NCBI RefSeq assembly: GCF_032484785.1 | Contig: NZ_JAUETR010000002.1 | Coordinates: 248,001 to 312,000, forward strand | Length of the DNA: 64,000 nt | Source: Bradyrhizobium sp. SZCCHNS1050 | GTDB lineage: Bacteria; Pseudomonadota; Alphaproteobacteria; Rhizobiales; Xanthobacteraceae | Direction: 5' to 3' | Shown: piece after piece, positions 1 to 64,000 of the stretch | Numbering within the stretch: position 1 is the stretch's first letter | Layout of the letters: the number at the start of each line of letters is the position of its first letter | The notes under the pieces: generated by a model | What the model was told of the DNA's origin: nothing | Database searches by the model: none | What the model saw: only the letters and a program-made list of their open reading frames with translations | Made by a program: the position numbers and the translations under genes

Positions 1-244
1 GGAACTGGCGGGCATACGCCGACAGCGATTCGACGTAGCGGCGCTGGCCCTCGGCATAAATCGTATCGAAGGCGAGCGAGGATTTGCCGGAGCCGGACAG
101 GCCGGTGAACACGACGAGCCTGTCGCGCGGGATCTCGACGTCGATGTTTTTCAGATTGTGCTCGCGGGCGCCGCGGATGGTGATGGCCCGCAGGCTCGAC
201 TGGTTGGCTTGCGCGCGCTGCTTGGCCTTGAGCACTTCATCCAT
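1..244 (-). CDS. uvrA: UvrA, excinuclease ABC subunit A (N-terminal fragment)
   Basis: The first 81 residues of UvrA, the DNA-damage recognition ATPase of nucleotide excision repair; the rest lies beyond the left edge. The ATG at 244 gives an N-terminus that runs into the family signature [12 protein letters not shown], then the Walker A loop GLSGSGKSS at residues 48-56 (Lys54) and the block [20 protein letters not shown]. All of this matches the start of UvrA from other bacteria. A LexA-type SOS box lies 94 bases upstream, so damage induction is likely. In many alphaproteobacteria uvrA faces ssb; here five outer-membrane protein genes separate the two. Confidence 0.95.
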
Positions 245-337
245 GACGATCGTCCCACGGCGCAGAGTCGCGCCATCGTTGCAGGCGCGTTTCGCCGGAA
301 GCCGGCCATCGGACGCCAGGGGGAAAAGGTATGGTCG

Positions 338-352
338 GAACGTAGGAAGAAC
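338..352 (-). promoter_or_regulatory. LexA (SOS) box upstream of uvrA
   Basis: On the minus strand the site reads GTTC-TTCCTAC-GTTC, an exact match to the alphaproteobacterial LexA operator GTTC-N7-GTTC. It lies 94 bases before the uvrA start codon, a usual distance for an operator. The match and position are seen directly; LexA control is inferred from the known alphaproteobacterial consensus. Confidence 0.75.
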
Positions 353-460
353 GGAGCTGGATTTCCAGTGCCGTCAGCGAATCATCAACAATGCGCTCAG
401 GGAATGGCAGCGACTGGCAGGAGGCTGCCGGTTCCGTCCTGTTTTGTGCACGATCCCACA

Positions 461-494
461 AAGAAAAAGCCTCCGCTCTTGCAGAGCGGAGGCT
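461..494 (-). terminator. Rho-independent terminator of the 521-1165 gene
   Basis: Perfect 12-bp inverted repeat (agcctccgctct at 468-479 and its complement at 483-494) with a 3-base loop. On the minus strand it is followed by a T-rich run (TTTTTCTTT). It begins 27 bases after the stop codon of the outer-membrane protein gene. Confidence 0.85.
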
Positions 495-520
495 GTGTGC
501 GTTGGCCCGGAGGCAAAAAC

Positions 521-1165
521 TTAGAAGTGGTAGTTGATGCCGACCTGACCGGAATGCACGTTGAGGGTGCCGGTCGTGAGCGTGCCGAGGCCGGTGAAGG
601 TGTAGCTCTCGCCACCGAAGCTCTTGTAGAGGTACTCGCCCTTCAGCGACCAGTTCGGGGCGAACATGTACTCGACGCCAGCGCCGACGGTCCAGCCGGA
701 GTGGATCTTGCTGTCGGCAGCGGCGAAGCCGGGGGCCGTCAGCGAGATGCGGTTGTCGGCCCAGGCGTAACCACCGGTCGCGTACAGCAGGGTCGGGCCG
801 AAGGCGTAGCCGATGCGGCCGCGGACAGTGCCCCAGTCGCGGATCTTGGACTCGGCGTTGACACCGAGCGCGCCGACGTTTGCGTTGATGTCGGCCCAAG
901 CGGCGTCGGCCTCGAGGCCGAACACGACAGCACCCTGCTGCCAGTTGTAGCCGACGGTGCCGCCGGCGAAGCCGCCCTTCATGGCCGCGAAGTCAGCATT
1001 CTCGTTGGCGTAGCCGCCCATGGCACCGATGTAGAAGCCGGTCCAGGTCAGCACCGGCGCGGCAACCGGGGCCTTGGTGTAGGTCGGGCGTGCGGCAAGA
1101 TCAGCGGCGGCAGCGGGAGCGGCCAGGGCGGCCAAGGCCACGGTCGCGAGCAGGATCTTCTTCAT
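521..1165 (-). CDS. Outer-membrane beta-barrel protein (Omp25/RopB-like), paralogue C
   Basis: A 214-residue small porin-like protein (OMP_b-brl family). The start at 1165 gives a Sec signal peptide, [20 protein letters not shown], followed by ADLAARP and the family phrase [12 protein letters not shown]. The barrel ends in GINYHF, with a C-terminal aromatic residue as expected for BAM-dependent insertion. A longer frame to 1225 exists, but only the 1165 start gives a signal peptide. It is the last of five tandem paralogues and the most divergent and shortest of them. It has its own terminator, so it is probably transcribed separately. The role is structural or adhesive at the outer membrane; the exact function is unknown. 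Confidence 0.9.
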
Positions 1166-1403
1166 TCCAGTCTCCAGTTTATTTTTATTCCTCGAAGTCC
1201 GCATCGCACCGATAAGCTTACGCACGAAACAGACTCACCCGTTCAAGTTGACGAGGTTCCTATAGCCCGGTTCCGTACGGATTACCGTCACCCTGAAGAC
1301 ACACTCGCGCCCAAACCGCGTTTTTACGGCCAAGTTCCAGAAAGCCTATGTCGCTCAGTTACTTGGTTCCGGGTGTGGCGAGCCGGCAAGGTGGCATCAG
1401 GGC

Positions 1404-1432
1404 AACAAAAAAGGCCGGCTTTCGCCGGCCCT
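1404..1432 (-). terminator. Rho-independent terminator of paralogue A'
   Basis: Stem ggccggc (1413-1419) / gccggcc (1424-1430) with a 4-base loop. On the minus strand it is followed by TTTTTTGTTG. It starts 26 bases after the stop of the 1459-2199 gene. Almost the same stem sequence is used by the terminators at 2356 and 4353, consistent with duplication of whole transcription units. Confidence 0.8.
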
Positions 1433-1458
1433 TCTCGGAACCTGTCGGTTTGCAGGCA

Positions 1459-2199
1459 TCAGTACTTTGCGATGACCGGGCCGCCGAAGTGGTAGCTGAG
1501 GCCGGCCTTGACCGTGTGAACGGTGTCCTTCCACTCGGAGCGGTTGAGCGCCGCAGCGCTGTACTGGATCGTGCTCTTGCCGAAGTCGAGATAGTTGTAC
1601 TCGAGCTTGGCCGACCAGTTCGGCGCGAACATGTATTCGGCGCCGGCGCCGACCGTATAGCCCCAGCGGGTGGTGTTCTGGCTGAAGACGTTGCCGGGCA
1701 CGCCGTCATAGCGATGCTGCAACTGGCCCACCGCGGCGCCGCCGCTGACGAAGAACAGGGCGGGACCGGCGGCATAGCCGAGGCGGCCCTTGATGTCGCC
1801 GAAGCTGGTCAGCTTGGTGAAGAAGGTGTCGCCGACGCCGGCATTGACCACGGCGGAGCGGCCGTTGATGTCGGCCCAGTGATAGTCGCCTTCGAGGCCG
1901 AACACGACGTTGTCGACCTGCCAGTTGTAGCCGACCACGCCGCCGACGAAGCCGCCATTGGTGTTGTAGTTCTGGGTGCCCAGGAAGCCCGGCGCATTGA
2001 AGCGGCCGAGGAAGGTCTCCTTGCTGGTGCCCCAGCCGCCGCCGCCCTGGATGCCGGCGTAGAGGCCCGACCAGCTCAGGATCTGCGCGACCATCGGCGG
2101 CGCCTTGGTGTACGGGCGGGCCGCCATGTCGGCCGCCGACGCGGATGTGGCGGATGCGATGCCGACGAGCGCCGTCGTGATCACAAGCAACTTCTTCAT
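1459..2199 (-). CDS. Outer-membrane beta-barrel protein, paralogue A'
   Basis: A 246-residue barrel protein with signal peptide MKKLLVITTALVGIASATSA and mature start ADMAARPYTKAP. The start at 2199 is preceded by GGGGGAG at good spacing; a longer frame to 2250 would put extra residues before the signal peptide. The central and C-terminal parts ([53 protein letters not shown]) are nearly the same as in paralogue A at 4410-5165 and clearly differ from the B-type genes lying between. The end is FGGPVIAKY. It belongs to the Omp25/Omp31-like proteins that are abundant in rhizobial outer membranes. Confidence 0.9.
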   Translation of the reverse strand: MKKLLVITTALVGIASATSASAADMAARPYTKAPPMVAQILSWSGLYAGIQGGGGWGTSKETFLGRFNAPGFLGTQNYNTNGGFVGGVVGYNWQVDNVVFGLEGDYHWADINGRSAVVNAGVGDTFFTKLTSFGDIKGRLGYAAGPALFFVSGGAAVGQLQHRYDGVPGNVFSQNTTRWGYTVGAGAEYMFAPNWSAKLEYNYLDFGKSTIQYSAAALNRSEWKDTVHTVKAGLSYHFGGPVIAKY

Positions 2200-2355
2200 C
2201 AAATTCTCCCCCGGGAGGTTGGAATGACAAGCGATGGGCAAGTCATACACAGGGCATCCCGGAGAGGCTGTAACGCGCCCGCCACAGAAATGAAAAAGCG
2301 TTATATATCATATATTTAGCACAAAAACGCCGCGACGCTGCCGGGCTGTTGACAC

Positions 2356-2385
2356 GAAAAAGGCCGGCGCGACGGCCGGCCTTTC
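2356..2385 (-). terminator. Rho-independent terminator of paralogue B'
   Basis: Stem ggccggc (2362-2368) / gccggcc (2375-2381) with a 6-base loop and a T-run (CTTTTTCG) on the minus strand, 27 bases past the stop of the 2412-3197 gene. Confidence 0.75.
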
Positions 2386-2411
2386 CGAATGCGTGCGAGC
2401 GGCGGCTTTTT

Positions 2412-3197
2412 TCAGTAGCGCGTGCCCATCGGCGCCCCGAATCGATAGTTCACGCGGACGGTCGCCATATCGATGTCCTGCTTGATGGTGTCGACGCGCG
2501 ACAGCACGGTTGCGGTGGCGGGGAAGCTGATGTCGCGCGAGCCCATGAACAGGTGGTCGTACTCGACGGCGACCGACCAGTTCGGCGCGAAGCCGAACTC
2601 GACGCCGGTGCCGACGGTGCCGCCCCAGCGGGTCTCACTGGCGGAATCCAGCAGCGTGCCGACCGGGAAGGGCGCGGCCGCATTCGCCGTGCCGGTGTAT
2701 TTGTTGTGGGTGACGGCGGCGCCGCCCTTCACGTACCAGAGCACGTTGCCCCAGGCGTAGCCGACCTGGCCGGTGAACAGGCCGATCGCATCGGTCTTGG
2801 TGGTGTTGGTGATGCCCGCGGCCAGCGCAGCCGTGCTCGCATTGGACGACTTCAGGTCGGTCCAGTTGCCCTGGGCCTCGACGCCGAACACCCAGCTCGC
2901 CGCCTGCCAGCGATAGCCGACCTGGCCGCCGATGAGGCCGCTCGAGGCATTGTGGCAGCCTTCGGACTGGGTCGGCGCGACCGCCACGCCGCCGACGCGG
3001 TTGAGCGTCCAGCAATTGTGGCTCCAGTCCGCGCCGCCATTGACGCCGAGGTAGAACCCGGCCCAGCTCGGCAGCGGCGTGACATAGGCCGGCGGTGGCG
3101 CCTTGCTGTAAGGGCGCGTCGCGAAGTCGGCCGCCGAGGCCGGCGCCAGTCCCAGCGCCGCGGCGCTTGCGGTCAAGATCAAGGTCGTCTTCTGCAT
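2412..3197 (-). CDS. Outer-membrane beta-barrel protein, paralogue B'
   Basis: A 261-residue barrel protein with a signal peptide (MQKTTLILTASAAALGLAPASA, then ADFATRPYSKAP). It carries features seen only in the B type: a Cys pair in the first surface loop (HNCWTLNR ... EGCHNASS), the phrase GLIGGQVGYRWQA, and the end MATVRVNYRFGAPMGTRY. Its closest relative in the window is the adjacent gene at 3462-4217, with which it shares WFKGG-like strand sequences and the loop cysteines. The spaced Cys pair probably forms a loop disulfide outside the cell (inference). Terminators at 2356 and upstream spacing suggest a monocistronic unit. Confidence 0.9.
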   Translation of the reverse strand: MQKTTLILTASAAALGLAPASAADFATRPYSKAPPPAYVTPLPSWAGFYLGVNGGADWSHNCWTLNRVGGVAVAPTQSEGCHNASSGLIGGQVGYRWQAASWVFGVEAQGNWTDLKSSNASTAALAAGITNTTKTDAIGLFTGQVGYAWGNVLWYVKGGAAVTHNKYTGTANAAAPFPVGTLLDSASETRWGGTVGTGVEFGFAPNWSVAVEYDHLFMGSRDISFPATATVLSRVDTIKQDIDMATVRVNYRFGAPMGTRY

Positions 3198-3461
3198 TCG
3201 TCTCTCCCCAGTCCCAATACACCACGCTCCGGATCCCTCCGATCCGGGCCCACGCGAAGGTGGCCTGTGGCTGGTTGTAAGGGAGACTGCTTTCCAAACT
3301 CGTGACCGGGACGAGCCGCGTGGCGGGATGTGCCGATCGTGCTTAAGCGCGGGTAAAGACGGCGACTGCCAATGCCGACGGGGGGAGCTGTGTCACAGCG
3401 TGAGTGACGACAGGCCGGGCAAGCGCCGCCGCGTGAGATCCCGAGTGTCAGCCCTCGAGGG

Positions 3462-4217
3462 TCAGTGCTTGGAAACGACGGGACCGCCCCAGCGATAGTT
3501 CACGCGGACCGTCGCCATGTCGACGTCCTGGCCGACCGCATCGGTCCGGCCCGCGGCTCCAAGGGGAACACCCGAGAAGCCGAGGGTGCGGTTGCCCATG
3601 AACAGGTGCTCGTATTCGGCTGCGACCGACCAGTTCTTGGCGAAGCCGACCTCGACACCAGTCCCGACCGCAGCCCCCCAGCGCGTGGCGCTGGACACGT
3701 CGAGCACCACGCCCGTGGCCGTGGAGAGGCCGTTGTACTTCTCACCCGCGACCGCGGCGCCACCCTTCACGTACCAGAGCACGTTGTTCCAGGAATAGCC
3801 GATCTGGCCGGTGAACACGCCGATGCCGTTGATCTTGGTCTGGTTGGTCACGGCCGGGGCGAACTGGCTGGTGTTGCTGCCCTTGAGGTTGGCCCAGTTG
3901 CCTTGACCTTCGATGCCGAACACCCAGCCGCCAGCCTGCCAGCGATAGCCGATCTGGCCGCCCGCCAGCGCGCCGGTCGCATCATGGCAGCCTTCCGCGT
4001 TGGTTGCGGCCACGCCGGCAAAGCTGACCTTGTTGGTCCAGCAGGTGCGGGCCGCTGCGCCACCGGCATTCAGGCCGATATAGAAGCCACTCCAATCATA
4101 GATCGTCGTGATCATCGCAGGCGCTTTGGTGAAGGTGCGCGCGGGCAGATCGGCAGCGATGGCCGGCGCAATCCCCAGCGCCAGCGAAGTTGTCGCCCCC
4201 AGCAACAGCCTTCTCAT
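3462..4217 (-). CDS. Outer-membrane beta-barrel protein, paralogue B
   Basis: A 251-residue barrel protein. The start at 4217 gives MRRLLLGATTSLALGIAPAIA and mature ADLPARTFTKAP, preceded by GGGGA. Longer frames upstream add residues before the signal peptide and are not favoured. It shares with paralogue B' the loop cysteines (ARTCWTNK ... AEGCHDATG), GQIGYRWQAGGWVFGIEGQGN, and the end MATVRVNYRWGGPVVSKH. The last residue is His rather than the usual aromatic, which is unusual for a barrel insertion signal. I see no hairpin with a T-run directly after its stop, unlike its neighbours. Confidence 0.9.
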   Translation of the reverse strand: MRRLLLGATTSLALGIAPAIAADLPARTFTKAPAMITTIYDWSGFYIGLNAGGAAARTCWTNKVSFAGVAATNAEGCHDATGALAGGQIGYRWQAGGWVFGIEGQGNWANLKGSNTSQFAPAVTNQTKINGIGVFTGQIGYSWNNVLWYVKGGAAVAGEKYNGLSTATGVVLDVSSATRWGAAVGTGVEVGFAKNWSVAAEYEHLFMGNRTLGFSGVPLGAAGRTDAVGQDVDMATVRVNYRWGGPVVSKH

Positions 4218-4352
4218 CGCATTCCCCAAACCACGTCCGACGCCCGCACGCACGCTCTCACCAACGCCCACCCGCCGGACGTTGATAGCTCCTTCCGCCG
4301 TAAAAAGCCGTCACCCAAAGGACACAACGGCTCGGCAAGTGCCGGTTCTGGC

Positions 4353-4385
4353 ACACAAAAAAGGCCGGCGCGAGGCCGGCCTTTC
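4353..4385 (-). terminator. Rho-independent terminator of paralogue A
   Basis: Stem ggccggc (4363-4369) / gccggcc (4375-4381) with a 5-base loop and TTTTTTGTG on the minus strand, 25 bases after the stop at 4410. The stem is the same as in the terminators at 1404 and 2356. Confidence 0.8.
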
Positions 4386-4409
4386 GACATATTCGCTTTT
4401 TGCGTGCAA

Positions 4410-5165
4410 TCAGTAGCGCGACACGATCGGGCCGCCGAAGTGATAGGAGACGCCCGCCTTGACGGTGTGCACGGTGTCGCTCCACTCGGAGCGATTGGCC
4501 GGAACCGCGCTGTACTGAATCGAGCTCTTGCCGAAGTCGAGATAGTTGTATTCGACCTTGGCCGACCAGTTCGGCGCGAACATGTACTCGGCGCCGGCAC
4601 CGATCGTCCAACCCCAGCGCCAGTTGTTCTGAGCGAAGCTATTGGCCGCGCCACCATTGAGCGCTGCGTCGTAGCGGTGCTGGAGATCGCCGACGGCAGC
4701 GCCGCCGCTGACAAAGAACAGCGCCGGACCCGCAGCCCAGCCGAGGCGGCCCTTGATGTCGCCGAAGCCGCGCAGCCTGGTGAAGTAGGTATCGCCGAGA
4801 CCGGCGTTGACGACGCCCGACCGGCCGTTGATGTCGGCCCAGTGATAGTCGCCCTCGAGACCGAACACGATGTTGTCGACCTGCCAGTTGTAGCCGACCA
4901 CACCGCCGACGAAGCCGCCGCTGGTGTCATAGTTCTGGGTGCCGGCAAAGATCGCCGTATTCGGCGCCCCGAAGAAGGTCTCGTTGCTGCGGCCCCAGCC
5001 GCCGCCGCCCTGCAGGCCGAGGTAGAAGCCGGCCCAGGTCGGAAGCGGCGCCGGCGCCATCACCGGGGCCTTCGTGTACGGGCGGGCGGCGAGATCGGCG
5101 GCTCCCGCCGGCGTCAGCGCCCCCAAAACCATCAAGCTGACAGCTCCGAGAAAAATTCGTTTCAT
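4410..5165 (-). CDS. Outer-membrane beta-barrel protein, paralogue A
   Basis: A 251-residue barrel protein with signal peptide MKRIFLGAVSLMVLGALTPA and mature ADLAARPYTKAP. The start at 5165 is chosen because upstream in-frame codons precede the signal peptide. The sequence from GFVGGVVGYNWQVDN to the end FGGPIVSRY is almost the same as paralogue A' at 1459-2199. It is the first gene of the five-gene array and follows a 460-base intergenic region shared with ssb, so it is likely to be transcribed from there. Confidence 0.9.
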   Translation of the reverse strand: MKRIFLGAVSLMVLGALTPAGAADLAARPYTKAPVMAPAPLPTWAGFYLGLQGGGGWGRSNETFFGAPNTAIFAGTQNYDTSGGFVGGVVGYNWQVDNIVFGLEGDYHWADINGRSGVVNAGLGDTYFTRLRGFGDIKGRLGWAAGPALFFVSGGAAVGDLQHRYDAALNGGAANSFAQNNWRWGWTIGAGAEYMFAPNWSAKVEYNYLDFGKSSIQYSAVPANRSEWSDTVHTVKAGVSYHFGGPIVSRY

Positions 5166-5627
5166 CCCAAGTCTCCCGCGTTGGGCGTCTCCAAAATGGT
5201 CCCCGGAGACGCTCGTCTGTGAAGTTGGTGCGACCACGCTTGCGGCCCCAATCCATCCTCAAATATACGCGATTCAACCCTGGATACCGTCTCCCAAAAG
5301 CCACAGCCGAGGAGGAAGTGAGGCTGGCTAACTTGATGAAAGTTAATCCCTTTTTCGTGAATAAGGGAACTTTTTCCGGGTTCCATTGCGAGAACTTGCG
5401 GTTCCATCGAGTTCCGTGGAACTCGACGCACGGTTGTAGACATATGCGTGCGAACAAAACTGGAACAATGGCCTTCCGCCTGCTATATGTGGATAAGCAA
5501 TGGACAGGGCGGGTGGACCGCGCGGCAACCGTATAGGGTCCGCCGCGAGAGGAAGGGTTAGCCACCGGACGCCGTGAGGCCGGTGTGGACGGCCGGTCCG
5601 ATGATCGAGAACCGCGGGAGAGTGGTG
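5166..5627. other. Intergenic region between the barrel-gene array and ssb
   Basis: No gene is supported here. The segment is less GC-rich than its surroundings and must hold the divergent promoters of the barrel genes (minus) and ssb (plus). It contains several GTTC/GAAC half-sites and the inverted repeat annotated at 5407-5426. None of the half-sites has the N7 spacing of an alphaproteobacterial LexA box. Confidence 0.6.
5407..5426. promoter_or_regulatory. Perfect inverted repeat, possible operator
   Basis: Two perfect 9-base arms (tcgagttcc and ggaactcga) around a 2-base centre, in the divergent intergenic region about 200 bases before ssb and 240 bases before paralogue A. There is no T-run on either side, so it is unlike a terminator and more like a protein-binding site. 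The regulator is unknown. Confidence 0.4.
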
Positions 5628-6125
5628 ATGGCGGGTAGTGTGAACAAGGTGATTCTGGTCGGCAACCTCGGCAAGGACCCCGAGATCCGGCGCACGCAGG
5701 ATGGGCGGCCGATCGCCAATCTGAGCATTGCGACGTCGGAAACGTGGCGCGACAAGGCGACAGGCGAGCGCAAGGAAAAGACCGAGTGGCACCGCGTGGT
5801 GATCTTCAACGAAGGTCTTTGCAAGGTCGCCGAGCAGTATTTGAAGAAGGGCGCCAAGGTTTACATCGAGGGCGCGCTGCAGACCCGCAAATGGACCGAT
5901 CAGAGCGGTGTCGAGAAGTACTCGACCGAGGTCGTGCTGCAGGGCTTCAACTCCACCCTGACGATGCTCGATGGCCGGGGCGGCGGTGGCGGCAGCTTCT
6001 CCGATGACATGGGTGGCGGTGATTTTGGCAGCAGCGGTCCGTCGATGGCGCCGCCGCGCCGCGCGGTTGCTTCGGCGGGCGGTGGCGGACGCAACAGCGA
6101 CATGGACGACGACATTCCGTTCTGA
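5628..6125 (+). CDS. ssb: Single-stranded DNA-binding protein
   Basis: A 165-residue SSB that protects single-stranded DNA in replication, recombination and repair. The ATG at 5628 gives [20 protein letters not shown], the classic SSB start; a longer frame from 5574 is not conserved-looking. The OB-fold spans about residues 1-110 ([35 protein letters not shown]). A Gly-rich linker follows ([17 protein letters not shown]), and then the acidic tip DMDDDIPF that recruits partner proteins. It lies 114 bases upstream of an HD-domain gene. Induction together with uvrA is common in the group, but I found no canonical SOS box here. Confidence 0.96.
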
Positions 6126-6239
6126 GACGCGCGCGGACGCTGCTGATGCGAGCCGGCTTGCCCGTGTCTGGACGGCAGGCCGGCGGTCATCCGAGGGGGC
6201 CGGCCGGGGTGCTGCAAGCGATCGTGCGAGGTTGGTACG

Positions 6240-6872
6240 ATGATGGAGGCTGTGGCAAGGACCCTCGACTTCTATCGGCTCGCCGAGGGCCTGAAGCGCG
6301 AGTTGCGCCACAGCTGGCTGTCCGACGGGCGCCGCGAGAGCGTGGCCGAGCATAGCTGGAGCATGTCTCTGCTCGCGTTGCTCGTGCACCGTCATCTCGA
6401 AAGACCGGTCGAGATCGATCGCGTGCTGAAGATGATCATCGTCCACGACCTCGTCGAGGCGCTGGTCGGAGACGTCCCCTTCTTCGAGACCGGCAGCCGA
6501 AAGGATGCCAAGGTCGCCAAGGAGCGCGAGGCGATCGAAGTCATCCGGTCGCGCTTGCCCGGGGGAGGCGGACAGGAGATATTCGACCTGTTCCACGAAT
6601 TTGAGGCGAAGCTCACGGCGGAGGCCAAGTTCGCCGCGGCGCTCGATCACCTCGAGGTTCAGATGCAGCACAACCTTGCCGATCTTGGGACCTGGGAGCC
6701 CGTCGAGTACGATCTCGTCTACACCAAGATGGACGCTGTATGCGCCCATGACGCCATGCTCGTCGAACTGTGCGGGCTGGTGAAAGGCCAAGCCGAAGCC
6801 AAGATGCGTGCTGGCAGCGTGGATGTCGACGCAATCAAGGAACGTCTGCACGAGCTGCGGGCTGCAATCTAG
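6240..6872 (+). CDS. HD-domain phosphohydrolase (YfbR/HDDC2-like 5'-deoxynucleotidase family)
   Basis: A 210-residue HD_3-type hydrolase. The metal ligands are visible: His38 in VAEHSW, His69-Asp70 in IIVHDLVEA, and Asp136 in ALDHLEVQMQ. The length and the pattern AEHSW...HDLVEALVGD match the 5'-deoxynucleotidase / HDDC2 group, which dephosphorylates deoxyribonucleoside monophosphates. The start has two adjacent ATG codons (6240 and 6243), with GAGG a suitable distance upstream. The gene lies between ssb and a decayed DUF2306 gene, on the same strand. The substrate is inferred from the family only. Confidence 0.85.
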   Translation: MMEAVARTLDFYRLAEGLKRELRHSWLSDGRRESVAEHSWSMSLLALLVHRHLERPVEIDRVLKMIIVHDLVEALVGDVPFFETGSRKDAKVAKEREAIEVIRSRLPGGGGQEIFDLFHEFEAKLTAEAKFAAALDHLEVQMQHNLADLGTWEPVEYDLVYTKMDAVCAHDAMLVELCGLVKGQAEAKMRAGSVDVDAIKERLHELRAAI

Positions 6873-6886
6873 CTCTGGGGGCTGCC

Positions 6887-7190
6887 ATGAGCTTCGCGCC
6901 GCTGCTCGACGCCGAGCCCGCCGTCCAGCTGCACGCCGTCGCCGCAATGACGGCGTTCGCGCTCGGGCTCGTTCAGTTCGCCGCCCCGAAGGGGACCGTG
7001 CCGCATCGAACGGTCGGCTGGATCTGGGTCGCGCTCATGGAGCCCGATCCACCTGCTGTCGATCTACACGCTGGCCGTGCTGCCGCTGGCGGTGTGCATG
7101 ATCATGCTGTTTTCCGGCGCCCTGGTGATCGCCGGACTGTTCACGCTGCTGCCGGGACGCATCATGCACAAGGTCGTCTTCGGGCCGTAG
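6887..7190 (+). pseudogene. Decayed DUF2306 membrane-protein gene
   Basis: The first 51 codons (MSFAPLLDAEPAVQLHAVAA ... HRTVGWIWVALM) look like the start of a DUF2306 membrane protein. Immediately after ATG at 7037-7039 the reading shifts by one frame, where SPIHLLSIYTLAVLPLAV and then GALVIAGLFTLLPGRIMH-KVVFGP continue to a TAG at 7188-7190. Compared with the family pattern as I remember it, about 20 residues (including a membrane segment) are missing at the junction and about a dozen more after LPLAV. Taken in one frame the gene would run on as unrelated sequence to 7243. I read this as a pseudogene with two deletions, one of them frameshifting. The distance from the HD gene is 14 bases, so the two were probably an operon. 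Confidence 0.75.
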
Positions 7191-7360
7191 CCGAAACGGT
7201 TCCCGGAGCCTGCCATGGGCGGCCGCGGCAGCCGGTTAAGTGACTGGAAAGGCGAGCAGAAAAAGCGCGCTTCGGATCGCCTTGGGGGTGGCCTGCGGCA
7301 CGCTCCTGCGCTATATGATTCCAAGCGATTTTCGCGTGTCAAAACCCACCGGTATCCCCT

Positions 7361-10105
7361 TTGTCCGATAAAGAAGATGAGAAGCCCGGCGAGCCGGGCG
7401 GACCTTCCGACATTCGTCCCGTTTCCATCCTCGACGAGATGAAACGCTCCTACCTCGATTACGCGATGAGCGTGATCGTGTCGCGAGCGCTGCCCGATGC
7501 GCGCGACGGCCTCAAGCCCGTGCACCGGCGCATCCTGTATTCGATGTACGAGCAGGGGCACACGCCCGACAAGAAATACGTCAAGTCCGCGCGCGTGGTC
7601 GGCGACGTCATCGGTAAATATCATCCGCATGGCGACCAGTCGATCTACGACGCCATGGTGCGCATGGCGCAGGACTTCTCGATGCGCGTGCCGCTGATCG
7701 ACGGCCAGGGCAATTTCGGCTCCGTCGACGGCGATCCGCCGGCCGCCTACCGATACACCGAAGCGAAGCTCGCCAAGTCGGCGATCCCGCTGCTCGACGA
7801 CATCGACAAGGACACTGTCGACTTCCAGCCGAACTACGACAATTCGGACAAGGAACCGTCGGTTCTTCCGGCCAAATATCCGAACCTGCTGGTCAATGGC
7901 GCCGGCGGCATCGCGGTCGGCATGGCCACCAACATCCCGCCGCACAATCTCGGCGAGGTGATCGATGCCTGCATCGCGCTGATCGACAATCCCGCGCTCA
8001 CGATCGACGAGCTCATCAACATCATTCCGGGGCCGGATTTCCCGACCGGCGGCATCATTCTTGGACGCGCCGGCGTCCGCTCGGCCTATCATCTGGGCCG
8101 CGGCTCGATCATGATGCGCGGCAAGGTGACGATCGACACGATCCGCAAGGATCGCGAGGCGATCATCATCTCCGAGATTCCCTACCAGGTGAACAAGGCC
8201 ACGATGGTCGAGCGCATCGCCGAATTGGTGCGCGAGAAGAAGGTCGAAGGCGTTGCCGACCTGCGCGACGAGAGCGACCGCGACGGCTACCGCGTCGTCG
8301 TCGAGCTGAAGCGCGACGCCGTGCCGGACGTCGTGCTCAACCAGCTCTACAAGTTCACGCCGCTGCAGACGAGCTTCGCCGCCAACATGCTGGCGCTCGA
8401 CGGCGGCCGCCCACAGACGATGACGTTGAAGGACCTGCTGACGATCTTCGTCGCGTTCCGCGAGCGTGTCGTCACGCGCAGGACCAAGTTCCTGCTCAAC
8501 AAGGCGCGCGACCGCGCCCACATCCTGGTCGGCCTCGCCGTGGCCGTGGCCAATATCGACGAGGTCATCCGGGTCATCAGGACCTCGCCCGATCCTGCGT
8601 CCGCGCGCGAGGCGTTGATGTCGCGCGACTGGCCGGCGCGCGACGTCGAGGCCATCATCACGTTGATCGACGATCCGCGTCATCGCCTCGCCGAGGACGG
8701 TACCATCCGGCTGTCGTTCGAGCAGGCCAAGGCGATTCTCGACCTGCGTCTGCAGCGCCTGACCGCGCTCGGCCGTGAAGAGATTTCCGACGAGCTCGAC
8801 AAGCTCAAGGTCGAGATCAACGACTATCTCGACATCCTGCGCTCGCGGGCGCGGGTGCAGGGGATCATCAAGGACGAGCTCGCCGCGATCAAGGCGGAGT
8901 TCGGCACGCCGCGCCGCACCGTGATCGCCGAGCAGGAAGGCGAGGTCGAGGACGAGGACCTGATCCAGCGCGAGGACATGGTCGTGACCGTGTCGCATGC
9001 CGGCTACACCAAGCGCGTGCCGCTGTCGGCCTATCGGGCGCAGCGCCGCGGCGGCAAGGGCCGCTCGGGCATGCAGACGCGCGAGGAGGATTTCGTCAGC
9101 CGGCTGTTCGTGGCCTCCACGCACACGCCGGTGCTGTTCTTCTCGTCGCGCGGCCAGGTCTACAAGGAGAAGGTCTGGCGGCTGCCGATCGCGGCGCCCA
9201 ACGGGCGCGGCAAGGCGCTGATCAACATCCTGCCGCTGGAGCAGGGCGAGCGCATCACCACGATCATGCCGCTGCCGGAGGATGAATCCTCCTGGGCCAA
9301 TCTCGACGTGATGTTCGCCACCACCGGCGGCAACGTCCGCCGCAACAAGCTGTCGGATTTCGTCGACGTGCGCCGCTCCGGCATCATCGCGATGAAGCTC
9401 GACGAGGGCGAGGAGATCGTCAACGTGCAGATCTGCACCGAGCGCGACGACGTGCTGCTCACGGCGTCGGGCGGGCAGTGCATCCGATTCCCCGTCACCG
9501 ACGTGCGCGTCTTCACCGGGCGCACCTCGATGGGTGTGCGCGGCATCGCGCTCGCCGGCGGCGACAAGGTGATTTCGCTGTCGATCCTGCGCCATGTCGA
9601 AACGACCTCGGACGAGCGTACGGCGTACTTGAAGATGCGCCGGGCGATGTCGGGCGATGCTGCCACCGAGGAGCCGGTCGAGACCGAGGGCGAGGAGGCG
9701 GCCGCTGGCGCGATCCAGCTGTCGCAGGAACGCTATGTCGAGATGTCGGCGCAGGAGCAGGTGGTGCTGACCGTCTCGGTCAATGGCTACGGCAAGCGCA
9801 CCTCGTCCTACGAGTACCGCACCACCGGCCGCGGCGGCAAAGGCATCGTCGCGATGTCCGTCAACAACCGCAACGGCAAGCTCGTCGCCTCATTCCCGGT
9901 CGAGGATGGCGATCAGATCATGCTGGTGACGGACAAGGGGCAGTTGATCCGTTGCCCCGTCGACGGCATCCGCATCGCGGGACGCTCGACCCAGGGCGTC
10001 ATCGTGTTCGACACCGCCGATGATGAGCATGTCGTGTCGGTGGAGCATATCGGCGAGGAGGCCGAGAACGGCAACGGGGCGAGCGAGCCGGCGAATGGCG
10101 AATAG
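7361..10105 (+). CDS. gyrA: DNA gyrase subunit A
   Basis: A 914-residue GyrA, the subunit that breaks and rejoins DNA in the gyrase A2B2 supercoiling enzyme. The start is a TTG at 7361; the family core begins at [20 protein letters not shown]. The catalytic tyrosine is Tyr132 in AAYRYTE. The quinolone-determining stretch reads [13 protein letters not shown], with Gln93 at the position of E. coli Ser83 and Asp97 at that of Asp87. The GyrA box QRRGGKG is at residues 561-567 in the C-terminal DNA-wrapping pinwheel. An acidic insertion ([12 protein letters not shown]) and an acidic tail ([16 protein letters not shown]) are present. The stop codon lies in sequence resembling the 7-bp repeat that follows. 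Confidence 0.97.
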
Positions 10106-10137
10106 GGAGTAGCGAATAGGGACGAATCAGGTTTCGG

Positions 10138-10203
10138 GCTATTCGCTATTCGCTATTCGCTATTCGCTATTCGCTATTCGCTATTCGCTATTCGCTATTC
10201 GCT
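10138..10203. repeat. Tandem array of a 7-bp unit (attcgct)
   Basis: Nine perfect head-to-tail copies of attcgct at 10141-10203, plus a partial unit before them, beginning 33 bases after the gyrA stop. The complementary motif gcgaatag occurs twice just upstream (around 10098 and 10113), one of them at the gyrA stop codon, so the RNA could fold back on itself. No spacers, so it is not a CRISPR array. Such short perfect arrays change copy number by slippage. Confidence 0.95.
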
Positions 10204-10209
10204 CTCTCC

Positions 10210-10467
10210 TCACTGCGTCCGGTCGACTCCGATGATCCGCGCCTCACGAATGGTCCCCCGGGTTCCGGCGCTGCGCAGGCAGCCCGCTTCGAAGTTCGGC
10301 CAGGCCTGCTGTGAGCAGTCGCGGCCGATCGGTCGAATGTCCAGGCGGTCCGCCTTGGCGAGCGGACGCGGCACGCTGGCTTCGACCTGAGGAGCGAAGC
10401 CGGGCAGGAGGGTGATGCCGGCAGCCACCAAGCCGGCCGCTGCGACTGCAGATAGCGCTTTGATCAT
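10210..10467 (-). CDS. Small secreted protein of unknown function
   Basis: An 85-residue protein. The ATG at 10467, preceded by AGGGGA, gives a hydrophobic signal segment (MIKALSAVAAAGLVAAGITL) ending near QVEA. The mature part of about 55 residues has two cysteines (RDCSQQAWPNFEAGCLR), likely a disulfide in the periplasm. The longer frame to 10704 is not supported. I recognise the sequence type as common in Bradyrhizobium but know no function for it. It is convergent with gyrA across the 7-bp repeat and divergent from coaD. Confidence 0.75.
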   Translation of the reverse strand: MIKALSAVAAAGLVAAGITLLPGFAPQVEASVPRPLAKADRLDIRPIGRDCSQQAWPNFEAGCLRSAGTRGTIREARIIGVDRTQ

Positions 10468-10760
10468 GACGGTCCCCTGTCTGGGCCGTTCGGCCCGTTG
10501 TTCGTTAAGGATTTGATAATCAGTTCGGGTTTCGAGACGTCTTCGCGGAACGGGCGAATTGGTTTCGTCTCGGCGCGAGCGTGTTTCGTGTCCCGAGTTC
10601 CGATGAAACAATCGCGGTAGCCGACCACAGTTCCGGCTCCCCGGTGTCGCAACCCATTTCATTGCGGTGCGGTCTCTCGGCCGCTCTTTGCCCATCACAG
10701 CCACGCCAGCGGGCCTGACGGCGGCTTGCCGGCCTGTTCCGGGCGGTATAGGACGGGCGC

Positions 10761-11255
10761 ATGCAACGCATTGCGCTCTATCCGGGCTCGTTCGATCCCG
10801 TCACCAACGGCCATCTCGATGTGGTCCGGCAGGCCGTTCATCTCTGCGATCGCCTGATCGTCGCGGTCGGCGTGCATCACGGCAAGAAGCCGCTGTTCTC
10901 GACCGAGGAGCGGCTGGCGATGGCGCACGAGATCTTCGGTCCCGTCGCAGCCGCGGCGGGCTGCGGCTTCGAGGCTTCGACCTACGACAATCTGACCGTC
11001 ACCGCCGCGCAAGAGGCCGGTGCGATCATGATGATCCGGGGCCTGCGCGACGGCACCGATTTCGACTACGAGATGCAGTTGGCCGGCATGAACCAGACCA
11101 TGGCACCGCAGGTCCAGACGGTGTTCGTTCCAGCCTCGGTGGGTGTCCGTCCGATCGCGGCCACGCTGGTTCGCCAGATCGCCGCCATGGGCGGCGAGAT
11201 CTCGCATTTCGTGCCGCCGTCGGTGGCCGAAAGTCTCAAGGCCAAGTTCAAGTGA
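10761..11255 (+). CDS. coaD: Phosphopantetheine adenylyltransferase
   Basis: A 164-residue enzyme of the usual length for CoaD. It joins ATP and 4'-phosphopantetheine to dephospho-CoA, the fourth step of coenzyme A synthesis, in the cytoplasm. The nucleotidyltransferase motif [10 protein letters not shown] is at residues 9-18, with His18 for transition-state binding. The second nucleotide-binding patch, [15 protein letters not shown], and [16 protein letters not shown] near the C-terminus also fit. It begins a run of plus-strand genes with the two cyclophilins, 68 bases before the first. Confidence 0.96.
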
Positions 11256-11323
11256 TCCTTCGGGCACCGGCCGCTTCCGGCGGTGCCTTCCTCTCCTCAT
11301 CGTCTCATGTCATCGGAGTTGCC

Positions 11324-11887
11324 ATGATCCGCGCTCTCGCCTTCGTCTTTGCTCTCGTGTTCGCATTGCCGGCGCTGGCCCAGTCGCTGCCTGCCGGCCT
11401 CGACAAGCAGAATGCCCTGGTCATCGACACCACCAAGGGCCGCATCATCATCAAGCTGCGCACCGATCTGGCGCCACAGCATGCCGAGCGACTGAAGACG
11501 CTGGCGCGCGAAGGCTTCTACAACAACGTGCCGTTCCACCGCGTCATGGACGGCTTCATGGCGCAGACCGGCGACGGCCAGAACTTCAATGGCACCGGCG
11601 GCTCGAAGTACCCGAACCTGAAGCAGGAGTTTTCGAGCACGCCGTTCAAGCGCGGCACCGTCGGCATGGCGCGTCGGGGCGATAGCGTCGATTCTGCCAA
11701 CTCGCAGTTCTTCATCTGCTTCGGCGATGCGTCCTTCCTCAACGGCCAATACACCGTGATCGGCGAGGTCGTGCAGGGCATGGACGTCGTCGACAAGCTC
11801 AAGAAGGCGCCTCCGGGCTCGTCGGGCGGTGCCGTCACCGATCCGGACAAGATGGTGAAGGTTCAGGTCGCCTCGGACATCAAGTAG
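11324..11887 (+). CDS. Periplasmic peptidyl-prolyl isomerase (cyclophilin type)
   Basis: A 187-residue cyclophilin that isomerises Xaa-Pro bonds during protein folding. The ATG at 11324 gives a signal peptide (MIRALAFVFALVFALPALAQ), so the enzyme acts in the periplasm. The cyclophilin core is present: VIDTTKGRIIIKL, the catalytic Arg in PFHRVMDGFMAQTGD, and the substrate pocket SANSQFFICF and FLNGQYTVIGEV. A longer in-frame opening upstream overlaps coaD and is not coding. The next gene is a second cyclophilin without a signal peptide, giving a periplasm/cytoplasm pair, an arrangement common in alphaproteobacteria. Confidence 0.93.
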   Translation: MIRALAFVFALVFALPALAQSLPAGLDKQNALVIDTTKGRIIIKLRTDLAPQHAERLKTLAREGFYNNVPFHRVMDGFMAQTGDGQNFNGTGGSKYPNLKQEFSSTPFKRGTVGMARRGDSVDSANSQFFICFGDASFLNGQYTVIGEVVQGMDVVDKLKKAPPGSSGGAVTDPDKMVKVQVASDIK

Positions 11888-11919
11888 GCAGGCAGAGCGG
11901 GGGCATGCCCGGGTCTCGC

Positions 11920-11937
11920 GCCCGGGTTCCCCCGGGC
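11920..11937 (+). terminator. Candidate terminator hairpin after the periplasmic cyclophilin
   Basis: GC-only stem gcccggg / cccgggc with a 4-base loop, 33 bases after the stop, followed by only a short T-containing stretch (cttaaggaaccttttg). An alternative pairing uses gcccggg at 11907. The weak T-run lowers confidence. Confidence 0.45.
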
Positions 11938-12195
11938 CTTAAGGAACCTTTTGCCACGTCGCGGAGGCATGCCGATTCTGCCGCCCCGTCACATCGACAG
12001 GGCCGGTGGCTTCAGCTTTAAGCGCATTGGGTCTATTCTGGGCCAGCATCTCTGGGCCAGCATCGCGGGCCTCGTCGTGCTCGGATTGCCGTCAGGAGGG
12101 GTGACGGCCGCAAATGGGAAGGCGCCGCGACATTTCAGACCCAGGATTTGCTTTGTCCTGACCCCCGTCAATTCTACAAAAACCGAGAGACCAGA

Positions 12196-12660
12196 ATGGC
12201 TGTGACCGAAAATACCTTGATCCTCGAGACCACTCAGGGCCCCGTCACGATCGAGATGCGTCCCGATCTCGCGCCCGGCCATGTCGCGCGCATCAAGGAG
12301 CTCGTCCGCGAGGGCTTCTACGACGGCATCGTCTTCCACCGCGTCATCGACGGCTTCATGGCGCAGACCGGCTGCCCGCAGGGCACTGGCACCGGCGGCT
12401 CCGGCAAGAAGCTGAAGGCCGAGTTCAACGCCGAGCCGCATGTTCGTGGCACCGCCTCGATGGCGCGTGCGGCCAATCCTGATTCTGGCGACAGCCAGTT
12501 CTTCATCTGCTTCGACGACGCCCGCTTCCTGGACAAGCAGTACACGGTCTGGGGCAAGGTCACCGAGGGCATGGAGAACGTCGACAAGATCAAGCGCGGC
12601 GAGCCGGTGCAGAACCCGGACAAGATCGTGAAGGCCTACATGGCCGCCGACGCGGCTTAG
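12196..12660 (+). CDS. Cytoplasmic peptidyl-prolyl isomerase (cyclophilin type)
   Basis: A 154-residue cyclophilin (PpiB type) with no signal peptide. The start MAVTENTLILETTQGPVTIE is preceded by GAGA, and earlier in-frame codons cross the intergenic region. The core shows VFHRVIDGFMAQTGCP (catalytic Arg), SGDSQFFICFDD and FLDKQYTVWGKVTEGM, which matches bacterial cyclophilin B. It is the cytoplasmic partner of the preceding gene, 308 bases upstream. Confidence 0.94.
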   Translation: MAVTENTLILETTQGPVTIEMRPDLAPGHVARIKELVREGFYDGIVFHRVIDGFMAQTGCPQGTGTGGSGKKLKAEFNAEPHVRGTASMARAANPDSGDSQFFICFDDARFLDKQYTVWGKVTEGMENVDKIKRGEPVQNPDKIVKAYMAADAA

Positions 12661-12670
12661 ACTTTGCGAT

Positions 12671-12715
12671 CCTCACGGTGAGGCGCGTGCGCAGCACGCG
12701 TCTCGCACCATGAGG
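12671..12715. repeat. Intergenic palindromic repeat element
   Basis: A 45-bp imperfect palindrome with outer ends cctcacggtg / caccatgagg and a GC-rich inner stem (gcgcgtgc ... gcacgcg). It lies between the cyclophilin stop and queA. Elements with these cctca(c/t)ggtg ends are, as I recall, scattered through Bradyrhizobium and Rhodopseudomonas genomes. There is only one clear copy in this window. Confidence 0.6.
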
Positions 12716-12799
12716 CAGACAGTCGGGCCTTCATCCTTCGCGACGCGTGCTGTCGCACGCTCCCCGGAATGAAGGGCCGATGGTCGTCCCAGAACGACG

Positions 12800-13894
12800 A
12801 TGCGCACCGACCTGTTCGATTTCCATCTTCCCCCCGAAAACATCGCGCTTCGCCCGGCGAGCCCGCGCGAGTCCGCGCGCATGCTGGTGGTGCAGGGCGA
12901 CGGTGTCCTGCGCGACCGCACGGTCGCCGACCTGCCGGACTGGCTGGAGCCCGGTGATCAGCTCGTCGTCAACGACACCAAGGTGATCGCGGCGCAGCTG
13001 TCCGGTCGGCGCATCAGCCGCGAGACCGAGGCGAAGATCGAGGCGACCCTGATCAAGCGGCTCGACGGCTCGCGCTGGCAGGCTCTGGTGCGGCCCGCCA
13101 AGAAGCTCGCGCCAGGCGATACGATCCGGTTCGGCAACGAGGGCAAGGTCTGCCTGCTCGGGCATCTCGACGCCACCGTCGAGGCCAAGGGCGAGGAGGG
13201 CGAGCTGACGCTGTCGTTTGTGTTCCATGGGCCCGCGCTCGACCAAGCGATCGCCGATCTCGGCCGGCCGCCGCTGCCGCCCTACATCGCCGGCAAGCGG
13301 CCCGCAGACGAGCAGGACGCGACAGATTATCAGACCATGTTCGCGGCCAAAGAGGGCGCGGTGGCTGCGCCGACGGCTGGGCTGCATTTCACGCCGACGC
13401 TTGAGCAGCGGCTGCGCGAGCGTGGCGTCGGGCTGCAGCGTGTCACCCTGCATGTCGGCGCCGGCACGTTCCTGCCCGTGAAGGTCGATGACACCGAAGG
13501 CCACCGCATGCATGCGGAGTGGGGCAGTCTCACGCCGGACACGGCGGCCGCATTGAACGAGGCGCGCGCCAAGGGCGGCCGCATCGTCGCGGTCGGCACG
13601 ACGTCGCTGCGGCTCGTGGAGAGCGCGGCGCAGCCCGACGGCACGATCGCGCCGTTCGAGGCGGAGACGTCGATCTTCATTACGCCCGGCTATCGCTTCC
13701 GCGCGGTCGATATCCTGATGACCAACTTCCATCTGCCGCGCTCGACGCTGTTCATGCTGGTCTCAGCCTTCGCCGGCTTGGAGACGATGCACGCGGCCTA
13801 TGCGCATGCGATCCGCAGCGGCTATCGCTTCTATTCGTATGGCGATGCGTGCCTGTTGTTTCGTCAGCCAGACGAGCGCATCGTCGAGCCGTAG
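12800..13894 (+). CDS. queA: S-adenosylmethionine:tRNA ribosyltransferase-isomerase
   Basis: A 364-residue QueA. It transfers the ribosyl part of S-adenosylmethionine to 7-aminomethyl-deazaguanine in tRNA to make epoxyqueuosine, the step after Tgt in queuosine synthesis. Family blocks are present: [20 protein letters not shown] at the start, [46 protein letters not shown] and the C-terminal [20 protein letters not shown]. Together with tgt at 15232 it places two queuosine steps within 2.5 kb, separated by the convergent asd. Confidence 0.96.
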
Positions 13895-13933
13895 GGTGGG
13901 CAAAAGGCCCACCCTGCAAGTTCGCCCTGAGAG

Positions 13934-14959
13934 CTACGCCATCGCCCGCTCGGGCAGGAGCTCGGCGATCTGCACCGCATTGAGCGCAGCGCCCTTGAGC
14001 AACTGATCGGCGGCAACGAACATCGCGATCGAGTGGCCTGACGGATCGGACAGATCCTTGCGGATGCGACCGACCAGCACGTCGTCCTGACCGGAGGCGT
14101 CGACGGGCATCGGGAAGTAGTTCTTGGCGCGGTCGTCGACCACGCGCACGCCGGGCGCGGTCGCCAGGATGCGGCGGACGTCGTCCTCCGAGATCGGCTT
14201 CTCGCATTCGAAGGTGATGGATTCACAATGGGCGCGCAGCACCGGCACGCGGACGCAGGTGACGCCGATGGCGATGCCTTCGTCCTCAAAGATCTTGCGG
14301 GTCTCGTTGATGACCTTGGTTTCCTCGTCGTTGTAGCCGGTCTCGGGATCGATGGCGGTGTTGTGGCTGAACAGGTTGAAGGCGAACGGATGCGGCATCA
14401 CCTTGGGCGCATAGACCTGGCCGTTGAGGCTCGCGCGAGTCGACTGCACCAGCTCGTCCATCGCCGCCGCACCGGCGCCGCTGGCGGCCTGATAGGTCGA
14501 GATGATCACGCGCTTGATGCGATTCTTCTGATGGATCGGCCACAGCGGCACCAGCGCCGTGATGGCCGCGCAGTTTGGATTGGCGATGATGCCCTTGTGG
14601 TCGCGGATTCGGCGGGCGTTGATCTCCGGGATCACCAGCGGCACGTTCGGATCCATGCGGAAGGCCGAGGAATTGTCGACCACGACGGCGCCAGAGCGCA
14701 CGGCGATGGGCGCGAACTTCTTGGAAATGCCGCTGCCGGCCGAGAACAGCGCGATGTCGACGCCCTCGAAGGAGCGTTCGGTCAGCTCCTCGATCACGAT
14801 GGTCTGGCCGCGGAAGGTCAGGGTCTGGCCGGCCGAGCGGGCGCTCGCCAGCGCCTTGAGCTGGCCGACGCGGACGTTGCGGCGGTCCAGGGTGGCGATG
14901 AATTCGGCGCCGACGGCGCCGGTCACGCCGACGATGGCAATGGTGGGATCGTGGGACAC
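13934..14959 (-). CDS. asd: Aspartate-semialdehyde dehydrogenase
   Basis: A 341-residue enzyme that reduces aspartyl-4-phosphate to aspartate semialdehyde, the branch point to lysine/diaminopimelate, threonine and methionine. The N-terminal NADP-binding motif GVTGAVGAEF is followed by the active-site loop ANPNCAAIT, with the catalytic cysteine, and STYQAASGAGAAAMDEL; the HNTAIDPETGYNDEE and RVPVLRAHCES blocks fit the type found in plants and many Gram-negatives. The start codon is GTG at 14959, with GGAG upstream. A candidate promoter, Thr-rich mini-ORF and terminator lie in front (15162-14989), which suggests control by attenuation. It is convergent with queA and divergent from tgt. Confidence 0.95.
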   Translation of the reverse strand: MSHDPTIAIVGVTGAVGAEFIATLDRRNVRVGQLKALASARSAGQTLTFRGQTIVIEELTERSFEGVDIALFSAGSGISKKFAPIAVRSGAVVVDNSSAFRMDPNVPLVIPEINARRIRDHKGIIANPNCAAITALVPLWPIHQKNRIKRVIISTYQAASGAGAAAMDELVQSTRASLNGQVYAPKVMPHPFAFNLFSHNTAIDPETGYNDEETKVINETRKIFEDEGIAIGVTCVRVPVLRAHCESITFECEKPISEDDVRRILATAPGVRVVDDRAKNYFPMPVDASGQDDVLVGRIRKDLSDPSGHSIAMFVAADQLLKGAALNAVQIAELLPERAMA

Positions 14960-14988
14960 GTCTCAAGTCTCCGGTTGAAATTCGGGCA

Positions 14989-15023
14989 ATAAAAAAGCCC
15001 CGGACCTTCATCAGGCGGGGCTT
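14989..15023 (-). terminator. Candidate attenuator-terminator in the asd leader
   Basis: On the minus strand, stem AAGCCCCG (15023-15016) pairs with CGGGGCTT (15002-14995); an inner CCT/AGG can extend it. It is followed by six T residues and ATT. It lies 30 bases upstream of the asd start codon and after the mini-ORF at 15125-15054. No minus-strand gene upstream of it needs a terminator, because tgt runs the other way. It can therefore end only a leader transcript. Confidence 0.8.
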
Positions 15024-15053
15024 CGGTTCGAAGATGGTCGCAATCGAGTTCGA

Positions 15054-15125
15054 CTACGCGCGCACGCCTCCCGAGGCCCTCGTGGGCTTGGTGGTTTTCG
15101 TCGTGCGTTTGGTCGAGATCGACAT
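15054..15125 (-). CDS. Putative Thr-rich leader peptide of asd
   Basis: A 23-codon frame starting with ATG at 15125 and ending in TAG. Of its 23 residues six are Thr (positions 5, 8, 9, 11, 12, 15) and three are Lys (6, 10, 13); the core is TKRTTKTTKPT. It lies directly between a strong-looking promoter and a terminator in front of asd, whose pathway makes threonine and lysine. The ATG lies about nine bases after the -10 box, so the transcript would be almost leaderless and the peptide would be read from its 5' end. The composition and layout resemble thrL-type attenuators of enterobacteria. Translation and stalling are inferred. Confidence 0.55.
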   Translation of the reverse strand: MSISTKRTTKTTKPTRASGGVRA

Positions 15126-15133
15126 GGCGCGGG

Positions 15134-15162
15134 ACCATAGGGGCGGTCGGAACCGCCGTCAA
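15134..15162 (-). promoter_or_regulatory. Sigma-70-type promoter of the asd leader
   Basis: On the minus strand TTGACG (15162-15157), a 17-base spacer and TATGGT (15139-15134). This is close to the housekeeping consensus with optimal spacing. The expected transcription start is around 15125-15128, at the leader-peptide ATG. Confidence 0.7.
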
Positions 15163-15231
15163 CGGCCGAAATGGACGAAAACGGCGCCATCGCGGTTGAA
15201 TCGGGGGCCATCCTGACGCAATAAGCCGGCC

Positions 15232-16386
15232 ATGAGCTCCTCGGCCAGCGACCTTCCCAACCATTTCGAACTGCTCGGCAATGACGGCGCGGCCCGCACC
15301 GGCCGGCTGACGACGCCGCATGGCGTGGTCCGCACCCCGGCCTTCATGCCGGTCGGCACCGCCGGCGCCATGAAGGGCATCCACTGGCGCGACGTCCGCG
15401 AGGCCGGCGCCGACATCGTGCTCGGCAACACCTATCACCTGATGCTGCGGCCCACGGCGGAGCGCATCGCCGCGCTCGGCGGCCTGCAGCGCTTCACCGG
15501 CTGGGGCGGGCCGATGCTGACCGATTCCGGCGGCTTCCAGGTGATGTCGCTGTCGGGTTTACGCAAGGTGACCGAGCAGGCGGTGACGTTCCGCTCGCAC
15601 ATCGACGGGGCGAAAATCGAGCTGTCACCGGAGCGCGCCATCGAGGTGCAGCGCCTGCTCAACTCCGACATCGCGATGCAGCTCGACGAATGCGTGCGGC
15701 TGCCGGCCGAGCGCGACGATATCGAGCGCGCGATGCGGCTGTCGCTGCGCTGGGCCGAACGCTGCCGCCGCGCGTTCGAGAGTGCGCCGGCAGGCTACAT
15801 GCTGTTCGGCATCGTGCAGGGCGGCGATGTGCCCGCACTGCGCGTCGCCAGCGCGCAGGCGCTGGTCGACATCGGCTTCCACGGCTATGCGATCGGCGGC
15901 CTGGCCGTCGGCGAGCCGCAGGCGGTCATGCTCGAGATGATCGAGGCGACCGCGCCGGTGCTGCCGGCCGACCGTCCGCGCTACCTGATGGGCGTCGGCA
16001 CGCCTGACGATCTCCTGGAGTCGGTCCGGCGCGGCATCGACATGTTCGACTGCGTGCTGCCGACCCGCAACGGCCGCCACGGCGTCGCCTACACACGCTT
16101 CGGGCCGGTGAACCTGCGCAATGCGCGTCATGCCGACGATGACAGGCCGCTGGATGAGGAGAGCCCGTGGCCGGCGGCGCGCAGCTATGCCCGCGCCTAT
16201 CTGCATCATCTGATCAAGGCCGGCGAGGCGCTCGGCGCCACGCTGCTGTCGGAAATCAACATTGCCTACTTCCAGCAATTGATGGCCGGGATGCGCGCGG
16301 CGATCGCACAAGGGCGCTTCACGGAATTCTACGAGCGCACCAAGGCCGATTGGGCGCGCGGCGACATCGCCCCGCGCGCCGGCTGA
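15232..16386 (+). CDS. tgt: tRNA-guanine transglycosylase lacking the zinc cysteines
   Basis: A 384-residue Tgt, which exchanges guanine 34 of certain tRNAs for preQ1 in queuosine synthesis. The catalytic parts are intact: Asp98 in [27 protein letters not shown], and the nucleophile Asp273 in [14 protein letters not shown]. The structural zinc site is not. Where bacterial Tgt has Cys-x-Cys-x2-Cys before NYSRAYLHHL, this protein has [18 protein letters not shown], with Ser311, Trp313 and Ala316 in place of the three cysteines, while the His of YLHHL remains. The frame is open and codon use looks normal, so a sequencing slip is unlikely. Function may be kept without zinc, or altered. Confidence 0.93.
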
Positions 16387-16569
16387 CAGCCGCTTCAGGT
16401 GAAGGCCGCCAGCTCGTTGTGAGCCCGGCCCTATGCGCCGGCCCTCTTGAAATTGTGCTGATCATGCATTGCCGACCTGCCCGACGGTCGCGTTATCCTC
16501 AGCGACGGAACGGCCGCGACATCACGTCGCGGAACTCTCTCGCCCTGGCGCCGTTCAGTTGCAGACCGT

Positions 16570-16788
16570 TCAGTTGCACACGAAGCGGCTTTTCACGGAG
16601 TGCTTGGTGACGAAGCCATAGCCGCAGGTGTCGCAGGTCCAGAGATAGCTGATCGCATTGTCAGCCAAATATGCCGACGCCTCCGCGGCAATCATGGAGT
16701 CGGCGCAGACCGGGCATGTCGGCAGATCGCAGCCGCGAGGATTCGGGCGTGCGGTTGCGGTCGACACGAGATCAGCGAGTGCTGACAT
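16570..16788 (-). CDS. Small zinc-ribbon-like protein of unknown function
   Basis: A 72-residue protein with a strong ribosome site (AGGAGG) six bases before its ATG. Cysteines are arranged as CDLPTCPVC in the first half and CDTCGYGF in the second, with a final Cys (RFVCN). This is a two-knuckle pattern typical of a small zinc ribbon. Between the knuckles is a helix-like stretch (DSMIAAEASAYLADNAISYL). I recognise it as a type present in Bradyrhizobium, without a known role. It is convergent with tgt. Confidence 0.75.
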   Translation of the reverse strand: MSALADLVSTATARPNPRGCDLPTCPVCADSMIAAEASAYLADNAISYLWTCDTCGYGFVTKHSVKSRFVCN

Positions 16789-17275
16789 ATTGACCTCCTG
16801 GACGATCTCTTTGTTGGCGATCTCTGCTTGAACGACGTCAATTTCGAAAAGGGTCGATTTCGAACGAGTCGCGTTCGAACGGGTCTATTCCGACGAGTCC
16901 AACTTTCGCGGATATCAAGTCCGTCACACAAAGAGTTTGTTTGGGTGGTCTGTTCTTATGTCTATTCTACAACGGTGCTGTCGTTTGGCACGAACGCCCC
17001 GATTGTATCACTCCGAAGATGACATCTTGCTGATGTCCGCCCGGGTTGCAGTCGACCTGCACCGTGAATCTTCGTCCGGCTGCAATCAAGCATACACCGA
17101 GTTTATTGACCTTGTCGCAACACAAATGCGTTGGTTTTTCGCAATTTAGCCACGACTTGTTGTGCGCCGCGATCGTCCTAAGATCGCGCAAACGTGCTTG
17201 CGCAGCGCAACAGGCTCGCTGAAGATGGTCGGAATCGTTGTCGACGTCGCGCGGGGCGCGCAGAGGAGTGATTTC
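16789..17275. other. Intergenic region upstream of cysK
   Basis: No gene is supported. It holds the divergent control regions for the zinc-ribbon protein and cysK. Around 16840-16900 there are repeated ttcga / cgaac(g)gtc-like words (ttcgaa occurs three times), which may be an operator region. The rest (16930-17160) is less GC-rich and shows no clear structure. Confidence 0.5.
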
Positions 17276-18238
<963 letters not shown>

Positions 18239-18240
18239 CC

Positions 18241-18480
18241 ATGGCCGACCAGCCGCGGCGGCCCCGCACGCTCGCTGACGCCCGTACCGAGGCTGAGGCC
18301 GCGTTCAAGAAGGTGACCACCAAGCCGGTGGAGGCGCCGCCGAAGAAGGCGGCGGTTCCTGGCGTGCGCGAGCAGGTGACGTTGCGGATCGACCAGGACG
18401 TTCTCGAGCACTTTCAGTCCGAAGGGCCGGGCTGGCAGGACCGCATCAATGCGGCGCTGCGCAAGGCGGCAGGGCTCTGA
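18241..18480 (+). CDS. BrnA-like antitoxin-family protein without a toxin partner
   Basis: A 79-residue protein. The C-terminal half, VTLRIDQDVLEHFQSEGPGWQDRINAALR, has the ribbon-helix-helix pattern of the BrnA antitoxin family (VTLR-D-DVL--F---GPGWQ-RIN--LR). The N-terminal half is basic and Pro/Ala-rich. BrnA normally follows a brnT toxin gene, but none is present: the upstream neighbour is cysK, two bases away. It may be a housekeeping RHH regulator or an orphan. A strong terminator follows. Confidence 0.75.
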   Translation: MADQPRRPRTLADARTEAEAAFKKVTTKPVEAPPKKAAVPGVREQVTLRIDQDVLEHFQSEGPGWQDRINAALRKAAGL

Positions 18481-18503
18481 GGGCCGGCTGCATTCTAACG
18501 AAC

Positions 18504-18534
18504 AAGCCCGGAGCTCGTGCTCCGGGCTTTTTTT
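18504..18534 (+). terminator. Rho-independent terminator of cysK and the BrnA-like gene
   Basis: Stem aagcccggagc / gctccgggctt with a 4-base loop, followed by seven T residues, 24 bases after the stop of the BrnA-like gene. Confidence 0.92.
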
Positions 18535-18555
18535 ACGCGGGAAAGACGAAGACGT

Positions 18556-20016
18556 TTACCGGCGGAGCGCGCTGCCGAGCACACCGCCCATCATGCCACC
18601 GATGAAGGCGGCGCCGGCGGCGTTGCCCGCGTTGTCCTGCGGCGGCGGATTGCGATAGACCGGCGCACCCTGCGGCGGCGGGCCGCCGGCCGCGACGTTG
18701 CCCGCCGGCTTGGCGCGGCGCGGCCTGGCCTCATCGCCGACTGCGGCGGTCGCCGGCGCCGGCTGCGGCTCTGCCAGCAGCGCCTTGTGCTGCAGCTTGG
18801 TCAGGAATCCGGTCGACGGATAGCCTCGGGCCGCCTGCCAGCGCTTCATGACGCCGCGGGTCTGGTCGTCGAACACGCCCGTCATCTTGGTGTCGAAGCC
18901 AAGACCGGTCAGCCGCCGCTGCACGTCGCGGCGCTTGGTCTTGTCGAGGCCGATCTGATCCTCGCTGACCTGAGTGCCTTCCTCGGTGTAGGTGGCGGGA
19001 TCGACGCCCTTGGCGACGTTGCGGGTGGCGGTGTTGATGGCCCCGCTCTCGATCGCGGCGATGCGCGCCATCGCCAGCGACTTGAACTGCCCGTTCGGGT
19101 AGGTCGAGAGATAGGCGTTGAGCTCTTCCGGCTTGTTGGAGTCCTTCACCGAGCGCCAGAATTCGAGCTCGGCTTCGCCTGCGGTCACGGTGGCCGTCGC
19201 GACGGCCGGCGTCGTGCCGGCCGTGGCGGCCGTTGCAGCGGGGGCAGCCGCCGGGTTGAGGTAGACCGCGCCGATCAGGTTGGTATGCCCCCAGGGCAAT
19301 TGGCCCTTGCTGGTCTCCTCATTGACCTGGGCGCGCACGGCGGTCATGGCCTGCTGAATCTCGACGCCGGGCTGGGCGATGTGCGAGATCAGCGCGCGGG
19401 TGAACGGGCTGTTGGCGCCGGCCTCGCCGTCGAGGGCGGTCTGGCCCGGGCCGGTGGCGAACGCGATCAGCGTGCCCTCGCCGGACTTCATCTCGGCCAG
19501 ACCGGTCTGCACCGACACGCTGCGGGTTGGCGAGTTCGACTTGATCTTGGCGGCGAACGGATTGTCGCGGCAGGCATCGAGGAAGACCAGCTTGACCTTG
19601 GCGTCCCCCATCGTCTGGTCGAGCGTCACGTCGATATTGATGGCTGAGCCCAGCTTGACGTCCATTTCCGACTTCAGGTCGGCGTCGACCGGCAGCAGGT
19701 AGTTGGTGCCCGCAATGGCGATGCCGTGCCCGGCGTAATAGAACACCGCGATGTCGGCGCCCTGCGCCTTGCGACCGAAATCGAGCAGCTTCTCGGTCAT
19801 CTTGTCGCGCGTGAGATTGGTGCCCTCGACGACGTCGAAGCCGACGTTGCGCAGGGTGGCCGCCATGGCCTTTGCGTCGACCGGCGGGTTCGGCAGTTGA
19901 GCCACGCTCTTATAGGCGCCGTTTCCGACGACGAAGGCGACGCGGCGGTCGGCTTTGGCGGCTTCAGCGGTCAGCACCATGCAGAGCAGGGACAGGGCGA
20001 CGGTGAGATAGCGCAT
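18556..20016 (-). CDS. Secreted caspase-family (metacaspase-like) protein with a peptidoglycan-binding domain
   Basis: A 486-residue protein. The ATG at 20016 gives a signal peptide (MRYLTVALSLLCMVLTAEAA). The peptidase C14 domain follows at about residues 24-265, starting RVAFVVGNGAYKSVAQLPNP. The catalytic dyad is visible as His97 in FYYAGHGIA and Cys149 in VFLDACRDNPF. A low-complexity Ala/Thr linker and a helical segment (EFWRSVKDSNKPEELNAYLS) come next. A peptidoglycan-binding-like fold follows (RRDVQRRLTGLGFDTKMTGV FDDQTR), then a Pro/Gly-rich tail with GGMMGGVLGSAL. It probably acts in the periplasm; the substrate is unknown. Proteins of this design are frequent in Bradyrhizobium. Confidence 0.88.
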   Translation of the reverse strand: MRYLTVALSLLCMVLTAEAAKADRRVAFVVGNGAYKSVAQLPNPPVDAKAMAATLRNVGFDVVEGTNLTRDKMTEKLLDFGRKAQGADIAVFYYAGHGIAIAGTNYLLPVDADLKSEMDVKLGSAINIDVTLDQTMGDAKVKLVFLDACRDNPFAAKIKSNSPTRSVSVQTGLAEMKSGEGTLIAFATGPGQTALDGEAGANSPFTRALISHIAQPGVEIQQAMTAVRAQVNEETSKGQLPWGHTNLIGAVYLNPAAAPAATAATAGTTPAVATATVTAGEAELEFWRSVKDSNKPEELNAYLSTYPNGQFKSLAMARIAAIESGAINTATRNVAKGVDPATYTEEGTQVSEDQIGLDKTKRRDVQRRLTGLGFDTKMTGVFDDQTRGVMKRWQAARGYPSTGFLTKLQHKALLAEPQPAPATAAVGDEARPRRAKPAGNVAAGGPPPQGAPVYRNPPPQDNAGNAAGAAFIGGMMGGVLGSALRR

Positions 20017-20214
20017 CAGGAGATCCCCCAACGATCAAGCGAAGCGTTCACTGCAGCATTTGTCGCGGATCGGCGCGAAAAGTCTTGTTCCCAGGCAAAA
20101 AATCACGCTTCCGCCACAAACCAGTTCGCGGGTGTTGCGCCCGATCCACGACGATCGCGTGTAGCGCGCCGGTTCCGTGATCCGGATCACGCCGCTTGAG
20201 GGCTCCCCGGCGCC

Positions 20215-21105
20215 TCAGGTCCCAGCCGAACTGCCCATCGGCACGGCCCGAGGCTGCGGCGGACGCAGGTTCAGCAGGTTCCCGGCGAGAATCAACGCAG
20301 CGCCGACCACGGTCAATCCGTCGAGACGCTCCGCATAGACCAGCCAGCCGACGGTGGCGGTCAGCGGAACGCGGAGAAAATCCATGGGCACCACGATGGT
20401 GGCGTCGGCGTAGAGCAGCGCCCGCGTCATGCAGAAATGCGAGAAGGTCCCACAGAAGGCGACGAGGAGGATCCAGCCCCAGGTCGCGGCCGAGGGCGGC
20501 GTCCAGAATACGAGCGAAGGGATGAGGCCGGCGATGGACTGCACCACCAGCATCCAGAAGATGATTGACACGGTGGGCTCGGTGCGCGTCAGCAGCTTGA
20601 CCAGCGCGATCGAGATACCGAAGCCGACTGCGGCGGCCAGCGCGATGAGCTGTCCCGGATTGATCGCCCCGGTATCCGGGCGGACGATCACGACGACGCC
20701 GACGAGGCCGAGCCCGATCGCCGCCAGCTTGAACAGGGTGATGCGCTCGCCGAGGAAGGCCGCCGCCAGCAGCGCCGTCCAGATCGGCATCGTGAACTCG
20801 ATCGCCACCACCTGGCCGATCGGGATCAAGGTGAGCGCGAAGAACCAGCCAAGCTGCGCGCCGTAATGGACGAGGTTGCGCGCCGCGTGCTGTTTGAGGC
20901 GCGAGGTGCGCAGCCTGGCAAAGCCGCCGCTCAATGCGATGACCGGCGACAGCATCACCAGGCCGATCAGGCAGCGCAGCTCCATCAGCTCGAACACGTT
21001 GAGCTCGCGCATGGCTTCGCGTCCGGCCACCGCCATCACCAGCATCAGGCCGAGCCAGCCCGTCATCCACAGTGCGGCGATCAGTTTCGAAGCGGGACGA
21101 TTCAT
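20215..21105 (-). CDS. DMT/EamA-family membrane transporter
   Basis: A 296-residue inner-membrane protein with about ten hydrophobic segments in two similar halves, the usual EamA layout. The ATG at 21105 (MNRPASKLIAALWMTGWLGL) begins just before the first membrane segment. The C-terminal half contains RALLYADATIVVPMDFLRVP, a common motif of this family before the last helices, and the chain ends in a short Pro-rich cytoplasmic tail. Substrates of the family include amino acids, purines and other metabolites; none can be assigned. A longer frame to 21312 lacks support. Confidence 0.88.
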   Translation of the reverse strand: MNRPASKLIAALWMTGWLGLMLVMAVAGREAMRELNVFELMELRCLIGLVMLSPVIALSGGFARLRTSRLKQHAARNLVHYGAQLGWFFALTLIPIGQVVAIEFTMPIWTALLAAAFLGERITLFKLAAIGLGLVGVVVIVRPDTGAINPGQLIALAAAVGFGISIALVKLLTRTEPTVSIIFWMLVVQSIAGLIPSLVFWTPPSAATWGWILLVAFCGTFSHFCMTRALLYADATIVVPMDFLRVPLTATVGWLVYAERLDGLTVVGAALILAGNLLNLRPPQPRAVPMGSSAGT

Positions 21106-21315
21106 GAGGTGGCGGGGAGAGGGAGGAGGGCGGCGAAGGCGGGCTGTATCACCTCGCGTGCAGAGCAATGCAAATGAAATCAACGGTGCAGTGCACCAAC
21201 GCCGCGCCAGGTTCGCTCGCGACGGACGCGTGTCATCGAGAAAAACGTGGAGTGTGGCTGTGTTTCGTCCTAAAGCGACCGCCGCGATACAGCCCAAGGC
21301 AGCCAGAGACACGAC

Positions 21316-21546
21316 ATGACCGAACGCGCCGCTTCAGCCGACTTCGTGACCGCCTTTGCCACCGGCTGGCCGGAGCGGGAGCCTCATCTCATGGTGCTGT
21401 CGCTGACCACCCATAAAGGTGTGCAGGACTTCGCCATGACGCGGGAGCAGGCGCTGCTGGTCGCCAAGACCATCAAGCGCACCGCCGCGCAGCTTGCTCC
21501 GGCGCCCTCCGCAGGTGCAATCCCCGGCGCCAAGCGTGGCGGTTGA
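21316..21546 (+). CDS. Small conserved-looking hypothetical protein
   Basis: A 76-residue soluble protein. It has no signal peptide or membrane segment. The central part, PHLMVLSLTTHKGVQDFAMT, followed by EQALLVAKTIKRTAAQLA, suggests a short beta hairpin and a helix. The tail is Ala/Pro/Gly-rich. It is transcribed divergently from the DMT transporter. I do not recognise a function. Confidence 0.6.
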   Translation: MTERAASADFVTAFATGWPEREPHLMVLSLTTHKGVQDFAMTREQALLVAKTIKRTAAQLAPAPSAGAIPGAKRGG

Positions 21547-21552
21547 TCGAGA

Positions 21553-22020
21553 TCACCGCGACAGTGAAATGTTGGCTGCGCGGAACTGGCTGTCGGCCCG
21601 GATCGACACGGACTGCCTCTTGCCGCGGGTGGCGAGCGCGATGTTGGCGTTGAAGCCGGCGGTGGTCGCGAGCAGCTGGAAGTTGCCGCCGCCGCCACGG
21701 CCCTGCAGCACGCCATTGATGCCGCGGCTGGTCTCACTCCAGGTCCCCGAGATGGCCGAGCCCTCGGCGATCACCTCGGCCTGCAGCCCGAACTTGTAGG
21801 CATCGCTGGCGCAGGTCAGGACGAGCGTCATCCGCGGTCCCGAGACGCCGTAATTGGCCCGGCACCGGATACGCTCGGTTGAGCCGTCCTCAAGGGCAAC
21901 CGTGCCGCTGCCGCCCCACGTTCCGGCCATGCCGGTGAACGGGCCCGGATCGGCGTGTCCCGGCGAGGCGGTCATACCCGCTGTCAAAACGACGGCGGCG
22001 GCCGCGGCCCGCCGCACCAT
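21553..22020 (-). CDS. Secreted protein of unknown function
   Basis: A 155-residue protein. The ATG at 22020 gives a signal peptide (MVRRAAAAAVVLTAGMTASP GHA). The mature part starts FTGMAGTWGGSGTVALEDGS, followed by ERIRCRANYGVSG and LVLTCASDAYKF, with two cysteines, then SGTWSETSRGINGVLQGR. The regular beta-strand pattern suggests a lipocalin-like or sandwich fold. I recognise this as a common Bradyrhizobium secreted family without a known role. It lies 22 bases after another small secreted protein gene, so the two are probably cotranscribed. Confidence 0.8.
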   Translation of the reverse strand: MVRRAAAAAVVLTAGMTASPGHADPGPFTGMAGTWGGSGTVALEDGSTERIRCRANYGVSGPRMTLVLTCASDAYKFGLQAEVIAEGSAISGTWSETSRGINGVLQGRGGGGNFQLLATTAGFNANIALATRGKRQSVSIRADSQFRAANISLSR

Positions 22021-22042
22021 CTTCAGGAGCGTGTGCGCGCCG

Positions 22043-22393
22043 TTACAGGCGCGAAGCCTGCCAGCGGCCGCTACAGGGGATGCCGGCCGAGGCGCCGTTC
22101 CACTTGCCCGAGCCAGAATTGCCGTTGAGCTGCCCATTCGCATATGCGCCATTGATGGAGACCTTGACGAGGCCTTCGCGTCCAATCGAACCCGACACAT
22201 TGGCGCCAGCCGCAGAAATCTTACCGTCTGCGACGATCAAGGTCGAGCTGGCCGTGGGCTCGCAGCTGCCACTGTTGGTGACGATCGTCACCTGCCACTG
22301 ACCGTCATAGGGCGACTGGGCGAATGCGGGGGCGGCCAAGCTACCCACCAGGATCGACGCGGCGAAAGCCATTCCAATGCGGTCGAGACGCAT
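22043..22393 (-). CDS. Small secreted protein of unknown function
   Basis: A 116-residue protein. The ATG at 22393 gives a signal peptide (MRLDRIGMAFAASILVGSLA APAFA). The mature part (SPYDGQWQVTIVTNSGSCEP ... GIPCSGRWQASRL) has two cysteines and repeated Gly/Asn/Ser-rich strands. Its opening, YDGQWQV, resembles the TWGGSG opening of the next gene, and both may be small beta-rich periplasmic proteins. A longer frame to 22570 is not supported. Confidence 0.78.
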   Translation of the reverse strand: MRLDRIGMAFAASILVGSLAAPAFAQSPYDGQWQVTIVTNSGSCEPTASSTLIVADGKISAAGANVSGSIGREGLVKVSINGAYANGQLNGNSGSGKWNGASAGIPCSGRWQASRL

Positions 22394-22691
22394 GAATCGT
22401 TGTCCCTCAATGTCGTTTGATCGGTACCTTATTTGGAGGAATTGTGACGAAAATTTGCCGCAGCGCCGCAACGAATTTTTATCGAGCAATTTCAGTCCAT
22501 TAACGATTAATGCGGAACCCGGCTTTGAGCCATTCGGGCGGCATTGTGCGCAAACTGCGCCTTCGCCCACCCCATGAGCGGACGACCGCCCTCATCCTTC
22601 CGCTGACCGCCCATGCTGCCGTTCGCAGGGCACCGCGAAGGCGCCAGCGGGGAGGATGTCCACAACTTATCGGGGCGATGCGATCAGATGT

Positions 22692-23285
22692 TCAGTGCGG
22701 GGTGAGGCTGGGCGCGTTGGTCGCGAACTGCTCGTCCTGCGGCTTGGCCGGAATCGTGCCGGTCGCCTTGGCCGATTCGACGACATCGCCGAGCAACTTG
22801 AGCCCGAGCGGTGCGAGAGCGCGCTCCCACAGCTCGCGCGCGGTCTCGCCCTTCTTGACGAAGCACCATTCCTGGGCGGCGATGGCGCCGGCATCCATGC
22901 GGTCGGCGAGGTGGTAGATGGTGCCGCCCGCGATCGGATCGCCCTCCTTGATGGTCCACTCCACTGCGGCGATGCCCCGGTGGCGCGGCAGCAGCGAGGG
23001 ATGGTAGCCGATGCCGCCGAGCCGGGCGGCTGCGACGGCCTCGTGGGTGACGCGGGCGTGGCTATGTGCCGTGACGATCAGGTCCGTGTCGGGGGCGATC
23101 TCACCGGCGGGCACGACCTTCGGATTGGCCTGGACCACGACCTCGATCCCGGCTGCTCGCGCCGCGGCTGCGAGCCGGTCCTCGCCATCATGAACGACGA
23201 CCCGCGCGATCTCGATTCCTCTCTCGCGCAGCATGTTCAGTGTGGCGACACCGAAATGGCGGGAGCCGACGAGAGTGATGCGCAT
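22692..23285 (-). CDS. Formyltransferase-family protein (Fmt/GART-like)
   Basis: A 197-residue protein with the formyl-transferase fold. MRITLVGSRHFGVATLNMLR at the start and the family signature SLLPRHRGIAAVEWTIKEGD are seen, with Asp in HLADRMDAGAIAAQE. In the Asn-x-His-x-Ser-LLP signature of Fmt and GART the Asn is replaced: the text reads GIGYHPSLLPRHRG. It lacks the C-terminal tRNA-binding domain of Fmt (about 310 residues), so it is not the housekeeping enzyme. It may formylate a sugar or small molecule, or do another job. The start at 23285 is the first residue of the conserved fold. Confidence 0.8.
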   Translation of the reverse strand: MRITLVGSRHFGVATLNMLRERGIEIARVVVHDGEDRLAAAARAAGIEVVVQANPKVVPAGEIAPDTDLIVTAHSHARVTHEAVAAARLGGIGYHPSLLPRHRGIAAVEWTIKEGDPIAGGTIYHLADRMDAGAIAAQEWCFVKKGETARELWERALAPLGLKLLGDVVESAKATGTIPAKPQDEQFATNAPSLTPH

Positions 23286-23984
23286 GGTCAGGGATCTTCC
23301 ACGGTTGGGGGCTGGATCCGGTCGGGCTCTGACCGGATGAAACGGGTCAAACCAAGCCTTGGCCTCCAGGTCAAGCGCCTGCTGGGCCGTCGTCACAGTC
23401 TGGCTTCGTCCGGCCGGTGGAGGCGCTGGGGGATTCAAACGGGAAAGGAGAAAGCTGCTGCGAGCCAGAGTTGGGCGGGCGCTTCAACCTCGCCGAATGC
23501 CGTGGGGCGCCATCAAGGTGCAGGCCGAGATGACCGTGGCGGATGACACACCCTCGTTGGGACCGGCGTCAGCATCAGATGGACCGCGAGGCAGGACCGA
23601 TACCCGAAACTCGCCGAAAGGTTGTGTCCGGACCGGTGCCGCATCGCGGCATGCCCGTCGACAGGCCTCAAACCCCACAGGAGCGAACTATCAATTGAAC
23701 TGATAAGGACGACCGAAGGTGCTATCCTGGTGGCTTTTGGGTTCGATTTGGCCGGTCTGCGAACGCAATTCGCCTCAGCCAATGGCTGAGTGGATAGATA
23801 AACCCTTGATTGTGTAATTAGTTGTCGGTCTGCGTATTAAAACTGACGCTTCTGCATATGACGAAGATAATTTCTTAAAGGCCACGGAGCACAATGCTCC
23901 GGCCGCTCCGCCGCGCGGCCGGATAGCCGGGTGCCGCGCCTGTCACCAATCCCTGGGCAACAGCACCCGGTTATTTGCCGGCGG
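23286..23984. other. Long intergenic region without a supported gene
   Basis: About 700 bases between the formyltransferase start and the sulfotransferase stop. Frames present in it show no family similarity or good start sites. The right part (23880-23984) is rich in inverted repeats, including the terminator annotated at 23874. The stretch 23700-23880 is AT-richer than the rest of the window. Confidence 0.55.
23874..23904 (-). terminator. Candidate terminator of the TPR-sulfotransferase gene
   Basis: On the minus strand GGCCGGAGCA-TTG-TGCTCCGTGGCC forms a stem of at least ten pairs with a 3-base loop and a small bulge, followed by TTTAAG. It lies 81 bases after the stop at 23985. Confidence 0.55.
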
Positions 23985-26900
23985 TCATGTGGATTCCGGC
24001 GGCGGAAGGTCGATGCCGAGGGCTTCGCAAAGCGGTCCAAGATGTTTCTCGTAGCGGCGCCAGCTTCCGATCGACCGGCGGTAGATCGGCTCGCGCACCT
24101 GCATCAGGCTCGCCGTGCGCACCATGCGCTCGGTGCGATGGAAGTCGAGGCAGGCATCCTCCCAGTCGAGGCCGCAATGATCGAGCACGCGGCGCGACAC
24201 GCCCTCGAGGTCGTCGACCAGATCCTCGTATCGAACGTCCATCAGGACGCCGGGCGGCAGCACCTGGTGCCAGTGTTCCATCACGCCCTCATAGCCCCGG
24301 TAGTAGTGGCCGAGCTCGGTCAGGTCGTAAGCAAAGGGCTGTGAGCCGGTGAACAGCAGCGAGTAGCAGGAAACGCAATTGTCGAGCGGGTCGCGCCGCG
24401 TGTTGATGATCCTGGCGCGCGGGAACGCCGCATGGATCATCCCGACGAACAGGAAGTTCAGCGGCATCTTGTCGACGATGCGCTCGGCCTCGGGCGCCAG
24501 CGTCCGAACGCGGGCGGTGTACTCCTGACCGATCTTCGTCATCTCCTCGGGTGGCAGCAGCGTGATCAGATCGGGATACGCCGGAACGACCTTCTGGCGG
24601 TTGGCGCATTCGCCGACGAGATCCTTGAAGGTCTCGAGCTCGCCCGCGCCGAAGACCTTGGAATGGCTGGCCAGCACCTGCTCCATCAGGGTGGTTCCGG
24701 AGCGCGGCATGCCGACGATGAAGATCGGGGCCCAGGAGTCGTCGCCGTGCCCTGCAACCATGCGAAAGAACTCGGGCGTGAAGCGCGCCGCGACATTTTT
24801 CATCATGCCGAGCCGCTGCTCGGAGTCGTAGTCGAAGGTCTTGCGCTTGAGGGTGTTCGCCTTGTGCAGATGCGAGAAGGCCTGGTCGTAGTCCTTCAGG
24901 TCGGACAACGCCTTGCCCATCGCGAAATGGGCTGCGATTTGCTTCTCCTGATCGAGACGGTCGACGCGTTCGAGGAGCTGCCGCAGACCAGGAAGCCGGC
25001 TGTCGTCCGGCTTGAACTTCGACATGTTCGCGAGATTGAGATGGATCGGCGCGTCGTCCGGCGCCAGCTCCAAGGCCTTCTGGAACGCCGCCGTCGCCTC
25101 GTCGAAGCGGCCGAGCGCCTGGTAGGCGACGCCGAGATTGTTGTAGGAGCCGAAGCGTTCCGGCTTGATCTTGATGGCCAGCAGGTTCTGCTCGATCGAT
25201 TCCTCGAGCCGGTTGAGCTCAAGGAAGGCATTGCCGAGATTGCCATAGGCGTCGGCATAGTCGGGCCGGCTCGCGATCGCCCGCTTGTAGTGCTCGATGG
25301 CGCGCTCGCGATGGCCCTGGCGCAGCAGCACGTTGGCGATGTTGTTGTGGGTCTCGGCGTGTTCAGGACTGAAGTCGAGAACCTTGAGATAGTGCTTCGC
25401 CGCCTCGATATCCTTGCCCGCCGTATAGAGCAGGTTGCCGAGCGCAAAATGCGCATCGAGGTGCTGCGGCTTGTTGTCGATCGCCCGCCGGAGCAGGGCG
25501 ATCGCCTCGTCGATCAGCCCCTGGTTCTGGCGCACCATGGCGAAGGCATAGAGGATGCCGGCGTGGCTCGGCGCCAGCGCAAGTGCCGTCTCGTAGTGCT
25601 GGACGGCCGTCTCATAATGGCCGGCGGAGGCCTCGACGGCTCCGATGCTGCCATGGGCCTCGGCGGACTTGTCGTTCACCGCGACCGCGCGCCGGAAGAA
25701 CTCCTTGGCCTCGTCGAGCCGGTTGGCGGTGGTGCAGACCATGCCGAGCCCGACCAGCGCGTCGAACTGGTTCGGCTGCCCCGCGAGGATCAGCTTGAAG
25801 ATCGTCTCGGCATCCTTGAAGTCACCGCGGCCTTGCAGCTTCTTTGCCACGGCGGCGGCGCCTTCGGCCAGAGTCTGCAGCGATCCGGCCTGCTGCGAAG
25901 CGAAGGAAAGCGATGCTGTCGTCGGCGTCACCACGGGCGGAGCGACGTTCACCGGCTGGGGCGGCTTGGCGCCCGCGATCGCCTCGGCAATCGTCGGCCG
26001 CACGGCCTCGCTGCCGAGCGCATCGAGCAGCGGCTTGAGCCGGTCGCCATACATGCGCCAGCGGCCGACCGATCCGGAGAACAGCGGCTTACGGACCTGG
26101 ACCAGGCTGGCGGTGTTCACCGGACGCTCGTTCTCGTGGAACGACAGGCAGGCATCATCCCAATCGAGCCCGCAATGCGCAACGATCTTGCGGGCATGCG
26201 CATCGAAGTCGCGCACCATGTCCTCATACGTCACCTCCAGCATGACGCCCTCTGGCAGCACCGAGCGCCAATGGCTCATCAAGGCGTCGTAGGCCCGGTA
26301 GTAGCGGCCGAGCTCGGCCAGATCGTAGGCGAAGGGCTGCGGCTCGGCGAACAGTTGGGTGTAGCAGGACAGGCAGGTGTCGATCGGATTGCGCCGGACG
26401 TGAATGATCCGGGCATTCGGCAGCGCGAGATGGATCAGCCCGGCGAACAGGAAGTTCGACGGCATCTTGTCGACGATGCGCTTGGTGTCCGCCGGCAGGT
26501 CCGTGAACCGGTCGAGATAGGCGCGCGCGAGGGTCGTGATGTCGGCGTCGGACAGCTTGGCGAGCATCTCCGGATAGTCACCGCGGTCACGATCGGTGAA
26601 CAGCCCCGCGGCGGCCGCGAAATAGTTGACCTCGCCGGCGCCATGCACGGCGGAATGGCTGGCGAGGAGCTGCTCGACCAGGCTGGTGCCGGACCGGGGC
26701 ATGCCGATGACGAACACCGGCGCGTGCGATGGATCGCCATGGCCTGCGCGCGCCTGTAGCATGTCCCTGGAGAACACCGCGCGGATGCGCTCGATCTGGC
26801 GCAGCGTCTGGTTCTCGTCATAGTTGATGCGGCGGCGCTCGAGAGCATTGCCGGCGTTGAGGTGCACCAGCGACCGTTCGCCGTCCTTGATGTCGGCATA

Positions 26901-28211
26901 AGCCCGCCCGAGGGTGAAGTGCAGGGCGATGCGCGCATCCTCGGTGAGTGTCTCCGATCTCGCGGCCAGATCCTGCAGAGGTGCCCAGCGCGCGTCGTCG
27001 ACCGCGAACGGCTTGACCACGCCGTAATTGAGGTGCGTGCCGATACTGCGCGGGTTGACAGCCAGGGCCGATTCATACGCGAGCGCCGCCTCGTCGAGCC
27101 GCCCCAGGATCATCAGCACGCCAGCGAGATGGTTCATCGTCGTGGCATCGCGGGGATCGTGGGCGAGGGCGGTTCGATAGCTCGCGACGGCGTCCTCGTA
27201 GCGCTGGATGTCGCGCAGCGCATCGCCGCGGTTGCGGTGGGCGACGGCATAGTCGGGGCGCCGGCGTACCGCCTCGTCGTAATGCGCGAGCGCCAGGTCG
27301 TGCTTGCCGCGCGATCGCAGCGCATTGGCGAGGTTGTTATGGGCCTCCGGGAAGTCCGGCCGCGCGGCGATGGCACGCTCGTAATGGAAGATGGCGGCAG
27401 GGCCGCTCTTCATCTCCAGGTGCAGATTGCCGAGATTGTAGTGCGCCTCTGCGAGCCGGGGGTTCAGGGCAAGGGCCTGCTGATAGGTGTGGATCGCGGC
27501 GTCGAGCTGACCGGTGGCCTGCTGACAGCCGCCGATGTTGAGCAGCACGACCGGCGCGTTGGGCTGGATCGCGAGCGCGCGCGAGTAGTGGACAATGGCT
27601 TCCGAGTGCCGCCCAAGCATGCGGCAGGCGTCGCCAAGGCTGGCGGCGGCTGCGGCGAAATCCGGCCGCGCGTCGAGTGCGGCCTCGTGATGCGCGAGCG
27701 CGCGCTCGTACTGGTCGAGGCGCTGCAAGGCAAAGCCGAGCGCCTGGTGCGCATCGGCGCTGCCCGCGTCCGCAGCCAGCAACAGCTCCAGATGCCGAAC
27801 CGCGCCGGCAGGATCGCCGAGGCTGGTGAGCGCGCTGCCGAGCAGAAGCCTGGCCTCGGTCGAGGTCTCGTCGAGCGCGACGGCGCGCTGCAGATGCGCG
27901 CTCGCTTTGGCGAGGTCGCCGAGGCCTGCGAAGGACTTGCCGAGCGACAGGTGCCGATCCGCGGCGTCACCGGCTTCCTCTGCGGCCTGGTCGAGCAGGT
28001 CGCGTGCCTCATGTGTGTCGCCGAGCTGCAGGCGGACCATGGCGAGGCTGCACAGGGTGCGGAAATGACGGGGCTGAAGCGAAAGAACCTTCCGGTAGGC
28101 CTGCTCGGCGATGCGCAAGGCTTGATCATTGAGCGCGGCCGCCGACGGCTGTCTGCCGTCGGACGCTGCGGGGACGAGGCGGGGACGGAAGGCGACGGCG
28201 AGCTCGTTCAT
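23985..28211 (-). CDS. Double TPR-sulfotransferase fusion protein
   Basis: A 1408-residue protein with two copies of the same design. TPRs (about residues 30-440) are followed by a sulfotransferase domain with the PAPS-binding loop PVFVIGMPRSGTSLVEQLLA (near residue 500). A second TPR block (about 790-1080) is followed by a second domain with PIFIVGMPRSGTTLMEQVLA (near residue 1165). Both domains also carry RIVDKMP-NFLF and NPIDTCLSCY / DPLDNCVSCY with the 3'-phosphate-site region. The loop resembles that of protein-tyrosine sulfotransferases (Sulfotransfer_3). Single-unit proteins of this type are common in Bradyrhizobium; two units in one chain are not usual. The protein has no signal peptide, so it should act in the cytoplasm. 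It lies next to the large secreted proteins and the type I exporter. Confidence 0.88.
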   Translation of the reverse strand: MNELAVAFRPRLVPAASDGRQPSAAALNDQALRIAEQAYRKVLSLQPRHFRTLCSLAMVRLQLGDTHEARDLLDQAAEEAGDAADRHLSLGKSFAGLGDLAKASAHLQRAVALDETSTEARLLLGSALTSLGDPAGAVRHLELLLAADAGSADAHQALGFALQRLDQYERALAHHEAALDARPDFAAAAASLGDACRMLGRHSEAIVHYSRALAIQPNAPVVLLNIGGCQQATGQLDAAIHTYQQALALNPRLAEAHYNLGNLHLEMKSGPAAIFHYERAIAARPDFPEAHNNLANALRSRGKHDLALAHYDEAVRRRPDYAVAHRNRGDALRDIQRYEDAVASYRTALAHDPRDATTMNHLAGVLMILGRLDEAALAYESALAVNPRSIGTHLNYGVVKPFAVDDARWAPLQDLAARSETLTEDARIALHFTLGRAYADIKDGERSLVHLNAGNALERRRINYDENQTLRQIERIRAVFSRDMLQARAGHGDPSHAPVFVIGMPRSGTSLVEQLLASHSAVHGAGEVNYFAAAAGLFTDRDRGDYPEMLAKLSDADITTLARAYLDRFTDLPADTKRIVDKMPSNFLFAGLIHLALPNARIIHVRRNPIDTCLSCYTQLFAEPQPFAYDLAELGRYYRAYDALMSHWRSVLPEGVMLEVTYEDMVRDFDAHARKIVAHCGLDWDDACLSFHENERPVNTASLVQVRKPLFSGSVGRWRMYGDRLKPLLDALGSEAVRPTIAEAIAGAKPPQPVNVAPPVVTPTTASLSFASQQAGSLQTLAEGAAAVAKKLQGRGDFKDAETIFKLILAGQPNQFDALVGLGMVCTTANRLDEAKEFFRRAVAVNDKSAEAHGSIGAVEASAGHYETAVQHYETALALAPSHAGILYAFAMVRQNQGLIDEAIALLRRAIDNKPQHLDAHFALGNLLYTAGKDIEAAKHYLKVLDFSPEHAETHNNIANVLLRQGHRERAIEHYKRAIASRPDYADAYGNLGNAFLELNRLEESIEQNLLAIKIKPERFGSYNNLGVAYQALGRFDEATAAFQKALELAPDDAPIHLNLANMSKFKPDDSRLPGLRQLLERVDRLDQEKQIAAHFAMGKALSDLKDYDQAFSHLHKANTLKRKTFDYDSEQRLGMMKNVAARFTPEFFRMVAGHGDDSWAPIFIVGMPRSGTTLMEQVLASHSKVFGAGELETFKDLVGECANRQKVVPAYPDLITLLPPEEMTKIGQEYTARVRTLAPEAERIVDKMPLNFLFVGMIHAAFPRARIINTRRDPLDNCVSCYSLLFTGSQPFAYDLTELGHYYRGYEGVMEHWHQVLPPGVLMDVRYEDLVDDLEGVSRRVLDHCGLDWEDACLDFHRTERMVRTASLMQVREPIYRRSIGSWRRYEKHLGPLCEALGIDLPPPEST

Positions 28212-28381
28212 GATGGCAACTTGCTGAATGTTCGACGAATGCCGTTGTCGAGGCGGATTGAAGCGAAACGGAGGCTTAGGTGAGGCCGATCGCAAACGGT
28301 CGGCTAGAACCCTTCGAGCAGCGGATGGAGCTTGTCCGGCCACGTGCAGCGTCGATGGCCGGTGCTGCCACAACGCAACGA

Positions 28382-28412
28382 GCCGGCGTAGACCCAAGGG
28401 ATCTGCGCCGGC
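28382..28412 (-). terminator. Hairpin after the 28439-30253 gene
   Basis: On the minus strand GCCGGCGCAGATCCC can pair with GGGTCTACGCCGGC across two bases: about 14 pairs with one mismatch and one bulge. It lies 27 bases after the stop. There is no T-run, so it may protect the 3' end or act with Rho. Confidence 0.4.
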
Positions 28413-28438
28413 CAATGTTGGTCAGGTTGCTGAAGGCG

Positions 28439-30253
28439 TCAGCCCCACATGTGGTGCATCGCGTGGTGGTGGGACATGTCCGGACCGCTCGAGGCTGCTG
28501 CCGCCGTTGCGGCCGTGGCCGCGGCTGCCGCCGTGTGGTGGCTGCTATGATGGCTGTGGTGGCCGCCGCAGTGATGCGTCGTGGTGGTGTTGTTGCCGCC
28601 GGTGGTTCCTCCGCCGGCCGTTCCACCGCCCGTCGTGCCGCCACCGGTCGTCCCACCACCCGTGGTGCCGCCGCCCGCAGTGCCGCCTCCGGTGGTGCCA
28701 CCACCGGTCGTGCCACCTCCGCCCATGCCGCCGCCGGGCGTGGTCGTGCTCGTAGGCGTTCCGCCCGTGCCGTTGGCGATGTTCGGATTGGCGCCCGCCG
28801 GCATGCCGGTGCCCTGGGCAATGCCATTGACCGCAGTCGCTGTCACGAAGCTCGTCGCTGAGGTCACGTAGGCCGATCCGCCGATCGCGATGTTGTTGCC
28901 CGCAATGTCTCCGGCATTGCCGATGTAGTTCGCGGCGGCAGCCTTCAACATCGCCTGATCGGTCGCCAGGGCTGTACCCGTGTCGCCGTTCATGATGCCC
29001 ATCAATGCCTTGGTGGCCATGATGGTGTCAGACTGCAGAGCTCCGGCGGCGAGCTCGTCGTCGAACCGTCCCTTGAACACCGCCCCCTGCGCCGCATCGA
29101 ACGCGGCGCCAAAGTTCTGGTAGTTCGTGATCTGGTCGATCAGGGCCTGTGACGCCGTACCTGTTCCATTTGCGACCGCAACCAACTTCGCACCCAGCGT
29201 ATTGCCCTCGGCGAGGAACGACGCCCAGAAATTGGTCTGCGCCTGATTATCCTGGAACTTCGTGACGGTCCCGGTCAGGCCGCCGGGCATTTCGGAGAAC
29301 CCGCCGATGTGACCAGGCGCGCCGGTGCCGCCCGCCGCTGCGTTGAGCGCCGCGTCGTTCTGAAACACGTCGATCATGTCGACGATGTTGTCGGCGGAGC
29401 CGCGCAGCGCCGTCGGATTGGCCATCGTCTCGGCGACATCGTATTTGTTCAGCTGAAGGTTTGCTTGGCTGAGCAGCGTCATCAGGTGAAGTGTCGTCGT
29501 TTGGGCCGCAACGGCGGTTTCACCGGCTTCAATCGCAGCGAGCTTCGCGGGGTCATTCAGGATCGCCTGAAGGCCCTGCGTCACGGCCGTAAAATCAGCC
29601 TGGATCTGGTTGATGTTGTTGGCGCTCATGCCGCCCAGCGAAAGGTCAGCGGCGGCATTGAACACCGTTCCGATGGCGGTCAGGTCGCCCGCGGCCGCTG
29701 CAGCGAGATTGGTGGCGCTGTCGTTGCCGGCGGGAAGGCTCTGGAACGCCACGTCCATGGCACCCGTGTTGGCCAGGAAGGGAACGTTGTTGAGCGCGGC
29801 GGAAAGATGCGCGTCACCCTGGATCTGCGCCAGGATCTGCATCTGCACGTTGTGGATGGTCTGGTCGGCCTCGGCGAGGGTCGCCGGATTGGTCGTGTTG
29901 GGTGCGGCGTTGATCAGCGTCGTGATCTCGTTCGAGACCTGGGTGAGCACCGCGGTGTCGGTCGCGTTGAGCGTGAATGCCTTGCCGCCGATCGTGACAT
30001 CTCCGGGATTGGCCAGCATCGCGTTGATGTCGTTCTGCACGGCATGCAGGTCTGTGGTGTAGCTGCCGAGGAACGGGTTGGAGTTGCCGCTGTTCTGGGG
30101 CGTCGAGAACAGACCGGTCGAGATGCGAACCGCGTCGTTGAACACGACGCCGGCCTGGACGAGGTCGGTCGACGGGTTGAGCGCAGAGGCGCGAACCAGC
30201 AGATTGGACGTGCCATTCGCCAGCGCCGTCGGGTTGAAGGTATTGGCTGCCAT
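28439..30253 (-). CDS. Large module protein 1, candidate type I secretion substrate (one module, His-rich tail)
   Basis: A 604-residue protein that I do not recognise. It begins ANTFNPTALANGTSNLLVRA without a signal peptide. One ~490-residue module, rich in Ala, Asn, Thr and Gly and predicted to be largely helical, is followed by a linker of pentapeptides GGGTT/GGGTA. A His-rich stretch (TTHHCGGHHSHHSSHH) and an Ala run follow, and the chain ends in GPDMSHHHAMHHMWG. The module matches each half of the 1097-residue neighbour. The only cysteine is in the His-rich tail. It lies in a run with a type I exporter, an O-heptosyltransferase and a sulfotransferase, which suggests it is modified and exported. 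The ribosome site is GGGGAG. Export is inferred from context. Confidence 0.85.
   Translation of the reverse strand: MAANTFNPTALANGTSNLLVRASALNPSTDLVQAGVVFNDAVRISTGLFSTPQNSGNSNPFLGSYTTDLHAVQNDINAMLANPGDVTIGGKAFTLNATDTAVLTQVSNEITTLINAAPNTTNPATLAEADQTIHNVQMQILAQIQGDAHLSAALNNVPFLANTGAMDVAFQSLPAGNDSATNLAAAAAGDLTAIGTVFNAAADLSLGGMSANNINQIQADFTAVTQGLQAILNDPAKLAAIEAGETAVAAQTTTLHLMTLLSQANLQLNKYDVAETMANPTALRGSADNIVDMIDVFQNDAALNAAAGGTGAPGHIGGFSEMPGGLTGTVTKFQDNQAQTNFWASFLAEGNTLGAKLVAVANGTGTASQALIDQITNYQNFGAAFDAAQGAVFKGRFDDELAAGALQSDTIMATKALMGIMNGDTGTALATDQAMLKAAAANYIGNAGDIAGNNIAIGGSAYVTSATSFVTATAVNGIAQGTGMPAGANPNIANGTGGTPTSTTTPGGGMGGGGTTGGGTTGGGTAGGGTTGGGTTGGGTTGGGTAGGGTTGGNNTTTTHHCGGHHSHHSSHHTAAAAATAATAAAASSGPDMSHHHAMHHMWG
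28597..28722. repeat. 15-bp minisatellite coding GGGTT/GGGTA pentapeptides
   Basis: About eight 15-bp units inside the 28439-30253 gene code for GGGTT or GGGTA in tandem. The unit is in frame, so copy-number changes would alter linker length without breaking the gene. The Thr residues are possible O-glycosylation sites. Confidence 0.85.
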
Positions 30254-30395
30254 TGATCATCTCCCCAAGTTTCAACCCGGCGTCTGCTGCTTGGCGTATG
30301 GGCAGCACGCGGGCGTTGATCGGGCAGCGACGTCTCGTTCGCTCCTTCGCGGAACGGGCGAAATGTCGCAGCCTCAGAGCACCTGGGAATTATTT

Positions 30396-30455
30396 GCTCC
30401 AATGGGGCCAAAAGAAGCGCCGCGGAGTCCTCAAATATGATGTTGTTCGGGCAAA
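30396..30455 (-). promoter_or_regulatory. Upstream element shared with the 34114 gene (copy 1)
   Basis: A ~60-base element 143 bases before the start at 30253. On the minus strand, ATATTTG, GGACTCC, TTTTGGCCC and ATTG occur in this order, and the same blocks occur 176 bases before the sister gene at 34290-34350. The surrounding untranslated sequence is much less similar. It may be a shared promoter or a regulatory RNA leader. I cannot assign a sigma factor. Confidence 0.5.
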
Positions 30456-30792
30456 TGGCTCCTGTCGCAGCCGGGTCACGGCGGCGGTCGGAAGCTTACT
30501 AACTCGTTGATTTCCGTCGTGGCATCCCCGCAACATCGTCGCTCAGCGGCGCTTCGACGCACGGTCCAGACAAGAAGTTGCCCCGATCTTGCGACCGGTC
30601 ACCGATCTCTCCTTAGAAAAGTTCCAGCGTGACGAGCCTCCGCGGTGCGGAACGGAACGTGCATCTTTGTTGATCTTCCGAGGCCTCCTTCTTCAACGCG
30701 TGTCGTCTCGCCCGGCTCATTGTCCTTCTCATTTCCCCCGGGAGCACTGCGCGAGTGGACCTCATCTGCTTGCTCCCGGGTATCCGTATCCC

Positions 30793-30814
30793 AGCCGCAG
30801 CAGCTGCTGCGGCT
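30793..30814 (-). terminator. 22-bp perfect palindrome after the 30821-34114 gene
   Basis: agccgcagcag followed directly by its complement ctgctgcggct, starting seven bases after the stop codon. It can form a strong RNA hairpin, but no T-run follows on the minus strand. Its position suggests a 3' end structure. Confidence 0.45.
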
Positions 30815-30820
30815 GCCTCG

Positions 30821-33800
30821 TCAACCCCACATGTGATGCATCGCGTGGAGATGCGACATGTCGGGCCCGGCAGCCGCGGCCTGGCTCATATGCGCGCCCT
30901 GGCTTTGATCGTGATGATGGTGATGATCGCTGTGATGCGTGGCGTTGCTGCCGTTGTTGGCCGTGGTACCCGTCGACGTGCCGCCAGCCGCCGTTCCGCC
31001 AGCCGCCGTGCCGCCAGCCGCGGTTCCGCCGGTCGACGTGCCTCCGTTCGCCGCGGTGCCACCGGCTGCAGCGCCACCGGCGGCGGTGGTTCCTGCCGCA
31101 GCAGTGCCGCCGGTGCCGTTGGCCAGGTTCGGTGTCGCGGTGACCGGAATGGTGCCGTGCGCGGTCCCCTTGATTGAGGTCGCCGCCGAGACCGTCGTGG
31201 CCGTCCCAACATAGGTGCCGCCATTGACCGGAATGTTGTTGCCGGAGACGTCCATGGCGTCGGCGGCAAAGCCCTGGCCGGCCGCGGCGACCATCGCCTT
31301 GTCTGCCGCAAGTGCTGCGCCGGTGTCGCCGTTGAGGATGCCTTGCAGGCCCTTGACCGCGTTGGCGGTGTCGGCTTCGAGCGTGCCGCTGAGCAGTTCG
31401 TTGTCGAACCGACCCTGGAACACGGCCCCCTGGGCGGCGTCGAAATTGGCGCCGAACTGCTGGTAGTTCTGGATCTGCGTGATCAGGGCCGCGCTCGCCT
31501 GCGCACCGCCGGTCGAGATTTTCTGCAGCGTGGCGTTGATGGTGTTGGCCTCGGCCAGGAATGCGGCCCAGAAATTCGTCTGCGCCTGGTTGTCCTGGAA
31601 TTTGGTGACCGTCCCCTTGAGCCCGCCCGGATCCTCGGCAAAGCCGCCCGCATGGCCGGCGTTGCCGTTGCCACCTGCCGCCATGTTGAGGTTGGTGTCG
31701 CCCTGGATGATGTCGATGATGTCGAGCAGGTTGTCGGCCGTGCCGCGGAGAGCGGCCTGATTGCCGGTGGTCGCAGCCTGATCATACTTGCCCAGCTGCA
31801 GGTTGATCTGGCCGAGCGCTGTCTGCAGATGGATCGTCGTCAGCGCCGCGGCGTTGGCAGTCTCGCCAGCCTCGATCTGCGCGAGCTGGGTCTTGTTGTT
31901 GAGGATGGCCGTCAGTCCGTGCTGGACGGCGGTGAAGTCCGCGGTCACCTCGGCAAGGTTACCGGTGTTGATGCCGCCCGAGGCGACCTCGACGGCCTTG
32001 TTGAAGACCAGACCAACGTCCTTCAGGCTGTTGCCGGCGGTAGCGGCGGCAAGACTCGCCGGATCGTCCGCGCCCGCGGGCGACGTCTGGAAGGCGACGT
32101 CCTGGCCGCCGGTATTGGCGAGGAAGGGGACGTTGTTCAACGCGTTCGCCAGATGCGCGTCGTTGTGGATTTCGCCGAGGATTTCCTGCTGCAGCGCATG
32201 GATCGTCTGGCTTGCCGCTGCCGATGTGCTGGCGTTGGCGAACTGTCCCGCCGCCTGCAGCAGTGTGCCCAGTTGCCCCTCGACATTGGTCAGCACCGCC
32301 GTGTCGGTCGCGTTCAGGGCGAAGGTCTTGCCGCCGAGCGTGACCTGACCAGGGTTGGCCAGCATCGCCGCAATATCGGTCTGCACCGCCGTGATGTCGG
32401 CCTGGTAGCTGGTGAGGAAGGCCGGCGAGTTGCCGCTGTTGGCGAGGCTGAAGAGGCCGAGCGAGGCGCGCACCGCGTCGTTGAAGACGACGCCAGCCTG
32501 CACCAGGTCGGTCGAATGCTGGATCGCCGTGGCACGGGTCAAAAGGTTCGACGTGCCGTTGGCAAGCGCGGTCGGGCTGAAATTCACCGGCGTGGCGCCA
32601 CCAGCCGGCGGCGTCGACGATGAGCCGCCGGTGCCGTTGGCAATGTTCGGGGTTGCCGTGACCGGGATCGTGCCCTGGGCGAGTCCGTGCACCGACGTGG
32701 CCGTCGAGACCGTGGTCGCCGAGCCGACATAGGTCGCGCCGCCGATCGCGATGTTGTTGCCGGAAACGTCCATGGCGTCGGCCGCGAAGCCCTGGCCGGC
32801 CGCGGCGAGCATCGCCTTGTCCGCGGCAAGCGCAGCGCCCGTATCGCCGTTCAGGATGCCTTGCAGGCCCTTCACCGCGGCCGCCGTGTCGGCTTCGAGC
32901 GTGCCGCTCAGAAGCTCGTTGTCGAAGCGGCCACGGAAGACGTTGCCTTGCGCGGCATCGAAATTGGCGCCAAATGCCTGATAGTTCTGGATCTGAGTGA
33001 CCAGTGCGGCGCTGGCCTGCGCTCCGCCGGTTGCGATCTTCTGCAGGGTCGCGTTGATGGTGTTGCCTTCCGCCAAGAAGGCGGCCCAGAAATTCGTCTG
33101 CGCCTGGTTGTCCTGGAACTTGGTGACCGTGCCGGTCAACCCGCCCGGATCCTCCGCGAAGCCGCCGGCATGGCCGGGCATGCCGTTGCCGCCCGCGGCC
33201 TTGTTCAGATTGGCGTCGTTCTGAATGATGTCGATGCTGTCGAGCAGATTGTCCGCCGTGCCGCGCAGCGCAGCCTGATTGCCGGTTGTTTCCGCCTTGG
33301 CATACTGGTTGAGCTCGAGATTGATCTGCCCGAGCACCGTTTGCAGATGGATGGTCGTGAGCGCGGCCGCGTTCGCCGTTTCGCCATTCTCGATCTGGGC
33401 AAGCTGGGTCTTGTTGTTGAGGATCTTGGTGAGACCTTGCGAGATCGCGGTGAGGTCGTTCGTTACCTCCTGCAGGTTCGCGGTGCTGATGCCGCCGGAG
33501 GCGAGGTCGACGACCTTGTTGAAGACGAGGCCGACATCCTTCAGCGTGTTGCCTGCGGTCGCTGCGGCCAAGGTCGCCGCATCATCGGCACCGGCCGGCG
33601 TGTTCTGGAAGCCGACGTCCTGGCCGCCGGTGTTGGCGAGGAAGTTGACCTTGTTGAGCGCGCCGGACAGATGCGCGTCGCCGTTGATCTCCTGCAGGAT
33701 CTCCTGCTGGACCGCGTGCAGGGTCTGATCCGCGGCTGTGATCGTCGCAGCATTCGTGGTCTGCGGTGCGGCCGTGAGCAGCGTCGAGATCTGCGCCTGC

Positions 33801-34114
33801 ACGTTGGTGAGAACGGCGGTGTCGGTCGCATTCAGCGTGAAGGCCTGGCCGCCCAGGGTCACCTGGCCGGGATTTGCGAGCATCGCGGCGATGTCGTTCT
33901 GTACGGCGTGGAGATCGGTCGTGTAGCTGCCGAGGAACGGGTTCGAGTTGCCGCTGCCTGCCTGCGTGAACAGGCCGAGCGAGGCGCGCACCGCATCGTT
34001 GAACACCACGCCGGCTTGGACGAGGTCGGTCGACATCTTGAGCGCTGAGGCGCGCACCAGCAGGTTCGACGTTCCGTTGGCCAGCGCCGTCGGGTTGAAG
34101 GTGTTATTCGCCAT
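30821..34114 (-). CDS. Large module protein 2, candidate type I secretion substrate (two modules, His-rich tail)
   Basis: A 1097-residue protein of unknown family. Module 1 spans residues 1-510 and module 2 from 511 (NFSPTALANGTSNLLTRA) to about 1015; the two are highly similar and both match the 604-residue neighbour. The linker is GGTAA/GGTST pentapeptides. The His-rich tail ATHHSDHHHHHDQS is followed by AAAAGPDMSHLHAMHHMWG, the same ending as in the neighbour. There is no signal peptide, no membrane segment and no cysteine, as is usual for type I substrates. No RTX GGxGxD calcium repeats are seen. The upstream gene, 553 bases away, is an O-heptosyltransferase. The Thr-rich linker and the Asn/Thr-rich modules are possible modification targets (inference). 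Confidence 0.85.
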   Translation of the reverse strand: MANNTFNPTALANGTSNLLVRASALKMSTDLVQAGVVFNDAVRASLGLFTQAGSGNSNPFLGSYTTDLHAVQNDIAAMLANPGQVTLGGQAFTLNATDTAVLTNVQAQISTLLTAAPQTTNAATITAADQTLHAVQQEILQEINGDAHLSGALNKVNFLANTGGQDVGFQNTPAGADDAATLAAATAGNTLKDVGLVFNKVVDLASGGISTANLQEVTNDLTAISQGLTKILNNKTQLAQIENGETANAAALTTIHLQTVLGQINLELNQYAKAETTGNQAALRGTADNLLDSIDIIQNDANLNKAAGGNGMPGHAGGFAEDPGGLTGTVTKFQDNQAQTNFWAAFLAEGNTINATLQKIATGGAQASAALVTQIQNYQAFGANFDAAQGNVFRGRFDNELLSGTLEADTAAAVKGLQGILNGDTGAALAADKAMLAAAGQGFAADAMDVSGNNIAIGGATYVGSATTVSTATSVHGLAQGTIPVTATPNIANGTGGSSSTPPAGGATPVNFSPTALANGTSNLLTRATAIQHSTDLVQAGVVFNDAVRASLGLFSLANSGNSPAFLTSYQADITAVQTDIAAMLANPGQVTLGGKTFALNATDTAVLTNVEGQLGTLLQAAGQFANASTSAAASQTIHALQQEILGEIHNDAHLANALNNVPFLANTGGQDVAFQTSPAGADDPASLAAATAGNSLKDVGLVFNKAVEVASGGINTGNLAEVTADFTAVQHGLTAILNNKTQLAQIEAGETANAAALTTIHLQTALGQINLQLGKYDQAATTGNQAALRGTADNLLDIIDIIQGDTNLNMAAGGNGNAGHAGGFAEDPGGLKGTVTKFQDNQAQTNFWAAFLAEANTINATLQKISTGGAQASAALITQIQNYQQFGANFDAAQGAVFQGRFDNELLSGTLEADTANAVKGLQGILNGDTGAALAADKAMVAAAGQGFAADAMDVSGNNIPVNGGTYVGTATTVSAATSIKGTAHGTIPVTATPNLANGTGGTAAAGTTAAGGAAAGGTAANGGTSTGGTAAGGTAAGGTAAGGTSTGTTANNGSNATHHSDHHHHHDQSQGAHMSQAAAAGPDMSHLHAMHHMWG
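30967..31111. repeat. 15-bp minisatellite coding GGTAA/GGTST pentapeptides
   Basis: About nine imperfect 15-bp units in frame inside the 30821-34114 gene, coding for GGTAA, GGTST and similar. The matching position in the sister gene has GGGTT units of the same length, so the linker repeat is conserved in period but not in sequence. Confidence 0.8.
31090..34114. repeat. Two tandem ~1.5-kb copies of the module sequence
   Basis: The DNA for residues 1-510 (34114-32585) and from 511 on (32584 to about 31090) codes for nearly the same protein; long stretches match almost base for base. A third, more divergent copy is in 28730-30253. Homologous recombination between copies could change the number of modules. 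Confidence 0.85.
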
Positions 34115-34289
34115 AGATCATCTCTCCCCAAGTTCATCCGACGCCCGGCAGGGCCCCGTACCGAAACTGGCCGGACGATGCGGAAGCGCATCGGCCCTGC
34201 GTCGGACGTGCTGCGCCGCGCCTCACGCCCGTGCGCCGCTGTGTCGCGCGCTTTTCTGACGCGCGCTACTTTGTCGCACCTCGCTATAT

Positions 34290-34350
34290 GCTCGGAGCAA
34301 TCGGGCCAAAAAAGGCGTGGGGGAGTCCGCAAATATGTTGTTCTCGGGAC
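34290..34350 (-). promoter_or_regulatory. Upstream element shared with the 30253 gene (copy 2)
   Basis: The second copy of the element at 30396-30455. On the minus strand it reads AACAACATATTTG, GGACTCC, then TTTTTTGGCCC and ATTG. It lies in the 553-base gap between the heptosyltransferase stop and the 1097-residue protein. The rest of that gap shows no supported gene. Confidence 0.5.
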
Positions 34351-34667
34351 ATCGCGGATCTGTGACAGATGCGCCGCGATCGCGTGCCAAGTGATTGATT
34401 TCTGGCGGCAAGCAGCAAATGCGGGGTGCGGCGATCGGGCGCGAATTGCATGTTGTCGTCAAGATGCTGCCTGCATCTCGCCGGTGAGTGGCCGGTCTCC
34501 GGAGATCAGACGCAGGGTTGGTCTGATGCGCTCGAGGTTGCCCGGCGACACGGGCGCGCGGCATTGTCGCAGCGCGATCGCTGGAAAAACGCCACGATGG
34601 ATCGTCTGTCCGGGGGAGTGAGAGGCGAAGGCGCCTGGGCGTATCGGCCGACCTCGCCGTGCGCCGT

Positions 34668-36797
34668 TCAGGACGGCGGCGCGGCCTGACGCTGTGCCAG
34701 GAGCGCAGTCCTGATCTTCTGCAGCAGTGTAGTGTAGAGCTGATTCCAGGCCGGGTCATTCTGCCCGTTCGCGTCCAGCCCTTGCTTGGTCAGGCCCAGG
34801 CTGATCCGGTAGACGGCGAGCGCGCCGTCGATGTTGCCGAGTGGAATGAAGGCATCGCCCAGACTCTGGTAGGAATTTGCAAGCGCCTGCTGCAGCGACG
34901 GATCGTTGGCGACCGTGTTGGCGAGGTGGGTGATCAGCGCGGTATTGGCGCGACGCTGCTCGAAGGCTTCGGCATGGCGGCCCTGGGCGGCGAGCACGTC
35001 CGCCAGCAGAGCGTGGCACCAGGCGAGGTCGCGCTCAAAGCTGAGATTGCCGCGGTGAGCTGCGGTCAGCTTCCGGATGATGGCGAGGCTGGCGGAATAG
35101 GCGGCATGCGCAGCCTCGAGGTTTCGCTGAACGAACAACACGGCGCCAATGCGGTTCAAGGCGACCGAGAGGTTGCGTTGAAACCCGGCGTCGTCCGGAT
35201 TGGCTACGGTCAGGTACCTGACGATGGCGATGCTCTGCTTGTAGTTCTGCAGCGCGCCCATGAGATCGCTCGCGGTGGCTGCGCGATCGCCTTCCGCGAT
35301 GCCGGCGGCAGCCTGATCCAGCAGCCTGCCGGCGGCGACCGTGACGCCGACTGCAAGGCCCCCGCGGGCAACGTCGCCGCACGGTTGCGCCAGCAGTGCT
35401 GCGAGCGCGACCGGTTCGTCGCTCTCCACGGATTCCGGCGCCGACTCTGCCCTCGAGGTTCGATGCCGATCAAAGGGCGCAGGCGCCGCCTGCTGCTGAG
35501 AGGTGCGCGGTTGCGGATGCAATCCCTGTCCGAAGCCGGGAATTCGGCGCAACATGCCCTCGACCTGCGCGGCCGTGATCAGGCGCGTGCACTCGAACTG
35601 TCGGGACGTGCCCTGCCATCGCGGGCACCACAGAAAGTCCTCATGGTCGAAGCGATGACTGGCATCATTCCAGCAACTGTTGCAGGCGTGATGGTTGATG
35701 ACCCGATAGGGGGTCGCAAACTCGTTGGTGGGGTGGGTGAAGCCGCTGATCAGCACGACCGGAGTGCCGACCGCCCAGGCCAGCCATGACAACCCCGAGG
35801 AAAGGCCGATGAAGAACGCGGCGTGCTTGAGCCAGCGGGCGCGCTCGGGCAGCGGCCGGTCGCCGGTCTGATCCTCGGCTGCGGCGGGAATTTGCGTCCG
35901 GTAGGCGCCGTGGCTGCGCTCCGCGGTCTGATCGATGCAGATCACGCGATAGCCGGTCTCGCGGAGGAAGGCCACGATGCTCTGCCAGCCCTCAGGATTG
36001 TTCCAGTGCTTGCACGCGGTCGTTGCTTGCATGGCGATGCAGACATAGGGGTCCTCGATGGGACGGCTGTCTTCGCTCAACGCGACGCGAGGTGGACGCT
36101 CGGCCGGATCCACGCCGAGAATGTGAGCTGCGGTCCGATGCAGGCCGACCTGCCTGAAATCATAGGGCTGATGGACCAGCTCGGCATCGTCGAAGAACAG
36201 CCCGACCGAGTAGGTTGCGTAGTATCGCTCCGGCTGGACCGTCTCGTGGCTGAGGAATGCGATGTCAGGGTAGGCGTCGCGGAACAGCGGGATCAGCGGC
36301 TCGCCCATCGCACAGCTCAGGCGGCACCGATGCAGGTCCTTGAACTTCACTGCATAGCTCATCCAGCCGATGATGTCGCCGATCGTGCCGACCGGGAATT
36401 GGATCAGGACGTCGCGGTCGGTGGCGTCATAGTCGTGGCACAGCAGCAGCTCGGGCCCTGACCACACTTCGAGCCTGAACGGGACAAAGTAGCGTTTGCT
36501 GCTGTTGACGTGCCCAGAACGCAGGTCGATGTCGAACAGGACGTTGGCGGTCTCGAGATCGCTCAATCGGACGTGCCAGGCGTGTCCGGTGTCGGGCAGC
36601 ATGACACGACAGCCGTCGTTGAAGTCGAAGCGCAGCCCCTGGGGACCCTCCTGGGTCGGCACGGCCGCTGGCGGCGGCAGTCGCGGCTTTCGTGCGTGAT
36701 CAGACGCCTCGGTGCGGGCGCCGGGCTGGGCGGACGGTAACGCACTTGCCGGCACCATCGCCGGGTCTGAGGTGCGGGGAAAATTTGCAACGTTCAT
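34668..36797 (-). CDS. TibC/AAH-type protein O-heptosyltransferase fused to a TPR domain
   Basis: A 709-residue protein. Residues about 45-425 match the autotransporter strand-loop-strand O-heptosyltransferase family (BAHT; TibC and AAH). They include the N-terminal beta domain (RFDFNDGCRVMLP, LLCHDYDATDRDVLIQFPVG TIGDIIGW), the GT-B part (VCIAMQATTACKHWNNPEGW, FIGLSSGLSWLAWAVGTPVV) and the four-cysteine metal site Cys372, Cys375, Cys391 and Cys403 (ACNSCWND, LWCPRW, FECTR). The known enzymes add heptose from ADP-heptose to Ser of autotransporter passengers in the cytoplasm. The C-terminal ~230 residues are TPR-like (AVYRISLGLTKQGLDANG and earlier helices), which is not part of the usual family. 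No autotransporter is nearby; the neighbours are a type I exporter and two module proteins. Confidence 0.87.
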   Translation of the reverse strand: MNVANFPRTSDPAMVPASALPSAQPGARTEASDHARKPRLPPPAAVPTQEGPQGLRFDFNDGCRVMLPDTGHAWHVRLSDLETANVLFDIDLRSGHVNSSKRYFVPFRLEVWSGPELLLCHDYDATDRDVLIQFPVGTIGDIIGWMSYAVKFKDLHRCRLSCAMGEPLIPLFRDAYPDIAFLSHETVQPERYYATYSVGLFFDDAELVHQPYDFRQVGLHRTAAHILGVDPAERPPRVALSEDSRPIEDPYVCIAMQATTACKHWNNPEGWQSIVAFLRETGYRVICIDQTAERSHGAYRTQIPAAAEDQTGDRPLPERARWLKHAAFFIGLSSGLSWLAWAVGTPVVLISGFTHPTNEFATPYRVINHHACNSCWNDASHRFDHEDFLWCPRWQGTSRQFECTRLITAAQVEGMLRRIPGFGQGLHPQPRTSQQQAAPAPFDRHRTSRAESAPESVESDEPVALAALLAQPCGDVARGGLAVGVTVAAGRLLDQAAAGIAEGDRAATASDLMGALQNYKQSIAIVRYLTVANPDDAGFQRNLSVALNRIGAVLFVQRNLEAAHAAYSASLAIIRKLTAAHRGNLSFERDLAWCHALLADVLAAQGRHAEAFEQRRANTALITHLANTVANDPSLQQALANSYQSLGDAFIPLGNIDGALAVYRISLGLTKQGLDANGQNDPAWNQLYTTLLQKIRTALLAQRQAAPPS

Positions 36798-36864
36798 GTC
36801 GAGGTGCCGACGCGGTCTGCGTTCATTCGTGAGCGATGACGCCGACCGCGGCCGTTCGGTCTTG

Positions 36865-38820
36865 TTACTCCACGAAGGCGCGGCGCCACTGATCGAGAAC
36901 CGGCTTCATCAGATAGCTGAGCATCGTCCGGCTGCCGGTTTGAACGTAGACTTCGGCCTGCATGCCGGGCATCAGGTTGACGTTGCCGAGCCGCTTGCGC
37001 TCCTCGTCGGACAGCGTGATCCTGACCGTGTAGAAGGTGGAGCCGGTTCGCGGGTCATTGGTGATATCAGGCGACACGAACGAGACCTGGCCGCTCAATT
37101 TCGGCGTGGTGCGCTGGTTGAAGGCGTTGAAGTGGACCATCGCATCCTGCCCGGTGTGAACGTGATCGATATCCTTGGGCTGGACGTGCCCTTCGACCTG
37201 CAGTTCGTCCGAATCGGGGACCAGCTCCATGACGGTCTCACCCGGCTTGATGACGCCGCCGATGGTGTGGATCGCGAGCTGGTGGATGGTGCCGGAGTTC
37301 GGCGCGCGCATCTCGATGCGATCGAGCTGGTCGCGCGCGGCGACGCCCTTCTCGACCAGATCGCCTTCCTTGGCCTGGGACTCGCTGAGGTCCTTGACCA
37401 CCTCACTGCGGAAATCCTGATCGATCTTGACGGTCTGGAGCTCGGCTTCGCTGATCTTGGACCTCGTCTCCGCCACGCTGGACACCAGCTGGCCGCGTTC
37501 ACCGTCGATCCGAGCGGCTTCCCGCTGCAGCGTGGTCAGTCGCGTCAGCGGAACGAGCCGCTTGTCATAGAGCTCCTGCACGCCGGCCAACTCGCCCTTG
37601 ATCAGCTCGATCTGCTTGTTCTTGGATTCGAGCTGAGACTCCATGCCGCTGATTTCGTTGTTCAGCTGGACGATGCGGCCCTGCAGCAGCTCTTTCTGGC
37701 TCTTGCGGGTCGTGGCACGGGCCTTGAACAGCGCGTTCTCCGACGCGATCACGGTGCGGACGTTCGGATCGTCCTGACGTGAGGTCAGAGTGGACGGATA
37801 GTCCGGCTGATCGAGACCGTCACGCTCGGCCGAGAGCCGCGCAATCTTGGCGCGCTGCTCGTTCAATTGCTTGGTGATCGCCTGGAGCTGGGCCTGGCTC
37901 TGCGTAGCGTCGAGCCGCACGAGCAGATCGCCCGCCGCGACGCGCTTGCCGTTGTCGACCTTGATTTCCGCGACAATGCCGCCGGTCGGATGCTGAATGG
38001 CCTTCACGTTGGATTGCACCACGAGATTGCCGGGAACCACGATCGCGCCGGCGAGCGGCACGAGGGTCAGCCAGCCGCCGCCGAGAACGCCGGCGACAAG
38101 CAGCACCCGCAAGCCGAGACGCAACTCGTTCTCGAACATGCGGCTGACGCGCGGCACCAGCGATTCGTCCGAACCGTCGTCGAGATCGGCCGCCGTTCCT
38201 TGCGTCGCAATGAAGGTCATGCCGGTGGTCAAGGCCGTACCGGCGGTACCGACCAGGCGGCCGACACGGGTTTGCGGAACGGCAGGCGCATGCGCCAGAC
38301 GGGCGGGAAGGTTCTGCTGCCCGACCGCGCGCGGCGCGCCGACGCCGAAATTGCCGTCGCGTCGTGCATCCTGCAGGTCGAGCAGGGGCGCCGAATTGCT
38401 GCCCGCCATGCGCGCGGGCGGATGGCGCGGCGGCGGCGACAGCTCCGGCTCGTTGCCGCGCATCGGTGCGGGCTGCTGCCAGTCCATCTCGCGGATGCCT
38501 TCACCCCGGCGTGTCCGGGGCGCCTGGGCGCCGAGACCGAACAGCGACAGCGACGCACCGAGGGCGCGGCCCATGGTGCTGCCCTTCTTCTTCGAACGCG
38601 GCTTTGGCCTGCCTGGCGACGGTGGCGGACGCCGTCGCTTCTTGCCGCCGTCCCGTGTGCCGTGGCGCTGCCGCGGGTCCTCGTCGGAGCCGTCGTCGAA
38701 TGCGCCCTGCAGCCGCTGCAGCTCGAGAATCAATGCATCGCCCTGCGGACCGACCGCGCGAGTCTTCGGTCGCACATAATCGTCGTCGTCGAACGGCCTG
38801 AAGTCGTTGATGTGTTTCAT
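36865..38820 (-). CDS. Type I secretion membrane-fusion protein (HlyD family) with a long N-terminal extension
   Basis: A 651-residue adaptor of a type I secretion system. The single membrane segment is at about residues 237-258 (LRVLLVAGVLGGGWLTLVPL). After it come the lipoyl/barrel-sandwich halves (GNLVVQSNVKAIQHPTGGIV, RAPNSGTIHQLAIHTIGGVI), a long coiled coil between them, and the HlyD C-terminal block MPGMQAEVYVQTGSRTMLSY. The usual family length is about 430-480, so roughly 230 residues are extra. This cytoplasmic part is acidic at first (FDDDDYV, DDGSDEDP), then Arg/Lys/Pro-rich and probably disordered. The ATG lies three bases after the ABC transporter stop, so the two are coupled. 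No TolC gene is in the window. Confidence 0.9.
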   Translation of the reverse strand: MKHINDFRPFDDDDYVRPKTRAVGPQGDALILELQRLQGAFDDGSDEDPRQRHGTRDGGKKRRRPPPSPGRPKPRSKKKGSTMGRALGASLSLFGLGAQAPRTRRGEGIREMDWQQPAPMRGNEPELSPPPRHPPARMAGSNSAPLLDLQDARRDGNFGVGAPRAVGQQNLPARLAHAPAVPQTRVGRLVGTAGTALTTGMTFIATQGTAADLDDGSDESLVPRVSRMFENELRLGLRVLLVAGVLGGGWLTLVPLAGAIVVPGNLVVQSNVKAIQHPTGGIVAEIKVDNGKRVAAGDLLVRLDATQSQAQLQAITKQLNEQRAKIARLSAERDGLDQPDYPSTLTSRQDDPNVRTVIASENALFKARATTRKSQKELLQGRIVQLNNEISGMESQLESKNKQIELIKGELAGVQELYDKRLVPLTRLTTLQREAARIDGERGQLVSSVAETRSKISEAELQTVKIDQDFRSEVVKDLSESQAKEGDLVEKGVAARDQLDRIEMRAPNSGTIHQLAIHTIGGVIKPGETVMELVPDSDELQVEGHVQPKDIDHVHTGQDAMVHFNAFNQRTTPKLSGQVSFVSPDITNDPRTGSTFYTVRITLSDEERKRLGNVNLMPGMQAEVYVQTGSRTMLSYLMKPVLDQWRRAFVE

Positions 38821-38823
38821 TGA

Positions 38824-40686
38824 TCAAGCGCTTTCTGCTGGGGCGGCGCGACGAAGCGAGCGGGCGTTCGGATTTGGCGCCGCTGCGGGAGCAGCAACCC
38901 TGGGCGGAGCGGGGGCATGCGCGACGGCGGGTCCCGCGGCCTTGTTGGCTCCGGCGACGCGGGCAAAGATCTCCTGGCAGGGACCGAATGCGATCGCCTT
39001 GCCCTCGTACAGCACCAGCGCCATGTTGAGCGCATTCAGCGCGCTGGGACGGTGCGAAATCACGATCACGATGCTCTGGTTCTGCTGCCGCATGATCTGA
39101 ATGGCGCGGCTGAGCGCGTTCTCGCCGTCGGTGTCCAGATTGGCATTCGGCTCGTCGAGGACGATGAGAAAGGGATCGCCATACACCGCGCGGGCCAGAC
39201 CCACGCGCTGCCGCTGACCGGCCGACAGCGACATGCCGCCTTGGCCGATTCGCGTCGAATAGCCTTCCGGCAGCCGCAGGATGATGTCGTGCACGCCGGC
39301 GATCTGCGCCGCCTTCAGAATCGCATCCGAGCTCGCATTCTCGTCGAAGCGGCAGATGTTGTCGGCGATGCTGCCGTCGAACAGGGCAACGTCCTGCGGC
39401 AGGTAGCCGATGTGGCGGCCGAGATCCTCGTTGCTCCATTGGTCGAGCGCTGCGCCGTCGAGGCGGACGGATCCATGCTGTGCAGGCCAGATGCCGACCA
39501 GCGCCTTCGAGAGCGAGGTCTTGCCGGAGGCACTCGCGCCGAGCAGTGCCAGACCCGTGCCTGCCTTGATCGAGAACGACACGTTTTGAACAATCGGCCG
39601 ATCGGTGCCCGGCGCGGTGACCGTCAGCTCCTGTACGGTCAGCTCGCGGAACGGGCGGGGCAACGCGACCGGCGGCGCTTCCGGCCTGGCGGTGGCCTTG
39701 CAGATATCGCGCAGACGCGCGATGCCCTGGCGCGCGGCGACCAGCTGTTTCCAGCTGCCAAGTGCGATCTCGATCGGGGCGAGCGCGCGGCCCATCAGGA
39801 TCGACGAGGCCATCATCACGCCGCCGGAGGCCTGCTCGGAGACGACGAGCGCCGCGCCGATGCCGAGCATGCCCGACTGCAGGATGAAGCGCAGCACTTT
39901 CGCGGCGGCTCCGAGATTGGCGTAGACATCGCTCGCGCGAATGTTGTCCTTCAGATAGCGCTCGTTGACGGCGTTCCAGCGTGCCGAGAAGCGATCCAGC
40001 ATTCCGAGCGCGCGAATCACCTCGGCATTGCGCTGGGTGGCGTCGGCGAGAACCTGCCGCGCGGCGCTCGTATCGCTGGCGGATTTGCTCGCCTGACGCG
40101 ACAACCGGTCGGTCACCAGCGTCATCGAGATGATTCCGGCCGTGCCGATGACGGCCGTGATGCCGATCAGCGGATGAAACAGAAACATGCCGATCAGGAA
40201 GATCGGTATCCATGGCATGTCGAGAAAGGCGGTTGGTCCCATGCTCGACATAAAGGCGCGCAGCTGGTCGAGATCGCGCAGCGGCTGCTGCATCAGCATC
40301 GGCTTGGTGCCGCGCAGGGGCAGGGTGGCCAGAGCGTGATGAATCGCGTCCTGCAAGCTCGCGTCGAACACGGTCGCCACCCGGCACAGCATGCGGGTGC
40401 GCAACGCGTCGAAATAACCCTGAATCAGATAGACGGCTAGAATCATCACCGACAGGCCGACGAGCGTGGCGAGATTCTTGCTCGGAACGACGCGATCATT
40501 GACCTGCATCATATAAACCGAGCCCGAGAGCATCAGGATGTTGATGACGCCGCTGAACACGCCGATGCCGGCCATGCGTTTGACAGCCTGGCGCAACCCG
40601 CGCGTCACCGGATCGTCGCTTCCCGAGAGAAGGTCGTTGAGGGCAGCCGCGGCTTTCGTTCTCGGGCGGTCTTGAGCCAGACTCAT
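38824..40686 (-). CDS. Type I secretion ABC transporter (PrtD/LapB-like permease-ATPase)
   Basis: A 620-residue inner-membrane exporter subunit. It has an N-terminal membrane domain with about six helices (GVFSGVINILMLSGSVYMMQ and later) and a C-terminal ATPase. Walker A is GASASGKTS, signature LSAGQRQRVGLARAV, Walker B LIVLDEPNANLD and switch His ISHRPS. It has no N-terminal C39 peptidase domain, so it does not cleave double-Gly leaders; this is the PrtD type that recognises C-terminal signals. The tail is Ala/Pro-rich. The ATG at 40686 has GGGAGA upstream; a GTG at 40707 adds seven residues. It is the first gene of the minus-strand cluster reaching to 23985. Confidence 0.92.
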   Translation of the reverse strand: MSLAQDRPRTKAAAALNDLLSGSDDPVTRGLRQAVKRMAGIGVFSGVINILMLSGSVYMMQVNDRVVPSKNLATLVGLSVMILAVYLIQGYFDALRTRMLCRVATVFDASLQDAIHHALATLPLRGTKPMLMQQPLRDLDQLRAFMSSMGPTAFLDMPWIPIFLIGMFLFHPLIGITAVIGTAGIISMTLVTDRLSRQASKSASDTSAARQVLADATQRNAEVIRALGMLDRFSARWNAVNERYLKDNIRASDVYANLGAAAKVLRFILQSGMLGIGAALVVSEQASGGVMMASSILMGRALAPIEIALGSWKQLVAARQGIARLRDICKATARPEAPPVALPRPFRELTVQELTVTAPGTDRPIVQNVSFSIKAGTGLALLGASASGKTSLSKALVGIWPAQHGSVRLDGAALDQWSNEDLGRHIGYLPQDVALFDGSIADNICRFDENASSDAILKAAQIAGVHDIILRLPEGYSTRIGQGGMSLSAGQRQRVGLARAVYGDPFLIVLDEPNANLDTDGENALSRAIQIMRQQNQSIVIVISHRPSALNALNMALVLYEGKAIAFGPCQEIFARVAGANKAAGPAVAHAPAPPRVAAPAAAPNPNARSLRRAAPAESA

Positions 40687-41387
40687 CCAGGCGCGTCTCC
40701 CAAACACAGTGCTTCACTCCGCGCTATTGACAGTCGATACCGACGATTTTCCGGCAACAATTGGACAAGTGGGCAATTCCGTCGCAGCGTCGCGGGCAAA
40801 CGACCGGCACGAGGCGCGATGCGCCGGGGCGGCTCTGAAAAAGTGTGGCATCGTTCAGCGCGATCGGGTCCGTGCGAAATCCGTCCGCGATCGTCGATAG
40901 TTGCAGCGTGATAGCAGCCATCGGCACGCGACGCGTGTCACACATTCGTCCGTCTATCACCTTGGTTCCGTACTCATTGGTCGCGGTCCGGGCCGAATGA
41001 CGCCACGAAGCCGAATAAATCTTCCTGCGGTGCAACGCACAGGCGTTGTCATCTCGATCATGCGGTATTCGATGATGGTGCGGAGAACGATCATGATGGC
41101 GGCGGCAACACAAGGACATGCGGCTCCGCGCACCAATCCAAGACGTGCAATCAGCTCAGCCGGGCATGGCGACCGACGATGTGTTCTATCATCGAACGTG
41201 CGGCCGCTGTGGAACCGGTGACCCGCCAAGCATCGGGCGCACGAGATCAACATCAACTCCAGGGAGGACGAAGCAGATCAGTCCGCGTGCGATCCGAGCA
41301 ACTCGTCACCGGCTCGGGCCACGGCAGCTGATCAACCATAGGCGTGATCCAACCGATCACGCTCAAGCGTAGCGGGGCAACGATTGG
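40687..41387. other. Divergent intergenic region between the exporter and the redox genes
   Basis: About 700 bases with no supported gene. It must carry the promoter for the exporter (minus) and probably the one for the redox genes (plus). I see no strong consensus promoter, no hairpin with a T-run, and no copy of the element found at 30396 and 34290. Confidence 0.5.
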
Positions 41388-41645
41388 GTGCAGAACGGCG
41401 CCGTAACGCCGAAGTCGGACGAAGTTGCTCACTTAGTAAAGCGTATCCGGGGGACGACAAAGTTGCTGGACGACATCACCATCGAGACGCGTGATGCGGG
41501 AATGGATTCGGGTCGAGGGGCGGCCCGCAGGGTTGAATACTTGATCATCCTGCGCCGGATCGGTCCGCTGAGACGAAATACGGTCGCCAGGTCGGCGGTG
41601 AATCGCGCCGATCGCGTGCGCGCAGCTCTGGAGGCGCACGCATGA
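41388..41645 (+). CDS. Possible small protein in front of the cytochrome b gene
   Basis: An 85-codon frame beginning with GTG at 41388. Its TGA overlaps the ATG of the cytochrome b fusion (ATGA), the arrangement of translationally coupled genes. The product is basic and helical (EYLIILRRIGPLRRNTVARS) without recognisable domain, signal peptide or cysteine. No ribosome site stands out. The overlap supports it; the lack of any family likeness argues against it. Confidence 0.35.
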   Translation: MQNGAVTPKSDEVAHLVKRIRGTTKLLDDITIETRDAGMDSGRGAARRVEYLIILRRIGPLRRNTVARSAVNRADRVRAALEAHA

Positions 41646-43573
41646 AGATCCGCAAGACCGACTATGGAACGATCATCCTGCACTGGACCCTGGTTGGGGC
41701 CACGGTGATCGCGTTCCTGACGGGGCTTCGCATGGCGACCGAAGCGCCTGGACACGCATGGATCGCCAACAATCTCGATTGGCTGCTGCCCCGGCACCGG
41801 ACCTGGACCTGGCACATGCCGGCTGGGGTCGTGCTCGCGAGCGTCGCCGTCGCCTACATGATCTATATCTCGAAGTCAGGGCTCGGCCGTCGCGTCACCA
41901 TCGACAAGATGCGCTTCAAGGGCTTGCTCGGCCGCCGGCCGGCGCGGCTGGGCTCGATCAGCGTGATGCTGCATTGGGTGCTTTTCATCTCCATGGCGAT
42001 CCTGATCGTCACCGGAGGCATGCTCTTCTTCGGCGTAGCCTCCGGCTACGTCACCATGATGATCCACTGGTACGCGACCTGGGTGATCCCGGCCTTCGTG
42101 GTGCTGCACGTCCTGGTTCACTTCAGCATCGGCGGAAAGATGCAGCTCTATCGCGTGTTCCGGCCGGCGCCCTTGCCGCCGCCGCCGCCAAAGCTCGATC
42201 CCGTCGAACTCCTCACGATGCTGGTCGAGCAGTCGGAAAAGCTGGAGGAAGCGGAGGCGCCTCCGAGGAGGCCGGCGCCAGCTGCGCGGCCTGCAGCGCG
42301 TGAGCCGATGCCGGCGCCGCGGCGCATGGAGGAGCCGATGCGGGCCCGGTCCGAGCCGCGTGTGCCGCCGGGTCGCATGCGTCCGCCGCCGACACCTGCC
42401 AAGGGCAATTCCCGCCGCCGCAATCCGAGCTTCCAATCCAACCCGTTCATGGTCGCGATCGCCGCAGCCATCGTGATCGGTTCGGCGATGTTCGCCGCCG
42501 ACTACTACGCCGAGGACACCGTCACGGTGTATCGAATCGCGACATCGGATGCGCCGACGCTTGACGGCGATTCGTCGGATCGTGTCTGGCGCAACATCCA
42601 GCCGCACATGGTGACGACCAACCAGGGCGACAATTTCGACGGTACCGGCGAATCGCGCGTCTGGATCAAGGCGGCGCATGACGGCACGTGGGTCTACTTC
42701 CTCGTCATCTGGGAGGATCCGACGCGATCGTTGAAGCAGCTGCCGCTGATCAAGAAGGCGGATGGCTGGCATCTCCTGCAGAATGGATTCGACAAGGGCG
42801 ACGAGAACGATTTCAACGAGGACAAGTTCTCGCTGTTGTTCACGACGCTGCCGATCACCTTGGCCGCGGACCGAACGTTTCACATGAGCTCGCAGCCGAT
42901 GCCGGACAAGCCGCCGACGCTGTCGGGTCGCGGCATCCACTACACGCCGGCGCCGAATCTCTATGCCGACGCCTGGCTGTGGAAGGCGACGAGCGGCGGC
43001 CCGACCGGATGGATGGACGATGATCATTTCGGTCCGCCTGCGGAGCCGACACCGGATCAGGTCAAGGGACTCACGCCCTACAAGGGCGGGTTTGCACCGG
43101 ATCCGGGGACTGCGAACTATTCGGACAATTTCGTGATCGACAGGGAGGCCGCAAGACTGGGAAATCGGGGCGTGAGACCGAAGCGCCTGCCGAAGGACGT
43201 CGCCGCGATGACCGCGGCGATGGGCGAGATCAATCTCGATCCCAACATCGGCGAGAGTGAAGGCTCACGCTGGTTCATGACAGAGGCCGAATCGGTGCCC
43301 TATTCGGCCGAGGCGGATGCCCAGACGCCGATCGGGACCGTGGTGCCCGGTGTTCTCGTCAGCGGCGAGTTCACCGGTGATCGCGCGGACATCCGTTGCG
43401 CTGCGCGTTGGGCCGCGGGCCACTGGACGCTCGAAATTGCCCGCAAAATGGACACGAAAAGCAAGTACGACGTTCCGATCAAGAATGGCGTGTTCATGCG
43501 TGTCGCAGCGTTCGACCATACCCAGATCAGACATACCAGGCAGATCCGGCCGATGCGACTTGAGGTGCAGTAA
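41642..43573 (+). CDS. Cytochrome b561-type protein fused to an ethylbenzene-dehydrogenase-like haem domain
   Basis: A 643-residue redox protein. Residues about 1-155 form a membrane cytochrome b with four helices and His pairs (TIILHWTLVG, TWHMPAGVV, SVMLHWVLF, MIHWYATWV and VVLHVLVHF). A Pro/Arg-rich linker (about 160-265) and another membrane segment (NPFMVAIAAAIVIGSAMFAA) lead to a C-terminal domain of about 350 residues. This domain has VYRIATSDAPTLDGDSSDRV W and WVYFLVIWEDPTRS, the pattern of the haem-b gamma subunit of ethylbenzene/DMSO-type dehydrogenases, and is probably periplasmic. It could pass electrons across the membrane between haems. The stop overlaps the next start (TAATG), a ferredoxin reductase, so the two should work together. 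Confidence 0.85.
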   Translation: MKIRKTDYGTIILHWTLVGATVIAFLTGLRMATEAPGHAWIANNLDWLLPRHRTWTWHMPAGVVLASVAVAYMIYISKSGLGRRVTIDKMRFKGLLGRRPARLGSISVMLHWVLFISMAILIVTGGMLFFGVASGYVTMMIHWYATWVIPAFVVLHVLVHFSIGGKMQLYRVFRPAPLPPPPPKLDPVELLTMLVEQSEKLEEAEAPPRRPAPAARPAAREPMPAPRRMEEPMRARSEPRVPPGRMRPPPTPAKGNSRRRNPSFQSNPFMVAIAAAIVIGSAMFAADYYAEDTVTVYRIATSDAPTLDGDSSDRVWRNIQPHMVTTNQGDNFDGTGESRVWIKAAHDGTWVYFLVIWEDPTRSLKQLPLIKKADGWHLLQNGFDKGDENDFNEDKFSLLFTTLPITLAADRTFHMSSQPMPDKPPTLSGRGIHYTPAPNLYADAWLWKATSGGPTGWMDDDHFGPPAEPTPDQVKGLTPYKGGFAPDPGTANYSDNFVIDREAARLGNRGVRPKRLPKDVAAMTAAMGEINLDPNIGESEGSRWFMTEAESVPYSAEADAQTPIGTVVPGVLVSGEFTGDRADIRCAARWAAGHWTLEIARKMDTKSKYDVPIKNGVFMRVAAFDHTQIRHTRQIRPMRLEVQ

Positions 43574-44607
43574 TGGGTAAGATTTGCAAGATCCAGTACA
43601 ACAGGGAAACGTTCTACGCGAATGTGGGCGATATCCTGCTCGACGGCGCCATCAACAGTGGCGTGGATCTGCCCCATGACTGCCGCAGCGGAATCTGCGG
43701 CTCCTGCAAAGTGACGGTCATCGACGGCAAGCTGTTCGGCGGCATGGAAGGCGACATGGCGCATGCGTGCCAGGCGCGTGTCGTGTCCGACCTCAAGATC
43801 ATCACGGAGCCCGTGCCGGATACGGTGACGATGAACTGCGAGGTGGGCGATCTCGTGCGGCTCGCGCCCGACGTCGTCGGTGTCACCCTCGAGATGCCGA
43901 AGCCGCTGCGATTCTTCCCCGGACAATACGCCAAGGTCCAGTACCGCGGTTTTCCGACACGCTGCTACAGCCCGACCTATCCGATGGTCGGCGCGCCCGA
44001 TAGCCATCTGCTGTATCTGCACATCCGCATCCTGAAGGATGGCCTGGTGTCCTCGGCGCTCGGCCGTGACATCCAGGTCGGACATCGCGTCAAGCTGACG
44101 GCGCCGCTCGGCACCGCGTTCTTCCGTCAGAAGCATCGCGGCCGGATCATCCTGGTGGCGAGCGGCACCGGCTTCGCGCCGATGTGGGCGATCGCGGTCG
44201 CCGCCATCACGGAGAATCCGAAGCGCGAGATCGTCTTCATCGTCGTGTCACGCACCTTGCAGTCGTTCTACATGCATCAGGCGCTGTGCCGCTTGGCGCG
44301 CTTCCCGAACGTGAAGATCATCCCGATCGTGTCGGAGCCGCAGAACGTCTCGCCGGCGATTCGCAGCGGCCGGCCGACCGAACACATGCCGGAGCTCACG
44401 CCGAACGACGTCGTCTACACCTGCGGCGCGCCGGCTATGACGGAGGCGGTCGCGAAGATGTCGCGCGCGGCCGGAGCGAAGTGTCATTGCGATCCGTTCG
44501 TCTCGTCGGCGCAGCCCTCCGAGTCGAGCGGCGGACTCATGGATCGGCTGGTCGGGTGGCTCGACAGCCAGCGAGGCCGGCCGGCCATGTTCCAGCCGGC
44601 GGAATGA
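43573..44607 (+). CDS. 2Fe-2S ferredoxin / flavin reductase (NAD(P)H-dependent)
   Basis: A 344-residue iron-sulfur flavoprotein. The N-terminal plant-type 2Fe-2S domain has the ligands Cys37, Cys42, Cys45 (HDCRSGICGSCK) and Cys66 (HACQAR). The ferredoxin-NADP reductase part follows: FAD-binding RCYSPTYPM, and NAD(P)-binding ILVASGTGFAPMWAI, ending in VVYTCGAPAMTEAV. The design matches the reductase components of oxygenases and CDP-dideoxy reductases. A C-terminal ~40-residue tail is extra. It overlaps the cytochrome b gene by one base, so electrons probably go from NAD(P)H through it to the b-type haems. Confidence 0.9.
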   Translation: MGKICKIQYNRETFYANVGDILLDGAINSGVDLPHDCRSGICGSCKVTVIDGKLFGGMEGDMAHACQARVVSDLKIITEPVPDTVTMNCEVGDLVRLAPDVVGVTLEMPKPLRFFPGQYAKVQYRGFPTRCYSPTYPMVGAPDSHLLYLHIRILKDGLVSSALGRDIQVGHRVKLTAPLGTAFFRQKHRGRIILVASGTGFAPMWAIAVAAITENPKREIVFIVVSRTLQSFYMHQALCRLARFPNVKIIPIVSEPQNVSPAIRSGRPTEHMPELTPNDVVYTCGAPAMTEAVAKMSRAAGAKCHCDPFVSSAQPSESSGGLMDRLVGWLDSQRGRPAMFQPAE

Positions 44608-44614
44608 GATCGTT

Positions 44615-44637
44615 GCGGCCGCGACGCGCGCGGCCGC
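44615..44637. terminator. Candidate shared terminator hairpin
   Basis: gcggccgcg / cgcggccgc with a 5-base loop, in the 40-base gap between the convergent ferredoxin reductase and VOC-protein genes. No T-run on either side. Confidence 0.4.
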
Positions 44638-44647
44638 AGTCCGGCGC

Positions 44648-45505
44648 TCAGCCGGCCATGAACGCGAGCAGAGTGCCGGTGGCCGACGCGGGCGGAACGA
44701 TCAGGCTCGCGCCACTGCGCACCGCTGCCGCGCCCAGAGCCTTTTCGGTGGCGGTCAGATCGTGTGAGGCCAGCACCAGGCCTGCGCCGCCTCGCTCCGG
44801 CAGGCCGGCAAGCGACACACCCGGATAGCGCGCTGCGAGCTGGTCCCTGGTCAGGAATACGAAATCGGCGCGGTCACCGCCCGAGGTGACGGTCACGGCG
44901 CCGTCGGCTTCGTCCCGGCCGTCGCGATCGATCAGGCGCGACAGGTGAGCCGCGTCCTTGGCCGGATCCGGCGTCACGATCAGCGCCTGCTTCAGTTGCT
45001 TGGCGGCGTTGGCATGGCGCATCAGTTCCGGGATCCACACCGTTTCGCGCGTCTTGTGCTGGCAGGCGAAGATGCGCAGGCCGCCCGGAGCCTCCGCGAC
45101 GGGCCATTGAAACACGCGGAATTTCGCTGCCGAGATGCTGCCGTCGGGCAGGGGCACCGGACGCTCGAAGTCGATGGGACCAATCGGCTCAAAACCTTTC
45201 GCGCGGATTTCCTCGGCGCCGGCCGCGGAATCGATCGCCGTGAAGGCGATGCGCTCGATGCCTTCGCCGCGCTGGGCAAGGAAATTGCGGGTTGGAACGT
45301 TGTGATCGGTCTCGGCGAGGATGCCGAGCAACTCGATGTAGTCAGGATCGAGCATGATGGTGTAGTTGCCGGATCCCATCTTGGCACTGTGCGTGCCGCG
45401 CGGAGACAGCGTAAAACCCAGCCGCTTCCAGGTCTCCGCCGCGGCGTCGAGATCCTTCACCACGACGACCGCGTGATCGATACCGATGACATTCTTGAGG
45501 GCCAC
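44648..45505 (-). CDS. VOC (glyoxalase-like) superfamily protein
   Basis: A 285-residue protein. The GTG at 45505 is preceded by AAGGAG at 8 bases, which decides the start; an ATG at 45535 lacks such a site. Two vicinal-oxygen-chelate halves are seen. The first begins GIDHAVVVVKDLDAAAETWK RLGF, with YIELLGI, and the second region (KTRETVWIPELMRHANAAKQ) has lost part of the motif. The metal ligand His in GIDHAV and the Glu in YIELLG are kept. This is the Glyoxalase_3-like type of unknown substrate. It is divergent from an amino-acid or amine oxidase-like gene 150 bases away. Confidence 0.85.
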   Translation of the reverse strand: MALKNVIGIDHAVVVVKDLDAAAETWKRLGFTLSPRGTHSAKMGSGNYTIMLDPDYIELLGILAETDHNVPTRNFLAQRGEGIERIAFTAIDSAAGAEEIRAKGFEPIGPIDFERPVPLPDGSISAAKFRVFQWPVAEAPGGLRIFACQHKTRETVWIPELMRHANAAKQLKQALIVTPDPAKDAAHLSRLIDRDGRDEADGAVTVTSGGDRADFVFLTRDQLAARYPGVSLAGLPERGGAGLVLASHDLTATEKALGAAAVRSGASLIVPPASATGTLLAFMAG

Positions 45506-45655
45506 GCGTTTGTCTCCTTGCAGCGAACTTGGCATATTGGTGGCCGAACTATGCCCAATCGACCCATGCGCCGCAACCGGCGCTGCGGGGCGCTGGGCGC
45601 AAGGCAAGATCGATCTCCGGCAGGGCGGTCGACCAGCAAGGATGAGCTGTCCGCG

Positions 45656-46966
45656 ATGAGCACCACCACAGATTCCGTTCAATGGCCGCCATCCCTTTGG
45701 GCGGCGCAGACCCCGGCTGGACCCGACCTGTCCGAGCTTCAGGGCAGTGTGCAGGCCGACGTGGTCATCATCGGCGGCGGCTTCACGGGGCTGTCGACGG
45801 CGCTGCATCTGCGCGAAGCTGGGACGGACGTCGCCATCGTCGAGGCGATGGAGCCCGGCTGGGGCGCATCCGGCCGGAACAACGGTCAGGTCATTCCGAC
45901 GCTGTCACGTCCCGATCCGGACGACCTCGTCGCGCGTCATGGCGCCGCGGGCGAGCGCTTCGTGGCGATGTTGCGCGACAGCGCGTCCAATCTGTTCGAT
46001 ACCGTGAGACGGTACAACATCGACGCCGAGCATGAACAGGCCGGCTGGGTCCAGCCGGTGCATACGCCCGGCCGCATCAAGATCGCCGAGCGCAGGTTCA
46101 AGCAGTGGTCGAAGTTCGGTGCGCCGGTCGAGCTGCTGTCGCGCGATCAGGCGCGAGACATGCTCGGCTCGGACGCCTGGCATGGCGGCTTCTGGAACAA
46201 GACCGGCGGCCACATCAATCCGCTCGCGCTGGCGCGTGGCTTGGCGCGGACGGTGCTGAGCCTGGGCGGCCGGATCTATGCGCGCTCACCGGTCATCGAC
46301 TTCGCCCGGCGGGGGGATCGCTGGATCGTGCGCACCGCACGGGGGGAGCTGTCGGCGCGCGCGCTGGTGCTGGCGAGCAATGCCTATAGCGGCGAGTTCT
46401 CCAAGGCGCTCGCACCGGATATCGCGCACGAGGTGATGCCCGTGCTGTCGTGGCAGATGGCGACGCAGCCGCTGTCGGACAATGTCCGCAAGACCGTCAT
46501 CCCGGCGCGGCAGGCGATGTCCGATACCCATGGCGAACTCTATTTTGCGCGCTACGACGCCCGCAACCGACTGGTCACCGGCGGCGCCGTGATCGGCCCC
46601 GGCAACAAGGCCGAGCGGCTGAAGGCGCGGGTCGCCGAACGCCTGCAGCGCCTGTGGCCGCAGATCGGCGAGGTCAGGTTCGACTATGTCTGGAACGGCT
46701 ATGTCGGCATGACCACGGACTACATGCCGCGGATTCATCGCCTCGGTCCTGATGCCTATGGCTGGACCGGCTGCAACGGCCGCGCGGTCGCGCTCACGAT
46801 CCCCCTCGGTGCGGAGCTTGCGAAAGCGGTGCGCGGCGTGTCGGCGAACGAGCTGGCGCTGCCGTTCACGGAACCGGTCACCATTCCCGCGCACGCCCTG
46901 CTGCGTCCGTTCGCGCCGCTGATGCTGCTCTTGTACCGATATCGCGACGCGCGTGAGATCGGCTAA
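45656..46966 (+). CDS. FAD-dependent oxidoreductase (DAO family, PuuB/OrdL-like)
   Basis: A 436-residue flavoprotein. The FAD-binding motif is VVIIGGGFTGLSTALHLRE (GGGFTG at residues 40-45), followed by EPGWGASGRNNGQVIP, the pattern of gamma-glutamylputrescine oxidase PuuB and related enzymes. The N-terminal SLWAAQTPAGPDLSELQG and the C-terminal GYVGMTTDYMPRIHRLG, GWTGCNGRAVALTIPLG agree. Reaction by family: oxidation of an amine or N-methyl group with O2. The chain ends tail-to-tail with the ABC ATPase gene, overlapping it by three bases. The ribosome site (AGGA, about 12 bases upstream) is weak. Confidence 0.88.
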   Translation: MSTTTDSVQWPPSLWAAQTPAGPDLSELQGSVQADVVIIGGGFTGLSTALHLREAGTDVAIVEAMEPGWGASGRNNGQVIPTLSRPDPDDLVARHGAAGERFVAMLRDSASNLFDTVRRYNIDAEHEQAGWVQPVHTPGRIKIAERRFKQWSKFGAPVELLSRDQARDMLGSDAWHGGFWNKTGGHINPLALARGLARTVLSLGGRIYARSPVIDFARRGDRWIVRTARGELSARALVLASNAYSGEFSKALAPDIAHEVMPVLSWQMATQPLSDNVRKTVIPARQAMSDTHGELYFARYDARNRLVTGGAVIGPGNKAERLKARVAERLQRLWPQIGEVRFDYVWNGYVGMTTDYMPRIHRLGPDAYGWTGCNGRAVALTIPLGAELAKAVRGVSANELALPFTEPVTIPAHALLRPFAPLMLLLYRYRDAREIG

Positions 46967-48591
46967 GACGTGGGATGTTCGATCCGGGCGAAGTCGCCGC
47001 CCGGAATGGCCTCGAGCAGAGCCTGCGTATACGGATGCTGCGGGTTGCCGAACACGTCGTGCGTGGGTCCATGCTCGACGACCACGCCGTCCTTCATGAC
47101 CGCGACCAGATCGCAGATCTGGGCTGCGACGCGCAGGTCGTGCGTGATGAAGATGATCGACAGGTCGAGGCGCTCGCGCAGGCTGATCAGCAGCTTCAAC
47201 ACCTGCGCCTGAACGGAGACGTCGAGCGCGGACACCGGTTCGTCCGCGACCAGCACCTTGGGCTTCAGTGCCAGCGCGCGCGCCAGCCCGATGCGCTGAC
47301 GCTGACCTCCGGAGAACTCATGCGGGAAGCGATCGGCGGCCGACGGGTCGAGCCCCACCAGGCTGAACAGCTCGCGCGCCTCCGTCAGCGCCTGCTCTCG
47401 CGAGGTGCCGTGCACGATAGGTCCCTGCGCCACCAGATCGACCGCCTTGCGCCGCGGGTTCAGCGAGGCGAACGGGTCCTGAAACACCATCTGCATCTGC
47501 TGGGTCCGGTTTCTGACCTCGCTGCGAGAGAGGCGCGCCCAGTCCTCACCGTCGAGCAGGATCGTTCCTGCGTCGGGATCGATCAGGCGAATGATGCAGC
47601 GGGCGAGAGTGGATTTGCCGGAGCCCGACTCGCCGACGATGCCGAGCGTCGCGCCCTTTGGCAGCGCGAGCGAGACGTCCCTGACCGCATGGGTGACGCG
47701 CTCGCCGCGGCCGAGGAAGCCGCCGGTGCGATATGTCTTCGAGACACCGGAGATGGTGAGGATCATCCGGTCCGACAGCTTGCGTGCCGGGGGCGCTGCT
47801 ACCGGCGGTACCGCGGCGATCAGTTGCCTGGTGTAGTCATGCTGCGGCCGTTGTAGGACATCCGCCGCCGCGCCCTGTTCGACGACGCTGCCATGTTGCA
47901 TCACGACGACGCGGTCGGCGATCTCGGCGACGACCCCGAAATCATGCGTGATGAACAGCACCGCAGTCTTGCGCCTCTGCTGCAGCTCGCGGATGAGCTT
48001 GAGGATCTGGGCCTGCGTCGTGACGTCGAGCGCCGTCGTCGGCTCGTCGGCGATCAGCAGCTTCGGATCGAGCGCCAAGGCCATGGCGATCATTGCGCGC
48101 TGGCGTTGTCCGCCGGACAACTCGTGCGGATAGGCCTTCGCCGCGCGCGGCGGATCGGGAATGTTGACGTCCGAGAGCAGCGACAGCACGCGCGATTTGA
48201 TCTCGACTTTCGACAGATCGGTATGGATGTCCAGGACCTCGCCGATCTGGTCGCCGATCGTGCGCAATGGATTGAGCGCGGTCATCGGCTCCTGGAACAC
48301 CATCGCGATTTCGGCGCCGCGGATGCGGCGCATCTCGGCCGCCGTGGCGGTGCAGAGGTCGTGGCCGGCAAACAGGATGCGGCCGCCGTCGGTGGTCACG
48401 CCGTCCGGCAGCAGCCGCATGATCGTGTTGGCCATCATCGACTTGCCGGAGCCGGACTCGCCGACGATGCAGACGATCTCGTTTTCGGCGATCGAAAGCG
48501 AGACCTCCGAGATCGCATGCATGCGGTCGGCGCCTTTCGGCAGACGTACGCTGAGGCGGTCGACGGTCAGAACGGGCTTGGCTGGACTCAT
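46963..48591 (-). CDS. Peptide ABC transporter ATPase, DppD-DppF fusion
   Basis: A 542-residue protein with two ATPase domains. The first has Walker [11 protein letters not shown], signature [15 protein letters not shown] and Walker [13 protein letters not shown]. The second has [28 protein letters not shown] and [12 protein letters not shown]. After each domain the oligopeptide-transport C-terminal extension is seen ([23 protein letters not shown]). Fused two-domain ATPases of this type include GsiA. The ATG at 48591 overlaps the permease stop (ATGA). It is the last gene of the minus-strand transport operon. Confidence 0.93.
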
Positions 48592-49418
48592 CGCTGCTTC
48601 AGCCGGGGGTTCAGTGCATCGTTGAGGCCCTGGCCGACCAGCGACACCGCAAGCACGGTGATGAGGATGGCAACACCGGGGATCGCCGATACGTACCACT
48701 GCACGCGCAGCACATCGCGTCCCAGGCCGATCAGATTGCCCCAGGAGGCGACGTTGGCGTCGGACAGCCGCAGGAAGGCGAGTGCACTCTCCAGAAGGAT
48801 CGCAACCGCCATCACGACGCCGGCATAGACGATCACCGGCGGCAGCGCGTTGGGCAGGATCTCGCCCAGCATCAGCTGGGTGTCGCGCATGCCGAGAGTG
48901 CGGCCTGCCTGGACGAATTCGCGGCTGCGCAGCGAGAGGAACTCAGCCCGCGTCAACCGCGCCGGCGCCGGCCATGAGACGATGCCGACGGCGATCGTGA
49001 CCGTCGTCAAGGTCGAGCCGAACACCGCGACCAGCACCAGCAGCAGCACGAAATTCGGCAGTGTCTGGAAGGCCTCGGTGATGCGCATCAGGATGTTGTC
49101 GACCCACCCGCCGTAGTAGCCGGCGAGCGCGCCGACCATGATTCCGATCGCCACGGCAATGAACGTGGCGACGCCGCCGATCAGGAGCGAGATGCGGGCG
49201 CCGTGAAAGATCTGGGCGGCGATATCGCGGCCGGAATTGTCGGTGCCGAGCAGGAACCGTGGATTGGCGAACGGCCAGATCAGCGGCCGGCCGGCGAGGG
49301 CGAGCGGATCGCGCGGATACAGATAGCCGGCGCTGATCGCCATGCCTACGACGATCAGTAGCAGGATCAGGCCCAGCACCGCAGCCGGACTGCGAAAGTA
49401 GCGCTTCGCGGCGTCCAT
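48588..49418 (-). CDS. Peptide ABC transporter permease, DppC type
   Basis: A 276-residue inner-membrane permease with six predicted helices. It has the N-terminal DppC pattern (PRFLLGTDNSGRDIAAQIFH GARISL) and the EAA-type loop (EFVQAGRTLGMRDTQLMLGE ILPN), the contact with the ATPase. It forms a heterodimer with the upstream DppB-type permease, two bases away, in the cytoplasmic membrane. Confidence 0.92.
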   Translation of the reverse strand: MDAAKRYFRSPAAVLGLILLLIVVGMAISAGYLYPRDPLALAGRPLIWPFANPRFLLGTDNSGRDIAAQIFHGARISLLIGGVATFIAVAIGIMVGALAGYYGGWVDNILMRITEAFQTLPNFVLLLVLVAVFGSTLTTVTIAVGIVSWPAPARLTRAEFLSLRSREFVQAGRTLGMRDTQLMLGEILPNALPPVIVYAGVVMAVAILLESALAFLRLSDANVASWGNLIGLGRDVLRVQWYVSAIPGVAILITVLAVSLVGQGLNDALNPRLKQR

Positions 49419-49420
49419 GT

Positions 49421-50398
49421 TCAGCCCTCCGCCGTGATGCGCGGATCGAGCCGCGCGTAGAGCAGGTCGGTGACGAAGTTGACCAGGATCACCAGCAGCG
49501 CGGAGACGAAGACGATTCCGAGCAGCGTGTTGAGATCGCGCTGGACCACCGATTCATAGGCGAGGCGCCCAAGGCCGGGCAGCGAGAATACGGTCTCCAC
49601 CACGACCGAGCCGCCGAGCATCGTTCCGGCCTGGAGTCCGATCAGCGTCACCATTGGCAGCAGCGCGTTGCGCAACACGTGGCGGGTGATGATGCGGGTT
49701 TCGTCGAGGCCCTTGGCACGCGCGGTGCGGACGAAATCGAGGTTCAGGACCTCGAGCATGGATGCGCGCATGATGCGCAGATAGATGGCCAGGAAGATCA
49801 GGCCGAGCGTCAGCGACGGCAGCACCAGATGGCTCGCAATGTCGAGCACGCGCCAGATCCCGGTGCTGACGGCGCCGATGTCCTCGAAGCCGCCCGCGGG
49901 CAGCCATTGCAGATAGATCGAGAACACCACGATGGCCATCAGGCCGAACCAGAACGAGGGCGTGGCGTAGAAGATCAGGCCGACCGTCGAGATCAGCGTA
50001 TCCGGCCAGCGATTGACGCCGCGCGCCGCGATCACGCCGAACACGAGGCCGAAGAAGAACGCAAAGGAGAGAGCGGAGGTCATCAGCAGCAGGGTCGGCG
50101 GCAGCCGCTCCAGGATCACGGCGGCGACCGGCTTGCCGTAGATCGCGGAGAAGCCGAGATCGAGACGCACCAGCCGCCACAGGTAGTTGGCGAGCTGCAT
50201 CGGGACCGACAGATCCAGCCCGTAGAAGCGGCGCAGCTCACGGGCGGTCGCCGCATCGCCGCCGCCCATCTGAGCCATCATCGCGTCGACCGTATCGCCC
50301 GGCGCGAGCTGCAGCAGGAGGAAGACGCCGATCAGGATCAGGAACAGGGTGGGGATCGAGGCGGCGAGCCGCCGCCCCGCAAGGCTCAAGATGCGCAT
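49421..50398 (-). CDS. Peptide ABC transporter permease, DppB type
   Basis: A 325-residue permease with six predicted helices. The start MRILSLAGRRLAASIPTLFL ILIGV and the EAA loop (DFVRTARAKGLDETRIITRH VLRN) with the C-terminal VVETVFSLPGLGRLAYESV fit DppB/GsiC-type proteins. It pairs with the DppC-type permease. The upstream gene, 24 bases away, encodes the binding protein. Confidence 0.92.
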   Translation of the reverse strand: MRILSLAGRRLAASIPTLFLILIGVFLLLQLAPGDTVDAMMAQMGGGDAATARELRRFYGLDLSVPMQLANYLWRLVRLDLGFSAIYGKPVAAVILERLPPTLLLMTSALSFAFFFGLVFGVIAARGVNRWPDTLISTVGLIFYATPSFWFGLMAIVVFSIYLQWLPAGGFEDIGAVSTGIWRVLDIASHLVLPSLTLGLIFLAIYLRIMRASMLEVLNLDFVRTARAKGLDETRIITRHVLRNALLPMVTLIGLQAGTMLGGSVVVETVFSLPGLGRLAYESVVQRDLNTLLGIVFVSALLVILVNFVTDLLYARLDPRITAEG

Positions 50399-50422
50399 GG
50401 CCTTATCCTGACGGATTCCGGC

Positions 50423-52039
50423 TCAGGCGGAAAGCCACAGATCGTGCCAGCTCGACGATCCCCAGCGCGGCGTGTTCGAGTGGTTGCGCGCCTTGGCCGT
50501 GATCACGGTGACGAAGATCTGCTCGATCGGCATCCACACCGGCAGCTCGGTATTGGCCTCGCGCACGAAATCTGCGTAGAGCGCCTTGCGCTTGGCCGGA
50601 TCGACCTCGGTCGCCGCGTCATCGATGATCTTGTCGATCTTGGCATCGTCCCAACCCCACTGATTGGTCCACGGCGCGCCCTTGGGCTGACCGGAGCGAT
50701 ACCAGACCGTGGTCGAAACCGCGGGGTCGTTGCGGTACTGGTGCCAGCCGGTCGCGAGATCGAAGGCGTGCTCGTCATAGACCTGCTTGAGGAAGCCGCC
50801 GCCATCGTTGCGCACGATCTCAATCGCGATGCCGACCTCGCCCAGCGACTGCTGGAGGAAGGTCGCCCACAGCGAGATGTCCTCCCCCCATGGCGCGGGC
50901 AGCAGCCGCAGCGAGAAGCGGGTGCCGCCAGCGCCGGGCTTGTAGCCGGCCTCGTCCAGGAGCGCCGCCGACTTGGCCTTGTCGTAGGGATATTGCGGCG
51001 TATTGGCGCCGGGGTAGAAGTCGGTCGAGGTCGACGGGATCGGACCGGTGCCCAGCTTGGCGAAATCGCCGAGGAAGTTCTCGATGAAGAAGGGAACGTT
51101 GATCGCGTGTGCGATGGCGCGGCGGACCTTCACGTCCGCCAGCTCCTTGCGGCGGACGTTGAACTCGAGCGTATTGGTGCGCGCGTTGCCCTCATTGCCT
51201 TTGGTCGAGACGATGAAGCGCTTATCCTTGCCGAGCCGCGCCATGTCGGAGATGGTCAGGCCCGAGAACGGGCTGTAGTGCAGCTCGCCTGCCTCCATTT
51301 GCGCCGCCGCCGCCGCACGGTCAGTGATCACCTTCCACACGATGCGGTCGAGATAGGGCGCGTTCGGCCGCCAGTAGTCGGCATTGCGCTCGGCGATGAT
51401 ATACTGGCCGCGTTCGTACTTCACGAATTTGAACGGACCAGTGCCAATGGGGGCGAGGTTCGCGGGGTTCTGCCTGATGTCGCCGCTCTCGTAGATGTGC
51501 TTGGCCGAGACGTAGCCGAGATCGGGCAGGGCGCGCAGCAGCAGGTTGAGCGGCATCGGCCGCTCGTAGCGGAAGATCGCGGTTTGCGGATCTGGCGTGT
51601 CGACCGCAGTCAGGAACAACTGCAGGGTCGATCCGTAGTTCAGGATCTTCTTCCACATGTTCATCGCGGTGAAGGCAACGTCCTCCGACGTGAACGGCTT
51701 GCCGTCATGCCAGGTGATGCCCTTGCGCAGCTTGAAAGTGACGGTCTTGCCGTCCGGCGTCGCCTCCCAGCTCTCGGCAAGTACGCCGACCGGCTGGCCG
51801 TTGGCATCGAGGTCGACGAGGTTCTCCTGGATCTTGCCGCCGATGATGTAGACGCCGGTTGAAGCCTGGAGGCTCGGGTTGAGCTGGCGTTGCTCGGCGC
51901 CGTAGTGAACGTTGAACACGCCACCCTTGCGCGGCGTCTCCTGGGCGAAGGCGCGGAGTGGATTGACCACGTTCGCGGCGATGGCAGCGGAGGTCAGGAG
52001 GGCGGTCCGGCGGCTGATCTCGAAACGGCTCGAATTCAT
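50423..52039 (-). CDS. Peptide ABC transporter periplasmic binding protein (SBP_bac_5)
   Basis: A 538-residue binding protein, first gene of the operon. It starts at ATG 52039 (a TTG one codon earlier is possible). The N-terminus has a twin-arginine-like motif, SRRTALLTSA, and a cleavage site near AFA, so export through Tat is likely. The family blocks are LVDLDANGQPVGVLAESWEA, FKLRKGITWHDGKPFTSEDV, PIGTGPFKFVKYERGQYI and RRAIAHAIN. Substrates of the family are peptides or related compounds; a link to the amine oxidase next door is possible but not shown. Confidence 0.92.
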   Translation of the reverse strand: MNSSRFEISRRTALLTSAAIAANVVNPLRAFAQETPRKGGVFNVHYGAEQRQLNPSLQASTGVYIIGGKIQENLVDLDANGQPVGVLAESWEATPDGKTVTFKLRKGITWHDGKPFTSEDVAFTAMNMWKKILNYGSTLQLFLTAVDTPDPQTAIFRYERPMPLNLLLRALPDLGYVSAKHIYESGDIRQNPANLAPIGTGPFKFVKYERGQYIIAERNADYWRPNAPYLDRIVWKVITDRAAAAAQMEAGELHYSPFSGLTISDMARLGKDKRFIVSTKGNEGNARTNTLEFNVRRKELADVKVRRAIAHAINVPFFIENFLGDFAKLGTGPIPSTSTDFYPGANTPQYPYDKAKSAALLDEAGYKPGAGGTRFSLRLLPAPWGEDISLWATFLQQSLGEVGIAIEIVRNDGGGFLKQVYDEHAFDLATGWHQYRNDPAVSTTVWYRSGQPKGAPWTNQWGWDDAKIDKIIDDAATEVDPAKRKALYADFVREANTELPVWMPIEQIFVTVITAKARNHSNTPRWGSSSWHDLWLSA

Positions 52040-52324
52040 CAAGGTCTCCCGAAGGCCAAGCGGGACGCTGGCCGATGGCGCAATCGGCGCGAAGATTACG
52101 CGGATCGCGGGTCCAAGTCATTTGCGAATTGCCATGCAGTTCTGCGGCATTCTCGGCCGGCCCATGCAGCCGGCGGCACCGTGGCATACATTGCTCGTAT
52201 ACGAACGATTGGGAGAAGATATTCGCCGACAGGGACTTGACTGAGGTGGGGATTGCCGGCTGCCACGAACAACCGGAGGCAACTCTGACGCGGCGCCAAT
52301 AGACTGCGCTATCTCAGATCGACG

Positions 52325-53926
52325 TCATGGGGCGCCTTCGATCGGCAGCCGCAGCTCGAACGCGACACCTTTGTCGCCCGGCCCCAGCGAGATCTCGGCG
52401 CCATGGCTTGCCATGATGGCGCGCACGATCGCCAGCCCCATGCCGGTACCGCCGCTGTCGCGCCGGGTCGTGAAGAAGGCATCGAAGATGCGGTCGCGGT
52501 TCTCCGGCGAGATCGGATCGCCGTCATTGCTGGCGATGACGATCAGCATCCCTTTGCTCTCCTCGGCCTCGAGGCGGATGCGCCGGGCGCCATGCCGGAC
52601 GGCGTTGTCGACGAGATGCGTGAGCACGATCAGCACGGTCTCGTTCGGGAGCCTAGTGCTGCGCTCGACCGGGCCGGACGTCTCGATGACAGTCGAGGGG
52701 AAACGCACTCGCAGCGTGCCGACGGCCTCGGCTATGCTACCAGCCTCGACCGTCGACACCGTCTCCGCCCGTGCCAGCTCGCGCAAGCGTTGGGCCAGCG
52801 CCGCGAGGCGGTCGGCGTCGCCAAGGATGTTGGTGAGGAATTTCTCCTGCTCGGCGCGGGTCAGGGTCTCGGAAGGGCTGGCCAGGGAGTCGAGCAGCAG
52901 CTCGGCTGCGCCCTTGATCGAGGTCAGCGGCGATTTGAGCTCGTGCGTCAGATGCGCGGAAAAGCTCCTGATGTAGTTGGAGCGTTGCGCCAGTTGCTCG
53001 GCCATGGCGAAGAAGTGCTCGGCGAGCTCCGCGAAGTCGCGGGTGCCGTAATGGGCAAGCGGACGGAAACCCGCGGGATCGTTGCGTCCGATCCTGCCGG
53101 CGCGATCGACCAGCTCGCGCATCGGCCGTGTGATCGTGCGTGCCACGACGAGGCCGACCAGCAGCGTCGTGAGGACAATGGTGGAGCCGGCAGCGATGAA
53201 CTTGCCGCGCTCCTGATAGAGATGCTCGAAGATGTTGCGGGGCGTGCGCGAGGTATAGATGACCCCGGCAACGTGATCGTCGACGATCACGGGCATGGCC
53301 GAGAACACATGGACGCCGACGCCGCGGCTGATCGAATAGATCGGTGGCGGGGCCTTGTCCGGAATGCGAATGCGGAGCGCGGCGCTGTAGCGTCCCTTCA
53401 GGGCGGCAGCCACCTCGTCGATATGAGCGAGTGATTTGCCCATCTCATCGCGGCCGGCGATCACGACCCCCTGGGGGTCGAGCACGCGATACCCGGCCAA
53501 GGTGACCTTCTGCGTCTCCCTGACGATCGGCAGCAGCCGCGTGCCGATCGCGACGTAGGCAGGATCCGCAGGATGGACCGCGTCGCGGGCGTCCGGGCGG
53601 CGGACGAAAAGATCGTTGGCCAGAAGATCGAGCAGGGGGCGAATGGGCGTCACCTCGTCGGACGCATCCGGACGTGACTCGGGCGGGACCTCGGCGCCGA
53701 GCGGAACGCCGGTGGCAAGGCGCGCGGAAACCTCCTCGGCGAAGACCGCCGCGAGGACACGGCTCTGCGCGATCAGTTCCGCCTGTGTCTGACGGATCAG
53801 CTGGTTGTCATAGATGCGAAAGAAGAACAGCCCGACGAGCGGCAAGGTGCCGACCAGCGCCAGCACGCCAAAGACGATCTGTCCCAGCGACGGCCGCCAT
53901 TTTGCCTTGGGCTTGGGCGCGATCAT
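52325..53926 (-). CDS. Membrane sensor histidine kinase (CreC-like)
   Basis: A 533-residue kinase. A membrane helix (IVFGVLALVGTLPLVGLFFF) is followed by a periplasmic sensor region of about 220 residues, a second helix (STIVLTTLLVGLVVARTI) and HAMP. The HisKA domain has His328 in AHLTHELKSPLTSIKGA, and the HATPase has DNAVRHGA and GGTGMGLAIVRAIM. The start at 53926 overlaps the stop of the response regulator gene (ATGA). It probably phosphorylates that regulator in response to a periplasmic signal. The longer frame to 53989 overlaps the regulator further and is not favoured. Confidence 0.92.
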   Translation of the reverse strand: MIAPKPKAKWRPSLGQIVFGVLALVGTLPLVGLFFFRIYDNQLIRQTQAELIAQSRVLAAVFAEEVSARLATGVPLGAEVPPESRPDASDEVTPIRPLLDLLANDLFVRRPDARDAVHPADPAYVAIGTRLLPIVRETQKVTLAGYRVLDPQGVVIAGRDEMGKSLAHIDEVAAALKGRYSAALRIRIPDKAPPPIYSISRGVGVHVFSAMPVIVDDHVAGVIYTSRTPRNIFEHLYQERGKFIAAGSTIVLTTLLVGLVVARTITRPMRELVDRAGRIGRNDPAGFRPLAHYGTRDFAELAEHFFAMAEQLAQRSNYIRSFSAHLTHELKSPLTSIKGAAELLLDSLASPSETLTRAEQEKFLTNILGDADRLAALAQRLRELARAETVSTVEAGSIAEAVGTLRVRFPSTVIETSGPVERSTRLPNETVLIVLTHLVDNAVRHGARRIRLEAEESKGMLIVIASNDGDPISPENRDRIFDAFFTTRRDSGGTGMGLAIVRAIMASHGAEISLGPGDKGVAFELRLPIEGAP

Positions 53927-54648
53927 GGGGTGCCGCAGCGGCCGAGCCGGAAGCCCACGCCATGGACCGTCTCGATCGCGTCCTCGCAATGCGCGGCTGC
54001 GAGCTTCGCTCTGATGTTGCGGATGTGGCTGTCGATCGTTCGGTCGGAGACCTGAATGTTGAGCTGATAGGCGGCGGCCATGATCTGCTCGCGGCTGAAC
54101 ACGACCGCAGGACGCGTCATCAGCGTGCGCAGGATGCTGAACTCCAGCGCGGTGAGCGTCAGCGGCATGTCATCGAAACGGGCCAGGTGCTGCTGCGGGT
54201 CGAGCCGGAGCCGGCCATGGACGAGCTTCTCCGGCTCGGCCGAGCGATCACCTCCGCCGTTCGCGACCCGGCGGAGAATGACGTTGACGCGGGCAACCAG
54301 CTCGCGCGGACTGAACGGCTTTGTCACGTAGTCGTCGCCGCCGATCTCGAGCCCGAGAATGCGGTCGATCTCCTCGTCGCGGGCCGACAGGAACAGGATC
54401 GGCACTTGCGAGGTCCGGCGAATGCGCCGGCAGACCTCGAGGCCGTCGAACTCCGGCATGCCGACGTCGAGCACGATCAGGTTCGGACGGTCTTCGGTGA
54501 CGCTGGCCAGCGCGGCGCGGCCGTCGGCGGCTTCCTTCACCGCCATGCCGGCCTTGCTCAAGGCCACGCGCAGGACCTCGCGGATATGTGGGTCATCGTC
54601 GACGATGAGGATTCGGGGAGACACGAGCTCTACTCCGCGGCGAGGCAT
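53923..54648 (-). CDS. OmpR-family response regulator (CreB-like)
   Basis: A 241-residue regulator. The receiver has Asp17-Asp18-Asp19 (IVDDDP), the phospho-acceptor Asp61 (LIVLDVGMPEFDG) and Lys in DYVTKPFSPREL. The C-terminal winged helix has LTALEFSILRTLMTRPAVVF and VSDRTIDSHIRNIRAKL. The ATG at 54648 overlaps the stop of the DUF4173 gene (TGATG). A GTG at 54624 has a better ribosome site (GGAG at 8 bases) and would shorten the protein by eight residues. It forms a two-component system with the kinase downstream. Confidence 0.94.
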   Translation of the reverse strand: MPRRGVELVSPRILIVDDDPHIREVLRVALSKAGMAVKEAADGRAALASVTEDRPNLIVLDVGMPEFDGLEVCRRIRRTSQVPILFLSARDEEIDRILGLEIGGDDYVTKPFSPRELVARVNVILRRVANGGGDRSAEPEKLVHGRLRLDPQQHLARFDDMPLTLTALEFSILRTLMTRPAVVFSREQIMAAAYQLNIQVSDRTIDSHIRNIRAKLAAAHCEDAIETVHGVGFRLGRCGTP

Positions 54649-56126
54649 CAGCTTGGTTTCTGCGACACAGGATGTGTATCGAGATAGCGCTGCAGGCGCC
54701 AGCCGCGAAAACTCCAGGATCGCCAGGACGCCATGCTGCTTTCCTGTTGCTCAAGGAGCCGATCACGGTCGCTGGCCAGCCCTCGGTCCGTCGGTCGCAA
54801 CAGCATCGCCCGCTCGATGGCCGGCAGTGCCTCGGGCCCGAGCCAGACGAGATAGGAGCCGTCGATGAGAGGGCCGCTCTGTCCTGCCTCACGACTATGG
54901 GAGACATTGAAGTCTGCGATCGGTCGGTCGAAATTGATCAGCGCACAGCCGTAGATGGTCGCCGAGAGCACCAGCAGGTTCATACGGATGAGCCATGCGT
55001 TGGACTTGTCGAGAGCGATCCTGAGCACGATGAGGATCAGGCCGATCGCAACCAGGATCATCCATATCAGGGCCGCGATTCGCCAATAGGTCAGAGCATA
55101 AGTCTCGATATACATGTGAAGCCGTTGAATCGAGGACACGACCAGCATCACGTTCTGAGCCACCCAGAGATAGACCAGCGGCCGGACCAGTCGCGACTCG
55201 TTTGCCGTGGTCTCGGAGCGGACGGCGACGATGACGAAGGCAGCCGCGAGCAGCGCCGTGACGATCAAGGGGTAGGCGCCTCGGTGCGCATAGGTCGCAT
55301 AGGTCATGCCGTCCGGAAGCGCAGCATGTCCCCACAGATATGCGCCGTCGAGCGCCGTCTGGAGGGCAAACAGGATGTTGAACAGGATCAGCGCCCGGAT
55401 CACGGTTTCAGGGCCGAGCACGGTCGTCAGGATTGACGGCTGATCGGGCTCGCTTTCGATCGGTGGGCTCGAGGTCTTGGTCCGCTCGCGCCAGCGAAGG
55501 TTGACGAATGGCCAGACCATGGACAACGTCACGAGCCAGAAGATCGCGTGCCCCATCGTGAGTTGGGAGGCGACGCGCTCGGGACTGAGGACGGCGAACC
55601 ACCGCTCAATGACTGGATTGGCTGCTGCGAACAGAGCCAAGAACACGCAGCCGAGTGCCAGCGGGATGCTCCAGACAACGAGAGTTCGCGTGATCATGTT
55701 CGTGCGCAGCGTCACGATCGCATCAGGTATCAGTCGAAACGGCCCGATCAGGAGCAACTGCCGCGCGGCGGTCAGCGGAAGCCGGAAGCCGCGCGCGGAT
55801 CGGTTGGTCGCCAGCGTGATAGCCGACAGCGTCGTGAGCAGCAGGACAGGAAAAGAAAGCAGGTTCAGCTCCTCGATGGCGGGAGCCAGGCCGGCAACGA
55901 AGAGAACTGCAGCTCCGACCAGACGGTTTCGATCGGTCTTGGCAAGATTGGCGAGAATGCTCGCTGCGGCGAGCGCGGCGAAAAACAGCGGGAATGCCAG
56001 GCCGATCGGCCGGCCGTTGTAGAGCAGCGTGTCGGCGAGGCCGACGAGGCCGGCAGTGATGGCGAATTTGAGCCACATGGAATCGGGCGCGACGGGCGCA
56101 GCCGTCGGCTCGGCGAGAGTCGTCAT
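54648..56126 (-). CDS. DUF4173/DUF4153 multi-pass membrane protein
   Basis: A 492-residue inner-membrane protein with about a dozen hydrophobic segments (WLKFAITAGLVGLADTLLYN and on). The family pattern appears in VFLALFAAANPVIERWF, YATYAHRGAYPLIVTALLAA AFV and NAWLIRMNLLVLSATIYGCA. The ATG at 56126 has AAGGA upstream; an ATG at 56150 is an alternative. No function is known for the family. The following genes, coupled by overlapping stop and start codons, are a response regulator and a sensor kinase. The membrane protein may therefore be the sensor's partner or part of its signal. Confidence 0.85.
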   Translation of the reverse strand: MTTLAEPTAAPVAPDSMWLKFAITAGLVGLADTLLYNGRPIGLAFPLFFAALAAASILANLAKTDRNRLVGAAVLFVAGLAPAIEELNLLSFPVLLLTTLSAITLATNRSARGFRLPLTAARQLLLIGPFRLIPDAIVTLRTNMITRTLVVWSIPLALGCVFLALFAAANPVIERWFAVLSPERVASQLTMGHAIFWLVTLSMVWPFVNLRWRERTKTSSPPIESEPDQPSILTTVLGPETVIRALILFNILFALQTALDGAYLWGHAALPDGMTYATYAHRGAYPLIVTALLAAAFVIVAVRSETTANESRLVRPLVYLWVAQNVMLVVSSIQRLHMYIETYALTYWRIAALIWMILVAIGLILIVLRIALDKSNAWLIRMNLLVLSATIYGCALINFDRPIADFNVSHSREAGQSGPLIDGSYLVWLGPEALPAIERAMLLRPTDRGLASDRDRLLEQQESSMASWRSWSFRGWRLQRYLDTHPVSQKPS

Positions 56127-56340
56127 GGAGGAATCCTTGGTTTGGGTCATCGTTCGGGCCGGGAGGCACAAGCCGATGAGCCAAGCATGACGCCTGCCCA
56201 TGCAGCAGCTCACGAGGGGATCTGCAGCATTTCAGGATTTGTTTGCAGATTTCGTGCAGACGCGATTCCACATCTGGCGCAGGGAAAACGTGGTTGTTAC
56301 GGCAATGGCCGTCTTTCCCCTCGGATGATCGGCTGCACAC

Positions 56341-57708
56341 ATGCTCGGACTTATCAGGACCGCGGTTCTCTGGATCCTCGCTCTGCTCTTCATTTTCGTC
56401 ACGCTGAACAGCAACGAGCCCTATCTGGTTCGGCTGCGGGGCAGCGGCCACGCAGCCCTGCTCCTCATCGGGCTTGCCGTTCCGCTGCTGCTGATGCTCG
56501 GCGGTCGGTGGCGGCGGGGGCCCGCCGGACGCGCTCTGGTCGTAGCATGGTGCGTTCCGCTGATCATGCTGACGTCGACGCAGTTCATGTTTGCCTGGCG
56601 CAAGTACGAGACGTTCCGGACGCCCCCCGACGTGGCGCATCTGCTCGGCCGGCATTTCATCGTCGGTTACACGGCCGTCGATGACGCAGCCGCGTTGGCC
56701 CGGCAGGGGTTGATCGCGGGCGTCTATGTGACACACCACAACATCCGCGGCCGGACCGAGCCTCAGCTGCGCGCCGAGATGGCGCGATTGCAGGACGCGC
56801 GCCGGAGTGCCGGGCTGCCGCCTCTGCTGGTTGCGGCGGATCAGGAGGGAGGCGCCGTCGCACACCTGTCTCCGACCCTGCCGAACATGCCCGGCCTCGC
56901 AACGCTGGCCGATCTGCCGGCCTCGCGGCGCGCGCAGGATGCGTTCGCGATGGGGCGCGCCCAGGGTGAGGCTCTCGCGGCTGCCGGCATCACCTTCAAT
57001 TTGGCTCCGGTCGTCGACCTTCGCCCGAGCTGGACACGCAACCGACTGGACTTTCACACCTTGATCGGCCGCCGCGCGATCTCCAACGATCCCGCGGTGG
57101 TTGGCGACATTGCGCTCGGTTACGTCCGTGGCCTGGAAGCAAGCGGTGTCCGCGCGGCCGTCAAGCATTTCCCTGGTCTGGGGCGCGTCGCAGCCGATAC
57201 GCATCATTTCTCGGCACAGCTCGGCACGCCGGCAGATGTCTTGGAACGGTCGGATTGGCGGCCGTTCCGACAGGTGCTGCAGGGCTCGCACGCGGCGATG
57301 ATGGTCGGTCACGTGACGGTCGATGCGATCGATCCAGAGCGGCCTGCCTCACATTCCAAAGCCGTGCTCGAGGGACTCATTCGCGGCCGCTGGAACTATC
57401 AGGGCGTGATCGTGACGGATGATCTCGTGATGGGGGCGATCTACGGCCGCGATCTCTGCAAAGCTGTCGTGGAGGCTCTCAACGGCGGCGCCGATCTGTT
57501 GCTGGTGGCCTATGACGGCACCCAGTTCCACCGCGCGCTCGCCTGCGCCAAGGAGGCTCTGGCGGAAGGACGCATCGACCTCGATGCAATCAGCAGGAGC
57601 GATGAGCGACTGAAGCGCTGGGCGCCGACGGTTGACAAATCACAGCCGTCGAATGTGTCTACGGTTATGCAACAGCCTGGAGGCGTGCATCAGAAGATCG
57701 TGGACTGA
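56341..57708 (+). CDS. Membrane-anchored GH3 glycosidase (NagZ-like beta-N-acetylhexosaminidase)
   Basis: A 455-residue protein. The first ~90 residues form two or three membrane helices (LIRTAVLWILALLFIFVTL; ALLLIGLAVPLLLML), which are absent from standard NagZ (about 340 residues, cytoplasmic). The GH3 domain follows: LLVAADQEGGAVAHL, FNLAPVVDLRPSW, the KHFPG block, MVGHVTVDAID and the nucleophile Asp in VIVTDDLVMGAI. The conserved KHFPGHG reads KHFPGLG here, with His replaced by Leu, but the acid/base Asp-x-His region is kept as ADTHH. It probably cleaves N-acetylglucosamine from peptidoglycan fragments at the membrane. It is divergent from the DUF4173 operon. Confidence 0.88.
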   Translation: MLGLIRTAVLWILALLFIFVTLNSNEPYLVRLRGSGHAALLLIGLAVPLLLMLGGRWRRGPAGRALVVAWCVPLIMLTSTQFMFAWRKYETFRTPPDVAHLLGRHFIVGYTAVDDAAALARQGLIAGVYVTHHNIRGRTEPQLRAEMARLQDARRSAGLPPLLVAADQEGGAVAHLSPTLPNMPGLATLADLPASRRAQDAFAMGRAQGEALAAAGITFNLAPVVDLRPSWTRNRLDFHTLIGRRAISNDPAVVGDIALGYVRGLEASGVRAAVKHFPGLGRVAADTHHFSAQLGTPADVLERSDWRPFRQVLQGSHAAMMVGHVTVDAIDPERPASHSKAVLEGLIRGRWNYQGVIVTDDLVMGAIYGRDLCKAVVEALNGGADLLLVAYDGTQFHRALACAKEALAEGRIDLDAISRSDERLKRWAPTVDKSQPSNVSTVMQQPGGVHQKIVD

Positions 57709-57722
57709 ATGGCAGCGAGCCC

Positions 57723-58010
57723 TCAGCGCGGGCCATTGCCGGTCCAGTTGCGCCAAGCGACATTCGAGAGGCTTCGCAGGTCGGTCGCTAGCGGGCGTCG
57801 CGTCTGCTTGTCGTGCTGAGCGATGAGGTGCTCGGATTCGCGGATCTTGACCTGGAGTTCCGCAACCTGCCGCTTGGTCTGTTCAAGCGCCTTCGCATCG
57901 GCGCTCTCGCCCACCGTGAACCGCGCCGTCTCGATCTGTTTCAAGGTCGCGCGATTCTTTTTGAGCTGGGCGCGATGCCAGGCAACCTTGCTGTCACTGT
58001 CCGCAACCAT
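57723..58010 (-). CDS. Small coiled-coil protein of unknown function
   Basis: A 95-residue protein. It is Lys/Gln/Glu-rich with heptad-like spacing (QLKKNRATLKQIETARF, LEQTKRQVAELQVKIRESEH LIAQHD), so a helical hairpin or coiled coil is likely. No signal peptide. Similar short proteins occur in Bradyrhizobium. It is convergent with the GH3 gene. Confidence 0.65.
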   Translation of the reverse strand: MVADSDSKVAWHRAQLKKNRATLKQIETARFTVGESADAKALEQTKRQVAELQVKIRESEHLIAQHDKQTRRPLATDLRSLSNVAWRNWTGNGPR

Positions 58011-58141
58011 GGTGGACTCCCGCGAAATGCCGCGGAGACTAAACGACCGATTTCTGATTCGCGACAGCTTCGGACCGGCATCGCCAACATTGGAATACCG
58101 ATCTGCCGGCCCATCGGCCTGGTGAGTCGAATATGCCGGTT

Positions 58142-58332
58142 CAATCCAACCCTGCGGTGCGTCTCATCTCATCAATCAGTTCGGACGCTTCAGCCTTCGT
58201 CATCTCCGCTCGCGTGGGATCGGATCGGCCAGCCTGCTCGCTGAGCGTTCTCAAGTAGGAAGCTTGGGCATCCGTCATGGATCGGCTCCGGACACCCAGT
58301 CCTCGGGATCTTTCTGCAGCTGTTCGGGCATG
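58142..58332 (-). pseudogene. DUF3072 gene split by a one-base frameshift
   Basis: Two frames on the minus strand together give a DUF3072 protein. From ATG 58332, MPEQLQKDPEDWVSGADP ends at TGA (58278-58276). From ATG 58279, MTDAQASYLRTLSEQAG and then TKAEASELIDEMRRTAGLD ends at 58142. In the family the sequence DPEDW--G--PMT-AQASYLKTL runs on without a break, so one base appears lost between ADP and MTD. The two parts overlap as ATGA, so the second could still be made by coupled translation. A sequencing error cannot be excluded. Confidence 0.7.
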
Positions 58333-58426
58333 GGGATCTCCCGTTGTTGCCCGGCTTCAACGGGAAAGCTTGCAAAGTGTTCCTATTTTGTTCTATTGTG
58401 CGATCCTACTCTTGCTCGGGTGCTTC

Positions 58427-58660
58427 ATGCGCGATCTATGTGTGGTTCGAGCCGAAATCGACCGTATGCGTCTCCGGGTCGGGCGGCAGCGCCGTGAAAT
58501 CGTGCAGCTACGGCGAGCTCGGGCCTCGACGGCGGCCGCCGAAGTGCTTCTGCACCACATGCTGGAGACGCTTGACCGGCTGCGGCAACAGCGAGAGCGG
58601 CTCAAGCTGGAGGAAGCGAGCCGACTGCCTCGCAAGCAGCGCGGCGCCCGGCGCGCATGA
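58427..58660 (+). CDS. Small Arg-rich coiled-coil protein
   Basis: A 77-residue basic protein (MRDLCVVRAEIDRMRLRVGR QRREIVQLRRARASTAAAEV). The pattern RQRREI-QL-RA---T--AE-LL--ML---D-L---R--L is one I recognise in many short Bradyrhizobium proteins, with a helical hairpin expected. The start at 58427 is at the beginning of that pattern; the frame opens earlier at 58277. Function unknown. Confidence 0.6.
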   Translation: MRDLCVVRAEIDRMRLRVGRQRREIVQLRRARASTAAAEVLLHHMLETLDRLRQQRERLKLEEASRLPRKQRGARRA

Positions 58661-58771
58661 GAGGCTGGCGGTAAGGCCGAGCGATCCGCCGCTCGTCCGT
58701 AGTCCGATGATCAGGCCAGGAACCGACATGGCCGACGATCACCTGAGCCGCAAAGGCCAACCTGCGCCGGG

Positions 58772-59245
58772 TCATGAGGACGTCCGCATCTTCAATTTGG
58801 CCGGTGAGGAGAAAGATTGGTCGGTAGTCCGGCTCCCTCGATCAGCATCGGGCGTGTGAGCTTCGGGCAATACGATGTCCGGCGGCGCGGCGGTAAGCTC
58901 TTCCGGTGTGGCCTCGCATGATTTGATCTCGAAATTGTTGTCGAGGATTTTCTCGCCATGCGTGCCGAGCGTGATGAGATCGGCCTGTTCCGCGGCCTCC
59001 CAGACCTCGCGCTCGGTGCGAAACGGGCGGGTCATCTGTTCGTCATTCTCAAACAATGCGTAGGGCACGAGCGCCTCCAGATTGCGATCCGCCGATGCAG
59101 CGATGCCGTGCCGCTCGACGCCGCCCATCCATTCAAGGCAGGGACGTCCAAACAAACGGCGCCATAGGCAGGCTGGTTCCACCCAGGCGAGCGCTGACTC
59201 GATCGACCAGTTGTGACGATCCGCCCGGCCTGCCAGGCGGAACAT
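58772..59245 (-). CDS. Hypothetical protein
   Basis: A 157-residue frame starting MFRLAGRADRHNWSIESAL. The central part (HGIAASADRNLEALVPYALF ENDEQMTRPFRTEREVWEAA EQADLITLGTHGEKILDNNF) has a natural amino-acid composition and codon use like its neighbours. No domain, signal peptide or membrane segment is seen. It is divergent from the PfpI gene, 49 bases away. A longer frame to 59476 overlaps that gene and is not favoured. Confidence 0.45.
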   Translation of the reverse strand: MFRLAGRADRHNWSIESALAWVEPACLWRRLFGRPCLEWMGGVERHGIAASADRNLEALVPYALFENDEQMTRPFRTEREVWEAAEQADLITLGTHGEKILDNNFEIKSCEATPEELTAAPPDIVLPEAHTPDADRGSRTTDQSFSSPAKLKMRTSS

Positions 59246-59294
59246 GGAGGCCAGCGCGAGGTTGCCGGCGGTGTCGAATGGCCAGGAGACTCCA

Positions 59295-59855
59295 ATGGAT
59301 ATCAAGGGAAAGAAGATCGCGATCCTCGCAACCAACGGGTTCGAGCAATCCGAGCTCGAAGTGCCGCGCGATCGTCTCAAGCAGGCGGGCGCGACCGTCG
59401 AGATCATCTCGCTCGCGCCGGGCGAGATCAAGGGCTGGGATGAGAAGGACTGGGGACGGACCGTCAAGGTCGACAAGACGTTGGACCAGGCGTCTGCTTC
59501 GGACTACGACGCCGTCGTGCTGCCGGGCGGTCAGATCAATCCGGATCTGCTGCGGCTCGAGCCGAAGGCGCTGCGGTTCATCAAGGAGATCTTTGAAGCC
59601 AAGAAGATCGTTGCGGCGGTCTGTCATGCGCCGTGGCTCCTGATCGAGACCGGAATTGCCAAGGGGCGAAAGATGACGTCCTACAAATCGATCAAGACGG
59701 ACGTTGCCAATGCCGGCGCGCATTGGCAGGACGCGGAGGTCGTGGTCGATCAGGGCGTGATCACTTCGCGCAATCCCGGAGATCTGGAAGCCTTCAGCGC
59801 CAAGATCATCGAAGAGGTCAAGGAAGGCCGCCATCTCAAGCGCAGCGCGGCTTGA
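59295..59855 (+). CDS. DJ-1/PfpI-family protein
   Basis: A 186-residue protein of the PfpI group (type 1 glutamine amidotransferase-like fold). The sequence KIAILATNGFEQSELEVPRD, with a conserved Glu, and the nucleophile elbow AAVCHAPWLLIETG with Cys are seen, followed by ITSRNPGDLEAFSAKIIEEV. Family members act as proteases, chaperones or glyoxalase/deglycase-type stress enzymes in the cytoplasm. The ATG at 59295 has GGAG upstream. The nearest downstream gene on the strand is a molybdopterin oxidoreductase, 284 bases away. Confidence 0.9.
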   Translation: MDIKGKKIAILATNGFEQSELEVPRDRLKQAGATVEIISLAPGEIKGWDEKDWGRTVKVDKTLDQASASDYDAVVLPGGQINPDLLRLEPKALRFIKEIFEAKKIVAAVCHAPWLLIETGIAKGRKMTSYKSIKTDVANAGAHWQDAEVVVDQGVITSRNPGDLEAFSAKIIEEVKEGRHLKRSAA

Positions 59856-60139
59856 TGCTGAGATCGGAAGCCGGGAGAAAACCCGGCTACCTCAGTGGGA
59901 CGGGCCCAGCGCCCGAGGGGTCGAACGCTGGGCCGCAGTCCACACGGAGTGCCTCCAGCGAGATGGGGGACGCCGCCAGAGGCATGGAAATGACTCGCGG
60001 CGGGCCGGGTCGTTCCCAATTCCTAGCGCGGACCTTCGCCCGCGGGACTTCGACGATAGCCTCGCAACGTTCAGTGAGGAATCGGAACTTCGCTGCTCAT
60101 CCCGGGTTTGCCGCTTTTGAACAGGCCGCGGAGAGCGTC

Positions 60140-62422
60140 GTGAGCGAGAAAGCAAAAATCCAGGACTACAGGGCTCCGGCCGGCGGATGGGGTTCGGTGC
60201 ACGCGGTCGCCAGCATCCTGACGCAGGAGGAGGTGACCCTGCTTGGCAGCGAGATCCTGTTGAAACAGAACAAGCCAGGCGGCTTCATGTGCGTCAGCTG
60301 CTCCTGGGCCAAGCCGGCAAAGCCGCACCCGTTCGAATTCTGCGAGAATGGCGCCAAGGCGACCGCGTGGGAAATCACCGGCAAGACAGTCGGACCGGAG
60401 TTCTTTGCTCGGCACAGTCTGACAGAATTGCGATCCTGGTCGGATCATCAGCTCGAAGAGCAGGGGCGTCTTGCTCATCCGATGCGCTATGACGCTGCGG
60501 CGGATCGCTATGTTGCCGTGAGCTGGGACGAGGCCCTTCGCGACATCGGGGCGGAGTTGAACAGGCTCGATCCACGCTCGGTCGTCATGTACACGTCGGG
60601 CCGGGCCTCGCTCGAGACGAGCTACATGTATCAGCTTTTCGGCCGCATGTACGGCACCAACAATTTTCCCGACAGCTCCAACATGTGCCACGAATCCACA
60701 TCAGTTGCTCTGCCGGAGGTGATTGGCGTCCCCGTCGGTACGGTGCTCCTTGAGGATTTCGACAAGGCGGATTGCTTCTTCTTCTTCGGCCAGAACACGA
60801 CCACCAACTCGCCGCGCATGCTGCATCCGTTGCAGAAGGCGGCACAACGCGGCGTGCCCATCATCACGTTCAATCCGCTGCGGGAGCGTGGGCTGGAGCG
60901 CTTCACCAATCCGCAAAATCCCATTCAAATGGTGCTGACGGGAGGAACGCGGATCAGCACGCAGTATCATCAGCTGCGCATGGGCGGCGATGGTGCGGCA
61001 CTACTCGGATTGTGCAAGGCCGTGATCGAGGCGGATGATGCCGCGGTCGCGACCAAGAGCCCGCCCGTGCTCGATGTCGCCTTCATCGAGCGGCACACGT
61101 CCGGCTTCGAAGCTTTCGCAACCTGCTGCCGGCAGGCGTCGTGGAGCGATATCGAACGCTCCTCCGGCCTCACGCGCGGCGCCATTCTGGAGGCTGCCAA
61201 GGTCTACGCAGGCTCGCACGCCGTGATCGCCAATTATGGGATGGGAATAACCCAGCATCGGCATGGCGTCGAAACCGCGAAGATGATTGTCAACCTGCTG
61301 CTGTTACGCGGCAACATCGGAAAGCCGGGGGCCGGCATCTCGCCGGTTCGTGGCCATTCCAACGTTCAGGGGCAACGCACCGTCGGCATCTCCGAGAAGA
61401 CCAAGTTGGTGCCGCTCGACAAGCTTGCCGAGCTCTATTCGTTCGAGCCGCCGCGTTGGGACGGTCTCAGCACGGTCGATGCCTGCCAAGGCATCATCAA
61501 GGGGGACGTCAAGGGCTTCGTCAGTCTCGGCGGTAACTTCCTGCGCGCCGTCCCTGAACGCTCGCTGATGGAGCCGGCGTGGTCGAAGCTGCGGCTGTCG
61601 GTGCAGATCGCAACCAAGCTCAATCGCAGCCACATCGTCCCAGGCGAGGTGACCTATCTGCTGCCGTGCCTCGGCCGCATCGAAATCGACCGGCAGGCAG
61701 GCGGAGATCAGGCGGTCTCGATGGAGGACTCCACCACCTGCATTCACGGCTCGCGCGGGCAGCGCCAACCCGTCGCAGAGACCCTGTTGTCGGAACCAGC
61801 CATTGTCGCCGGTCTCGCCAAGGCCACCCTGAAGCCAAATCCGCGCGTCGATTGGGATGCCTGGGTGGGCGACTACGCGCGCGTCAGAGACGCGATCGAG
61901 CGGACCTATCCCGAGCAGTTCAAAGACTTCAACAAGCGCCTGTTTGAGCCCGGCGGCTTTCCGCGGCCGCTTGGTGCCCGCGAACGCAAATGGAAGACGC
62001 CGACCGGCAAGGCGAACTTCACCGTGCCCAAGGCGGCGCTCAATCCGCCGGAGGAAGGCAATGGCGTTTACCAGCTGATGACCTTGCGCGCCGACGGCCA
62101 GTTCAACACCACCATCTACAACGAGGACGACCGGTTTCGCGGCGTCACCGGTGGCCGTCAGATCGTCTTCATGAACGCGAGCGACATGGCTGATCTGGGC
62201 ATCAAGCAGGGCGAGCCGGTTCGGCTCTCGACCGAGGCCGATGACGGCGTGGAGCGCTCGCTGGGCGGGCTCCAGGCAGTGGCGTTCGACATTCCGCGCT
62301 ACAGCGTTGCGGCCTACTACCCCGAATGCAACGGATTGATTCCGCTATGGCACTACGCGGAAGGGAGCAAGGTGCCCGCCGCCAAGTCGATCCCGGTCCG
62401 GATCTCGCGCGACATGGCCTGA
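60140..62422 (+). CDS. FdhF/YdeP-type molybdopterin oxidoreductase
   Basis: A 760-residue enzyme, close to the length of E. coli YdeP (759). The start is GTG 60140, with GGAGAG upstream, giving MSEKAKIQDYRAPAGGWGSV; the frame is open far upstream but without similarity. N-terminal Cys residues (FMCVSCSWAKP) correspond to the weak iron-sulfur region of the family. Molybdopterin-binding blocks include FGRMYGTNNFPDSSNMCHES, FFGQNTTTNSPRMLHP, NIGKPGAGISPVRGHSNVQG and the C-terminal TLRADGQFNTTIYNEDDRFR G. YdeP is linked to acid resistance in E. coli; the substrate is unknown. Confidence 0.9.
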   Translation: MSEKAKIQDYRAPAGGWGSVHAVASILTQEEVTLLGSEILLKQNKPGGFMCVSCSWAKPAKPHPFEFCENGAKATAWEITGKTVGPEFFARHSLTELRSWSDHQLEEQGRLAHPMRYDAAADRYVAVSWDEALRDIGAELNRLDPRSVVMYTSGRASLETSYMYQLFGRMYGTNNFPDSSNMCHESTSVALPEVIGVPVGTVLLEDFDKADCFFFFGQNTTTNSPRMLHPLQKAAQRGVPIITFNPLRERGLERFTNPQNPIQMVLTGGTRISTQYHQLRMGGDGAALLGLCKAVIEADDAAVATKSPPVLDVAFIERHTSGFEAFATCCRQASWSDIERSSGLTRGAILEAAKVYAGSHAVIANYGMGITQHRHGVETAKMIVNLLLLRGNIGKPGAGISPVRGHSNVQGQRTVGISEKTKLVPLDKLAELYSFEPPRWDGLSTVDACQGIIKGDVKGFVSLGGNFLRAVPERSLMEPAWSKLRLSVQIATKLNRSHIVPGEVTYLLPCLGRIEIDRQAGGDQAVSMEDSTTCIHGSRGQRQPVAETLLSEPAIVAGLAKATLKPNPRVDWDAWVGDYARVRDAIERTYPEQFKDFNKRLFEPGGFPRPLGARERKWKTPTGKANFTVPKAALNPPEEGNGVYQLMTLRADGQFNTTIYNEDDRFRGVTGGRQIVFMNASDMADLGIKQGEPVRLSTEADDGVERSLGGLQAVAFDIPRYSVAAYYPECNGLIPLWHYAEGSKVPAAKSIPVRISRDMA

Positions 62423-62436
62423 GCTATCCGGAGCGG

Positions 62437-63933
62437 TCAGCCAGCAGCCCGTTGTCGTGCGTCGCCCGGCGCCGCCGTTGCGCAAGGGCTCGTGATCTCC
62501 GGCGGGGTCGCGCCGGGGCGGAGCGGGACGACCAGCCGGCACACCAATCCCTCGGGACGCCAGTCGAACGAGGCGCGCCCACCGAGCTGGCTTTCCACAC
62601 TGGCCATCAGGCTGCGCGTGCCGAAGCCGCGCGAGGTCGGCGCGCGCACCAAGGGACCGCCGGTTTCAATCCAGATCAGATCCAGGCGCTCATCCTCGAT
62701 GCTCCATTTGACCGAGAGATGCCCGGAGCGGACCGACAGCGCGCCGTATTTGGCCGAGTTTGTCACCAGCTCGTGCAGCGCCAGCGCCAGCGTCTGCGCG
62801 GTCGCAGGCTCAAGCTGCAGATCGACGCCGTCAAAGGCGACTTGGCCGCCGGTTGCATAGGGCGCGAGCTCTTCGGCCACCAACCTACCTATTTTCGCAC
62901 CTTCCCAGCTTGATAGCGAGAGGATGGTGTGAACGCGGGCCAGTGCGCTGATGCGCCCCTCTACCGCGTTGACATAGGTCTTCACGCTGTCGGCTTTGGT
63001 CAGGCGAACGATCGACTGAGCCAAGGTCAGCGCATTCTTGGCACGATGATCGACCTCGCGGGTCAGCAGGTTCTGGCGTTCCTCGGCGCGCTTGCGCTCG
63101 GTGATGTCGATCGTGACCCCGCTGACGCGGACCACGCGGCCGGTCCTGTCGGTGGTCGCCGCGGCCGTTCCCACGCACCACCGCTCTTCGCCATCGGGCC
63201 GGTGGATCCGGAACTCAGCCTCATACGACGTCGCGCCACGGCTGAATTCCGCGACCACCTGGCGGGCGCGCTCGGCATCCTCCCGGTGCAGCAGCGCCAT
63301 GATGTTCACGGTGTTCAGCTCGAAGTTCTGCGGCGTGACGCCGAAGATGCGGTACTGCCCCTCGTCCCACATCCAGTCGCCATTGACACCGTCCCAGTCC
63401 CACGAGCCCATCCTGCCGGCCGCGATCGCCATGCTCCGACGCTGCTCGCTCTCGACGAGCTTTGCTGTCGATCGCTCAAGCTCGGCGGTGCGGGCCCGTA
63501 CCCGGTCCTCCAGCTCAAGGTTCAGATGTTCCAGCTCGCGTGTCTTGCGATAGAGCTCGGCAAAAACCTTGATTTTGGCGCGCAGCACCTCCGGCACGAC
63601 AGGAACCGGCACGTAGTCGACGGCGCCCATCTCATAGCCACGAAGGCGATCGAAGTCGCTCACCTGGATGGCGGAGATAAAGATGATCGCAATCTTCTGG
63701 AACCTCGGATGCTCACGGATCATTTGCGCCAGCTCGAAGCCGTCGAGCTCAGGCATGCAGACGTCGACGAGAATCACCGCGATCTCATTCTTCAGCAGAA
63801 TTTCGAGCGCCTCGCGACCAGACGTGGCGACTACGAGGTTTTCGCCGAGTTCCTTCAGGATGACCTCGTAGGCCAGCAGCTTCGCCGGCTGATCGTCGAC
63901 CAAGAGGATGTTGACCTTCGCATGTTCCATCAT
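62437..63933 (-). CDS. Receiver-PAS-HWE histidine kinase
   Basis: A 498-residue signalling protein. The N-terminal receiver has the phospho-acceptor Asp57 (VILVDVCMPELDG). A coiled coil (REIEHLNLELEDRV-like, about 135-175) follows, then a PAS domain with PAC (EFRIHRPDGEERWCVGTAA, VSGVTIDITERKRAEE). The kinase part has His296 in REVDHRAKNALTLAQSIVRL and the HATPase ALHELVTNSAKYGALS. These are HWE-family features, not the standard HisKA. There is no membrane segment, so it is cytoplasmic. The start at 63933 is used; an ATG at 63930 is adjacent. The upstream gene, ten bases away, ends in a receiver domain, so this is a phosphorelay cluster. Confidence 0.9.
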   Translation of the reverse strand: MMEHAKVNILLVDDQPAKLLAYEVILKELGENLVVATSGREALEILLKNEIAVILVDVCMPELDGFELAQMIREHPRFQKIAIIFISAIQVSDFDRLRGYEMGAVDYVPVPVVPEVLRAKIKVFAELYRKTRELEHLNLELEDRVRARTAELERSTAKLVESEQRRSMAIAAGRMGSWDWDGVNGDWMWDEGQYRIFGVTPQNFELNTVNIMALLHREDAERARQVVAEFSRGATSYEAEFRIHRPDGEERWCVGTAAATTDRTGRVVRVSGVTIDITERKRAEERQNLLTREVDHRAKNALTLAQSIVRLTKADSVKTYVNAVEGRISALARVHTILSLSSWEGAKIGRLVAEELAPYATGGQVAFDGVDLQLEPATAQTLALALHELVTNSAKYGALSVRSGHLSVKWSIEDERLDLIWIETGGPLVRAPTSRGFGTRSLMASVESQLGGRASFDWRPEGLVCRLVVPLRPGATPPEITSPCATAAPGDARQRAAG

Positions 63934-63943
63934 GATGAGCCGT

Positions 63944-64000
63944 TCAGCGGTGCAGCCACATGCGGATCGCAAGAAGCAGCTGCTCGGTATTGACGGGTTT
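63944..64000 (-). CDS. C-terminal end of a receiver-domain protein (cut by window edge)
   Basis: Only the last 18 codons are in the window: KPVNTEQLLLAIRMWLHR and TGA at 63946-63944. Lys-Pro-Val followed by EQLLLAIRMWL is the end of a receiver domain (the conserved KP after strand 5 and the last helix), as at the end of hybrid sensor kinases. It lies ten bases upstream of the receiver-PAS-HWE kinase on the same strand. Confidence 0.7.
   Translation of the reverse strand, partial: KPVNTEQLLLAIRMWLHR

Follow-up and report, generated by a model that had tools for sequence, protein, structure and literature searches.

BAHTs, i.e. O-heptosyltransferases of the TibC/AAH family, are hitherto known from autotransporter adhesins. 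According to PMC8151025, these enzymes modify Ser or Thr and TibC acts on a folded beta-helix; PMC4358343 names key residues of TibC, comprising its catalytic base, four positions that bind the sugar and four cysteines of the iron finger. PMC3125207, the only paper found to bring together Bradyrhizobium, heptosyltransferase and type I secretion, treats a heptosyltransferase beside an adhesin and, separately, an RTX cluster, and gives VXSGG/VXNSGG as the acceptor pattern. PMC5000012 describes the heptosyltransferases of E. coli as promiscuous, so that other BAHT targets are possible; it also reports heptosylated Ser and Thr on the flagellin of ETEC.

The window analysed here, a stretch of 64,000 nucleotides from Bradyrhizobium sp. 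SZCCHNS1050, harbours a BAHT gene in a different setting. Six genes follow each other on its minus strand, encoding a PrtD-type ABC protein, an HlyD-type adaptor, the BAHT, two related proteins designated MOD2 and MOD1, and a double TPR-sulfotransferase. This set had been predicted from the sequence, and both the ORFs and the enzyme families were confirmed at approximately the predicted positions. The original prediction would have been refuted had the set been confined to this genome, but four further named genomes (loci L055–L058, L057 being that of BTAi1) carry all six genes with their order conserved, and the arrangement is therefore not due to chance.

The type I secretion ABC permease/ATPase (38824–40707, minus strand) reaches 669.6 bits against TIGR01842 (cut-off 510), and the periplasmic adaptor (36865–38820, minus strand), only 3 bases away, reaches 392.8 bits against TIGR01843 (cut-off 208.65) at residues 233–651, preceded by a long N-terminal part. 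Thus, the locus resembles PrtD/HasD-type type I systems in having adjacent ABC and HlyD genes that score over the curated cut-offs, but differs from them in its candidate substrate, which belongs to no curated family and shows no RTX match. The divergent neighbour of the exporter, overlooked in the original prediction, encodes a cytochrome b561 fused to an ethylbenzene-dehydrogenase-type (EB_dh) domain (41642–43573, plus strand; PF01292 and PF09459 over cut-off), and is followed by a 2Fe-2S/FAD/NAD oxidoreductase gene (43573–44607, plus strand; PF00111, PF00970 and PF00175 over cut-off). Both genes (41642–44607) are part of the conserved MOD/exporter neighbourhood: the cytochrome was found at 500 bits or more in 11 of 60 relatives, each with a MOD, and the oxidoreductase gene adjoins it in relatives too.

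The BAHT (34668–36797, minus strand) is a family member by enzyme, although apparently not by target. It scores 630.6 bits against TIGR04414 (cut-off 200) at residues 45–419, matches the TibC structure and shares with the TibC/AAH enzymes (PDB 4RAP and 4RB4) the whole catalytic region, keeping nine of nine TibC residues, i.e. the catalytic base, the four donor-binding residues and the four iron-finger cysteines. In contrast to TibC, it carries Ser in place of Pro-300 and an additional C-terminal domain, also overlooked previously, which is modelled as nine helices at residues 487–705. We refer to this extension as TPR-like on the basis of Pfam matches of the window protein that stay below cut-off, TPR families in close relatives (P0133 and P0136) and the helical model. 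Such a domain is found in the MOD-linked BAHTs of seven out of eight genomes, and the MOD-linked BAHTs form a single clade (support 100/99).

A further difference from the TibC/AAH systems is that no strand-loop-strand target was detected in the genome of the window. Searching for the TIGR04415 repeat at E-values up to 0.001, with a positive E. coli control, gave no match in any of the eight genomes with a MOD-linked BAHT (the genome of the window, G089, SRS-191, BTAi1, SSBR45G, STM 3809, STM 3843 and the MAG G542), which are related and may represent one event, in contrast to matches in all eight other BAHT genomes of the genus. The absence of a nearby autotransporter, noted in the original prediction, likewise holds; two weak PF03797 matches in the window (2556–3065 and 3609–4106) fall on ORFs of just 261 and 269 residues.

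On the other hand, the BAHT and the type I route had been proposed as a new pairing, which finds no support in that form. Although our literature search of titles and abstract openings returned no BAHT described with type I secretion, six of nine other Bradyrhizobium BAHT loci (L044, L045, L047, L048, L049 and L051) include genes for an HlyB-type ABC protein and an HlyD protein close to the BAHT. These loci combine the HlyB-type exporter with a repeat protein and a BAHT lacking the TPR-like extension, whereas the window combines a PrtD-type exporter with MOD and an extended BAHT; four of the large proteins in the HlyB-type loci were shown to carry strand-loop-strand repeats. The novelty of the window locus is therefore its candidate substrate, and not the pairing of enzyme and secretion route.

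MOD2 (30821–34114, minus strand) consists of two modules that are 81 % identical over 475 residues, and MOD1 (28439–30253, minus strand) of one module followed by a Gly/Thr-rich and then His-rich tail and a conserved C-terminus. The structure model of MOD1 shows an all-alpha core and a disordered tail, the latter with 23 % Thr. Neither protein matched an NCBIfam family at E-values up to 0.01 or a Pfam family above cut-off; there was no RTX family among their Pfam matches at E-values up to 0.01, and no match to PF03797, PF16168 or TIGR04415 that would indicate an autotransporter barrel or a strand-loop-strand passenger. The family was likewise not described in the titles and abstract openings covered by our literature search.

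Since MOD usually adjoins the exporter and the cytochrome b561/reductase pair, it is probably the substrate of the neighbouring PrtD/HlyD exporter. This part of the original prediction gains support from the PrtD-type ABC gene, present at 26 of the 39 MOD loci with a name, from the conserved C-terminus, a candidate uncleaved export signal in which H600 and W603 are invariant in 13 proteins, and from the absence, judged by eye, of a signal peptide. Relatives of MOD2 also adjoin an exporter gene.

We therefore considered how the BAHT might act in this setting, and the explanation to which we give somewhat better than an even chance is that the MODs are heptosylated by the BAHT, sulfated in a separate step and exported by the type I route. 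With ADP-heptose of the LPS pathway as donor, the BAHT would add heptose to hydroxyl residues of MOD in the cytoplasm, before MOD1 and MOD2 leave the cell via the neighbouring exporter. The most likely site would be the Thr-rich disordered tail, ahead of the conserved C-terminus, and the TPR-like domain probably binds MOD, replacing the fit of TibC to a beta-helix. Heptosylation of MOD, as originally proposed, is supported by genome logic only, i.e. by the intact BAHT residues, the lack of target repeats in the eight genomes and the adjacency of BAHT and MOD in two gene orders, the second being that of MAG G542, where the BAHT adjoins MOD and the sulfotransferase. In STM 3809 (L063), the BAHT is also followed by a MOD.

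Among near-type MODs, the median Thr content of the tail was 19.0 % for the 18 from BAHT genomes and 11.4 % for the six from genomes without a BAHT, a difference that holds for Thr but not for Ser plus Thr (p 0.09, all rows being kin). The comparison comprised 42 rows, after leaving out cut MODs (those of L060, L063, L069, L080 and L092, the second of L064 and the third of L059), the tandem protein found in L073, and locus L075, for which ORF calling gave no MOD.

Several observations argue against heptosylation of MOD. A BAHT over cut-off is absent from 11 of 17 MOD genomes searched, in which MOD and the exporter persist, and the MOD core is modelled as helical, in contrast to the folded beta-helix that serves as substrate of TibC. 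MOD also lacks the known acceptor setting: three repeat proteins contain the VXSGG/VXNSGG pattern 34, 7 and 67 times, MOD2 contains it once and MOD1 not at all.

The BAHT might instead have a target other than MOD, for instance a flagellin, the HlyD adaptor with its extension or an autotransporter of the genome in which no repeats are recognised, in which case its adjacency to MOD would merely reflect operon position and MOD would still be the substrate of the exporter. In the window, the BAHT gene lies 67 bases after HlyD and 553 bases before MOD2, the genome contains 14 PF03797 matches (13 over cut-off), a BAHT and its target need not be neighbours according to PMC8151025, and the flagellin of ETEC provides a precedent (PMC5000012). 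However, the BAHT of MAG G542 adjoins the sulfotransferase and MOD rather than HlyD, that of STM 3809 also precedes a MOD, and the TIGR04415 repeat was detected in none of the eight genomes, making a different target unlikely, albeit worth serious consideration.

The sulfotransferase ORF (23985–28415, minus strand), for which an ATG at 28211 is the likely start (gene 23985–28211), encodes many TPRs and two Sulfotransfer_3 stretches (PF13469, 326 bits, cut-off 27), arranged as two TPR plus Sulfotransfer_3 units. Its halves are 39 % identical, and PRSGT, which we take to be the PAPS-loop motif, occurs twice, at ORF residues 573 and 1237. The protein resembles TPR-sulfotransferases with a PAPS supply (CysD and CysNC/NodPQ-like) in its Sulfotransfer_3 domain and PRSGT loop and in the genes found in the loci of relatives, i.e. 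CysD and CysNC in the MOD/sulfotransferase locus of one relative and CysD in that of a second. It differs from them in combining two units in one protein and in its linkage to a type I exporter and MOD. The sulfation of MOD suggested in the original prediction thus draws on genome logic only, namely these PAPS-synthesis genes in the loci of two relatives.

The sulfotransferase might also act on the heptose added to MOD by the BAHT, so that the sulfate would sit on the sugar and not on the protein itself, and both enzymes do occur with MOD in the window, in the four named genomes and in MAG G542. We regard this as improbable, given that Tv2a-2 (L066) and MAG CP_BM_RX_45 (L065) harbour the sulfotransferase with MOD but have no BAHT match; therefore, the first acceptor of the sulfotransferase was not heptose. 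Sulfation is best read as an older step, separate from heptosylation, with MOD as the candidate acceptor, to which the TPR-sulfotransferase would add sulfate from PAPS.

That the BAHT is a drifting relic of a repeat-linked ancestor, or acts on no protein here, would fit the undetected usual target in the MOD-linked BAHT genomes but is very unlikely in view of the nine key residues kept, an open frame of around 710 residues in five genomes and the gain of a new domain.

Returning to heptosylation of MOD followed by type I export, we tentatively suggest, as a possibility that we would not yet call probable, that the BAHT, aided by the TPR-like domain that it gained, exchanged the beta-helical repeats for a new target, the Thr-rich tails of a helical protein family unrelated to them, and that the heptosylated and sulfated, mucin-like product is exported by the type I route in Nod-independent photosynthetic bradyrhizobia, with a linked membrane redox pair. 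If so, the known range of the BAHT family would be wider, and type I exporters may carry proteins that received sugar, and perhaps sulfate, while still in the cytoplasm. This would concern bacteria whose Nod-factor-free entry into plants remains unexplained. A naturally occurring BAHT for which no repeat target was detected, and which has an added domain and an adjacent helical candidate substrate, provides a testable case.

Heptose supply was rejected as a marker of BAHT genomes, since the donor pathway is common: an HldE domain over cut-off was found in 65 of 110 relatives, and GmhA-like matches, none over cut-off, in 64 of 110. The genome of the window itself has HldE over cut-off with a GmhA-like gene nearby, and a figure legend in PMC4743980 lists heptose in the LPS of ORS278. 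Hence, these genes indicate donor availability only.

Across the wider order, MOD was found in four of 297 genomes, all of the genus of the window, with up to four candidates scored per genome; a scan of genome contigs also found it in MAGs named Hyphomicrobiaceae, Hyphomicrobiales, Xanthobacteraceae and Rhizobiales. S58_40000 is the BAHT of strain S58 and S58_40020 a MOD, and in ORS278 BRADO3971 is a MOD. Judging by this gene numbering, we infer that BRADO3973 is the BAHT of ORS278; PMC3899966 lists BRADO3973 as a gene that only Nod-independent strains have, with an annotation relating it to a peptide N-acetylglucosaminyltransferase.

Gene calls and Pfam/NCBIfam matches bore out the six ORFs of the original prediction, which lie on the minus strand in the order PrtD-type ABC exporter, HlyD adaptor, TibC/AAH-family O-heptosyltransferase (BAHT, TIGR04414; 34668-36797), two members of the module protein family MOD, i.e. 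MOD2 (30821..34114) and MOD1 (28439..30253), and double TPR-sulfotransferase (23985..28211). The ABC, HlyD and BAHT genes, separated by 3 and 67 bases, look like one operon. Long leaders precede the MOD genes, with gaps of 553 bases between BAHT and MOD2 and 567 between MOD2 and MOD1; another 227 separate MOD1 from the sulfotransferase, measured to the latter's likely ATG. Divergent from the exporter, at 41642-44607, are genes for a cytochrome b561/EB_dh protein and a 2Fe-2S/FAD/NAD reductase. Elsewhere in the window, a protein at 18556-20031 combines a caspase domain (PF00656) with one for peptidoglycan binding, and five minus-strand ORFs of 234-275 residues each stand in a row (521-5237); a scan of one of these (1459-2250) showed an outer-membrane protein of the OMP_b-brl type.

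Profile scans of MOD1 and MOD2 found no Pfam family above cut-off and no NCBIfam family. The two modules of MOD2 share 81 % identity. Proteins from named Bradyrhizobium sp. strains match MOD1 at 96-97 % identity, and those from B. oligotrophicum S58 and Bradyrhizobium sp. ORS 278, aligned to 83 % of MOD1, reach 83-86 %. At E <= 0.001, 353 relatives were retrieved; among the 120 matches listed, those naming an organism were all from Bradyrhizobium bar one Rhodopila MAG protein. The structure model, based on 51 sequences (mean pLDDT 75.9, pTM 0.74), predicts an all-alpha protein of three bundles (residues ~29-158, 186-312 and 334-458), the first two being an internal duplication, followed from ~476 by a tail with pLDDT mostly below 50. 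The C-terminal part runs from a low-complexity stretch through a His-rich one to a conserved end (HHMWG or similar), with H600 and W603 invariant in the 13 proteins aligned.

Among the 39 named loci fetched with the MOD profile, a PrtD-type ABC gene lies inside the fetched stretch in 26 and the cytochrome gene in 18. Thirteen loci lack the ABC gene: in seven (L060, L063, L065, L067, L069, L080 and L087) the contig is short or cut, and six (L061, L062, L081, L083, L084 and L085) are MOD copies distant from it. The 7.6-Mb window genome contains two further MODs outside this locus (63 and 32 % identical), and the 20 kb fetched around them lacks a PrtD-type gene. Among 60 relatives, the window genome included, nine gave a MOD match, and these are nine of the 11 with a cytochrome gene of at least 500 bits; in the remaining two (G019 and G028) a shorter MOD directly adjoins that gene, and weaker cytochrome relatives (314-336 bits) occur without a MOD match in G018, G022 and G059. 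This co-occurrence points to an old set of MOD, ABC, HlyD, cytochrome and reductase that contained neither BAHT nor sulfotransferase. We therefore consider it highly probable that MOD is a type I exporter substrate. Both redox genes accompany MOD and exporter in the window, L020, L024, L076, L082 and others, and this pair, taken with the His-rich MOD tails, hints that MOD may function in redox chemistry or with heme or metal.

The sulfotransferase lies beside MOD in eight of the 39 loci (L055-L059 and L065-L067), including those of Bradyrhizobium sp. Tv2a-2 (L066) and MAG CP_BM_RX_45 (L065), and genome searches of these two gave no BAHT match. It thus probably joined the old set next, before BAHT, and the sulfated moiety need not be heptose. 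CysNC and CysD make PAPS. In CP_BM_ER_R9_4 (L059), like CP_BM_RX_45 a Bradyrhizobium MAG, this pair separates HlyD from MOD (6613-9539; CysNC 996.5 bits, cut-off 715; CysD 510.6 bits, cut-off 396.6), and in L065 a CysD cut by the contig end (3-1004; 394.6 bits, slightly below the same cut-off) adjoins MOD and sulfotransferase. Since sulfate-donor genes share these loci, real sulfation is favoured there; whether MOD or its glycan is sulfated in general we rate as evenly balanced.

BAHT appears to be a late arrival at the MOD locus. Of 149 relatives, 10 have one above cut-off, each of them from the same genus; of the 17 MOD genomes searched, 11 have none above it. The co-occurrence foreseen in the original prediction held, as the window and L055-L058 contain all six genes in one order. 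In CP_BM_ER_R9_4, one contig ends with MOD, sulfotransferase and the BAHT start, and another with the remaining part of BAHT plus the C-terminal extension; this order is unlike that of the window, which makes the BAHT-MOD tie more than a frozen operon. Sampling across the phylum gave BAHT above cut-off in 8 of 398 genomes, counting that of the window, in mixed settings, among them beside a polyketide synthase gene (L127, 27-10217); L128 and L131 resemble L127 by ORF size and start only.

The usual BAHT target, strand-loop-strand repeats (TIGR04415), was present in eight of the ten BAHT relatives (G002, G004, G012, G034, G068, G073, G093 and G101). Genome searches found none in the window genome or in G089 (judged to be B. 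aeschynomenes 83002; L052 and L055), none in six BAHT-less MOD genomes and none in SRS-191, BTAi1, SSBR45G, STM 3809, STM 3843 and CP_BM_ER_R9_4, whose BAHT is MOD-linked. The repeats thus occur in 0/8 MOD-linked versus 8/8 other BAHT genomes (exact test 1.6e-4), but the eight MOD-linked genomes are kin, so this contrast may reflect a single event. On balance, we lean towards MOD being heptosylated by BAHT.

The likeliest candidate acceptor is the MOD tail, i.e. the part after the GNN...GG motif, which is low in complexity and strain-variable (window: GGGTT units; L055 and L058: PAPTT units). Median tail Thr was 19.0 % in 18 near-type MODs of BAHT genomes versus 11.4 % in six near-type MODs of BAHT-less genomes (p 1.8e-4; rows kin); Ser plus Thr did not separate these two classes (p 0.09; rows kin). 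Far-type MODs had medians of 9.5 % (n=14, without BAHT) and 7.2 % (n=4, BAHT genomes). BAHTs are described as modifying Ser or Thr (PMC8151025). The VXSGG/VXNSGG pattern given for the classical target (PMC3125207) occurs not at all in MOD1 and once in MOD2, versus counts of 34 in the repeat protein of L044, 7 in that of L051 and 67 in that of L123, which speaks against MOD as a classical target. A non-autotransporter target has precedent, since ETEC flagellin, too, was seen to carry heptose on Ser and Thr (PMC5000012).

The window BAHT, the only one in its genome, aligns with TibC, whose structure is known, at E 8e-131 and keeps 9/9 of the residues named for catalysis, donor binding and iron in the structure paper (PMC4358343); TibC Pro-300, linked there to donor choice, is Ser. 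For the donor, the window genome has HldE above cut-off (C1:461630-462571) and a GmhA-like gene (C1:464998-465450; 194 bits, cut-off 209), and a figure legend on ORS278 LPS labels heptose among its parts (PMC4743980). The BAHT tree, from which L063 (too short) and CP_BM_ER_R9_4 were left out, groups its MOD-linked rows, seven in number and drawn from six genomes, in one clade (support 100/99), next to which the repeat-linked L051 is placed with weaker support (88/84). A C-terminal extension is found in seven of the eight MOD-linked genomes, i.e. the window, 83002, SRS-191, BTAi1, SSBR45G, STM 3809, where BAHT is cut, and CP_BM_ER_R9_4, where it is seen at least in part; STM 3843 (L064) has a separate 190-residue extension-like ORF directly after BAHT. 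In contrast, in the nine Bradyrhizobium loci that are repeat-linked or of another kind, BAHT ends <= 16 residues past the matched region. The extension is modelled as nine helices (residues 487-705) behind a disordered linker, with pLDDT 81-97 in all helix blocks but the last.

Those nine loci, with an uncut BAHT (a tenth, L054, was dropped for its cut BAHT), do not bear out a BAHT-type I pairing unique to the window: six (L044, L045, L047, L048, L049 and L051) have an L044-like ABC gene (TIGR01846 HlyB, 1026 bits in L044) and an HlyD gene near BAHT, and the pairing therefore recurs in the genus. No ABC or HlyD gene lies within the fetched stretch of L046, L050 and L053. Large neighbour proteins of L044, L045, L047 and L051 carry TIGR04415 repeats, and no autotransporter barrel was matched in those of L044, L045, L048 and L051, a weak negative because the same scan matched none in L123, whose end is barrel-like by eye. 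What sets the window locus apart from the HlyB-type loci is its candidate substrate, the type of its exporter and the extra domain. The BAHT enzyme and exporter families are already known; new is a BAHT for which no usual target was detected, which carries a new domain and which adjoins an undescribed helical family. A list of Nod-independent genes names HlyD-family BRADO7122 and, adjacent in number, BRADO7123, a TPR protein related to O-GlcNAc-transferase (PMC3899966); the two may represent a further exporter paired with an enzyme that modifies proteins. Beside the HlyB-type exporter of L044, a ~1000-residue protein (16105-19101) with cadherin-like and papain-like (PF15645) matches, relatives of which occur in L045, L047, L048 and L049, is perhaps a second exporter substrate.
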